Source: Cynocephalus volans
Taxonomy: Eukaryota > Chordata > Mammalia > Dermoptera > Cynocephalidae
Length of the DNA stretch: 64,000 bases
Reading direction: 5' to 3'
NCBI RefSeq assembly: GCF_027409185.1
Contig: NC_084463.1
Location: 161,239,869 to 161,303,868, forward strand
Every line of letters begins with the position of its first letter. Position 1 is the stretch's first letter. The notes beneath the pieces were generated by a model that did not search any database, was not told the origin of the DNA, and worked only from the letters and a program-made list of their open reading frames with translations. Below are positions 1 to 64,000 of the stretch, piece by piece. Made by a program: the position numbers and the translations under genes.

Positions 1-250
1 TTTAAATTCTCCTCTGTGTCATACCTAAGTGACATACCTAAACCTAATTCTGCCCCTATCAGGGCTCTCCTAGAAAATATCTAAACCTGTCAGCCAGAAC
101 TAGAGTTTATAGTCACTTTCTAGAGAGAAGTCTCAAGACCAAATTAGAAAAAAAAAAGGCAACAAATTCCGTTTTATTAGGAGTGGATATTTTATCTACC
201 CAGTTGAGCTTCGGAAACATTCAGACCTAACAGGGAATATGTTTGAAGCT
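1..250. other. intergenic, nothing recognised
   Basis: AT-rich single-copy-looking sequence. I see no ORF with recognisable homology, no RNA gene and no clear repeat before the SINE that follows. Confidence 0.5.
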
Positions 251-411
251 CTTTTTTTTTTGATGACCGGTAAGGGGATCTTAACCCTTGACTTGGTGTT
301 GTCAGCACCATGCTCACCCAGTGAGCTAACCGGCCATCCCTATATGGGATCCGAACCTGTGGCCTTGGTGTTATCAGCACCGCACTCTCGCGAGTGAGCC
401 ACGGGCCGGCC
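251..411 (-). mobile_element. dimeric tRNA-Ile-derived SINE (CYN-like)
   Basis: On the - strand there are two tandem tRNA-like units, each with a 'tggctcac'/'agctcac' A-box-like block, a 'gataacaccaagg'-type anticodon arm and a 'ggttcggatccc'-type B box, followed by an A-rich tail (poly-T at 251-260 on +). A direct repeat 'tgaagctcttt' flanks it on both sides, which is a target-site duplication. The anticodon-arm sequence resembles tRNA-Ile. The family name is from memory of colugo SINEs. Confidence 0.75.
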
Positions 412-1229
412 CTGAAGCTCTTTCTTAGAAAAACTTACATTCCTTCTCTGTGCCTTGAGATATAGATCTTCTGCCTTGTTTCACTCAGGAATCATCCCTT
501 ACGAAGTACAAATTCAGGGCTGTCTAGCTAACCATTGCTTAGGGCTATGAAACAGGTAATCAAACATTGATAGTTGGAGAGAAAAAGAAAAACTCTTTAA
601 GAACTAACAAATGTTATAACACCAATTCAAGGGTTCAGATCCCCATACTGGCAGCTGCCAAAAAAAAAGAACAAATGAAAAATCTAAATGATCTGATCTT
701 TATGGAGTCTTTATTTGTTTCTGTGTTTTTGTGTATGTTTACATACAAGCTGATGGTACCTTATTATTATTATCTCTTATATTATTATATTATTTTCTTA
801 TATTACCTATTATTATCATATGTTATAGAGTTGGCAAAAGGACAGATTTATTTCTGTCAACAAATCCCCATCGAATATTCCCAGTAACCCATCTGATGAT
901 GCGATCATGTAATAAAATAATAGCTGATATTTACTAAGCACTTGCAATATTCCATCTCATTAAATAAGATGCAAATTCCACTGTGGAAACTGGAATCTTC
1001 ATCAGGACCCAGATCTGTATGTGTTTCTATGTATGCGCATCTGTGTATGTTTGTGGTGTTTTGTGTCTACATGTCTATACCTATACTTGTGTTTGTCTAC
1101 TGTCATGGTATCAAATTGGCTTATAAATACTGTGCACACTCATAAATTAAGTCCAAATGCTTTTAAGTTCATGTGACTTTAGCAATCTTTGGTAAAGAAA
1201 ACTAGTTTAAAAATTATCGGTAAAATAAA
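412..1229. other. AT-rich intergenic stretch with a SINE tail fragment
   Basis: No gene is recognised. A TTA/TAT-rich low-complexity patch lies at about 760-830. Positions 628-672 carry a B-box-like 'ggttcagatcccc' followed by 'cagctgcc' and an A-run. This looks like the 3' end of a tRNA-derived SINE whose head is missing. Short ORFs here have no recognisable domains. Confidence 0.5.
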
Positions 1230-1321
1230 GGCCGGCCTGTGGCTCACTTGGGAGAGCGTGGTGCTGACAACACCAAGTCAAGGGTTAAGATCCCCTCACC
1301 GGTCATTTAAAAAAAAAAAAA
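1230..1321 (+). mobile_element. monomeric tRNA-Ile-derived SINE
   Basis: A single tRNA-like unit beginning 'ggccggcctgtggctcac', with 'gctgacaacaccaag' in the anticodon-arm position and 'gggttaagatcccc' as B box, then an A tail. The flanks 'aaaattatcggtaaaataaa' and 'aaaattattggtagaataaa' are a slightly diverged target-site duplication. Confidence 0.75.
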
Positions 1322-1433
1322 ATTATTGGTAGAATAAAATAGAAATGTTTTCAAATTTTAATCAGACATTTTTGCCTAGGTCAATTTGTCAGACTAATTT
1401 ATTCTGTCTCTTCTAGATGTTTTAAGATCATGG

Positions 1434-1535
1434 GAGCTGGCTGGTAGCTCACTTGGTTACAGCATGGTGATGATAACACCAAAGTCCGGGGTTCAGATCC
1501 TCGCACCAGCCAGCTGCCAAAAATTAAAAATATAA
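1434..1535 (+). mobile_element. monomeric tRNA-derived SINE, diverged
   Basis: A tRNA-like unit with 'tagctcacttggtta', 'gatgataacaccaaag' and 'gggttcagatcctcg', then 'ccagctgccaaaaatt' and an A-rich tail. It is related to the other SINEs in the window but has a distinct 3' end ('cagctgcc'). Confidence 0.65.
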
Positions 1536-1539
1536 AAAA

Positions 1540-2766
1540 TCATGAAATGTTACTTCCATGATATTTTTGATACTCACTTGATTAATTTGTAAGTTAAAGC
1601 TGTGAGAGCTGGCTGCTGGGCCATGCTGGAAGATCTCAAGTCCTCCAGACATGGCCTTTGTAGCTTTGTCCTCTGTACTGGGCTCTACCCTGGGTATGTA
1701 AATCCAGGACCAAGATGGGCCCTGACATTCATAGTCACCCTGGATGCCACGTGAGTATTTGGGACCCAGGATGGCTAAGGGGGAAAACTTTGAAAAGGGT
1801 AACTATGTTCAGTATCTTAAAGGTTTTGGTTAAGGGGAGACTGGTTGATGTGAATTTGCTTTTCTGAAAGAAAGAAAAATAAAAATTTAACTGAAATGGC
1901 TAGCTTTGTTTTCCAAAAGCAATTTAAAATAACTGTTTAAAATGAGTAAATTAGGTAAATGGGATTAGAATAAACGTTTATGCATAGATTTATCTGAGTC
2001 TGAAAAAAATCTTTTCAATAATTTAAAATCTAAGTCATGTTAAGTAATAGTAATCATAAGATATCTGACATTTCTAAATTAAAATATTGAAATATTCATT
2101 CTTAAACATAATCTTGATCATAAATATTAATTATTAAGCATTTCTCAATTAAAATATTGAAATATTAATTATTAAACATAATCATAACCTTCAATTATTA
2201 AACACAAACTTTGACATATTATTTATATGGTATAAAAAGCTAAATATATTTGGATCTGTGAATGAAAATTTTGAGGAAACCTATCTTTCTGGAGATTATA
2301 AAATGGTTTCATCGACAGGTACTGATATAAAACAGTTACTGCTTGATCACTGGACACTTGGGTCACTGACAGTTAAAACTGTAGTTAATATACGTAATTA
2401 AAACTACTGAGAAGGAACGATTCTATATAGAGAATGTATAAGGAAAGTAAAATGTGGTTTTGGTAAAAAAGATTATAAAAAAGGCGTGAGGATGTGGTTT
2501 GTCTCTTTTTTAAAGAGGCACTTTTGTCCAAGCTTGAAGACATTTGAGGGTTGCTTCGAAATGAAGAGGAATGTTACAGATAGAACTACGTCGATATAAA
2601 AAGTTGAAAAAAGGAAGAAAAAAATTAGGTTTTTGTTATAAAGAATTTATAAAAATCTTATGTGGTCAAAGCTGCGTAAGATTGGATAAATTGGTTTAAA
2701 AGATTTTTTTTTAACAACATTAGCTTTAGAATTAATAATATGTGAGCTCTGTCCATTATTGTTATT
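1540..2766. other. AT-rich intergenic sequence, origin not recognised
   Basis: No convincing coding sequence. The texture (long purine-rich, AT-rich tracts at about 2,400-2,700) is what decayed retroelement interior often looks like, but I cannot assign a family. Confidence 0.35.
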
Positions 2767-2775
2767 TTTTCTTTC

Positions 2776-2806
<31 letters not shown>

Positions 2807-2809
2807 TTG
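2767..2809. repeat. (TTTC)n / poly-T low-complexity tract
   Basis: Degenerate TTTC repeats grade into about 18 consecutive T. It could be the A-tail of a minus-strand retroposed element, but no body is recognised next to it. Confidence 0.7.
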
Positions 2810-3319
2810 AGTCTTTGTTATCTGGACCGAATTCTGAATTTTATCAAGTATTCCTCCTGGGAGCTCCCTGTGGGCTCCACCGTGAGGGAGAGACGCGTTG
2901 CACTGGTCAAGTCTTTCCATCTAATCACGAAGCGTGGCCAAAGGCTCTTGCCTCGGTTGCCCACCTTGCGCTTTGGAGAGCAGCAGTGTCTCCCTTTGAA
3001 ATAATAGCAGGTGGACCTCCCCCCCCACGTGAAGGACTTCATGAAGCAACTCTTCTAAAACCTGAGATTCTTCATCACCCCAAGGCCTTAGAAAGCTCCC
3101 TCCAAAAATTCTAAATTAATAAAGGATTCCCTCCACAGCGAGCTGCTGGAAGACAAAGACATCAAAGACCATGATCTACAGTCCAGAGATTTTGTTTATT
3201 GAAAACATCATCAAATAAAAGGACTCCCTTCCAAGCCACGTTGGAAGGGACCGTAGCAGGTATTGTTAAACAATCCCCACGCGGCTCAGCTTAAAGACAT
3301 TGACTCATAGATTCATGTT

Positions 3320-3324
<5 letters not shown>
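2810..3324. other. possible decayed endogenous retroviral interior, unconfirmed
   Basis: A 99-codon open frame at 2,815-3,114 (+) contains a short 'SPFE' stretch after a Leu/Ala-rich segment, faintly like the C-terminal part of a gammaretroviral integrase. The frame ends with no continuation, and no polypurine tract or adjoining LTR is evident. It may be a broken ERV fragment or unrelated sequence. The match is too weak to name a product. Confidence 0.25.
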
Positions 3325-3389
<65 letters not shown>

Positions 3390-3515
3390 CTTTTCCATGA
3401 CTAGCACTCAGCCAGTGAGTGAACCCGCCAGTCCTATATAGGATCCGAACCTGCGATGGGAGCGTCGCTGCGCTCCCAGCGCTGCACTCTCCCGAGTGCA
3501 CCACGGGCTCGGCCC
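3325..3515 (-). mobile_element. tRNA-derived SINE with a (TA)n tail
   Basis: The SINE body is at about 3,387-3,515 on -. In + orientation it shows 'ctatataggatccgaacctg', a palindromic 'gggagcgtcgctgcgctccc' segment and 'cactctcccgagtgcacc'. A (TA)n microsatellite of about 60 bp (3,325-3,386) occupies the 3'-tail position. 'gtttctc' at both outer edges is a likely short target-site duplication. Confidence 0.65.
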
Positions 3516-4829
3516 GTGTTTCTCCTTTTGAAAATGCAGATATGCCTGAGTGGACCTCCTTTGTTGCTGGAGATACTCAACTGAAACTAACCCACAGCCA
3601 AATGCCTCAACCTTCCGGCCAGAAGAAGACGGCACCTGAGCAGACAGCGGTTACCTAAGATCCTGCACCTGACCCAACGACAACTCCGTGATCAGCGTTG
3701 CTGAAACATTTGGACTTTTACTTTTACGCCGGGGAATTCTGCCAGTCTCAGGCCTTTGTCAGACTGTGGGTCACATCTCTTGGTTCACATTCTGAACAGG
3801 CCATATGCCTCAAGATTACTTACAAAGTTACACTCTTGCTTCATTATTTCTTTTCCCAGGCTTATGGAAGGTTAAACTTACTACCTAAGTTGTGAAAATG
3901 CCCTTAGTTTTTCTTTTGCAGTTTTTCACCAACCAGCCCACTAAAACTTTTGAAGGCAAACTATTTCCACAATGGATATGTTGCTTTGCCTCTAATGGAT
4001 TTGACACCCCTTTTCCCCTGGGTGACGGAGCCACCAAAGATTACTCAAAGCCAATCTCTTCTGAGCAGTGAGAAGCCCCAAAAAGCGGTTAATCTCCAAG
4101 AACCCTCAAGATAGAGGTGTTCCTTCCATTTGGGAAATTAACCATGAATTGGTGTTCTCTTCCTGCATTTATCCTTCAGACCAGGAAGTTCCAGGAAGAG
4201 AACATAGGTGGGATTTTATCTAAATACAGTTTAACAAGTTTAACAACAGAAGCTGGTAACATTTACTAAGAAAGAAAGGTGACATTCTATAATGCAATTA
4301 AGTTGATCCACTAACAAAAGCTTGATTTTAGCAAACATTCTCTTCTAACAGCAATTTCCCAGTATCTTTACATATCAATCAGTAACCTGTCTGTCTTTGA
4401 ACCAGCAGCCTTGCTGTGTTACGATTTTTTATCTTACAACAGAGACTATATAGCCTGGGGAAAATTTCCTGTCCTTTGCAAGGTCAATATTTGAAACTGC
4501 AAGGCTTTGGAAAAGCAGGCCCTGTGAAGTACATTTGTTTTATTCATAGTTCACATGGACACAATATTTGGCCTGAGGCCACAACTTATCCTCCTGTCAA
4601 ATATGTGACAAATGTCCCTATCCAGGTTTTTGAGTATTACGAAGAATTGAACAATCTATCTTTCCATCCCAACTCTCATATTGTTTAAAATTCAACGGAG
4701 ACCTAGAGCCCAGAGACTAGTTTCTTTCCCACTTAGTTATGACAAGACTTTTTCCAGGGATGAGACTTCCCAGCCATGAGGGACAAAAAAGTCTATCTGA
4801 GTTGATTATCAGTGCTTTTAGATGAGCGA
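3516..4829. other. intergenic, no gene recognised
   Basis: It contains several short open frames, including 90 codons at 4,416-4,688 (+), none with a recognisable domain, splice context or start context. It may belong to the same decayed retroelement as 2,810-3,324, but nothing seen proves it. Confidence 0.4.
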
Positions 4830-5069
4830 TTTTTTTTTTAAAGATGACCAGTAAGGGGATCTTAACCCTTGACTTAGTGTTGTCAGCACCATGCTCTCCA
4901 AAGTGAGCGAACCAGCCATCCCTATATAGGGATCCAAACCCATGGCCTTGGTGTTATCAGCACCACACTCTCCCAAGTGAGCCAACCGGCCATCCCTGTA
5001 TAGGGATCCGAACCTGTGGCCTTGGTGTTATCAGCACCACATTCTCCCAAGTGAGCCATGGGCCAGTCC
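4830..5069 (-). mobile_element. trimeric tRNA-Ile-derived SINE (CYN-III-like)
   Basis: On the - strand three consecutive tRNA-like units can be counted, each with a '...agtgagc' A-box region, a 'gttatcagcaccac' or 'gttgtcagcaccat' anticodon-arm region and a 'gatcc'-containing B box (as seen on +). The flanks 'tagatgagcgattttt' and 'tagatgagtgattttt' are a 16-bp target-site duplication. A trimeric build is, from memory, characteristic of the colugo CYN family. Confidence 0.78.
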
Positions 5070-5089
5070 TAGATGAGTGATTTTTTTTA

Positions 5090-5840
5090 TCAAAATGGGA
5101 AAATAACATGAAAATTTGCTCTGCCCAGGTCAGCGAAACTGTAGTGCCTTGGGAGATGTGGGACAAATCAGTAGTCCCATCTGCATGTCCTGGAAATGAT
5201 CTCATAAGACCATTTTTACTTAGAAGAAGACTAGATAGCACCAGAAAGTCATCAAATAACCTAGCATGCTTCTTGTATCCCTCACCCTAGATGCCTGCAT
5301 GTAGGATGTAACCTAGTAATCATCCCAAGCCTATACCGCATGTACAACCAATAGAAAACTGACTAAGTGATAAGGCGGGGCTGTCCTTGTCTCTCTCTCC
5401 TTTGATTCTTCCCCCTTCCTTTGTTTATGAAATGCTAAGCTCTGCTGGCCTCTTCGCAGCGTATTTCTCAGGGCGACCTGACCTATGTGTTTCCCCAAAT
5501 GCGATCGTCACACTGGCTCAATAACTCCTATGCTTTATATGTTCAGCCTCAGTTCCTTTTAGGTCAACAATAAAAAACTTCATTTTTGTAGATTCTCAAT
5601 CCACGTCGAGTGGCTCTGGACAAGTGTGTATAATCTTGACGAAACCCACAAAGGCAGCTGAAACCATCCCATGGAAGACCAAGTGCCATGAACTTTATAA
5701 GTGATTAACAGAAATGGGGGGGTTGGTGAATCACAATTTGGCTAATTAGCCTTTTAGCAAGTGGGTCTTTCAAGAATTAACTCTGAGTTTAATTGTCTTT
5801 TGGAGGATTGTCCTAGAGCCCTTTGGACCAAAGTTCTACA
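5090..5840 (+). mobile_element. solo LTR-like element, copy 1
   Basis: This 751-bp block is nearly identical to 17,427-18,178. It carries an AATAAA signal at 5,569-5,574 about 270 bp before its end, and ends in CA followed by 'ctgtgaaa'. The left end is diverged (TC where copy 2 has TG). No protein-coding interior or primer-binding site adjoins it. The LTR interpretation rests on TG...CA ends in the sister copy plus the poly(A) signal. No family is assigned. Confidence 0.55.
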
Positions 5841-5864
5841 CTGTGAAAATCTCTATGCCTCAGT

Positions 5865-5955
5865 TTTCTTGTCTCTAAAATGGAGATAATAAAAGCCTGC
5901 TGGATAGAGTTGTCATGAGCATTAAATGCATTTAACACAGTAAAGTGCTTGGAAT
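5865..5955 (+). mobile_element. MIR SINE fragment (duplicated)
   Basis: The run 'tcagttttcttgtctctaaa', then 'tggagataataaaagcctg' and '...gagcattaaatgcatttaa' follows the conserved MIR core layout. The same fragment is at about 20,779-20,880. The duplication boundary falls inside it. Confidence 0.6.
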
Positions 5956-6532
5956 AGAGCCTGAAACAGCATGTGGCTGGTCCTTTCCTTCACCCTGTTC
6001 CACGGGGTTTAGGAGCCAGCCTGTGCAGGCTTTCCATTGTCACCCCATCCAAGGCCTCCTCCTCAGAGTCTCCTGACCCCTGCAGCAGACCCTGGGAGCT
6101 GGGGACCCTTCCCGCCCAAAGCAGCAACTGTATTTGGACACGTGCGCCGCCTGGTGGCCGTAGCTGCGAACAGCACAGCGTCCAGCGTGGCGGGTCTTTC
6201 CGTGGCTGGCCGGGTGGCCACCTCAGCAATGTCTTTCTGAGCCGCCTCTCTAAGACTGGGCAACGTCATCCACGTCCCAGGGCTGCAGATCAAGTGAGCC
6301 AAGTTGTGTGAGGCACTGGGTCAGGCCCACAGGAGGCCCTGGAACAGCATCAGAGGCCTTCCCCACGGGAGCAGGGTTCCCTGGCTCTTACCGCCCCAGA
6401 CCTCGACCTCAGCAAAGGTCTGGGCCACAAGCATGACGGTGTTGAGGCAGACGATGAGGAAGATGAAGGCTTCAAAGGCCAGGGACTCAGTCAGTTTCCA
6501 GATCATTCTTCTGAAGCCCTGAGTGAAGTTAA

Positions 6533-8293
6533 TTTTTTTTTAATTGAATCATAATTGATTATACATATTTTGGGGATTCAATATTGACATATGTTGATCA
6601 AATCGTTATTACTAGTTTGTATATCGTTACAAATTGTACTTATTCTTTATGCCCCTTGTCCAATCTCTCCCCACGCCCCTCTCCCTGCCTCTTCCCACCA
6701 CTGATAACCCTAGATTTCTTCTCTCCTTCTGAAAGAATAATGGTTACTCTGTTGATGTGTTGCCTAGTTGATCTGTCCAATGCTGAGAGGTGTGTTCAGG
6801 TCCCCAATATTACCATGGAGCGGATGCTTCCTCTGTCACTCTGGAATGGGCTTTGTTTAGAGAGACATCCTCTTCTTTTCTTTAGTCTCTGCTGGTGACT
6901 CTCCTTGTGTCGATGCACTCCAGTGGCAGGTGGACCATCTGCGTGGTGGTTGTGATGTCTAGCCACTTTTGTGGCAGCTGTGGTTAATGTGGTTGCTGTG
7001 GTCGGCCACCCACATGGAGGTGATGTTTTTTTTTTTTAAAAGATGACCGGTAAGGGGATCTTAACCCTTGGCTTGGTGTTGTCAGCACCACGCTCAGCCA
7101 GTGAGCTAACCAGCCATCCCTATATGGGATCCAAACCCGTGGCCTTGGTGTTATCAGCACCACACTCTCCCGAGTGAGCCACAGGCTGGCCCTGGAGGTG
7201 ATGTTTTTCACATGCTCCTTGGAGCTGGTGGTGTGACTGGCTGTGGGTTGGGGGTCCAGTCCCTGCTCCATACCCTGGGTCCCTGTGCAGGGCCCTGAGG
7301 CACTGGCAGTGTGCCTGGGTGTGGGAGTGGGGTCTGGTCCCCAGCTTCAAGCCTCAGGTTCCGAGGCTGTCCCCAAGGCACCGGCAGTCTGCATGGTTAC
7401 GGGTGGGGCATTTGGTCCCCACTCCATGCCAGCCCTGAGATGCTGGTGCTATACCTGGGCCAGAACTAATATTTTATCCTTTGCTTACTTCTAAAATGGG
7501 GGATCTTCCTGTGGGGAACAGTACTTGAGCTCTATGGTTGAGCCAAATTGCTGCTTTGCTGCTGTTTCCCTAGGGAAGGCTTTTTGTGCATCTCAGGGTT
7601 TAATGGCTGACCATATAGGTACTTCCAGCTCTCCAGAGACTTGGTGCACCTGGGTTGTGTAGAATCTCTGAACTGGGCCTGAGTTTTTTCATTGAACTGC
7701 ACCCCATGCAATTCTGCATTCCCGACCAGTCTCCTCTCAGTGACCCTGTGCTGATTGGGGAGTGGATTGACTGTCCTTGCTGTGTCCCAGTGTTCTCCCA
7801 GTGGGCCCGTCTCCCCCACTGCCTGTACTGCAAACACTTCCCATGGGATGGTCCATGCTCCAGTCTCTTGCAGTGACTCACCAGCCTCTGAGTGGCTCCT
7901 TTTTTCAGTTGTTCTGGCTCCTTGCTCCTGCATGGGTCCATGGGAACCCTGTTAGTGGTCTTGCTGGCCTGGGGGACACCGAGGCCCTCTTCTCCCCTGC
8001 TGCCTCCAAGCAATTCCATCTGAAGGGCACAGCCGCGGCTTCTGCTGGCTCCTGCTCCGTGAGCTCAGCAGCCCCAGCCTTAAAGTGGCCATGGCCTGAA
8101 ATGCTCAGAGCAGTTTTTTCTTTCTCTCCTCATGGCTTCTCCCGCCTTCATGGACTCGGTAGGTCTCCACCTCTTCCCCTGAGCTCTAGCGGCCCCAGCT
8201 TGGCTGTGGTTACATTTTTATACTTGTAAATTGGTTGATTTGTGGGAGAGAGTGAGGATGGGGACCGTCTATTCCGACATCTTGACTGGAACC
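6533..8293 (-). mobile_element. internally deleted L1 (5'UTR, endonuclease scrap, 3'UTR)
   Basis: Read on the - strand, the element starts at about 8,293 with 'caagatgtcggaatagacgg', typical of an L1 5' end, followed by about 1 kb of GC-rich 5'UTR-like sequence. At about 6,850-6,740 a short ORF2 endonuclease piece reads 'GDLNTPLSALDRSTRQ'. Directly after it come a G/A-rich polypurine stretch and an L1 3'UTR ending in an A-run at about 6,533-6,540. ORF1, the reverse transcriptase and most of ORF2 are absent. Possible target-site repeats, imperfect, are 'aagttaattttt' at 6,526 and 'aagtagcttaattttt' at 8,295. A SINE is nested in it (7,027-7,192). Confidence 0.72.
7027..7192 (-). mobile_element. 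dimeric tRNA-Ile-derived SINE nested in the L1
   Basis: Two tRNA-like units in reverse orientation, closely similar to the SINE at 251-411. They are flanked by perfect 'tggaggtgatgttttt' repeats at 7,016 and 7,193. It therefore inserted after the L1. Confidence 0.8.
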
Positions 8294-9194
8294 AAAGTAG
8301 CTTAATTTTTTCCACAGCCAGCGGAAGAAGTTCATTGTGTGCTGCTTCTTGTGGGTCCGCTGGGTTCTGCCGGCTAGAAGGGGGCCAGAAATTCGGGGCT
8401 GTGCAAGTGGGGGGACCCAGGCACTCTCCCAATCTGGGTCAGGGTCATTGTCATCCCTACATGCTCACCTGTCACCCACTCCTAAGGTGCCTCCAGGCCA
8501 GCCCTGTGCTGGTATTGGGGCCACAGGCCTGAGCCCTTCCAGGGCCTGTTGGAAATTCAGAGTCAGCTGGAGTGGATCCTGAGGGCACCTGCTCCTGCAC
8601 CTGCACGTCTTTCTTAGCTCACGTGGTAACTCATACATAGAAAACCCGGCCTTCCTCATCACCCCGTCCTCGTGGTAAACTCTCCCTCTCCCTTTAAGAT
8701 CCTACTGGAACATCCCCTCCCCTTGGCTGCCTTTCACGTCTCCATCCAGTAAGACACTCACCTCTCTCTGCTTGTTGGAGAGACATTTGCTATGTTCACT
8801 GAACTACTAGGAACCAGGTCTGGGGGATCGGAAGTTAAAAGCGAGGGTCCCTCCCTGCCCTCCAATAAGGCCATCATTCAGGTGCTGGTTTCCAGTCTCT
8901 GTCCTGAAGCAGCTCACTGTCTAGTGGGGGAAATGTGGACGGATAGACTCCACCGTGGTGAATGTTCCGATAGGGAGGAGGACAGTCCTCCATCAATGGA
9001 TGGTCTGTGACTGGTTAAGTGACCAGTCCCAGCCTTGGAGCCCTTCAAGGGCAGAGATTGTGTCCAGGCACCCACATTCGACAGGAGTCAATGTTTGAGA
9101 AGTGAGCGTGTGAATGAATGGAAAAAGCAGTGTCTGAATGAACCGCTACCTCATGGCCTGAAGAGCTGCTAAATTCAAGGGATCCAGGATGGGA

Positions 9195-9437
9195 TGATGG
9201 ACAGTCACGAGAGTGAAGAGTCGTGGAACACACACACGGACAGTCACGGGAGTGAAGAGTCGTGGAACACACACACGGACAGTCACGAGAGTGAAGAGCC
9301 GTGGAACACACACACGGACAGTCACGGGAGTGAAGAGCCCATGGAACACACACACGGACAGTCACGAGAGTGAAGAGCCCATGGAACACACACACGGACA
9401 GTCACGGGAGTGAAGAGCCGTGGAACACACACACGTA
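9195..9437. repeat. short copy of the 40-bp minisatellite (about 6 monomers)
   Basis: Tandem monomers with the core 'ggaacacacacacggacag' followed by 'tcacgagagtgaagag' or 'tcacgggagtgaagag'. It is the same monomer as the giant array starting at about 22,404 and is reached through the same duplicated flank. Four of its six junctions carry 'cgtgg' where most of the big array has 'catgg'. It ends at 'cgtatcaagagtcaagcc', where ordinary sequence resumes. Confidence 0.92.
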
Positions 9438-10074
9438 TCAAGAGTCAAGCCTCATGATCTGCAGAAGGTCAGTGCAGGTGTTGGGATCCCAGGGAGGTGC
9501 AGAGCTTCTTTTTCACAGCTGGGCTGAGGGGGCTGGGAAGCAGGCTGGCAGCTGCACTGGGCAGTGACCACACTCTGGTTTGGGTGTCCATGTCAGAAAT
9601 CACCTCCTTTTGTGGCCCTGGCTTTCTGAGAGGCCCTGAATTGAAGGTGGGGAGAGATAGGCTGGATGTGTACTTATTCATCACAGTAACAGCTACCACT
9701 TATTAAGCGCCAGGTGATTGTCAGGTCCTGTAAACCACTACCTCTTCCAGGCCCATTAAGGCTCTTGGAGGCTCTGAGCACTGAGAAGGTCTTAGTGTCC
9801 CAAGGACGTTAGGCCCCCCTCCCCCAGCAACATGTGATTAAAAGTACAAACTGTGCTGAACTCCAAAATTCAGATATAGAATTCCAGCAAAATCCAGATT
9901 TTCCGGTGTTCACTGATTCAAAGCTGTATTTGATACATTAATTATTGGATTATTTTTTAAATGTCGTGGGGTCCCTATTTTGCTGATACCTCTAGTACAT
10001 GCCCAGTGTACCCGGGGTGACTCAGCCTCAAGCCATCAATAGCAGAACAACTTTAGCAGTAGCAGTAAGGATTG

Positions 10075-10165
10075 TCACCTTTTTTCAGATGAGGACATTG
10101 AGGCTCTGGAAAGTCAAGGGACTTGTCCAGAGTCACCCAGTAAGTAAGATGCCAGGACTCAAATG
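10075..10165 (-). mobile_element. MIR SINE fragment
   Basis: 'cagatgaggacattgaggct' followed by '...cttgtccagagtcacccagt' matches the reverse complement of the MIR core as I know it. Confidence 0.6.
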
Positions 10166-10169
10166 CCAG

Positions 10170-10310
10170 TGTCACCACTTGCTATTGACCAGCTGATTTC
10201 CTTAGGCAAATTAATTCTCTCTTCTGTGTTGTTTTTTCCTCTGTAAAATGGAAATGTGAGTAATTCCCACTTCGTACTGGTTGAGGGAGTTAAACAGCTC
10301 TGGCTCAATG
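10170..10310 (+). mobile_element. MIR SINE fragment
   Basis: 'gaccagctgatttccttagg', then '...cctctgtaaaatggaaat' and 'ggttgagggagttaaa' follow the forward MIR layout. Confidence 0.55.
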
Positions 10311-10344
10311 AAGTAATGACTCTTGTTTACCTGCTGTTTCTATA

Positions 10345-10500
10345 GCACCAGCCTCCTCTGAGCACTTTACCTATATCAGTTCACTGAATCCTTGTAACAC
10401 CCATTTTACATAAGAGAAAACCGAGGCAGTGAGAGGTCAAGTAACTTCTCCAAGGTCACACAGCTAGGAAAAGTTGGCGAGATTAAGAGCTTGAATATCG
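10345..10500 (-). mobile_element. MIR SINE fragment
   Basis: 'gagcactttacctatatcag', 'cattttacataagagaaaac' and 'caaggtcacacagctagg' in that order are the reverse complement of MIR. Confidence 0.65.
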
Positions 10501-10744
10501 CTGCTATTGGTAGCTCATACTTAATGGCCCTCCTGTGAACTGTACCTAAGGTGGCACTTGCTGCTGGGGACTGTCACTGTCTGCTCCATCCCCAGACGGG
10601 GTGTGCCATGGAGAGTAGGGCAGCATCATAGCCCACAAGGGTCCTCAGGCCTGTGTGCTGCCCCCTTGGCCTTGAAGGACTTGTGGCCTGGGGAAAGCAA
10701 GGGCTGCTCAGTAGCCAGCTGCTGTCGCGGGGGCGCACTGCAGG

Positions 10745-10800
10745 CTTAGGGCGGGACGGGGCGGGGCTGGTGGCCTGCAGAGCCTGTAAAAGCGGTGCAG
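10745..10800 (+). promoter_or_regulatory. predicted CST6 core promoter
   Basis: Two GC boxes lie in 'gggcgggacggggcggggc' (10,749-10,767), followed by a weak TATA-like 'tgtaaaag' at 10,785-10,792. That places a transcription start near 10,810-10,820 and leaves a very short 5'UTR before the ATG at 10,826. The prediction is from motif spacing only. Confidence 0.45.
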
Positions 10801-10825
10801 GGCTGCAGGCTCAGCACTGACAACC

Positions 10826-11065
10826 ATGGCACGTCTGAGCCTCAAGCTGGCACTGGGTCTGACCCTGCTTGCACTCTGCCTCCTGGCGCTACCCCGTGAC
10901 ACTGGGGCCTGGACAGGGGAGCACATGCAAGGAGAACGCCAGGACCTGTCCCCCAGCGACCCGCAGGTGCAGAAGGCTACACAGGCGGCAGTGGCCAGCT
11001 ACAACAAGGGCAGCAACAGCCTCTACTACTTCCGAGACACGCACATCCTCAAGGCACAGAGCCAG
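10826..11065 (+). CDS. CST6: CST6 coding exon 1
   Basis: It encodes residues 1-80: signal peptide, N-terminal trunk and the alpha helix with the legumain-site Asn64. It ends at CAG before donor 'gtgtgg', which is GT but otherwise weak. This is the standard cystatin exon break inside the QxVxG hairpin. Confidence 0.95.
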
Positions 11066-12079
11066 GTGTGGCGGGGCGAGGGCCAGGGGCCAGGGTGAGG
11101 CGGGCGAGGACAGACAGACGCTGCCCGGGCGCAGGGGGTTCCAGAACCCACAATGAACGAAATATGTAAACTTCAAAGAAAGACAGGATCCAACCCAGTG
11201 TTGGGCAACTCGCCTCCACTTGCCTCCCTGAGTCCTGCCCTGACGGGGTGGACTGGGGAGGGGAGTGCAGATGGGGCAGTGGGCAGCCTGTGGTGGCGGT
11301 GGCAGGTCTGCGCAGGCGCGGGCAGGTGTGCCCATGGGGACTCAGCCTCCTGAGTGCTGCTGAGCCTCCCGCGTCCTGCAGGCTGCAGGCCTGCGCCCCT
11401 CTTCCCAGGGATTCCCACCAGGGTGAGGAACGTGCCCCTGGGCAATGGGAGAACGTGGAGGGAGGCGATAGGTCAGGATCTGGGATTGACTGTTGGCAGC
11501 CCTGACCTGTCCCTGCCGTCATGGTCCCCAGCTGGTGGCTGGCATCAAGTACTACCTGACAGTGGAGATGGGGAGCACGGCCTGCCGGAAGAATGCTGGA
11601 GACGGCATCAACCTCACCACCTGCCCCCTGGCTGCTGGGGCAAAGGAGGAGGTAACAGCCCTGTCCCCTGATCCCCGAACCCCACAGAGGCCACAGCCCT
11701 CAGCTGTGTGGACTGAACGGGTCCGGCTGGCCAGGCGGACGCTGGCTGAACCTGTCTGCCTTCTGGATGACTCAGCCACCACACCTGCAGGAAGGAGGAG
11801 GCTGGGGCTTCCCTGGGCAGTGAAGGACTCGCTGGCGGGATCTGGAATCCAGCCCCGGCCACCTGACTCGATGTCCCTCAGGCCAGTGCCTGCCCCTCTC
11901 TCGCCCCAGGGCGTCTGGGCAGGCCGGGCACTGGCTGTTGGCGGGAGGCTGGCCAGCCGGCTCACCCGTCCTTCTCCCCCGTGCTGTCTCCACAGAAGCT
12001 GCGCTGTGACTTTGAGATGCTGGTGGTTCCCTGGCAGAACTCCACTCAGCTGCTAAAGCACCACTGTGTGCAGCTGTAA
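10826..12079 (+). CDS. CST6: cystatin E/M (CST6), three coding exons
   Basis: A secreted inhibitor of papain-like cathepsins (cathepsins L, V, B) and of legumain, acting mainly in skin and epithelia. Exons 10,826-11,065, 11,532-11,651 and 11,996-12,079 join in phase 0 to give 147 aa (human is 149). Residues 1-28 form a Leu/Ala-rich signal peptide. The inhibitory wedge is present: a Gly in the N-terminal trunk (Gly36), the first hairpin QLVAG (80-84, built across the exon 1/2 junction) and Pro-Trp of the second hairpin (132-133). Asn64, the legumain-reactive residue known for this family, is kept. Four Cys (98, 111, 124, 144) form the two expected disulfides. Asn135 is in an N-S-T sequon. A further sequon, Asn107-Leu-Thr, is visible. 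The ATG has a strong context (CAACCATGG). No disruption is seen. CATSPER1 lies convergently 2.7 kb downstream, as in human. Confidence 0.96.
11532..11651 (+). CDS. CST6: CST6 coding exon 2
   Basis: The acceptor is 'atggtccccag'. The exon has 40 codons (residues 81-120) with LVAG, the first Cys pair and a CPLA stretch. The donor is 'gtaaca'. It is two codons shorter than I recall for human, between the two Cys. Confidence 0.95.
11996..12079 (+). CDS. CST6: CST6 coding exon 3 with stop
   Basis: The acceptor is 'tgctgtctccacag'. It encodes 27 residues with the VPW second hairpin, the N-glycosylation sequon and the last two Cys, and ends in TAA. Confidence 0.95.
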
Positions 12080-12134
12080 CAGGCCCCCAGGGTGGCGCGG
12101 GCGGGGCTGGCGGCCCTTGGGCCACATCCCTTGC

Positions 12135-12140
12135 AATAAA
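12135..12140 (+). terminator. CST6 polyadenylation signal AATAAA
   Basis: A canonical AATAAA lies 56 bp after the stop, with cleavage expected at about 12,155-12,165. A short 3'UTR results. Confidence 0.85.
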
Positions 12141-12165
12141 TCGCCAGCTCTGCTCTTGCATAGGT

Positions 12166-14809
12166 GCCTTGTGAGTGCTTCACTCCCCCTGCCCCACTCC
12201 CACTCAGCTGACAGGGCACCCACAACACTCCCAGCCGAGCATCTGCCCTCCCAGCCCGGATAACGCTGGGGGTACAAGGTTCAGTCCCCAGTCCTAGAGT
12301 CCCCCAAACACCCCCGCATCACGGACATAGAGAAGCAAACCTCCAGAGTCCCCAATCGCAGCCAGAAGCTCACAGTATTCTCAGAGATAAGGGGCAGGAG
12401 AAAAAGCCACACAAGAGAGTAGAACAGGGACCGTGTCTGTGAATACTTTGGGAGGCACCTGTGCTCTGTCCCTCTCAGCACCCAGAAGGGGTTCAGGGTG
12501 GCCCGGGGTGGGTTCAGCCGGGCAGGCCCCAGCACACTGAGCCACCGACTTCTGAAGATCCCTGTCCTTGCATATGGCCGCGGGACGGCAGAGTCCCTGC
12601 AGGCCAAGACACCATGAGGGCTAGGACAGCGCCTCTCAAGTCCACAGCACGACCACATGCCAGACGGACTCCCCCAGTGCCCTGCCCTGGGCAAGACCCT
12701 AGGATGGGACTGGACAGGAAGCCCCAGAGGGACCAAGCTCAAATCTACTACCCACAGGAGGGATGCAGGGATGGATTCCATTTAACGCCATTTAAAGGAA
12801 ACCGAGCTGCAGCATGTTTGGCACACCAGCATTTCAGGCTGCAGTTCACATTGACTGCACACACACAACCCTAGGACACACCAGACATACATGCACAGAA
12901 ACCCTCAACACACACTCAGATGCTCCCGGAGCCACATACCCAGCAAATACAACCACACACCACCTAGCAACGCAGAAGCACCAGCAAAAACACACACAAG
13001 CGGCACACCCCAGAGAAACCACCCGGAGATGTACACACAGACCCCAAACACGCAACCCAGAGTCCCACATGCCACACCCAGAGGTGTCCCTCAGACACAC
13101 AACCACTCAGCCACACCTGGGATGGGAAAGGAAGTAACTGGGACACCGTCAGGCCCAGGCAGGTGGCTGTGGATGGCACCCGGCAGCCCCTCCTTGCACG
13201 CAAGGCCCCACAGCCCACTGGTGTCTGCCTGGTCACCTGCCCGAGGCTGGGCCTCAGAAGGAGCAGCCCAGGTACAGTCCCTGCCCTCTGTCCCCACGCC
13301 CACATTAGGGTGGAGCTGGGGAGGTGGGACATAAACACTGACTCCACCTGGGAGTCTGAGGGACTGCATTTGACAGGAGTTAGGGACACAGGGACAAATT
13401 CCAGCCCTGCTTCTGTTCAAGCCTATCACATGTGGCAGCTCAGACAGCCCGGGCTGGGGGTGGGTGTTGCTTGGATGAGCTCCCAGGTGCCCTCAAGTAC
13501 GAGCACGAGGCCCAGCATGGGGGTGGCCCAGGGTAGGTGGCAGGAAACGTCTGCTTGTTGAATGAATGTGTGAGGTGGTGGGGAGGAGGTCCCGAGACGT
13601 CTGCCAGGTGGCCTCTCCACCCCTGGAATCTGCCCAAATCCCAGGTGGCATTTCCTCTGCACGGTCCATTCCTGGGCCCTGAGACAGGCGGCGCCCAGGG
13701 GAGGTGCTGCTTCTGTCCTGTGGCCCTGAGGCTCCTCCACTGTCTGGTCCAGCCCGGAGGTGGGGGTGGGTGGTGGCAAAACCTTGTGTGGCCCTCAGCC
13801 TCCACTCGGGAGTGTCACCAAGACTGCCTCCAGCCTGCACTATACCCAGGATGGCCTCCACTAGAGGTGAGGTGGCTGTTGAAGACAGTGACACCCCCAC
13901 CCCACCGTGGATGGGGAGCCCCAGGCCACAGCTGGGCCGGAGCTGGACTCAGTGCTAGGCCTCCAGCTCCCAGCACAGGCCAGTGCCCCCGTGACACCCC
14001 AGTGGGGACATGGGCTCTGGGCACCCTGCCCAGGCTCAGGCTGTACGTAGAGGACTCATCTAAGCCCTAACCAGGTAGGGTGGGGGCAGCCCTCAGCCTC
14101 GTTGTCCCGCTTCCTCCCCAGCAGCAGGACACCGGCCACACACACCATGGCTCTACCCCGCCCTGAGCCCACGAGCACCCGAGCAGCGTCCACGCTCCCT
14201 CCCCACACTGAGCCTCTGCAGTCTGACCCCAGGAAGCGCAGGCTATGGCAATGACCTCTCACCTCTGGGTTCATGATATCTCCATGGGACTGGCACCATT
14301 ACACTGGATGCTGAGGGTCCTGGTAGGCCTGAGCCCCTACTCCTGTAGTCCCCTGGTGTCCCAGGCCCTCACACCTCCAGGTTCTTCCAGCCTGTTCTTC
14401 TCCTGACTCCTGGACCAGGCAGGCCCTCTTTCCCAAGCAGGGTCACTGCCCACTCTGTCCTCTCCTGCCACAGCCAGCACCTGAGCCTGGTCCCTTTCTG
14501 CATCACCCCTCTGGCTGCTGCCAATGCGGTGGTGGGCCGAGTAGGCTGCCGGGCCCTGGTGGGCCGGAGAAGACCCCAGACAGCCCCCTTCACGTGCCAC
14601 ACTCACACGTGCACGCACACAAGTTCCCGACCCTGTGCCTCGGGCCGGCCAGTGAGGACACGGAGCCATGTGGGGTTTTAAAACTCTCTTGGGGCCCCAA
14701 CCCTGCAGGGCCAGGACAATCACTACAGCAGATGTGGGGACTTGTCCCAACCCACCCCCGTGGACAGCTTGTCAGACGCTGAAGTCTCTCTGGTGTCCCT
14801 CTCCAGGGG
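12166..14809. other. CST6-CATSPER1 convergent intergenic region
   Basis: GC-rich, with no further gene. It includes a degenerate CA/ACAC-rich patch at about 12,846-13,110. The 3'UTR of CATSPER1 (- strand) must begin at 14,809, but I found no AATAAA or ATTAAA on the - strand close to the stop, so its poly(A) site is unassigned. The long open frames here are GC-rich shadow frames without recognisable domains. Confidence 0.55.
12846..13110. repeat. degenerate CA-rich simple repeat
   Basis: Irregular ACAC/CACACC-rich sequence interrupted by 'accctagg'-type words. No fixed period is obvious. Confidence 0.6.
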
Positions 14810-14836
14810 TCACTTCCTGAAGTCCTCTTCCCCAGC
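14810..14836 (-). CDS. CATSPER1: CATSPER1 exon 12 with stop
   Basis: 27 bp. The acceptor is 'gtgccaccctgcag'. It encodes AGEEDFRK and TGA. The end matches the known C-terminus in length and sequence type, with Lys as the last residue. Confidence 0.88.
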   Translation of the reverse strand, partial: AGEEDFRK

Positions 14837-17800
14837 CTGCAGGGTGGCACGGGAGGGTGAATGAGCCGGTGCCAGCCTCTGCCCTCCCCAATGCCCGGGG
14901 AACTGTTCCCCACGGCCACTTCTGGGCACGAGTGCCCAGAGGTCCCCAGCCTCGTGCATCGCCCCTCCCCCCATCCTGCCTGGTCACCTCGAATGCGGTG
15001 TCCACAATCTCATCGATGACCGATGCCTGGGAGCGGAACTTCTGTTGCTGATGCTCCACCGCGGCCACCAGCTGCAGGAAGTGGAACAGCTGCTCCTGCT
15101 GCCTGGGGGCAATGGCAGAGGCAAGGGCCAGGCTGACCTGCCTGCTGGGCCTTCTGCGCCCCCAGCGCCACCTACATGGCTCTTCTTGCCTGCCTCCCCC
15201 TCCCCCGGAAACTCACGTCACCCTAGATCACTATTTCCGGAGTGTCTCCTTTTCCACACCTAACAGCGCCCCCACGTCTGCGGGTACCACGGAGGCTTCT
15301 GAGTATCACTGTGAGAAGCGTCCGTCCCCATTACTCACCCATCTACCCACGTGCTTGGCCCTTCATCTGCCCCATACCTCTCCAGGTACCCATTCAACCA
15401 TCTGCCCGTCCATCCCCCCATCTACCTGTCCATTCCCTCACCATCCAGCCAGTCCACCTGTCCACACTCACCTGTCCCTCCATCCACCTGCTCTTCCTGC
15501 ATAAACCCACCCGCCCAGCTACACCTTCACCATGCTGTGCAGTCGTGCCCCTGACCACTCGCCCACCCACTCATTCACCCACCCAAATAGGCAGTCACCT
15601 ATCCAGCCATTCACTCGTCACCCACCCGTCTTACCAACCCATCCATCAAATAACACCGACGACCACGAACACTGCAAGGTGCTCAGTGGATAGACAGATG
15701 AATCAGAAATGGCCTTTCTCTCAGAGACAGACAACAAGGAACACATGGTGGTTGGTGTAAACTTGGGGTGCAGAGGGGCCCAGAGGAGGGAAACTCAGCC
15801 AGTGTGGGCATCTGGAAAGGCTTCCGGGGGAAGCATAATGGAGCTGAATTTGAGGGTTTGGCAGCCTTGGGCAGGGTCCCTGGGGCTCCAAGGTGTGAGA
15901 ACAGCAGGGAGCATAACCGGGGGCCTGGGGGCAGGCTTCAGGGAAGGCTGTTTCAGGGGCTGGGTGAATTGAAGGTGGAGACGCCAGGCAAGGTCAAAGC
16001 AAGCAGCCTGGGCCTTATCGTGAGGCGGGCAGGAGCCATGGAGGGCTTAGCCTCAGGGGAGGAGGAAGCTGTCCTGACTCAGTTGGCCACTATGTGGACA
16101 GGGACGGAGGGTGACCTTGGGCCTCCAGGCCATACCTGAGCTGCTCCCTCACCCCACCGCCTCCTCCCTCCACCTGCTGACGTCTCCCCTTACTCCATGA
16201 CCCAAAACACGTCTGTAGAGGTGGGGCCCTCACGGGCAGACTGTGAGTCTGTGTCCTCTTTGGGTCCCTAGAGTGCTCCCTGGGCTGGCCTTGACAAGGT
16301 TTGGGGATGTTTCTTGAGTAAAGAGATGAGTGGAATCCCTGCTGGTGGCATTGTCCAGGTGGTACCTGGGAAGCGTGGTGTGCAGCAGCCACTCCCCGCT
16401 TTATACAGTGGCCTTCTGCCTCCAGCTCCCTTCCAGGGAGGTGGGCAATGTCTCTTTCCCTCCCAGCTGCCAGCCAGGCCCCCAGACCTCTCCCCTCTCT
16501 CTCATCTCCTCACTTCTCAGTCATGGCCCCAAACTTTTTCTCAATGAGCTGCTTTTGCATAGTGGTTTCACTCAGGATCTCTTCAGGCTCTAGATGGAGA
16601 GAAAGAAAGGTGAGGTCAAGAAGATGGCTGGATTCAGAGAGGAGGTGGGAGAAACCCCGTGTGTCATGGAGATATTCAAACAGGGGCTAAAGGAGCTTCT
16701 GTTCAGGGTGCCCCCAAAGACATTGCTTCTCTGGGCTTGGAGTGTGTAGCGGTCTGTCTGTCCAGCTTCCATTCTCTCTTCTTCTAGTGAAAGTGTCCCA
16801 TTTTCCTGGGCAACAACCCTACTCCTTTTCAGTCCATGTTGTCTAGCTGGAGTTGGTCTCACTGACCCCTGTCCTCAAGGACATGTGACTTGGGTCTGGC
16901 TGATCAGAGCAGCCTACTCTTCAGCTGCAGTGACTGGTTGAGAACTAGGCAAGTGATTCGATCAGAGCAAAGGATGCTAATTTCTGGGACTTCACTGGGA
17001 ATGCTGGGAGGAGAGGACCTCTTCCTGCTGGGAGGCTAGGGATGGCTCATCTGTAAGGATTTGGAACTAGAGTTGCAAGTGCACATTTTGCCACTACAAG
17101 GGAAGAGTTGTCATAAGAACAAAATCACACAGAGGGCTCTGGAGTGGAGATATGGAAGGAAGCCAAATCCTGTGATCATCATTTGAGTCCTGGATCTAGC
17201 GCTCCTGAAAGCCGACGTGCCCTCAACCTGTTAAGTAATTTGAGTCTCGGTTCCTGTGGGAGAGCACAGGTGAGGGACTAGGTAACCTCTGAGGATCCTT
17301 GATCCTCTGGTGTTGATTATAAGAGTGAGATTCTGGAGCTCAGAATCTAAAGTTCTGAGGATCTTTAAGCAGGAAGCAAACCAGCTGGCTCAAAACCAAT
17401 CCACTCGGAAAGCCGGGGCTGTGAAATGAACATGTATAGTGATAACACGGAAATCTGCTCTGACCAGGTGGCTAAACTGTAGTGCCTTGGGAGATGTGGG
17501 ACAAGTCATAGTCCCATCTGCATGTCCTGGAAAATGTTCTCATAAGACCATTTTTACTTAGAAGAAGACTCGATGGCACTAGAAGGTCATCAAATAACCT
17601 AGCATGCTTCTTGTGTCCCTTACCCTAGATGCCTGCATGTAGGATGTAACCTAGTAATCATCCCAAGCCTATACCGCATGTACAACCAGTAGAAAACTGA
17701 CTAAGTGATAAGGCGGGGCTGTCCTTGTCTCTCTCTCCTTTGATTCTTCCCCCTTCTTGTAGTTATAAAATGCTAAGCTCTGCTGGCCTCTTCGCAGCAT

Positions 17801-20800
17801 ATTTCTCAGGGCGACCTGACCTATGTGTTTCCCCAAATGCGATCGTCACACTCGCTCAATAACTCCTATGCTTTATATGTTCAGCCTCAGTTCCTTTTAG
17901 GTCAACAATAAAGAACTTCATTTTTGTAGATTCTCAATCCACGTCGAGTGGCTCTGGACAAGTGTGTATAATCTTGACGAAACCCACAAAGGCAGCTGAA
18001 ACCATCCCATGGAAGACCAAGTGCTATGAACTTTATAAGTGATTAACAGAAATGGGGGGGTTGGTGAATCACAATTTGGCTAATTAGCCTTGTAGCAAGT
18101 GGGTCTTTGAAGAATCAACTCTGAGTTTAATTGTCTTTTGGAGGATTGTCCGAGAGCCCTTTGGACCGAAGTTCTGCACTGTGAAAGTCCTCCTGCATCT
18201 CAGATTCTAAACCTCTGAAACGGAGCCTAGAATTGTGTGTGTGACTGTGGAAGGAGGCTGCGGGCATGGAGAGCTGGCCCACCCTGAGCTTGAGCAGGTG
18301 GGGCAAGGGCGGGCAGGGCCATACCTTCCTGGCTGAGCTCCGTCAGCGAGTCATCCAGAAGCTTCTCATGGACGCGGGCGGCCCTCTGTGAAGAAGAGGC
18401 CTTAGTCCTGCCTGAGGCCCATGCCCACCTGTGCCTGGAGCACCCGGGCCCCCTCGTCGTGGATCTGTGCCACCTGCCCCACAGCACTCAGTACCTCCTG
18501 CTTCACTTTCTCTAGGCCTTTGAGCAGTGCCATCTGGAAGTTATCCACCAGGACAGCGATCACCAGGCTGGGGAGGAGAGACAGGGGGGTGCTCTCAAGG
18601 AGGAGGCTGTAGGACAGGCCCTGTCCCCTCCTCTGTTCAGTGTGGCACGGCAGGGTGAGAGGGCTGGAGGAGCAGCCGGGGATGGGTGGGGGGAAGCAGG
18701 CAGTGATGCTGGGCCGCAGAGTAGGGCGGGGCCTCACTTGAGGAAGATGAAGTACTGGATGACGATGTAAATCATGAGAATGGGAATGATGTACCAGGCT
18801 CCTGGGGGGAGCAGGAGGGGAGGGTCAGTGGGCGGTTCTCTGCCACCCTCCCTGCACCCCTCCCCGCGGGCATCACAGGCCCCACTTGGCAGATAGACTG
18901 AGCCCTCGGGTTGTGCTCACCCAGCCAGTCCCGCCCTCCATCCATCCTTGGCCCCGCCCCACCCGGGCACTGCCCCGCCCCCGGCCCCGCCCCGCCCCCC
19001 CGCCCCAGCCTGAGCCCCGCCCCACCCGAACCCCGCCCCAGCCTGAGCCCCGCCCCACCCAGGGCCCCGCCCACCCCGGACCCCGCCCCAGCCTGAGCCC
19101 CGCCCACCCGGGCCCTGCCCCGCCCCACCCGGACCCCGCCCCAACCCGAGCCCCGCCCACCTCGGGCCCCGCCCCAGCCTGAGCCCCGCCCACCCCGAGC
19201 CCCGCCCACCCGGACCCCGCCCCAGCCTGAGCCCCGCCCCACCCCGGACCCCGCCCCAACCTGAGCCCCGCCCACCTCGGGCCCCGCCCCAGCCTGAGCC
19301 CCGCCCACCCTGGGCCCGGCTGTCCGTGTAGATGAGGGACCAGTCATCCAGGGTGAGCATAGTGAAGAGGGTGAAGATGGTGGTGAAGATGTTCTGGAAG
19401 TGCTTGGGGTCCGATCTTCGGAACAGTGCCCGGAGAACCACGGAGAAGAGGACTGGCTGTTCAGGGTCAAAGCAAGCTCCAGGGCCCAGCCCCCTGGTCA
19501 GAGCCCTCCTGCCACCCGCGCGAGTCCCTGCTGCCCCCGCCCCTTCCACCACAGGATACAGAGACAGGTAAACATGAGGATGAGGATGGACGCGATGGAC
19601 GGCAAGGACCGGCCCAGGGTCCCTGTCACTTCATGGAGGCTGGTCAGGAAGCTGTGGGAAGAGGTGGAGAGGGAGGCTGAATCAGCGGGGCTGGAGATCT
19701 GTCCCCAGTAGCCAGAGCTGGCACTGGAGGCAGGAGGTCCCTGATTTGTTCGTGGCAAGGGTGAGTCCTGGCCCTCCTCTGGAAAATGAAGAGATTGATC
19801 CCAGAGCATGGCGGGAGGCTTGTCGGAAGCAGGCTGGGGTCTGCGGCTGCCCCCTCCCCCATCTCTTGATCAGGTCAAGCGTTGAGTGGATTCCATGGGG
19901 ACCAAGGAATGTCCCCTCTTCCTTCAGACTCCCCACAGCAGAGTGGGCAACCGTGGCAGCGCTGACCTGAGCCTCTGCAGAACTCGGATGGCCCTCAGGG
20001 CCCGCATGCTCTTGAAGACCTTGAGGATGCGGAAGAGGCTTTTGTGGTAGATGGAGACGGAGTGGAGCTGCATGAGAACAAAGTCCAGCACAGCCACGAC
20101 CATGATGAAGAAGTCTGAGGGTACAGGGGTGCCTGAGTGTGGCCAGCTTCTGCCTGGGTCCCCAGCCAGGACCCATAGCCCTCCCAATGCCAACACCCCT
20201 GTCCCTGCCTCTCTTTAATTCTCAGCCTCCCCAGACAGTTCAGTGGTTCCCAGCACACCCACACACACCCACACACACCCAGACATACAAGCAAACACAT
20301 ATGCACACACACACACATGCACACACAACGCATGTGCAACAAACACATACACACACACAACGCATGCATACACAAGTACACACAAAAATATACACACGCA
20401 CACACACACACATGCACACAATGCATGCATCAGAAGCACAAACGTGCACCTGCATGCACACATGCATGTGTGTGCACATATCTGCACACGCACACAATCA
20501 CACACCCATCCTTACACACCTAGATTGTTCCAGGAGTCACAAAAATAACCGAAGCCCAGGGAAATGATCTTGAGCAGAGCTTCCAATACGTAGATGCAGA
20601 GGAAAATGGAGTCCAAGGCCAGGAAGTACCATTCTGTGGGGATATCAGGGGCTTGTTCAGGGCTGTCCCCAGCACCCCTGGTCCCTCTCTCTCTTCTCGT
20701 CACTATTGGGAAGCCCAAATACCTAAGCTCTCCCTGGCTCTGCCCTAAATGGCTGTGTGACTTAACTGCTCTGTCTCTCAGTTTTCTTGTCTATAAAACG

Positions 20801-21603
20801 AGCATAATAAAAGCCTGCTGGATAGAGTTGTCATGAGCATTAAATGCATTTAACACAGTAAAGTGCTTGGAATAGAGCCTGAAACAGCATGTGGCTGGTC
20901 CTTTCCTTCACCCTGTTCCACATGGTTTAGGAGCCAGCCTGTGCAGGCTTTCCATTGTCACCCCTCCAGGGTCTCCAGGGCCTCCTCCTCAGGGTCTCCC
21001 CTCCAGGCTTTCCATTGTCACCCCTCCAGGGCCTCCAGGGCCTCCCCTCCAGGGCATCCTCCTCAGGGTCTCCTGACCCTTGCAGCAGACCCTGGGAGCT
21101 GGGGACCCTTCCCGCCCAAAGCAGCAACTGTATTTGGACATCTGCGCCTCCTGGTGGCCGTAGCTGCGAACAGCACAGCGTCCAGCATGGCGGGACTTTC
21201 CGTGGCTGGCCGGGTGGCCACCTCAGCAATGTCTTTCTGAGCCGCCTCTCTAAACTGGGCAACGTCATCCACGTCCCAGGGCTGCAGATCAAGTGAGCCA
21301 AGTTGTGTGAGGCACTGGGTCAGGCCCACAGGAGGCCCTGGAACAGCATCAGAGACCTTCCCAACGGGAGCAGGGTTCCCTGGCTCTTACCTCCCCGGAC
21401 CTCGACCTCAGCAAAGGTCTGGGCCACAAGCATGACAGTGTTGAGGCAGACGATGAGGAAGATGAAGGCTTCAAAGGCCAGGGACTCAGTCAGTTTCCAG
21501 ATCATTCTCCTGAAGCCCTGAATGAGGTAGCTTAATTTTTCCCATAGCCATTGAAAGAAGTTCATTGTGTGCTGCTTCTTGTGGGTCCGCTGGGTTCTGC
21601 CGG
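14810..21603 (-). CDS. CATSPER1: CATSPER1 exons 2-12 (channel domain and C-terminal tail); exon 1 outside the window
   Basis: A pore-forming subunit of the CatSper calcium channel of the sperm flagellar principal piece, needed for hyperactivated motility. Eleven exons (21,603-21,391, 20,633-20,520, 20,114-19,967, 19,651-19,560, 19,452-19,309, 18,801-18,738, 18,567-18,495, 18,385-18,325, 16,589-16,514, 15,102-14,988, 14,836-14,810) all have AG/GT ends and matching phases and give 374 residues plus stop. S1 is in exon 2, S2 in exon 3, S3 and the S4 voltage sensor in exon 4, S5 in exons 5-6, the pore loop with TLDDW (the T-x-D-x-W calcium filter) in exon 6, S6 in exons 7-8, and a Glu/Gln-rich C-terminal tail in exons 8-12. 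No stop or frameshift is seen, so the gene looks functional. Exon 1, which codes for the His-rich N-terminal tail in known orthologues, is missing from the window. It should lie beyond 64,000, on the far side of the minisatellite. Confidence 0.94.
14988..15102 (-). CDS. CATSPER1: CATSPER1 exon 11
   Basis: 115 bp. The acceptor is 'cattgcccccag' and the donor 'gtgacc'. It encodes QQEQLFHFLQLVAAVEHQQQ, a coiled-coil-like heptad segment, then KFRSQASVIDEIVDTAFE. Confidence 0.92.
15340..15660. repeat. degenerate CCATC/CACC-type repeat in CATSPER1 intron 10
   Basis: Irregular 'ccatctacc', 'cccatcc' and 'cacctgtccatc' words recur over about 300 bp. It is a decayed ATCC/CCATC microsatellite between exons 10 and 11. 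Confidence 0.6.
16514..16589 (-). CDS. CATSPER1: CATSPER1 exon 10
   Basis: 76 bp. The acceptor is 'ctctccatctag' and the donor 'gtgagg'. It encodes EPEEILSETTMQKQLIEKKF then GAMTE, the central tail helix. Its upstream intron (9) holds LTR-like copy 2. Confidence 0.9.
17427..18178 (+). mobile_element. solo LTR-like element, copy 2 (CATSPER1 intron 9)
   Basis: 752 bp beginning TG and ending CA, with AATAAA at 17,907-17,912, flanked on both sides by 'ctgtgaaa' (17,419-17,426 and 18,179-18,186). It is nearly identical to 5,090-5,840. It is antisense to CATSPER1. An 8-bp target-site duplication would be long for a retroviral LTR (usually 4-6), so part of the match may be chance, or the element may be of another type. 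Confidence 0.6.
18325..18385 (-). CDS. CATSPER1: CATSPER1 exon 9
   Basis: 61 bp. The acceptor is 'ctcttcttcacag' and the donor 'gtatgg'. It encodes RAARVHEKLLDDSLTELSQE, part of the cytoplasmic tail. Confidence 0.9.
18495..18567 (-). CDS. CATSPER1: CATSPER1 exon 8 (S6 end, proximal C-tail)
   Basis: 73 bp. The acceptor is 'tctctcctccccag' and the donor 'gtactg'. It encodes LVIAVLVDNFQMALLKGLEK and then VKQE. Confidence 0.92.
18738..18801 (-). CDS. CATSPER1: CATSPER1 exon 7 (S6 start)
   Basis: 64 bp. The acceptor is 'tgctccccccag' and the donor 'gtgagg'. It encodes AWYIIPILMIYIVIQYFIFL. Splicing to exon 8 restores Asn at the junction. Confidence 0.92.
18940..19308. repeat. GC-rich minisatellite in CATSPER1 intron 6
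   Basis: Variable-length units built from 'gagccccgcccacc' and 'ccccgccccagcct' recur more than 15 times. On the CATSPER1 strand this is G-rich, with many runs of three or four G and GC-box-like words. It abuts the exon 6 donor. Confidence 0.9.
19309..19452 (-). CDS. CATSPER1: CATSPER1 exon 6 (pore loop)
   Basis: 144 bp. The acceptor is 'gaacagccag' and the donor 'gtgggc'. It completes S5 and encodes the pore helix 'NIFTTIFTLFTMLTLDDWSL' with the T-x-D-x-W selectivity filter typical of CatSper subunits. The donor opens directly into a G-rich minisatellite. Confidence 0.93.
19560..19651 (-). CDS. CATSPER1: CATSPER1 exon 5 (S4-S5 linker, S5)
   Basis: 92 bp. The acceptor is 'cttcccacag' and the donor 'gtatcc'. 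It encodes FLTSLHEVTGTLG followed by 'SLPSIASILILMFTCL', the S5 segment. Confidence 0.92.
19967..20114 (-). CDS. CATSPER1: CATSPER1 exon 4 (S3-S4 voltage sensor)
   Basis: 148 bp. The acceptor is 'tgtaccctcag' and the donor 'gtcagc'. It encodes S3 (DFFIMVVAVLDFVLMQ) and S4 with basic residues every third position in 'RILKVFKSMRALRAIRVLQR'. The last periodic position is Gln. Confidence 0.93.
20251..20517. repeat. (CA)n-rich microsatellite in CATSPER1 intron 3
   Basis: Interrupted CACACA tracts with 'catgca' interruptions run nearly to the exon 3 donor. On the gene strand this is a GU-rich start of intron 3. Confidence 0.85.
20520..20633 (-). CDS. CATSPER1: CATSPER1 exon 3 (S2)
   Basis: 114 bp. 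The acceptor is 'gatatccccacag' and the donor 'gtgtgtaag'. It encodes S2 with 'LDSIFLCIYVLEALLKIISL' and the start of S3 (WNNL). A GT-rich microsatellite begins immediately after the donor. Confidence 0.93.
   Translation of the reverse strand, partial: NGTSWPWTPFSSASTYWKLCSRSFPWASVIFVTPGTI
20948..21075. repeat. small tandem repeat in CATSPER1 intron 2
   Basis: 'ctttccattgtcacccctcc' occurs twice and 'agggcctcc'-type words repeat between them. The duplicate at about 6,030-6,065 has only one unit, so the expansion happened after duplication or was lost there. Confidence 0.75.
21391..21603 (-). CDS. CATSPER1: CATSPER1 exon 2 (pre-S1 and S1)
   Basis: 213 bp, phase 1 in and out. The acceptor is 'tctggcccccttctag' and the donor 'gtaagag'. 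It carries a pre-S1 helix with FFQWLWEKLSYL and then S1 'FEAFIFLIVCLNTVMLVAQT'. An L1-broken copy of this exon lies at 6,392-8,373. Confidence 0.93.
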
Positions 21604-22403
21604 CTAGAAGGGGGCCAGAAATTCGGGGCTGTGCACGTGGGGGCCCAGGCACCCTCCCAGTCTGGGTCAGGGTCATCGTCATCCCTATCTGCTCACCTGT
21701 CACCCACTCCTGAGGTGCCTCCAGGCCAGCCCTGTGCTGGTATTGGGGCCACAGGCCTGAGCCCTTCCAGGGCCTGTTGGAAATTCAGAGTCAGCTGGAG
21801 TGGATCCTGAGGGCACCTGCTCCTGCACCTGCACGTCTACCTTAGCTCACGTGGTAAGTCATGCATTGAAAACCCGGTCTTCACTCTCACTCTCCCTTTA
21901 AGATCCTACTGGAACATCCCCTCCCCTTGGCTGCCTTTCACGTCTCCATCCAGTAAGACACTCACCTCTCTCTGCTTGTTGGAGAGACATTTGCTATGTT
22001 CACTGAACTACTAGGAACCAGGTCTGGGGGATCGGAAGTTAAAAGCGAGGGTCCCTCCCTGCCCTCCAATAAGGCCATCATTCAGGTGCTGGTTTCCAGT
22101 CTCTGTCCTGAAGCAGCTCACTGTCTAGTGGGGGAAATGTGGACGGATAGACTCCACTGTTGTGAATGTTCCGATAGGGAGGAGGACAGGCCACCATCAA
22201 TGGATGGTCTGTGACTGGTTAAGTGACCAGTCCCAGCCTTGGAGCCTTTCAGGGGCAGAGACTGTGGCCAGGCACCCACGTTCGACAGGAGTCAATGTTT
22301 GAGAAGTGAGCGTGTGAATGAATGGAAAAAGCAGTGTCTGAATGAACCGCTACCTCATGGCCTGAAGAGCTGCTTAATACAAGGGATCCAGGATGGGATG
22401 ATG
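21604..22403 (-). other. start of CATSPER1 intron 1 before the array (3' end of the intron on the gene strand)
   Basis: Single-copy intron sequence shared with 8,374-9,194. It holds the exon 2 acceptor and polypyrimidine tract at its low-coordinate end. No alternative exon is recognised. Confidence 0.7.
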
Positions 22404-25400
22404 GACAGTCATGGGAGTGAAGAGCCGTGGAACACACACACGGACAGTCACGAGAGTGAAGAGCCGTGGAACACACACACGGACAGTCACGAGAGTGAAG
22501 AGTCGTGGAAGACACACACGGACAGTCACGAGAGTGAAGAGTCGTGGAACACACACGGACAGTCACGAGAGTCAACAGCCCATGGAACACACACACGGAC
22601 AGTCACGGGAGTGACGAGCCTATGGAACACACACACGGACAGTCACGGGAGTCAAGAGCCCAAGGAACACACAATCAGACAGTCCGAGAGTAAAGAGCCC
22701 ATGGAACACATACACGGAAAGTCACGAGAGTCCAGAGCCCATGGAACACACACACGGACAGTCACGGGAGTGAAGAGCTCAAGGAACACACACACAGACA
22801 GTCGCGGGAGTGAAGAGCCCATGGAACACATACACGGACAGTCACGGGAGTCAAGAGCCATGGAACACACACACGGACAGTCACGAGAGTCCAGAGCCCA
22901 TGGAACACACACACGTACAGTCACGAGAGTGAAGAGCCATGGAACACACACAGACCGTCACGAGAGTGAGGAGCCCATGGAACACACACACGGACAGTCA
23001 CGGGAGTCAAGAGAACATGGAACACACACACGGACAGTCACGGGAGTCCAGAGCCCATGGAACACATACACGGACAGTCACGGGAGTCAAGAGCCCATGG
23101 AATACACACGGACAGTCACGGGAGTGAAGAGCCCATGGAACACACACACGGACAGTCACGGGAGTCAAGAGCCCATGGAACACACACACGGACAGTGACG
23201 GGAGTCAAGAGCCCATGGAACACACACACGGACAGTCACGGGAGTCAAGAGCCATGGAACACACACACGACAGTCACGAGAGTGAAGAGCCATGGAACAC
23301 ACACGGACAGTCACGAGAGTGAAGAGCCCATGGGATACACACACGGACAGTCACGAGAGTGAAGAGCCATGGAACACACACACGACAGTCACGAGAGTGA
23401 AGAGCCATGGAACAAACACACGGACAGTCACGAGAGTGAAGAGCCCATGGAACACACACACGGACAGTCACGAGAGTGAAGAGCCCATGGGATACACACA
23501 CGGACAGTCACGAGAGTGAAGAGCCCATGGAACACACACACGACAGTCACGAGAGTGAAAAGCCATGGAACAAACACACGGACAGTCACGAGAGTGAAGA
23601 GCCCATGGAACACACACACGGACAGTCACGAGAGTGAAGAGCCCATGGGATACACACACGGACAGTCAGGAGACTGAAGAGCCATGGAACACACGCACGA
23701 CAGTCACGAAGTGAAGAGCCATGGAACACACACACGGACTTTCACGACAATCACGAGCCCACGGAACAGACACACGACAGTCACGAGAGTGAAGAGCCAT
23801 GGAACACACACACGATAGTCAGGAGAGTGAAGAGCCCATGGGACACACACGGACCGTCACGAGAGTGAAGAGCCCATGGAACACACACACGGACAGTCAC
23901 GGGAGTGAAGAGCCCATGGAACACAAACACGGGCAGTCAACGGAGTGAATAGCCCATGGAACACACACACGACAGTCACGAGAGTGAAGAACCATGGAAC
24001 ACACACGGAGAGAACTGAAGTGAAGAGCATTGGAACACACACACGGACAGTCAGGAGAGTCACGAGCCCATGGAACAAACACACGACAGTCACGAGAGTG
24101 AAGAGCCATGGAACACACACACGACAGTCACGAGAGTGAAGAGCCATGGAACACACACTGACAGTCACAAGAGTGAAGAGCCCATGGGACACACACACGG
24201 ACAGTCACGAGAGTGAAGAGCCATGGAACACACACATGACAGTCACGATATCAAGAGCCAAGGGAACACACAGACGAACAGTCACGGGAATGACGGGCCC
24301 ATGGAACACACACACGACAGTCACGAGAGTGAAGAGCCATGGAACACACACACCACAGTCACGAAGTGAAGAGCCATGGAACACACACACGGACAGTCAC
24401 GAGAGTCACGAGCCCATGGAACACACACAAGGACAGTCACGAGAGTGAAGAGCCCATGGACACACACACGACAGTCACGATAGTCAAGAGCCCATGGAAC
24501 ACACAGACGAACAGTCACGGGAATGACGGGCCCGTGGAACACACACACGGACAGTCACGGGAATCAAGAGCCCAAGGAACACACACACGGACAGTCACAG
24601 GAGTGAAGAGCCCATGGAACACACACACGACAGTCACAAGAGTGAAGAGCCATGGAACACACACACGGACAGTCACGAGAGTGAAGAGCCCATGGAACAC
24701 ACACACGGACAGTCACGGGAGTGACGAGCCCATGGAACACACACACGGACATTCACGGGAGTAAAGAGCCCATGGAACACACACACGGACAGTCACGGGA
24801 GTCAAGAGCCCATGGAACACACACACGGACAGTCACGGGAGTCAAGAGCCCATGGAACACACACACGGACAGTCACGGGAGTCAAGAGCCATGGAGCACA
24901 CAAGACAGTCACGAGAGTGAAGAGCCCATGGGATACACAGACGGACAGTCACGAGAGTGAAGAGCCAGGGAAGACACACACGACAGTCACGAGAGTGAAG
25001 AGCTCAAGGAACACACACACGGACAGTCGCGGGAGTGAAGAGCCCATGGAACACATACACGGACAGTCACGGGAGTCAAGAGCCATGGAACACACACATG
25101 GACAGTCACGAGAGTCCAGAGCCCATGGAACACACACCCGGACAGTCACGAGAGTGAAGAGCCATGGAACACACACGGACCGTCCCGAGAGTGAAGAGCC
25201 CATGGAACACACACACGGACAGTAACGAGACTGAAGAGCCCATGGAACACACACACGGACAGTCACGGGAGTCAAGAGCCCATGGATCACACACGGACAG
25301 TCACGGGAGTGAAGAGCCCATGGAACACACACACGGACAGTCACGGGTGTCAAGAGCCCATGGAACACACACACGGACAGTCACGGGAGTCAAGAGCCCA

Positions 25401-28400
25401 TGGAACACAAACTCGGACAGTCACGGGAGTCAAGAGCCATGGAACACACACACGACAGTCAGTAGAGTGAAGAGCCATGGAACACACACGGACAGTCACG
25501 AGAGTGAAGAGCCCATGGGATACACACACTGACAGTCACGCGAGTGAAGAGCTATGGAACACACACCCGACAGTCACGAAGTGAAGAGCCATGGAACACA
25601 CACACGGATAGTCACGAGAGTCACGAGCCCATGGAACACACACACGACAGTCACGAGAGTGAAGAGCCCATGGGACACACACACGGCCAGTCTCGAGAGT
25701 GAAGAGCCATGGAACACACACATGACAGTCACGATATCAAGAGCCCATGGACACACACACCACAGTCACGATAGTCAAGAGCCCATGGAACACAGAGACG
25801 AACAGTCACGGGAATGACGGTCCCATGGAACACACACACGACAGTCACGAGAGTGAAGAGCCATGGAACACACACACGACAGTCACGAAGTGAAGAGCCA
25901 TGGAACACACACACGGACAGTCACGAGAGTCACGAGCCCATGCAACAGACACACGACAGTCACGAGAGTGAAGAGCCATGGAACACACACGGACAGTCAC
26001 GGGAGTGACGAGCCCATGGAACACAAACACGGACAGTCACCGGAGTGAATAGCCCATGGAACACACACACAGACAGTCACGAGAGTGAAGAGCCCATGGA
26101 CACACACACGACAGTCACGATAGTCAAGAGCCCATGGAACACACAGACGAACAGTCACGGTAATGACGGGCCCGTGGAACACACACACGGACAGTCACTG
26201 GAGTCAAGAGCCCAAGGAACACACACACGGACAGTCACAGGAGTGAAGAGCCCATGGAACACACACACGACAGTTACGAGAGTGAAGAGCCATGGAACAC
26301 ACACACGGACAGTCACGGGAGTGACGAGCCCATGGAACACACACACGGACATTCACAGGAGTCAAGAGCCCATGGAACACAAACACGGACATTCACGGGA
26401 GTCAAGAGCCCATGGAACACACACACGGACAGTCACGGGAGTCAAGAGCCCATGGAACACACACACGGACAGTCACGGGAGTCAAGAGCCATGGAACACA
26501 CACGGACAGTCACGAGAGTGAAGAGCCCATGGGATACACACACGGACAGTCACGAGAGTGAAGAGCCATGGAACACACACACGACAGTCACGAGAGTGAA
26601 GAGCCATGGAACACACACACGGACTGTCACGAAGGTCACGAGCCCATGGAATACACACACGACAGTCACGAGAGTGAAGAGCCATGGAACACACACACGA
26701 CAGTCACGAGAGTGAAGAGCCATGGAACACACACACGACAGTCACGAGACTGAAGAGCCCCAGGAACACACACACGGACAGTCACGAGAGTCAAGAGCCC
26801 ATGGAACACACACACGACCGTCACGAGAGTGAAGAGCCATGGAACACACACGGACAGTCACGAGAGTCAACAGCCCATGGAACACACACACGGACAGTCA
26901 CGGGATTGACGAGCCTATGGAACACACACACGGACAGTCACGGGAGTCAAGGGCCCAAGGAACACACACTCGGACAGTCACGGGAGTCAAGAGCCATGGA
27001 ACACACACGGACAGTCACGAGAGTGAAGAGCCCATGGAACACACACGGACAGTCACGAGAGTGAAGAGCCCATGGAACATATACACGGAAAGTCACGAGA
27101 GTCCAGAGCCCATGGAACACACACACGGACAGTCACGAGAGTGAAGAGCTCAAGGAACACACACACGGAGAGTCGCGGGAGTGAAGAGCTCAAGGAACAC
27201 ACACACGGACAGTCGCGGGAGTGAAGAGCACATGGAACACATACACGGACAGTCACGGATGTCAAGAGCCATGGAACACACACACGGACAGTCACGAGAG
27301 TGAAGAGCTCAAGGAACACACACACGGATAGTCGCGGGAGTGAAGAGCACATGGAACACATACACGGACACTCACGGATGTCAAGAGCCATGGAACACAC
27401 ACACGGACAGTCACGAGAGTCCAGAGCCCATGGAACTCACACGTACAGTCACGAGAGTGAAGAGCCATGGAACACACACGGACCGTCACGAGAGTGAAGA
27501 GCCCATGGAACACACACACGGACAGTCACGAGAGTGAAGAGCCCATGGAACACACACACGGACAGTCACGGGAGTCAAGAGCCCATGGAACACACACACG
27601 GACCGTCACGGGAGTGAAGAGCCCTTGTTACACACACTCGGACAGTCACGGGAGTCAAGAGCCATGGAACACACACACGGACAGTCACGGGAGTCAAGAG
27701 CCCATGGAACACACACTCGGACAGTCACGGCAGTCAAGAGCCATGGAACACACACACGACAGTCACGAGAGTGAAGAGCCATGGAACACACACGGACAGT
27801 CACGAGAGTGAAGAGCCCATGGAACACACACACGACAGTCAAGAGAGTGAAGAGCCATGGAACACACACGGACAGTCACGAGAGTGAAGAGCCATGGAAC
27901 AAACACACGGACAGTCACGAGGGTCAAGAGCTCATGGAACACACACACGACAGTCACGAGAGTGAAGAGCCATGGAACACACACACGACAGTCACGAGAG
28001 TGAAGAACCATGGGACACACGCAGACAGTCACGAGAGTGAAGAGCCCATGGGATACACACACGGACAGTCACGAGAGTGAAGAGCCATGGAACACACACA
28101 CGACAGTCACGAAGTGAAGAGCCATGGAACACACACACGGACAGTCACGAGAGTCACGAGCCCATGGAACACACACATGACAGTCACGATAGTCAAGAGC
28201 CCATGGACAAACACACGACAGTCACGATAGTCAAGAGCCCATGGAACACACAGACGAACAGTCACGGGAATGACGGGCCCATGGAACACACACACGGACA
28301 GTAACCGGAGTCAAGAGCCCAAGGAACACACACACGGACAGTCACAGGAGTGAAGAGCCCATGGAACACACACACGGACTGTCACGAGAGTCAAGAGCCC

Positions 28401-31400
28401 ATGGAACACACACACGACCGTCACAAGAGTGAAGAGCCTTGGAACACACACGGACACTCACGAGAGTAAACAGCCCATGGAACACACACACGGACAGTCA
28501 CGGGAGTGACGAGCCTATGGAACACACACACGGACAGTCACGGGAGTCAAGAGGCCAAGGAACACACACTCGGACAGTCCGAGAGTGAAGAGCCCATGGA
28601 ACACATACACGGAAAGTCACGGGAGTCAAGAGCCCATGGAACATACACACGGACAGTCACGAGAGTGAAGAGCTCAAGGAACACACACACGGACAGTCGC
28701 GGGAGTGAAGAGCCCATGGAACACATACACGGACAGTCACCGGAGTCAAGAGCCATGGAACACACACACGGACAGTCACGAGAGTGAAGAGCCCATGGAA
28801 CACACTCACGGACAGTCACGGGAGTGAAGAGCCCATGGAACACAAACACGGGCAGTCACCGGAGTGAATAGCCCATGGAACACACACACGGACAGTCAAG
28901 AGAGTGAAGAGCCCATGGACACACACACGACAGTCACGAGAGTGAAGAGCCATGGCACACACACGGAGAGAAACGAGCGTGAAAAGCCCATGGAACACAA
29001 AGAGGACAGTCACGAGAGTGAAGAGCCCATGGAACACAAACAAGGACAGTCACTGGAGTGAAGAGCCATGGAACACACACTCGACAGTCACGAGAGTGAA
29101 GAGCCATGGAACACACACGGACAGTCACGGGAGTGACGAGCCCATGGAACACAAACACGGACAGTCACCGGAGTGAATAGCCCATGGAACACACACATGG
29201 ACAGTCACGAGAGTGAAGAGCCGATGGACACACACATGACAGTCACGATATCAAGAGCTCATGGACACACACACCACAGTCACGATAGTCAAGAGCCCAT
29301 GGAACACACAGATGAACAGTCACGGGAATGACGGGCCCATGGAACACACACACGACAGTCACGAGAGTGAAGAGCCATGGAACACACAGACGAACAGTCA
29401 CGGGAATGACGGGCCCATGGAATACACACACGGACAGTCACGGGAGTCAAGAGCCCAAGAAACACACACACGGACAGTCACCGGAGTGAAGAGCCCATGG
29501 AACACACACACGACAGTCACGAGAGTGAAGAGCCCATGGAACACACACATGGACAGTCACGGGAGTGAAGAACCCATGCACACACCCACGGACAGTCACG
29601 GGAGTGACGAGCCCATGGAACAAACACACGGACATTCACGGGAGTCAAGAGCACATGGAACACACACAGGGACCGTCACGGGAGGCAAGAGCCCATGGAC
29701 CACACACACGGACAGTCACGGGAGTCAAGAGCCATGGAACACACTCGGACAGTCACGAGAGTGAAGATCTCATGGGATACACACACGGACAGTCACGAGT
29801 GTGAAGAGCTCAAGGAACACACACACGGACAGTCGCGGGAGTGAAGAGCCCATGGAACACACACACGGACAGTCACGGGAGTCAAGAGCCATGGAACACA
29901 CACACGGACAGTCACGGGAGTCAAGAGCCCATGGAACACACACACGGACAGTCACGAGTGTGAAGAGCTCAAGGAACAAACACACGGACAGTCGCGGGAG
30001 TGAAGAGCCCATGGAACACATACACGGACAGTCACGGGAGTCAAGAGCCATGGAACAGACACATGGACAGTCACGAGAGTCCAGAGCCCATGGAAGCCCA
30101 TGGAACACATACACGGACAGTCACGGGAGTCAAGAGCCATGGAACAGACACATGGACAGTCACGAGAGTCCAGAGCCCATGGAACACACACACGGACAGT
30201 CACGAGAGTGAAGAGCCATGGAACACACACGGACCGTCACGAGAGTGAAGAGCCCATGGAACACACACATGGACAGTCACGAGAGTGAAGAGCCCATGGA
30301 ACACACACACGGACAGTCACGGGAGTCAAGAGCCCATGGAACACACACTCGGACAGTCACGGGAGTCAAGAGCCAGGGAACACACACACGACAGTCACGA
30401 GAGTGAAGAGCCATGGAACACACAGGGACAGTCACGAGAGTGAAGAGCCCATGGGATACACACACGGACAGTCACGCGAGTGAAGAGCCATGGAACACAC
30501 ACACGACAGTCACGAGAGTGAAGAGCCATGGAACAAACACATGGACAGTCACGAGAGTGAAGAGTCATGGGACACACACAGACAGTCACGAGAGTGAAGA
30601 GCCATGGAACACACACACGACAGTCACGAGAGTGAAGAGCCATGGGTCACACACAGACAGTCACGAGAGTTAAGAGCCCAGGGGATACACACACGGACAG
30701 TCACGAGAGTGAAGAGCCATGGAACACACACACGACAGTCACGAAGTGAAGAGCCATGGAACACACACACGGACAGTCACGAGAGTCACGAGCCCATGGA
30801 ACAAACACACGACAGTCACGAGAGTGAAGAGCCATGAAACACACACACGACAGTCCCGAGAGTGAAGAGCCATGGAACACACACGGACCATCACGAGAGT
30901 GAAGAGCCCATGGGACACACACGGACAGTCACGAGATTGAAGAGCCATGGAACACACACATGCCAGTCACGATAACAAGAGCCCATGGACAGACACACGA
31001 CAGTCACGATAGTCAAGAGCCCATGGAACACACAGACGAACATTCACGGGAATGACGGGCCCATGGAACACACACACGACAGTCACGAGAGTGAAGAGCC
31101 ATGGAACACACACACGACAGTCACGAAGTGAAGAGCCATGGAACACACACACGACAGTCACGAAGTGAAGAGCCATGGAACACACACACGACAGTCACGA
31201 GAGTGAAGAGCCATGGGTCACACACAGACAGTCACGAGAGTGAAGAGCCCATGGGATACACACACGGACAGTCACGAGAGTGAAGAGCCATGGAACACAC
31301 ACACGGACAGTCACGAGAGTCACGAGCCCATGGAACAAACAAACGACAGTCACGAGAGTGAAGAGCCATGGAACACACACATGACAGTCACGAGAGTGAA

Positions 31401-34400
31401 GAGCCATGGAACACACACGGACAGTCACGAGAGTGAAGAGCCCATGGGACACACACACGGACAGTCACGAGAGTGAAGAGCCATGGAACACACACATGAC
31501 AGTCACGATATCAAGAGCTCATGGACACACACACGACAGTCACGATAGTCAAGAGCCCATGGAACACACAGACGAACAGTCACGGGAATGACGGGCCCAT
31601 GGAACACACACACGACAGTCACGAGAGTGAAGAGCCATGGAACACACAGACGACAGTCACGAAGTGAAGAGCCATGGAACACACACACGGACAGTCACGA
31701 GAGTCACGAGCCCATGGAACACACACACGACAGTCACGAGAGTGAAGAGCCATGGAACACACACACGACAGTCACGAGAGTGAAGAGCCATGGAACACAC
31801 AAGGACAGTCACGGGAGTGACGAGCCCATGGAACACAAACACGGACAGTCACCGGAGTGAATAGCCCATGGAACACACACATGGACAGTCACGAGAGTGA
31901 AGAGCCCATGGACACACACACGACAGTCACGATAGTCAAGAGCCCATGGAATACACAGACGAACAGTCACGAGAGTGAAGAGCCCATGGAACACACACAC
32001 GGACAGTCACGGGAGTGACGAGCCCATGGAACACACACACGACAGTCACGGGAATCAAGAGCCCAAGGAACACACACACGGACAGTCACAGGAGTGAAGA
32101 GCCCATGGAACACACACACGACAGTCACGAGAGTGAAGAGCCATGGAACACACACACGGACAGTCACGAGAGTGAAGAGCCCATGGAACACACACACGGA
32201 CAGTCACGGGAGTGACGAGCCCATGGAACACACACACGGACATTCACGGGAGTCAAGAGCCCATGGAACACACACACGGACAGTCACGGGAGTCAAGAGC
32301 CCATGGAACACACACACGGACAGTCACGGGAGTCAAGAGCCCATGGAACACACACACGGACAGTCACGGGAGTCAAGAGCCATGGAGCACACACGGACAG
32401 TCACGAGAGTGAAGAGCCCATGGGATACACAGACGGACAGTCACGAGAGTGAAGAGCCATGGAACACACACACGACAGTCACGAGAGTGAAGAGCCATGG
32501 AACACAGACACGGACAGTCACAAAGGTCACGAGCCCATGGAACACACACACGACAGTCACGAGAGTGAAGAGCCATGGACACACACACAGACAGCCACGG
32601 GAGTGAAGAGCCCATGGAACAAACACACAGACTGTCACGGGAGTCAGGAGCACAAGGAACACACGAACGGACAGTCACGGAGTTTTCGAGCCCATGGAAC
32701 ACACACACGGACAGTCACGGGAGTCAAGAGCCCAAGGAACACACACACGGACAGTCACGGGAGTGAAGAGCCCATGGAACACACACAAGGACAGTCACGA
32801 GAGTGAAGAGCCCATGGAACACACACACGGACAGTCAGAAGACTGAAGAGAACATGGAAAACACACATGGACAGTCATGGGAGTGAAGAGTCCGTGGAAC
32901 ACACACACGGACAGTCACGGGAGTCAAGAGCCATGGAACACAGACACGACAGTCACGAGAGTGAAGAGCCATGGAACACACACGGACCATCACGAGAGTG
33001 AAGAGACCATGGAACACACACACGGACAGTCACGACGTTGAAAAGCCATGGAACACACACGGACAGTCACGGGAGTGAAGAGCCCATTGAACACACACAC
33101 GGACAGTCACGGGAGTCAAGGGCCCATGGAACACACACACGGACAGTGACGGGAGTCCAGAGCCCATGGAACACACACACGGACAGTCACGGGAGTCAAG
33201 CCATGGAACACACACACGACAGTCACGAGAGTGAAGAGCCATGGAACACACACGGACAGTCACGAGAGTTAAGAGCCCATGGGATACACACACGGACAGT
33301 CACGAGAGTGAAGAGCCATGGAACAAACACACGGACAGTCACGAGAGTCAAGAGCGCATGGAACAAACACACGACAGTCACGAGAGTGAAGAGCCATGGA
33401 ACACACACACGACAGTCATGAGACTGAAGAGCCATGGGACACACACGGACAGTCACGAGAGTGAAGAGCCCATGTTATACACACACGGACAGTCAGGAGA
33501 GTGAAGAGCCATGGAACACACACACAGACAGTCACGAGAATCACGAGCCCATGGAACACACACACGACAGTCACGAGAGTGAGGAGCCATGGAACACACA
33601 CACGATAGTCAGGAGAGTGAAGAGCCCATGGGACACACACGGACCGTCACGAGAGTGAAGAGCCCATGGGACACAAACACGGACAGTCACGAGAGTGAAG
33701 AGCCCATGGAACACACTCACGGACAGTCACGGGAGTGAAGAGCCCATGGAACACAAACACGGGCAGTCACCGGAGTGAATAGCCCATGGAACACACACAC
33801 GGACAGTCAAGAGAGTGAAGAGCCCATGGACACACACACGACAGTCACGAGAGTGAAGAGCCATGGCACACACACGGAGAGAAACGAGCGTGAAAAGCCC
33901 ATGGAACACAAACAGGACAGTCACGAGAGTGAAGAGCCCATGGAACACAAACAAGGACAGTCACTGGAGTGAAGAGCCATGGAACACACACTCGACAGTC
34001 ACGAGAGTGAAGAGCCATGGAACACACACGGACAGTCACGGGAGTGACGAGCCCATGGAACACAAACACGGACAGTCACCGGAGTGAATAGCCCATGGAA
34101 CACACACATGGACAGTCACGAGAGTGAAGAGCCGATGGACACACACACGACAGTCACGAGAGTCAAGAGGCCATGGAACACACAGACGAACAGTCACGGG
34201 AATGACGGGCCCATGGAAAACACACACGGACAGTCACGGGAGTCAAGAGCCCAAGGAACACACACACGGACAGTCACCGGAGTGAAGAGCCCATGGAACA
34301 CACACACGACAGTCACGAGAGTGAAGAGCCCATGGAACACACACATGGACAGTCACGGGAGTGAAGAACCCATGCACACACACACGGACAGTCACGGGAG

Positions 34401-36639
34401 TGACGAGCCCATGGAACACACACACGGACATTCACGGGAGTCAAGAGCACATGGAACACACACAGGGACCGTCACGGGAGGCAAGAGCCCATGGAACACA
34501 CACACGGACAGTCACGGGAGTCAAGAGCCCATGGACCACACACACGGACAGTCACGGGAGTCAAGAGCCAGGGAACACACACACGACAGTCACGAGAGTG
34601 AAGAGCCATGGAACACACAGGGACAGTCACGAGAGTGAAGAGCCCATGGGATACACACACGGACAGTCACGCGAGTGAAGAGCCATGGAACACACACACG
34701 ACAGTCACGAGAGTGAAGAGCCATGGAACAAACACACGGACAGTCACGAGAGTGAAGAGTCATGGGACACACACAGACAGTCACGAGAGTGAAGAGCCAT
34801 GGAACACACACACGACAGTCACGAGAGTGAAGAGCCATGGGTCACACACAGACAGTCACGAGAGTTAAGAGCCCAGGGGATACACACACGGATAGTCACG
34901 AGAGTGAAGAGCCATGGAACACACACACGACAGTCACGAAGTGAAGAGCCATGGAACACACACACGGACAGTCACGAGAGTCACGAGCCCATGGAACAAA
35001 CACACGACAGTCACGAGAGTGAAGAGCCATGAAACACACACACGACAGTCACGAGAGTGAAGAGCCATGGAACACACACGGACCGTCACGAGAGTGAAGA
35101 GCCCATGGGACACACACACGGACAGTCACGAGAGTGAAGAGCCATGGAAGACACACATGCCAGTCACGATAACAAGAGCCCATGGACACACACACGACAG
35201 TCACGATAGTCAAGAGCCCATGGAACACACAGACGAACATTCACGGGAATGACGGGCCCATGGAACACACACACGACAGTCACGAGAGTGAAGAGCCATG
35301 GAACACACACACGACAGTCACGAAGTGAAGAGCCATGGAACACACACACGACAGTCACGAAGTGAAGAGCCATGGAACACACACACGACAGTCACGAGAG
35401 TGAAGAGCCATGGGTCACACACAGACAGTCACGAGAGTGAAGAGCCCATGGGATACACACACGGACAGTCACGAGAGTGAAGAGCCATGGAACACACACA
35501 CGGACAGTCACGAGAGTCACGAGCCCATGGAACAAACACACGACAGTCACGAGAGTGAAGAGCCATGGAACACACACACGACAGTCACGAGAGTGAAGAG
35601 CCATGGAACACACACGGACAGTCACGAGAGTGAAGAGCCCATGGGACACACACACGGACAGTCACGAGAGTGAAGAGCCATGGAACACACACATGACAGT
35701 CACGATATCAAGAGCTCATGGACACACACACGACAGTCACGATAGTCAAGAGCCCATGGAACACACAGACGAACAGTCACGGGAATGACGGGCCCATGGA
35801 ACACACACACGACAGTCACGAGAGTGAAGAGCCATGGAACACACAGACGACAGTCACGAAGTGAAGAGCCATGGAACACACACACGGACAGTCACGAGAG
35901 TCACGAGCCCATGGAACACACACACGACAGTCACGAGAGTGAAGAGCCATGGAACACACACACGACAGTCACGAGAGTGAAGAGCCATGGAACACACAAG
36001 GACAGTCACGGGAGTGACGAGCCCATGGAACACACACACGGACAGTCACGAGAGTGAAGAGCCCATGGAACACACACACGGACAGTCACGAGAGTGAAGA
36101 GCTCAAGGAACACACACACGGACAGTCACGAGAGTGAAGAGCCATGGAAGACAGACGGACAGTTACGAGAGTGAAGAGCCCATGGAACACACACACGGAC
36201 AGTCACGAGAGTGAAGAGCCCATGGAACACACACACGGACAGTCACGAGAGTGAAGAGCTCAAGGAACACACACACGGACAGTCACGAGAGTGAAGAGCC
36301 CATGGAACACACACATGACAGTCACGATATCAAGAGCCCATGGAACACACAGACGAACAGTCATGGGAATGACGGTCCCATGGAACACACACACGGACAG
36401 TCACGTGTGTCAAGAGCCCAAGGAACACACACACGGACAGTCACAGGAGTGAAGAGCCATGGAAGACAGACGGACAGTTACGAGAGTGAAGAGCCCATGG
36501 AACACACACACGGACAGTCACGAGAGTGAAGAGCCCATGGAACACACACACGGACAGTCACGGGAGTCAAGAGCCCATGGAACACACACACGGACAGTTA
36601 CGAGAGTGAAGAGCCCATGGAACACACACACGGACAGTC

Positions 36640-39600
36640 ACGAGAGTGAAGAGCCATGGAACACACACGGACAGTCCCGAGAGTGAAGAGCCCATGGGAC
36701 ACACACACGGACAGTCACGAGAGTGAAGAGCCATGGAACACACACATGACAGTCACGATATCAAGAGCCCATGGACACACACACGACAGTCACGATAATC
36801 AAGAGCCCATGTTACACACAGACGAACAGTCATGGGAATGACGGTCCCATGGAACACACACACGGACAGTCACGTGTGTCAAGAGCCCAAGGAACACACA
36901 CACGGACAGTCACAGGAGTGAAGAGCCCATGGAACACACACACGACAGTCACGAAGTGAAGAGCCATGGAACACACACACGGACTGTCACGAGAATCACG
37001 AGCCCATGGAACACACACACGACAGTCACGAGAGTGAAGAGCCATGGAACACACACACGATAGTCAGGAGAGTGAAGAGCCCATGGGACACACACGGACC
37101 GTCACGAGAGTGAAGAGCCCATGGGACACAAACACGGATAGTCACGAGAGTGAAGAGCCCATGGAACACACACACGGACAGTCACGGGAGTTAAGAGAGC
37201 ATGGAACACAAACACGGGCAGTCACCAGACTGAATAGCCCATGGAACACACACACGGACAGTCACGAGAGTGAAGAGCCCATGGGCACACACACGACAGT
37301 CACGAGAGTGAAGAGCCATGGAACACACACGGAGAGAAACGAGCATGAAGAGCCCATGGAACACACACACGGACAGTCACGGGAGTCAAGAGCCCAAGGA
37401 ACACACACACGGACAGTCACCGGAGTGAAGAGCCCATGGAACACACACACGACAGTCACGAGAGTGAAGAGCCCATGGAACACACACAGACAGTCACGAG
37501 AGTGCAGAGCTCAAGGAACACGCACACGGACACTCGCGGGAGTGAAGAGCCCATGGAACACATACACGGACAGTCACGGGAGTCAAGAGCCATGGAACAC
37601 ACACACGGACAGTCACGGGAGTGAAGAGCCCATGGACACACACAAGACAGTCACGAGAGTGAAGAGCCATGGAAGACAGACGGACAGTTACGAGAGTGAA
37701 GAGCCCATGGAACACACACACGGACCGTCACGAGAGTGAAGAGCCCATGGAACACATACACGGACAGTCACGGGAGTCAAGAGCCATGGAACACACACAT
37801 GGACAGTCACGAGAGTCCAGAGCCCATGGAACACACACACAGACAGTCACGAGAGTGAGGATCCCATGGAACACACACGGACCGTCACGAGAGTGAAGAG
37901 CCCATGGAACACACACACGGACCGTCACGAGAGTGAAGAGCCCATGGAACACACACACGGACAGTCACGGGAGTCAAGAGCCCATGGAACACACACGGAC
38001 AGTCACGGGAGTGAACATCCCATGGAACACACACACGGACAGTCACGGGAGTCAAGAACCCAAGGAACACACACACGGACAGTCACGGGAGTCAAGAGCC
38101 CATGGAACACACACTCCGACAGTCACAGGAGTCAAGAGCCATGGAACACACACACGACAGTCACTAGAGTGAAGAGCCATGGAACACACACGGACAGTCA
38201 CGCGAGTGAAGAGCCCATGGGATACACACACGGACAGTCACGCGAGTGAAGACCCATGGAACACACACAGGACAGTCACGAGAGTGAAGAGCCATGGAAC
38301 ACACACACGACAGTCACGAGAGTGAAGAGCCATGGGACACACACAGACAGTAACGAGAGTGAAGAGCCCATGGGATACACACACGGACAGTCACGAGAGT
38401 GAAGAGCCATGGAACACACACACGACAGTCACGAAGTGAAGAGCCATGGAACACACACACGGACAGTCACGAGAGTCCCGAGCCCATGGAACACACACAC
38501 GACAGTCACGAGAGTGAAGAGCCATGGAACACACACACGACAGTCACGAGAGTGAAGAGCCATGGAACACACACGGACAGTCCCGAGAGTGAAGAGCCCA
38601 TGGGACACACACACGGACAGTCACGAGAGTGAAGAGCCATGGAACACACACATGACAGTCACGATATCAAGAGCCCATGGACACACACACGACAGTCACG
38701 ATAGTCAAGAGCCCATGGAACACACAGACGAACAGTCATGGGAATGACGGTCCCATGGAACACACACACGGACAGTCACGTGTGTCAAGAGCCCAAGGAA
38801 CACACACACGGACAGTCACAGGAGTGAAGAGCCCATGGAACACACACACGACAGTCACGAAGTGAAGAGCCATGGAACACACACACGGACTGTCACGAGA
38901 ATCACGAGCCCATGGAACACACACACGACAGTCACGAGAGTGAAGAGCCATGGAACACACACACGATAGTCAGGAGAGTGAAGAGCCCATGGGACACACA
39001 CGGACCGTCACGAGAGTGAAGAGCCCATGGGACACAAACACGGATAGTCACGAGAGTGAAGAGCCCATGGAACACACACACGGACAGTCACGGGAGTTAA
39101 GAGCGCATGGAACACAAACACGGGCAGTCACCAGACTGAATAGCCCATGGAACACACACACGGACAGTCACGAGAGTGAAGAGCCCATGGGCACACACAC
39201 GACAGTCACGAGAGTGAAGAGCCATGGAACACACACGGAGAGAAACGAGCATGAAGAGCCCATGGAACACACACACGGACAGTCACGGGAGTCAAGAGCC
39301 CAAGGAACACACACACGGACAGTCACCGGAGTGAAGAGCCCATGGAACACACACACGACAGTCACGAGAGTGAAGAGCCCATGGAACACACACAGACAGT
39401 CACGAGAGTGCAGAGCTCAAGGAACACGCACACGGACACTCGCGGGAGTGAAGAGCCCATGGAACACATACACGGACAGTCACGGGAGTCAAGAGCCATG
39501 GAACACACACACGGACAGTCACGGGAGTGAAGAGCCCATGGACACACACAAGACAGTCACGAGAGTGAAGAGCCATGGAAGACAGACGGACAGTTACGAG

Positions 39601-40452
39601 AGTGAAGAGCCCATGGAACACACACACGGACCGTCACGAGAGTGAAGAGCCCATGGAACACATACACGGACAGTCACGGGAGTCAAGAGCCATGGAACAC
39701 ACACATGGACAGTCACGAGAGTCCAGAGCCCATGGAACACACACACAGACAGTCACGAGAGTGAGGATCCCATGGAACACACACGGACCGTCACGAGAGT
39801 GAAGAGCCCATGGAACACACACACGGACCGTCACGAGAGTGAAGAGCCCATGGAACACACACACGGACAGTCACGGGAGTCAAGAGCCCATGGAACACAC
39901 ACGGACAGTCACGGGAGTGAACATCCCATGGAACACACACACGGACAGTCACGGGAGTCAAGAACCCAAGGAACACACACACGGACAGTCACGGGAGTCA
40001 AGAGCCCATGGAACACACACTCCGACAGTCACAGGAGTCAAGAGCCATGGAACACACACACGACAGTCACTAGAGTGAAGAGCCATGGAACACACACGGA
40101 CAGTCACGCGAGTGAAGAGCCCATGGGATACACACACGGACAGTCACGCGAGTGAAGACCCATGGAACACACACACGACAGTCACGAGAGTGAAGAGCCA
40201 TGGAACACACACACGACAGTCACGAGAGTGAAGAGCCATGGGACACACACAGACAGTAACGAGAGTGAAGAGCCCATGGGATACACACACGGACAGTCAC
40301 GAGAGTGAAGAGCCATGGAACACACACACGACAGTCACGAAGTGAAGAGCCATGGAACACACACACGGACAGTCACGAGAGTCCCGAGCCCATGGAACAC
40401 ACACACGACAGTCACGAGAGTGAAGAGCCATGGAACACACACACGACAGTCA
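36640..40452. repeat. 1,906-bp higher-order repeat, tandem pair in copy A
   Basis: Marker monomers at 36,656, 37,044 and 37,669 recur at 38,562, 38,950 and 39,575, exactly 1,906 bp on, with very few differences. Confidence 0.85.
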
Positions 40453-40467
40453 CGAGAGTGAAGAGCC

Positions 40468-41236
40468 ATGGAACACACACGGACAGTCCCGAGAGTGAAG
40501 AGCCCATGGGACACACACACGGACAGTCACGAGAGTGAAGAGCCATGGAACACACACATGACAGTCACGATATCAAGAGCCAATGGACACACACACGACA
40601 GTCACGATAGTCAAGAGCCCATGGAACACACAGACGAACAGTCATGGGAATGACGGTCCCATGGAACACACACACGACAGTCACGAGAGTGAAGAGCCAT
40701 GGAACACACACACGACAGTCACGAAGTGAAGAGCCATGGAACACACACACGGACAGTCACGAGAGTCACGAGCCCATGCAACACACACACGAGAGTCACG
40801 AGAGTGAAGAGCCATGGAACACACACACGACAGTCACAAGAGTGAAGAGCCATGGAACACACACGGACAGTCCCGAGAGTGAAGAGCCCATGGGACACAC
40901 ACACGGACAGTCACGAGAGTGAAGAGCCATGGAACACACACATGACAGTCACGATATCAAGAGCCCATGGACACACACACGACAGTCACGATAGTCAAGA
41001 GCCCATGGAACACACAGACGAACAGTCATGGGAATGACGGGCCCGTGGAACACACACACGGACAGTCACGGGAGTCAAGAGCCCAAGTAACACACACACG
41101 GACAGTCACAGGAGTGAAGAGCCCATGGAACACACACACGACCGTCACGAGAGTGAAGAGCCATGGAACACACATGGACAGTCACGAGAGTGAAGAGCCC
41201 ATGGGATACACACACGGACAGTCACGCGAGTGAAGA
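40468..41236. repeat. 384-bp higher-order repeat, two units
   Basis: The monomer order starting at 40,468 repeats at 40,852. The same 384-bp step is seen at 56,403/56,787 and 62,709/63,093. Confidence 0.75.
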
Positions 41237-43210
41237 GCTATGGAACACACACACGACAGTCACGAAGTGAAGAGCCATAGAACACACACACGGATAGTCA
41301 CGAGAGTCACGAGCCCATGGAACACACACACGACAGTCACGAGAGTGAAGAGCCCATGGAACACACACACGGACAGTAACGAGACTGAAGAGCCCATGGA
41401 ACACACACACGGACAGTCACGGGAGTCAAGAGCCCATGGAACACACACGGACAGTCACGGGAGTGAAGAGCCCATGGAACACACACACGGACAGTCACGG
41501 GAGTCAAGAGCCCATGGAACACACACGGACAGTCACGGGAGTGAAGAGCCCATGGAACACACACACGGACAGTCACGAGAGTGAAGAGCCCATGGACACA
41601 CACACGACAGTGACGATAGTCAAGAGCCCATGGAACACACAGACGAACAGTCATGGGAATGACGGGCCCATGGAACACACACACGGACAGTCACGTGTGT
41701 CAAGAGCCCAAGGAACACACACACGGACAGTCACAGGAGTGAAGAGCCCATGGAACACACACACGACAGTCACGAAGTGAAGAGCCATGGAACACACACA
41801 CGGACTGTCACGAGAATCACGAGCCCATGGAACACACACACGACAGTCACGAGAGTGAAGAGCCATGGAACACACACACGATAGTCAGGAGAGTGAAGAG
41901 CCCATGGGACACACACGGACCGTCACGAGAGTGAAGAGCCCATGGGACACAAACACGGATAGTCACGAGAGTGAAGAGCCCATGGAACACACACACGGAC
42001 AGTCACGGGAGTTAAGAGCGCATGGAACACAAACACGGGCAGTCACCAGACTGAATAGCCCATGGAACACACACACGGACAGTCACGAGAGTGAAGAGCC
42101 CTTGGGCACACACACGACAGTCACGAGAGTGAAGAGCCATGGAACACACACGGAGAGAAACGAGCATGAAGAGCCCATGGAACACACACTCGGACAGTCA
42201 CGGGAGTCAAGAGCCCATGGAACACACACACGACAGTCACGAGAGTGAAGAGCCCATGGAACACACACAGACAGTCACGAGAGTGCAGAGCTCAAGGAAC
42301 ACGCACACGGACACTCGCGGGAGTGAAGAGCCCATGGAACACATACACGGACAGTCACGGGAGTCAAGAGCCATGGAACACACACACGGACAGTCACGGG
42401 AGTGAAGAGCCCATGGACACACACAAGACAGTCACGAGAGTGAAGAGCCATGGAAGACAGACGGACAGTTACGAGAGTGAAGAGCCCATGGAACACACAC
42501 ACGGACAGTCACGAGAGTGAAGAGCCCATGGAACACACACACGGACAGTCACGAGAGTGAAGAGCTCAAGGAACACACACACGGACAGTCACGAGAGTGA
42601 AGAGCCCATGGAACACACACATGACAGTCACGATATCAAGAGCCCATGGAACACACAGACGAACAGTCATGGGAATGACGGTCCCATGGAACACACACAC
42701 GGACAGTCACGTGTGTCAAGAGCCCAAGGAACACACACACGGACAGTCACAGGAGTGAAGAGCCATGGAAGACAGACGGACAGTTACGAGAGTGAAGAGC
42801 CCATTGAACACACACACGGACAGTCACGAGAGTGAAGAGCCCATGGAACACACACACGGACAGTCACGGGAGTCAAGAGCCCATGGAACACACACACGGA
42901 CAGTTACGAGAGTGAAGAGCCCATGGAACACACACACGGACAGTCACGAGAGTGAAGAGCCATGGAACACACACGGACAGTCCCGAGAGTGAAGAGCCCA
43001 TGGGACACACACACGGACAGTCACGAGAGTGAAGAGCCATGGAACACACACATGACAGTCACGATATCAAGAGCCCATGGACACACACACGACAGTCACG
43101 ATAATCAAGAGCCCATGTTACACACAGACGAACAGTCATGGGAATGACGGTCCCATGGAACACACACACGGACAGTCACGTGTGTCAAGAGCCCAAGGAA
43201 CACACACACG

Positions 43211-46200
43211 GACAGTCACGGGAGTCAAGAGCCCATGGAACACACACTCGGACAGTCACGGCAGTCAAGAGCCATGGAACACACACACGACAGTCACGAG
43301 AGTGAAGAGCCATGGAACACACACGGACAGTCACGAGAGTGAAGAGCCCATGGAACACACACACGACAGTCAAGAGAGTGAAGAGCCATGGAACACACAC
43401 GGACAGTCACGAGAGTGAAGAGCCATGGAACAAACACACGGACAGTCACGAGGGTCAAGAGCTCATGGAACACACACACAACAGTCACGAGAGTGAAGAG
43501 CCATGGAACACACACACGACAGTCACGAGAGTGAAGAACCATGGGACACACGCAGACAGTCACGAGAGTGAAGAGCCCATGGGATACACACACGGACAGT
43601 CACGAGAGTGAAGAGCCATGGAACACACACACGACAGTCACGAAGTGAAGAGCCATGGAACACACACACGGACAGTCACGAGAGTCACGAGCCCATGGAA
43701 CACACACATGACAGTCACGATAGTCAAGAGCCCATGGACAAACACACGACAGTCACGATAGTCAAGAGCCCATGGAACACACAGACGAACAGTCACGGGA
43801 ATGACGGGCCCATGGAACACACACACGGACAGTAACCGGAGTCAAGAGCCCAAGGAACACACACACGGACAGTCACAGGAGTGAAGAGCCCATGGAACAC
43901 ACACACGGACTGTCACGAGAGTCAAGAGCCCATGGAACACACACACGACCGTCACAAGAGTGAAGAGCCTTGGAACACACACGGACACTCACGAGAGTAA
44001 ACAGCCCATGGAACACACACACGGACAGTCACGGGAGTGACGAGCCTATGGAACACACACACGGACAGTCACGGGAGTCAAGAGGCCAAGGAACACACAC
44101 TCAGACAGTCCGAGAGTGAAGAGCCCATGGAACACATACACGGAAAGTCACGGGAGTCAAGAGCCCATGGAACATACACACGGACAGTCACGAGAGTGAA
44201 GAGCTCAAGGAACACACACACGGACAGTCGCGGGAGTGAAGAGCCCATGGAACACATACACGGACAGTCACCGGAGTCAAGAGCCATGGAACACACACAC
44301 GGACAGTCACGAGAGTGAAGAGCCCATGGAACACACTCACGGACAGTCACGGGAGTGAAGAGCCCATGGAACACAAACACGGGCAGTCACCGGAGTGAAT
44401 AGCCCATGGAACACACACACGGACAGTCAAGAGAGTGAAGAGCCCATGGACACACACACGACAGTCACGAGAGTGAAGAGCCATGGCACACACACGGAGA
44501 GAAACGAGCGTGAAAAGCCCATGGAACACAAAGAGGACAGTCACGAGAGTGAAGAGCCCATGGAACACAAACAAGGACAGTCACTGGAGTGAAGAGCCAT
44601 GGAACACACACTCGACAGTCACGAGAGTGAAGAGCCATGGAACACACACGGACAGTCACGGGAGTGACGAGCCCATGGAACACAAACACGGACAGTCACC
44701 GGAGTGAATAGCCCATGGAACACACACATGGACAGTCACGAGAGTGAAGAGCCGATGGACACACACATGACAGTCACGATATCAAGAGCTCATGGACACA
44801 CACACCACAGTCACGATAGTCAAGAGCCCATGGAACACACAGACGAACAGTCACGGGAATGACGGGCCCATGGAACACACACACGACAGTCACGAGAGTG
44901 AAGAGCCATGGAACACACAGACGAACAGTCACGGGAATGACGGGCCCATGGAATACACACACGGACAGTCACGGGAGTCAAGAGCCCAAGAAACACACAC
45001 ACGGACAGTCACCGGAGTGAAGAGCCCATGGAACACACACACGACAGTCACGAGAGTGAAGAGCCCATGGAACACACACATGGACAGTCACGGGAGTGAA
45101 GAACCCATGCACACACCCACGGACAGTCACGGGAGTGACGAGCCCATGGAACACACACACGGACATTCACGGGAGTCAAGAGCACATGGAACACACACAG
45201 GGACCGTCACGGGAGGCAAGAGCCCATGGAACACACACACGGACAGTCGCGGGAGTCAAGAGCCCATGGACCACACACACGGACAGTCACGGGAGTCAAG
45301 AGCCATGGAACACACTCGGACAGTCACGAGAGTGAAGATCTCATGGGATACACACACGGACAGTCACGAGTGTGAAGAGCTCAAGGAACACACACACGGA
45401 CAGTCGCGGGAGTGAAGAGCCCATGGAACACACACACGGACAGTCACGGGAGTCAAGAGCCATGGAACACACACACGGACAGTCACGGGAGTCAAGAGCC
45501 CATGGAAGCCCATGGAACACATACACGGACAGTCACGGGAGTCAAGAGCCATGGAACAGACACATGGACAGTCACGAGAGTCCAGAGCCCATGGAACACA
45601 CACACGGACAGTCACGAGAGTGAAGAGCCATGGAACACACACGGACCGTCACGAGAGTGAAGAGCCCATGGAACACACACATGGACAGTCACGAGAGTGA
45701 AGAGCCCATGGAACACACACACGGACAGTCACGGGAGTCAAGAGCCCATGGAACACACACTCGGACAGTCACGGGAGTCAAGAGCCAGGGAACACACACA
45801 CGACAGTCACGAGAGTGAAGAGCCATGGAACACACAGGGACAGTCACGAGAGTGAAGAGCCCATGGGATACACACACGGACAGTCACGCGAGTGAAGAGC
45901 CATGGAACACACACACGACAGTCACGAGAGTGAAGAGCCATGGAACAAACACACGGACAGTCACGAGAGTGAAGAGTCATGGGACACACACAGACAGTCA
46001 CGAGAGTGAAGAGCCATGGAACACACACACGACAGTCACGAGAGTGAAGAGCCATGGGTCACACACAGACAGTCACGAGAGTTAAGAGCCCAGGGGATAC
46101 ACACACGGACAGTCACGAGAGTGAAGAGCCATGGAACACACACACGACAGTCACGAAGTGAAGAGCCATGGAACACACACACGGACAGTCACGAGAGTCA

Positions 46201-49200
46201 CGAGCCCATGGAACAAACACACGACAGTCACGAGAGTGAAGAGCCATGAAACACACACACGACAGTCACGAGAGTGAAGAGCCATGGAACACACACGGAC
46301 CATCACGAGAGTGAAGAGCCCATGGGACACACACGGACAGTCACGAGATTGAAGAGCCATGGAACACACACATGCCAGTCACGATAACAAGAGCCCATGG
46401 ACACACACACGACAGTCACGATAGTCAAGAGCCCATGGAACACACAGACGAACATTCACGGGAATGACGGGCCCATGGAACACACACACGACAGTCACGA
46501 GAGTGAAGAGCCATGGAACACACACACGACAGTCACGAAGTGAAGAGCCATGGAACACACACACGACAGTCACGAAGTGAAGAGCCATGGAACACACACA
46601 CGACAGTCACGAGAGTGAAGAGCCATGGGTCACACACAGACAGTCACGAGAGTGAAGAGCCCATGGGATACACACACGGACAGTCACGAGAGTGAAGAGC
46701 CATGGAACACACACACGGACAGTCACGAGAGTCACGAGCCCATGGAACAAACAAACGACAGTCACGAGAGTGAAGAGCCATGGAACACACACGTGACAGT
46801 CACGAGAGTGAAGAGCCATGGAACACACACGGACAGTCACGAGAGTGAAGAGCCCATGGGACACACACACGGACAGTCACGAGAGTGAAGAGCCATGGAA
46901 CACACACATGACAGTCACGATATCAAGAGCTCATGGACACACACACGACAGTCACGATAGTCAAGAGCCCATGGAACACACAGACGAACAGTCACGGGAA
47001 TGACGGGCCCATGGAACACACACACGACAGTCACGAGAGTGAAGAGCCATGGAACACACAGACGACAGTCACGAAGTGAAGAGCCATGGAACACACACAC
47101 GGACAGTCACGAGAGTCACGAGCCCATGGAACACACACACGACAGTCACGAGAGTGAAGAGCCATGGAACACACACACGACAGTCACGAGAGTGAAGAGC
47201 CATGGAACACACAAGGACAGTCACGGGAGTGACGAGCCCATGGAACACAAACACGGACAGTCACCGGAGTGAATAGCCCATGGAACACACACATGGACAG
47301 TCACGAGAGTGAAGAGCCCATGGACACACACACGACAGTCACGATAGTCAAGAGCCCATGGAATACACAGACGAACAGTCACGAGAGTGAAGAGCCCATG
47401 GAACACACACACGGACAGTCACGGGAGTGACGAGCCCATGGAACACACACACGACAGTCACGGGAATCAAGAGCCCAAGGAACACACACACGGACAGTCA
47501 CAGGAGTGAAGAGCCCATGGAACACACACACGACAGTCACGAGAGTGAAGAGCCATGGAACACACACACGGACAGTCACGAGAGTGAAGAGCCCATGGAA
47601 CACACACACGGACAGTCACGGGACTGACGAGCCCATGGAACACACACACGGACATTCACGGGAGTCAAGAGCCCATGGAACACACACACGGACAGTCACG
47701 GGAGTCAAGAGCCCATGGAACACACACACGGACAGTCACGGGAGTCAAGAGCCCATGGAACACACACACGGACAGTCACGGGAGTCAAGAGCCATGGAGC
47801 ACACACGGACAGTCACGAGAGTGAAGAGCCCATGGGATACACAGACGGACAGTCACGAGAGTGAAGAGCCATGGAACACACACACGACAGTCACGAGAGT
47901 GAAGAGCCATGGAACACAGACACGGACAGTCACAAAGGTCACGAGCCCATGGAACACACACACGACAGTCACGAGAGTGAAGAGCCATGGACACACACAC
48001 AGACAGCCACGGGAGTGAAGAGCCCATGGAACAAACACACAGACTGTCACGGGAGTCAGGAGCACAAGGAACACACGAACGGACAGTCACGGAGTTTTCG
48101 AGCCCATGGAACACACACACGGACAGTCACGGGAGTCAAGAGCCCAAGGAACACACACACGGACAGTCACGGGAGTGAAGAGCCCATGGAACACACACAA
48201 GGACAGTCACGAGAGTGAAGAGCCCATGTAACACACACACGGACAGTCAGAAGACTGAAGAGAACATGGAAAACACACATGGACAGTCACGGGAGTGAAG
48301 AGTCCGTGGAACACACACACGGACAGTCACGGGAGTCAAGAGCCATGGAACACAGACACGACAGTCACGAGAGTGAAGAGCCATGGAACACACACGGACC
48401 ATCACGAGAGTGAAGAGACCATGGAACACACACACGGACAGTCACGACGTTGAAAAGCCATGGAACACACACGGACAGTCACGGGAGTGAAGAGCCCATT
48501 GAACACACACACGGACAGTCACGGGAGTCAAGGGCCCATGGAACACACACACGGACAGTGACGGGAGTCCAGAGCCCATGGAACACACACACGGACAGTC
48601 ACGGGAGTCAAGCCATGGAACACACACACGACAGTCACGAGAGTGAAGAGCCATGGAACACACACGGACAGTCACGAGAGTTAAGAGCCCATGGGATACA
48701 CACACGGACAGTCACGAGAGTGAAGAGCCATGGAACAAACACACGGACAGTCACGAGAGTCAAGAGCGCATGGAACACACACACGACAGTCACGAGAGTG
48801 AAGAGCCATGGAACACACACACGACAGTCATGAGACTGAAGAGCCATGGGACACACACGGACAGTCACGAGAGTGAAGAGCCCATGTTATACACACACGG
48901 ACAGTCAGGAGAGTGAAGAGCCATGGAACACACACACAGACAGTCACGAGAATCACGAGCCCATGGAACACACACACGACAGTCACGAGAGTGAGGAGCC
49001 ATGGAACACACACACGATAGTCAGGAGAGTGAAGAGCCCATGGAACACAAACACGGGCAGTCACCGGAGTGAATAGCCCATGGAACACACACACGGACAG
49101 TCAAGAGAGTGAAGAGCCCATGGACACACACACGACAGTCACGAGAGTGAAGAGCCATGGCACACACACGGAGAGAAACGAGCGTGAAAAGCCCATGGAA

Positions 49201-52200
49201 CACAAACAGGACAGTCACGAGAGTGAAGAGCCCATGGAACACAAACAAGGACAGTCACTGGAGTGAAGAGCCATGGAACAGACACTCGACAGTCACGAGA
49301 GTGAAGAGCCATGGAACACACACGGACAGTCACGGGAGTGACGAGCCCATGGAACACAAACACGGACAGTCACCGGAGTGAATAGCCCATGGAACACACA
49401 CATGGACAGTCACGAGAGTGAAGAGCCGATGGACACACACACGACAGTCACGAGAGTCAAGAGGCCATGGAACACACAGACGAACAGTCACGGGAATGAC
49501 GGGCCCATGGAAAACACACACGGACAGTCACGGGAGTCAAGAGCCCAAGGAACACACACACGGACAGTCACCGGAGTGAAGAGCCCATGGAACACACACA
49601 CGACAGTCACGAGAGTGAAGAGCCCATGGAACACACACATGGACAGTCACGGGAGTGAAGAACCCATGCACACACACACGGACAGTCACGGGAGTGACGA
49701 GCCCATGGAACACACACACGGACATTCACGGGAGTCAAGAGCACATGGAACACACACAGGGACCGTCACGGGAGGCAAGAGCCCATGGAACACACACACG
49801 GACAGTCACGGGAGTCAAGAGCCCATGGACCACACACACGGACAGTCACGGGAGTCAAGAGCCATGGAACACACTCGGACAGTCACGAGAGTGAAGAGCC
49901 CATGGGATACACACACGGACAGTCACGAGTGTGAAGAGCTCAAGGAACACACACACGGACAGTCGCGTGAGTGAAGAGCCCATGGAACACATACACGGAC
50001 AGTCACGGGAGTCAAGAGCCATGGAACACACACACGGACAGTCACGGGAGTCAAGAGCCCATGGAACACACACACGGAGAGTCACGAGTGTGAAGAGCTC
50101 AAGGAACAAACACACGGACAGTCGCGGGAGTGAAGAGCCCATGGAACACATACACGGACAGTCACGGGAGTCAAGAGCCATGGAACAGACACATGGACAG
50201 TCACGAGAGTCCAGAGCCCATGGAAGCCCATGGAACACATACACGGACAGTCACGGGAGTCAAGAGCCATGGAACAGACATATGGACAGTCACGAGAGTC
50301 CAGAGCCCATGGAACACACACACGGACAGTCACGAGAGTGAAGAGCCATGGAACACACACGGACCGTCACGAGAGTGAAGAGCCCATGGAACACACACAC
50401 GGACAGTCACGAGAGTGAAGAGCCCATGGAACACACACACGGACAGTCACGGGAGTCAAGAGCCCATGGAACACACACTCGGACAGTCACGGGAGTCAAG
50501 AGCCAGGGAACACACACACGACAGTCACGAGAGTGAAGAGCCATGGAACACACAGGGACAGTCACGAGAGTGAAGAGCCCATGGGATACACACACGGACA
50601 GTCACGCGAGTGAAGAGCCATGGAACACACACACGACAGTCACGAGAGTGAAGAGCCATGGAACAAACACACGGACAGTCACGAGAGTGAAGAGTCATGG
50701 GACACACACAGACAGTCACGAGAGTGAAGAGCCATGGAACACACACACGACAGTCACGAGAGTGAAGAGCCATGGGTCACACACAGACAGTCACGAGAGT
50801 TAAGAGCCCAGGGGATACACACACGGATAGTCACGAGAGTGAAGAGCCATGGAACACACACACGACAGTCACGAAGTGAAGAGCCATGGAACACACACAC
50901 GGACAGTCACGAGAGTCACGAGCCCATGGAACAAACACACGACAGTCACGAGAGTGAAGAGCCATGAAACACACACACGACAGTCACGAGAGTGAAGAGC
51001 CATGGAACACACACGGACCGTCACGAGAGTGAAGAGCCCATGGGACACACACACGGACAGTCACGAGAGTGAAGAGCCATGGAAGACACACATGCCAGTC
51101 ACGATAACAAGAGCCCATGGACACACACACGACAGTCACGATAGTCAAGAGCCCATGGAACACACAGACGAACATTCACGGGAATGACGGGCCCATGGAA
51201 CACACACACGACAGTCACGAGAGTGAAGAGCCATGGAACACACACACGACAGTCACGAAGTGAAGAGCCATGGAACACACACACGACAGTCACGAAGTGA
51301 AGAGCCATGGAACACACACACGACAGTCACGAGAGTGAAGAGCCATGGGTCACACACAGACAGTCACGAGAGTGAAGAGCCCATGGGATACACACACGGA
51401 CAGTCACGAGAGTGAAGAGCCATGGAACACACACACGGACAGTCACGAGAGTCACGAGCCCATGGAACAAACACACGACAGTCACGAGAGTGAAGAGCCA
51501 TGGAACACACACACGACAGTCACGAGAGTGAAGAGCCATGGAACACACACGGACAGTCACGAGAGTGAAGAGCCCATGGGACACACACACGGACAGTCAC
51601 GAGAGTGAAGAGCCATGGAACACACACATGACAGTCACGATATCAAGAGCTCATGGACACACACACGACAGTCACGATAGTCAAGAGCCCATGGAACACA
51701 CAGACGAACAGTCACGGGAATGACGGGCCCATGGAACACACACACGACAGTCACGAGAGTGAAGAGCCATGGAACACACAGACGACAGTCACGAAGTGAA
51801 GAGCCATGGAACACACACACGGACAGTCACGAGAGTCACGAGCCCATGGAACACACACACGACAGTCACGAGAGTGAAGAGCCATGGAACACACACACGA
51901 CAGTCACGAGAGTGAAGAGCCATGGAACACACAAGGACAGTCACGGGAGTGACGAGCCCATGGAACACACACACGGACAGTCACGAGAGTGAAGAGCCCA
52001 TGGAACACACACACGGACAGTCACGAGAGTGAAGAGCTCAAGGAACACACACACGGACAGTCACGAGAGTGAAGAGCCATGGAAGACAGACGGACAGTTA
52101 CGAGAGTGAAGAGCCCATGGAACACACACACGGACAGTCACGAGAGTGAAGAGCCCATGGAACACACACACGGACAGTCACGAGAGTGAAGAGCTCAAGG

Positions 52201-55200
52201 AACACACACACGGACAGTCACGAGAGTGAAGAGCCCATGGAACACACACATGACAGTCACGATATCAAGAGCCCATGGAACACACAGACGAACAGTCATG
52301 GGAATGACGGTCCCATGGAACACACACACGGACAGTCACGTGTGTCAAGAGCCCAAGGAACACACACACGGACAGTCACAGGAGTGAAGAGCCATGGAAG
52401 ACAGACGGACAGTTACGAGAGTGAAGAGCCCATGGAACACACACACGGACAGTCACGAGAGTGAAGAGCCCATGGAACACACACACGGACAGTCACGGGA
52501 GTCAAGAGCCCATGGAACACACACACGGACAGTTACGAGAGTGAAGAGCCCATGGAACACACACACGGACAGTCACGAGAGTGAAGAGCCATGGAACACA
52601 CACGGACAGTCCCGAGAGTGAAGAGCCCATGGGACACACACACGGACAGTCACGAGAGTGAAGAGCCATGGAACACACACATGACAGTCACGATATCAAG
52701 AGCCCATGGACACACACACGACAGTCACGATAATCAAGAGCCCATGTTACACACAGACGAACAGTCATGGGAATGACGGTCCCATGGAACACACACACGG
52801 ACAGTCACGTGTGTCAAGAGCCCAAGGAACACACACACGGACAGTCACAGGAGTGAAGAGCCCATGGAACACACACACGACAGTCACGAAGTGAAGAGCC
52901 ATGGAACACACACACGGACTGTCACGAGAATCACGAGCCCATGGAACACACACACGACAGTCACGAGAGTGAAGAGCCATGGAACACACACACGATAGTC
53001 AGGAGAGTGAAGAGCCCATGGGACACACACGGACCGTCACGAGAGTGAAGAGCCCATGGGACACAAACACGGATAGTCACGAGAGTGAAGAGCCCATGGA
53101 ACACACACACGGACAGTCACGGGAGTTAAGAGCGCATGGAACACAAACACGGGCAGTCACCAGACTGAATAGCCCATGGAACACACACACGGACAGTCAC
53201 GAGAGTGAAGAGCCCATGGGCACACACACGACAGTCACGAGAGTGAAGAGCCATGGAACACACACGGAGAGAAACGAGCATGAAGAGCCCATGGAACACA
53301 CACACGGACAGTCACGGGAGTCAAGAGCCCAAGGAACACACACACGGACAGTCACCGGAGTGAAGAGCCCATGGAACACACACACGACAGTCACGAGAGT
53401 GAAGAGCCCATGGAACACACACAGACAGTCACGAGAGTGCAGAGCTCAAGGAACACGCACACGGACACTCGCGGGAGTGAAGAGCCCATGGAACACATAC
53501 ACGGACAGTCACGGGAGTCAAGAGCCATGGAACACACACACGGACAGTCACGGGAGTGAAGAGCCCATGGACACACACAAGACAGTCACGAGAGTGAAGA
53601 GCCATGGAAGACAGACGGACAGTTACGAGAGTGAAGAGCCCATGGAACACACACACGGACCGTCACGAGAGTGAAGAGCCCATGGAACACATACACGGAC
53701 AGTCACGGGAGTCAAGAGCCATGGAACACACACATGGACAGTCACGAGAGTCCAGAGCCCATGGAACACACACACAGACAGTCACGAGAGTGAGGATCCC
53801 ATGGAACACACACGGACCGTCACGAGAGTGAAGAGCCCATGGAACACACACACGGACCGTCACGAGAGTGAAGAGCCCATGGAACACACACACGGACAGT
53901 CACGGGAGTCAAGAGCCCATGGAACACACACGGACAGTCACGGGAGTGAACATCCCATGGAACACACACACGGACAGTCACGGGAGTCAAGAACCCAAGG
54001 AACACACACACGGACAGTCACGGGAGTCAAGAGCCCATGGAACACACACTCCGACAGTCACAGGAGTCAAGAGCCATGGAACACACACACGACAGTCACT
54101 AGAGTGAAGAGCCATGGAACACACACGGACAGTCACGCGAGTGAAGAGCCCATGGGATACACACACGGACAGTCACGCGAGTGAAGACCCATGGAACACA
54201 CACAGGACAGTCACGAGAGTGAAGAGCCATGGAACACACACACGACAGTCACGAGAGTGAAGAGCCATGGGACACACACAGACAGTAACGAGAGTGAAGA
54301 GCCCATGGGATACACACACGGACAGTCACGAGAGTGAAGAGCCATGGAACACACACACGACAGTCACGAAGTGAAGAGCCATGGAACACACACACGGACA
54401 GTCACGAGAGTCCCGAGCCCATGGAACACACACACGACAGTCACGAGAGTGAAGAGCCATGGAACACACACACGACAGTCACGAGAGTGAAGAGCCATGG
54501 AACACACACGGACAGTCCCGAGAGTGAAGAGCCCATGGGACACACACACGGACAGTCACGAGAGTGAAGAGCCATGGAACACACACATGACAGTCACGAT
54601 ATCAAGAGCCCATGGACACACACACGACAGTCACGATAGTCAAGAGCCCATGGAACACACAGACGAACAGTCATGGGAATGACGGTCCCATGGAACACAC
54701 ACACGGACAGTCACGTGTGTCAAGAGCCCAAGGAACACACACACGGACAGTCACAGGAGTGAAGAGCCCATGGAACACACACACGACAGTCACGAAGTGA
54801 AGAGCCATGGAACACACACACGGACTGTCACGAGAATCACGAGCCCATGGAACACACACACGACAGTCACGAGAGTGAAGAGCCATGGAACACACACACG
54901 ATAGTCAGGAGAGTGAAGAGCCCATGGGACACACACGGACCGTCACGAGAGTGAAGAGCCCATGGGACACAAACACGGATAGTCACGAGAGTGAAGAGCC
55001 CATGGAACACACACACGGACAGTCACGGGAGTTAAGAGCGCATGGAACACAAACACGGGCAGTCACCAGACTGAATAGCCCATGGAACACACACACGGAC
55101 AGTCACGAGAGTGAAGACCCCATGGGCACACACACGACAGTCACGAGAGTGAAGAGCCATGGAACACACACGGAGAGAAACGAGCATGAAGAGCCCATGG

Positions 55201-58200
55201 AACACACACACGGACAGTCACGGGAGTCAAGAGCCCAAGGAACACACACACGGACAGTCACCGGAGTGAAGAGCCCATGGAACACACACACGACAGTCAC
55301 GAGAGTGAAGAGCCCATGGAACACACACAGACAGTCACGAGAGTGCAGAGCTCAAGGAACACGCACACGGACACTCGCGGGAGTGAAGAGCCCATGGAAC
55401 ACATACACGGACAGTCACGGGAGTCAAGAGCCATGGAACACACACACGGACAGTCACGGGAGTGAAGAGCCCATGGACACACACAAGACAGTCACGAGAG
55501 TGAAGAGCCATGGAAGACAGACGGACAGTTACGAGAGTGAAGAGCCCATGGAACACACACACGGACCGTCACGAGAGTGAAGAGCCCATGGAACACATAC
55601 ACGGACAGTCACGGGAGTCAAGAGCCATGGAACACACACATGGACAGTCACGAGAGTCCAGAGCCCATGGAACACACACACAGACAGTCACGAGAGTGAG
55701 GATCCCATGGAACACACACGGACCGTCACGAGAGTGAAGAGCCCATGGAACACACACACGGACCGTCACGAGAGTGAAGAGCCCATGGAACACACACACG
55801 GACAGTCACGGGAGTCAAGAGCCCATGGAACACACACGGACAGTCACGGGAGTGAACATCCCATGGAACACACACACGGACAGTCACGGGAGTCAAGAAC
55901 CCAAGGAACACACACACGGACAGTCACGGGAGTCAAGAGCCCATGGAACACACACTCCGACAGTCACAGGAGTCAAGAGCCATGGAACACACACACGACA
56001 GTCACTAGAGTGAAGAGCCATGGAACACACACGGACAGTCACGCGAGTGAAGAGCCCATGGGATACACACACGGACAGTCACGCGAGTGAAGACCCATGG
56101 AACACACACACGACAGTCACGAGAGTGAAGAGCCATGGAACACACACACGACAGTCACGAGAGTGAAGAGCCATGGGACACACACAGACAGTAACGAGAG
56201 TGAAGAGCCCATGGGATACACACACGGACAGTCACGAGAGTGAAGAGCCATGGAACACACACACGACAGTCACGAAGTGAAGAGCCATGGAACACACACA
56301 CGGACAGTCACGAGAGTCCCGAGCCCATGGAACACACACACGACAGTCACGAGAGTGAAGAGCCATGGAACACACACACGACAGTCACGAGAGTGAAGAG
56401 CCATGGAACACACACGGACAGTCCCGAGAGTGAAGAGCCCATGGGACACACACACGGACAGTCACGAGAGTGAAGAGCCATGGAACACACACATGACAGT
56501 CACGATATCAAGAGCCAATGGACACACACACGACAGTCACGATAGTCAAGAGCCCATGGAACACACAGACGAACAGTCATGGGAATGACGGTCCCATGGA
56601 ACACACACACGACAGTCACGAGAGTGAAGAGCCATGGAACACACACACGACAGTCACGAAGTGAAGAGCCATGGAACACACACACGGACAGTCACGAGAG
56701 TCACGAGCCCATGCAACACACACACGAGAGTCACGAGAGTGAAGAGCCATGGAACACACACACGACAGTCACAAGAGTGAAGAGCCATGGAACACACACG
56801 GACAGTCCCGAGAGTGAAGAGCCCATGGGACACACACACGGACAGTCACGAGAGTGAAGAGCCATGGAACACACACATGACAGTCACGATATCAAGAGCC
56901 CATGGACACACACACGACAGTCACGATAGTCAAGAGCCCATGGAACACACAGACGAACAGTCATGGGAATGACGGGCCCGTGGAACACACACACGGACAG
57001 TCACGGGAGTCAAGAGCCCAAGTAACACACACACGGACAGTCACAGGAGTGAAGAGCCCATGGAACACACACACGACCGTCACGAGAGTGAAGAGCCATG
57101 GAACACACATGGACAGTCACGAGAGTGAAGAGCCCATGGGATACACACACGGACAGTCACGCGAGTGAAGAGCTATGGAACACACACACGACAGTCACGA
57201 AGTGAAGAGCCATAGAACACACACACGGATAGTCACGAGAGTCACGAGCCCATGGAACACACACACGACAGTCACGAGAGTGAAGAGCCCATGGAACACA
57301 CACACGGACAGTAACGAGACTGAAGAGCCCATGGAACACACACACGGACAGTCACGGGAGTCAAGAGCCCATGGAACACACACGGACAGTCACGGGAGTG
57401 AAGAGCCCATGGAACACACACACGGACAGTCACGGGAGTCAAGAGCCCATGGAACACACACGGACAGTCACGGGAGTGAAGAGCCCATGGAACACACACA
57501 CGGACAGTCACGAGAGTGAAGAGCCCATGGACACACACACGACAGTGACGATAGTCAAGAGCCCATGGAACACACAGACGAACAGTCACGGGAATGACGG
57601 GCCCATGGAACACACACACGGACAGTCACGTGTGTCAAGAGCCCAAGGAACACACACACGGACAGTCACAGGAGTGAAGAGCCCATGGAACACACACACG
57701 ACAGTCACGAAGTGAAGAGCCATGGAACACACACACGGACTGTCACGAGAATCACGAGCCCATGGAACACACACACGACAGTCACGAGAGTGAAGAGCCA
57801 TGGAACACACACACGATAGTCAGGAGAGTGAAGAGCCCATGGGACACACACGGACCGTCACGAGAGTGAAGAGCCCATGGGACACAAACACGGATAGTCA
57901 CGAGAGTGAAGAGCCCATGGAACACACACACGGACAGTCACGGGAGTTAAGAGCGCATGGAACACAAACACGGGCAGTCACCAGACTGAATAGCCCATGG
58001 AACACACACACGGACAGTCACGAGAGTGAAGAGCCCTTGGGCACACACACGACAGTCACGAGAGTGAAGAGCCATGGAACACACACGGAGAGAAACGAGC
58101 ATGAAGAGCCCATGGAACACACACTCGGACAGTCACGGGAGTCAAGAGCCCATGGAACACACACACGACAGTCACGAGAGTGAAGAGCCCATGGAACACA

Positions 58201-59150
58201 CACAGACAGTCACGAGAGTGCAGAGCTCAAGGAACACGCACACGGACACTCGCGGGAGTGAAGAGCCCATGGAACACATACACGGACAGTCACGGGAGTC
58301 AAGAGCCATGGAACACACACACGGACAGTCACGGGAGTGAAGAGCCCATGGACACACACAAGACAGTCACGAGAGTGAAGAGCCATGGAAGACAGACGGA
58401 CAGTTACGAGAGTGAAGAGCCCATGGAACACACACACGGACAGTCACGAGAGTGAAGAGCCCATGGAACACACACACGGACAGTCACGAGAGTGAAGAGC
58501 TCAAGGAACACACACACGGACAGTCACGAGAGTGAAGAGCCCATGGAACACACACATGACAGTCACGATATCAAGAGCCCATGGAACACACAGACGAACA
58601 GTCATGGGAATGACGGTCCCATGGAACACACACACGGACAGTCACGTGTGTCAAGAGCCCAAGGAACACACACACGGACAGTCACAGGAGTGAAGAGCCA
58701 TGGAAGACAGACGGACAGTTACGAGAGTGAAGAGCCCATTGAACACACACACGGACAGTCACGAGAGTGAAGAGCCCATGGAACACACACACGGACAGTC
58801 ACGGGAGTCAAGAGCCCATGGAACACACACACGGACAGTTACGAGAGTGAAGAGCCCATGGAACACACACACGGACAGTCACGAGAGTGAAGAGCCATGG
58901 AACACACACGGACAGTCCCGAGAGTGAAGAGCCCATGGGACACACACACGGACAGTCACGAGAGTGAAGAGCCATGGAACACACACATGACAGTCACGAT
59001 ATCAAGAGCCCATGGACACACACACGACAGTCACGATAATCAAGAGCCCATGTTACACACAGACGAACAGTCATGGGAATGACGGTCCCATGGAACACAC
59101 ACACGGACAGTCACGTGTGTCAAGAGCCCAAGGAACACACACACGGACAG
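43211..59150. repeat. superrepeat copy B of the array
   Basis: Collinear with 27,690-43,210. Long stretches show only isolated substitutions. It contains about 640 bp around 49,860-50,500 that copy A lacks at the corresponding place. At about 59,150 the order switches to that found at about 52.85 kb, starting a further partial copy that reaches the end of the window. Confidence 0.8.
52575..56387. repeat. 1,906-bp higher-order repeat, tandem pair in copy B
   Basis: The same pair as in copy A, displaced by 15,935 bp: markers at 52,979 and 54,885. Confidence 0.85.
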
Positions 59151-62100
59151 TCACAGGAGTGAAGAGCCCATGGAACACACACACGACAGTCACGAAGTGA
59201 AGAGCCATGGAACACACACACGGACTGTCACGAGAATCACGAGCCCATGGAACACACACACGACAGTCACGAGAGTGAAGAGCCATGGAACACACACACG
59301 ATAGTCAGGAGAGTGAAGAGCCCATGGGACACACACGGACCGTCACGAGAGTGAAGAGCCCATGGGACACAAACACGGATAGTCACGAGAGTGAAGAGCC
59401 CATGGAACACACACACGGACAGTCACGGGAGTTAAGAGCGCATGGAACACAAACACGGGCAGTCACCAGACTGAATAGCCCATGGAACACACACACGGAC
59501 AGTCACGAGAGTGAAGAGCCCATGGGCACACACACGACAGTCACGAGAGTGAAGAGCCATGGAACACACACGGAGAGAAACGAGCATGAAGAGCCCATGG
59601 AACACACACACGGACAGTCACGGGAGTCAAGAGCCCAAGGAACACACACACGGACAGTCACCGGAGTGAAGAGCCCATGGAACACACACACGACAGTCAC
59701 GAGAGTGAAGAGCCCATGGAACACACACAGACAGTCACGAGAGTGCAGAGCTCAAGGAACACGCACACGGACACTCGCGGGAGTGAAGAGCCCATGGAAC
59801 ACATACACGGACAGTCACGGGAGTCAAGAGCCATGGAACACACACACGGACAGTCACGGGAGTGAAGAGCCCATGGACACACACAAGACAGTCACGAGAG
59901 TGAAGAGCCATGGAAGACAGACGGACAGTTACGAGAGTGAAGAGCCCATGGAACACACACACGGACCGTCACGAGAGTGAAGAGCCCATGGAACACATAC
60001 ACGGACAGTCACGGGAGTCAAGAGCCATGGAACACACACATGGACAGTCACGAGAGTCCAGAGCCCATGGAACACACACACAGACAGTCACGAGAGTGAG
60101 GATCCCATGGAACACACACGGACCGTCACGAGAGTGAAGAGCCCATGGAACACACACACGGACCGTCACGAGAGTGAAGAGCCCATGGAACACACACACG
60201 GACAGTCACGGGAGTCAAGAGCCCATGGAACACACACGGACAGTCACGGGAGTGAACATCCCATGGAACACACACACGGACAGTCACGGGAGTCAAGAAC
60301 CCAAGGAACACACACACGGACAGTCACGGGAGTCAAGAGCCCATGGAACACACACTCCGACAGTCACAGGAGTCAAGAGCCATGGAACACACACACGACA
60401 GTCACTAGAGTGAAGAGCCATGGAACACACACGGACAGTCACGCGAGTGAAGAGCCCATGGGATACACACACGGACAGTCACGCGAGTGAAGACCCATGG
60501 AACACACACAGGACAGTCACGAGAGTGAAGAGCCATGGAACACACACACGACAGTCACGAGAGTGAAGAGCCATGGGACACACACAGACAGTAACGAGAG
60601 TGAAGAGCCCATGGGATACACACACGGACAGTCACGAGAGTGAAGAGCCATGGAACACACACACGACAGTCACGAAGTGAAGAGCCATGGAACACACACA
60701 CGGACAGTCACGAGAGTCCCGAGCCCATGGAACACACACACGACAGTCACGAGAGTGAAGAGCCATGGAACACACACACGACAGTCACGAGAGTGAAGAG
60801 CCATGGAACACACACGGACAGTCCCGAGAGTGAAGAGCCCATGGGACACACACACGGACAGTCACGAGAGTGAAGAGCCATGGAACACACACATGACAGT
60901 CACGATATCAAGAGCCCATGGACACACACACGACAGTCACGATAGTCAAGAGCCCATGGAACACACAGACGAACAGTCATGGGAATGACGGTCCCATGGA
61001 ACACACACACGGACAGTCACGTGTGTCAAGAGCCCAAGGAACACACACACGGTCAGTCACAGGAGTGTAGAGCCCATGGAACACACACACGACAGTCACG
61101 AAGTGAAGAGCCATGGAACACACACACGGACTGTCACTAGAATCACGAGCCCATGGAACACACACACGACAGTCACGAGAGTGAAGAGCCATGGAACACA
61201 CACACGATAGTCAGGAGAGTGAAGAGCCCATGGGACACACACGGACCGTCACGAGAGTGAAGAGCCCATGGGACACAAACACGGATAGTCACGAGAGTGA
61301 AGAGCCCATGGAACACACACACGGACAGTCACGGGAGTTAAGAGCGCATGGAACACAAACACGGGCAGTCACCAGACTGAATAGCCCATGGAACACACAC
61401 ACGGACAGTCACGAGAGTGAAGAGCCCATGGGCACACACACGACAGTCACGAGAGTGAAGAGCCATGGAACACACACGGAGAGAAACGAGCATGAAGAGC
61501 CCATGGAACACACACACGGACAGTCACGGGAGTCAAGAGCCCAAGGAACACACACACGGACAGTCACCGGAGTGAAGAGCCCATGGAACACACACACGAC
61601 AGTCACGAGAGTGAAGAGCCCATGGAACACACACAGACAGTCACGAGAGTGCAGAGCTCAAGGAACACGCACACGGACACTCGCGGGAGTGAAGAGCCCA
61701 TGGAACACATACACGGACAGTCACGGGAGTCAAGAGCCATGGAACACACACACGGACAGTCACGGGAGTGAAGAGCCCATGGACACACACAAGACAGTCA
61801 CGAGAGTGAAGAGCCATGGAAGACAGACGGACAGTTACGAGAGTGAAGAGCCCATGGAACACACACACGGACCGTCACGAGAGTGAAGAGCCCATGGAAC
61901 ACATACACGGACAGTCACGGGAGTCAAGAGCCATGGAACACACACATGGACAGTCACGAGAGTCCAGAGCCCATGGAACACACACACAGACAGTCACGAG
62001 AGTGAGGATCCCATGGAACACACACGGACCGTCACGAGAGTGAAGAGCCCATGGAACACACACACGGACCGTCACGAGAGTGAAGAGCCCATGGAACACA

Positions 62101-62692
62101 CACACGGACAGTCACGGGAGTCAAGAGCCCATGGAACACACACGGACAGTCACGGGAGTGAACATCCCATGGAACACACACACGGACAGTCACGGGAATC
62201 AAGAACCCAAGGAACACACACACGGACAGTCACGGGAGTCAAGAGCCCATGGAACACACACTCCGACAGTCACAGGAGTCAAGAGCCATGGAACACACAC
62301 ACGACAGTCACTAGAGTGAAGAGCCATGGAACACACACGGACAGTCACGCGAGTGAAGAGCCCATGGGATACACACACGGACAGTCACGCGAGTGAAGAC
62401 CCATGGAACACACACACGACAGTCACGAGAGTGAAGAGCCATGGAACACACACACGACAGTCACGAGAGTGAAGAGCCATGGGACACACACAGACAGTAA
62501 CGAGAGTGAAGAGCCCATGGGATACACACACGGACAGTCACGAGAGTGAAGAGCCATGGAACACACACACGACAGTCACGAAGTGAAGAGCCATGGAACA
62601 CACACACGGACAGTCACGAGAGTCCCGAGCCCATGGAACACACACACGACAGTCACGAGAGTGAAGAGCCATGGAACACACACACGACAGTC
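58881..62692. repeat. 1,906-bp higher-order repeat, third tandem pair
   Basis: Markers at 59,285 and 61,191. The pair is displaced 6,306 bp from the copy-B pair, so the 6.3-kb block has itself been duplicated. Confidence 0.85.
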
Positions 62693-64000
62693 ACGAGAGT
62701 GAAGAGCCATGGAACACACACGGACAGTCCCGAGAGTGAAGAGCCCATGGGACACACACACGGACAGTCACGAGAGTGAAGAGCCATGGAACACACACAT
62801 GACAGTCACGATATCAAGAGCCAATGGACACACACACGACAGTCACGATAGTCAAGAGCCCATGGAACACACAGACGAACAGTCATGGGAATGACGGTCC
62901 CATGGAACACACACACGACAGTCACGAGAGTGAAGAGCCATGGAACACACACACGACAGTCACGAAGTGAAGAGCCATGGAACACACACACGGACAGTCA
63001 CGAGAGTCACGAGCCCATGCAACACACACACGAGAGTCACGAGAGTGAAGAGCCATGGAACACACACACGACAGTCACAAGAGTGAAGAGCCATGGAACA
63101 CACACGGACAGTCCCGAGAGTGAAGAGCCCATGGGACACACACACGGACAGTCACGAGAGTGAAGAGCCATGGAACACACACATGACAGTCACGATATCA
63201 AGAGCCCATGGACACACACACGACAGTCACGATAGTCAAGAGCCCATGGAACACACAGACGAACAGTCATGGGAATGACGGGCCCGTGGAACACACACAC
63301 GGACAGTCACGGGAGTCAAGAGCCCAAGTAACACACACACGGACAGTCACAGGAGTGAAGAGCCCATGGAACACACACACGACAGTCACGAGAGTGAAGA
63401 GCCATGGAACACACACACGGACAGTCACGAAGGTCACGAGCTCATGGAACACACACACGACTGTCACGAGAGTGAAGAGCCATGGACACACACACAGACA
63501 GCCACGGGAGTGAAGAGCCCATGGACCACACACACAGACTGTCACGGGAGTCAAGAGCCCAAGGAACACACGAACGGACAGTCACGGAGGTGTCGAGCCC
63601 ATGGAACACACACACGGACAGTCACGGGAGTCAAGAGCCCAAGGAACACACACACGGACAGTCACGGGAGTGAAGAGCCCATGGAACACACACACGGACA
63701 GTCACGAGAGTGAAGAGGCCATGGAACACACACACGGACAGTCAGAAGACTGAAGAGAACATGGAACACACACATGGACAGTCACGGGAGTGAAGAGCCC
63801 GTGGAACACACACACGGACAGTCACGGGAGTCAAGAGCCATGGAACACAGACACGACAGTCACGAGAGTGAAGAGCCATGGAACACACACGGACCATCAC
63901 GAGAGTGAAGAGACCATGGACCACACACACGGACAGTCATGGGAGTAAAGAGCCCGTGGAACACACACACAGCCAGTTACGGAAGTGAAGAGCCATGGAA

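Follow-up and report, generated by a model that had tools for sequence, protein, structure and literature searches.

A 40-bp minisatellite of at least 41.6 kb, probably of recent growth, beside exon 2 of colugo CATSPER1 and most likely within intron 1

We examined a stretch of 64,000 nucleotides from the colugo Cynocephalus volans (assembly GCF_027409185.1, contig NC_084463.1, positions 161,239,869 to 161,303,868 of the forward strand), referred to here as the window. CATSPER1, a male-germline gene, is needed for sperm hyperactivation and male fertility in both mouse and man. Eleven of its exons, 2 to 12, can be spliced together on the minus strand of the window between 21603 and 14810, yielding an open frame of 374 residues followed by a stop codon (Table 1). 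The exon edges were set by hand; AG acceptors precede every exon, the ten internal donors are all GT, and the acceptor of exon 2 has retained its pyrimidine tract. A preliminary description of this DNA had named the gene as CATSPER1, and the match of exon 2 to mouse CatSper1 (7eeb_A, E 9e-24) supports that identification, as do the protein searches: among the best 120 of 173 and the best 120 of 252 matches listed, the named proteins were mostly CATSPER1, with a few that were hypothetical or otherwise named. The spliced protein also contains an Ion_trans domain (E 7.8e-37). Full-length CATSPER1 queries in tblastn recovered exons 2 to 11 in the matches shown, which is ten of the eleven; exon 12, at 27 bp, is too short for tblastn and was placed by frame and splice site. 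The highest identity among the matches listed was to the Sunda colugo, Galeopterus variegatus (98% over 81% of the query). The two colugo proteins differ at 5 of 304 residues and were grouped with 100/100 support, the terminal branch being 0.0015 for the window protein and 0.013 for Galeopterus. Within intron 6 there is a GC-rich minisatellite with a unit of 16-33 bp (18950-19317), which adjoins exon 6 (19309-19452) and extends slightly into its end.

Table 1. Coordinates of CATSPER1 exons, the partial duplicate, the tandem array and its internal duplications in the window
Feature	Position	Strand	Evidence or remark
CATSPER1 exon 2	21391..21603	-	acceptor ttctag, donor gtaaga; mouse CatSper1 match, splicing, tblastn
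CATSPER1 exon 3	20520..20633	-	splicing, tblastn
CATSPER1 exon 4	19967..20114	-	splicing, tblastn
CATSPER1 exon 5	19560..19651	-	splicing, tblastn
CATSPER1 exon 6	19309..19452	-	splicing, tblastn
CATSPER1 exon 7	18738..18801	-	splicing, tblastn
CATSPER1 exon 8	18495..18567	-	splicing, tblastn
CATSPER1 exon 9	18325..18385	-	splicing, tblastn
CATSPER1 exon 10	16514..16589	-	splicing, tblastn
CATSPER1 exon 11	14988..15102	-	splicing, tblastn
CATSPER1 exon 12 with stop codon	14810..14836	-	frame and splice site
Partial duplicate of exon-2 region	5103..9435	+	91-95% identical pieces; exon 2 in two pieces, first array units
Six array units closing the partial duplicate	9199..9435	+	TRF, alignment
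~40-bp tandem array (minisatellite/VNTR), 1,068 units	22403..64000, reaches window end	.	TRF, wrap-around alignment, 19-mer count, shuffles
~15.5-15.9-kb tandem duplication, first copy	27666..43196	+	31 mismatches in 15,294 aligned bases
~15.5-15.9-kb tandem duplication, second copy	43197..59154	+	block comparison
6.3-kb tandem duplication, first copy	52056..58361	+	6 mismatches in 5,022 bp; 98.33% over 5,630 bp
6.3-kb tandem duplication, second copy	58362..64000	+	near-identical to 63383
1,906-bp tandem duplication, two copies	36633..40444	+	36633-38538 and 38539-40444; 5 mismatches

The exon-2 region also has an older, incomplete copy in the window. The sequence at 5103-9435 duplicates 17442-22637 in the same orientation, is without the parent's 18190-20768 (exons 3-9), and sits upstream of a cystatin gene. 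An insertion of ~1.76 kb (6538-8296) interrupts the exon 2 that it carries. The insertion has similar short AT-rich ends, with a TTAATTTTTT stretch at both, and a SINE-like stretch (7028-7197) inside; it is probably a retrotransposed element. The duplicate closes with six array units, beyond which lies sequence found once in the first 22.8 kb of the window. Since the duplicate carries these units, the left edge of the array predates the duplication. If neutral sites change at ~2.2e-9 per site per year, the ~5% divergence between copy and parent suggests that the duplication is probably about 10 million years old. The preliminary description had spoken of a single-copy fertility gene; the broken copy of the exon-2 region means that the locus is not fully single-copy.

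Several other elements lie in this left flank. Cystatin-domain exons (Pfam PF00031) occur upstream on the plus strand at 10790-11663; from its position and sequence we take this gene to be CST6, in which case the order of neighbors is the same as in human. Exchange between the partial duplicate and its parent could delete the cystatin gene together with part of CATSPER1. Four mutually related tRNA-like SINEs are found at 252-417, 1230-1318, 4830-5087 and 7028-7197, and three of them reach the Rfam threshold for tRNA (264-335, 1233-1302 and 4845-4917). One contains 2.5 tandem monomers of 74 bp, as judged by TRF. Exact probes with short SINE motifs of carnivores, primates, rodents, cattle, horse and pig had no match, and an assignment of these elements to a bat family was discarded in view of the 98% protein identity to Galeopterus variegatus. 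They presumably belong to the colugo CYN-SINE family.

On the other side of exon 2, TRF reports a single array with a period of 40, 1067.8 copies, 86% matches and 4% indels. It runs head to tail and uninterrupted for 41,598 bp up to the end of the window, and its far end lies outside the 64 kb, so that its length of at least 41.6 kb is a lower bound. The preliminary description had reported at least this much of one 40-bp minisatellite from 22404 onward, beginning about 800 bp upstream of exon 2. Both points were confirmed, as the TRF start lies 1 bp away and 799 bp separate the array from the 5' edge of exon 2 at 21603 on the minus strand. The consensus unit given by TRF is GGACAGTCACGAGAGTGAAGAGCCCATGGAACACACACAC. 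Wrap-around alignment resolved 1,068 units, 286 of them distinct, with lengths of 30-50 bp (36-40 bp in 1,064 of the 1,068). Their mean identity to the consensus is flat along the array, at 0.906-0.921 per 2-kb bin. Exact matches to a 19-mer of the unit number 348 in the window, all of them on the plus strand, compared to none in 100 dinucleotide shuffles; 346 occurrences fall in the array and two in the closing units of the partial duplicate, and within the window the 19-mer is restricted to these two places. With 40-bp units repeated head to tail on one strand, the array is a minisatellite or VNTR, a class whose units measure roughly 10-100 bp. The same alignment revealed no foreign insertion in the 41.6 kb, and no unit exceeds the consensus length by over 10 bp. 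A search of the array sequence in viral contigs, of a kind that may omit near records, returned no matches. The observed/expected ratio of CpG is 0.69 in the array, which holds ~2,100 CpGs, vs. 0.32 in the left flank. In a test for germline hypomethylation, transitions at the four CpG positions of the unit averaged 0.040 of distinct variants, vs. 0.023 at other C/G positions.

The array has a block structure, which the preliminary description had missed. We located block pairs of 1 kb or more by exact-seed chaining, and 33,629 of the 41,598 array bases proved to lie in blocks that recur, nearly identical, at another place in it. There are 15 such pairs, 99.23-99.97% identical (99.5-99.97% in 14 of them), including pairs of 8,675 bp with 3 mismatches, 5,022 bp with 6, 3,549 bp with 8 and 1,957 bp with 3. 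The pairs reflect nested tandem duplications of 1.9, 6.3 and 15.5-15.9 kb, in each of which the first copy is followed by the second (Table 1). The largest block directly abuts its copy and differs from it also by indels of 641, 118, 117, 23 and 2 bp, and the second copy of the 6.3-kb duplication matches the first at 98.33% over the 5,630 bp up to where the window stops. The longest series of identical units to recur in the array comprises 68 units, compared to 2-3 in 20 shuffles of the unit order. Adjacent units, in contrast, are identical barely more often than their frequencies predict (14 pairs vs. 11.1 expected, with a longest identical run of 2), and therefore recent slippage of single units has left no trace in the array. 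The natural reading is that the array grew by repeated unequal exchange or by replication-based copying of kilobase-scale blocks. At the neutral rate used above, a block divergence of 0.2% would correspond to roughly half a million years, and 41.6 kb free of insertions beside a SINE-bearing flank fits either youth or rapid turnover. Given the near-identical block duplications, we predict that the array varies in length among individuals.

We also looked for exon 1, using as queries 12 CATSPER1 protein models from 11 species, divided where exon 2 begins. The stretch ahead of this junction spans 201-445 residues and is rich in histidine in ten of the 12 models (14.8-27.9%), the other two having 4.0% and 5.2%. 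Eleven of the 12 models have similar residues just before the junction (QFQKRKT and variants), pointing to constraint on the end of exon 1. Searched with these exon-1 parts by tblastn, the whole 64-kb window gave no exon 1 (best E 0.39 when filtered for low complexity and 0.30 unfiltered). His-rich frames number 359 in the window, and the 20 listed all lie within a CA-repeat at 20236-20536 on the plus strand. In agreement with the preliminary description, then, these searches found no exon 1 between exon 2 and the array. Because exon 2 flanks the array on one side and the window yielded no exon 1, the latter would most simply lie beyond the array, which would place the array in intron 1. The array does lie on the exon-1 side of exon 2; that it is inside intron 1, and that the gene must be transcribed through more than 42 kb of repeat, as the preliminary description further claimed, is what we infer from that position.

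Upstream of exon 2 its reading frame stays open until a stop at 21787 and includes in-frame ATGs at 21682 and 21676, and a transcript without exon 1 is possible. In each protein search the 120 matches listed include one colugo entry, the Galeopterus variegatus model, a predicted protein of 368 residues whose contig measures no more than 142 kb. It has neither exon 1 nor exon 2. Its N-terminus begins MTLPSLREAAQKDIAEV and, when compared with the frames of the window, resembles translated duplicate or intron-2 DNA; apparently it is a mis-predicted, spurious exon. The missing exons would be expected if the array had broken an older assembly, and the model is not evidence for a gene lacking exons 1 and 2.

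If the array is transcribed as part of intron 1, its composition bears on how it would be processed. Read on the sense strand of CATSPER1, the unit is rich in (GT), and AG is absent from its consensus. AG occurs at 3.4/kb in the array compared to 78.1/kb in the left flank, and AG-free stretches reach 1.7 kb. There are 841 runs of (GT)4 or longer on this strand, and neither AATAAA nor ATTAAA occurs on it anywhere in the array. Acceptor-like sites are likewise scarce (0.43/kb vs. 3.5/kb in the left flank), and few cryptic acceptors are therefore to be expected in a transcript of the array. Donor-like sites, scored as 7 or more of the 9 consensus positions, are about as frequent in the array as in the flank (2.55/kb vs. 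2.05/kb), although none reaches 8. We considered whether the orientation of the array shields the gene from cryptic splicing and found no support for the idea. By the same simple scans the antisense strand is AG-rich (113.9/kb), yet it has no acceptor-like sites and fewer donor-like sites (0.34/kb), so that there is no clear advantage to the present orientation. Selection against AG in the variants was similarly unsupported: among the 143 distinct 40-bp units of the 286, AG-creating variants were not depleted (37 hits vs. 45.3 +/- 22.5, p = 0.44). The scarcity of AG thus comes from the founder unit. Our preferred reading is of a VNTR that is passive and tolerated; the results lend no support to a tuning role, possible though it is. 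At a transcription rate of ~2 kb/min, 42 kb would take ~20 min, and the effect of the array on transcription time is probably modest.

Large arrays of this general kind have been described elsewhere, and we compared ours with three of them. In human, an intron of CACNA1C holds TRACT, a VNTR with a 30-bp unit that spans 3 to more than 30 kb (PMC13131567, a preprint). Its authors ascribe its growth to perfect single-unit tracts, the longest, of 26 units, being in the shortest of the long alleles, and they link long alleles to lower CACNA1C in fibroblasts and to lower levels of the lncRNA CACNA1C-IT3 in testis (PMC13131567). Both arrays are large minisatellites in or beside a calcium-channel gene, with many unit variants and tens of kilobases in length. 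However, the colugo array has a 40-bp unit and at least 41.6 kb, belongs to a different gene and a different mammalian order, and grew by kilobase blocks with a longest identical run of 2 rather than through perfect tracts. A second comparison is with human arrays of more than 10 kb, described as classical VNTRs, such as a 40-bp VNTR at 1p36.32 (52.9 kb, with higher-order repeats), a 38-bp one at 19p12 (49.8 kb) and a 34-bp one at 13q34 (listed at 47.8 kb) (PMC2588610). These resemble the colugo array in unit size, total length (48-53 kb) and some higher-order structure, but they are other loci with other sequences. The preliminary description had called a satellite-scale array in such a gene unusual. 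It is real and striking, but human arrays with such units and of such total length are on record (PMC2588610). The colugo array is long yet falls within the range known for VNTRs; what sets it apart is that it lies next to a sperm-channel gene and that it grew in kilobase blocks. A third comparison is with the Drosophila Y-linked fertility genes kl-3 and kl-5, whose gigantic introns are filled with megabases of satellite (PMC6508621). Here too a tandem repeat lies in an intron of a male-fertility gene, putatively so in the colugo, although kl-3 and kl-5 carry a simple Y satellite on the megabase scale and the colugo a minisatellite of at least 41.6 kb next to CATSPER1. The fly genes have a dedicated expression programme (PMC6508621), of which the colugo sequence gives no sign. 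Searches of one literature collection found no report on CATSPER1 with a minisatellite or on colugos with satellite DNA. Judged by title and start of abstract, none of the papers listed on CATSPER1 with a tandem repeat or intron 1 deals with this array; of those listed on the genome assemblies of the two colugo species none concerns the locus, and of those on tRNA-derived SINEs none is about a colugo SINE.

Taken together, we are probably dealing with a passive VNTR, recently enlarged in blocks, that lies in the 5' part of CATSPER1 in the colugo, intron 1 being its likeliest place. Its near edge would already have been in place when the exon-2 region was duplicated, and repeated unequal exchange or replication-based copying of 2-16-kb blocks would have brought it to satellite scale, part of this growth falling within roughly the last million years. 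The array would be transcribed and then spliced out with intron 1 as passive DNA, tolerated through its few splice-acceptor-like sites and its freedom from AATAAA and ATTAAA hexamers. Alternatively, the array may have severed the ancestral exon 1, with a new promoter in the ~800 bp before exon 2 and a protein without the His-rich N-terminus. The window without an exon-1 match, the open frame and ATGs upstream of exon 2, and the Galeopterus entry among the matches listed, which is without true exons 1 and 2, are all in line with this. However, that entry may reflect a gap in assembly or annotation, given the length of its contig and its seemingly mis-predicted N-terminus, and the retained acceptor and pyrimidine tract of exon 2, along with the similarity of the pre-junction residues among models, argue against such a loss. 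We regard a severed exon 1 as unlikely. We think it more unlikely still that the array is real but its assembled length wrong, whether over-expanded or a mosaic of haplotypes. We worked from the assembly sequence, and long near-identical blocks, such as the 8,675-bp pair, are places where an assembler can err. Against this, 31 substitutions and five indels separate the two ~15.5-kb blocks, differences that a simple assembly duplication would not create; the number of distinct units (286) and the variety of block boundaries also argue against it, and ~18 kb of array would be left even if all three block duplications were removed.

Least probable, in our view, is that the array has been selected for, as a long (GU)-rich intron that slows or times CATSPER1 in spermatocytes in the manner of the fly Y fertility introns. 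CATSPER1 is a male-germline gene, and the sense strand of the array combines abundant (GT)4+ runs with few AGs and no polyadenylation hexamer. The kl-3 and kl-5 introns, for their part, are satellite-filled, transcribed and in need of dedicated RNA-binding proteins (PMC6508621). Yet the AG-creating variants bear no mark of selection, the recent block growth suggests that length is loosely kept, and the ~20 min of transcription estimated above is little beside the roughly 90 h given there for differentiation of fly spermatocytes (PMC6508621). A bolder reading would have CATSPER1 transcribed through a satellite-scale, still growing and (GU)-rich intron 1 array, poor in AG and polyadenylation hexamers, whose length varies among individuals and tunes output in the testis, as a small-scale mammalian counterpart of the fly satellite introns. 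This we consider doubtful.

The array is of interest in several respects. It may account for the published colugo model without true exons 1 and 2. Its nested kilobase-scale duplications cleanly record how a minisatellite grew by large exchange rather than by slippage of units. A recent array of more than 41 kb beside intact exons would also open a direct way to ask how heavy a repeat load a sperm gene can bear.
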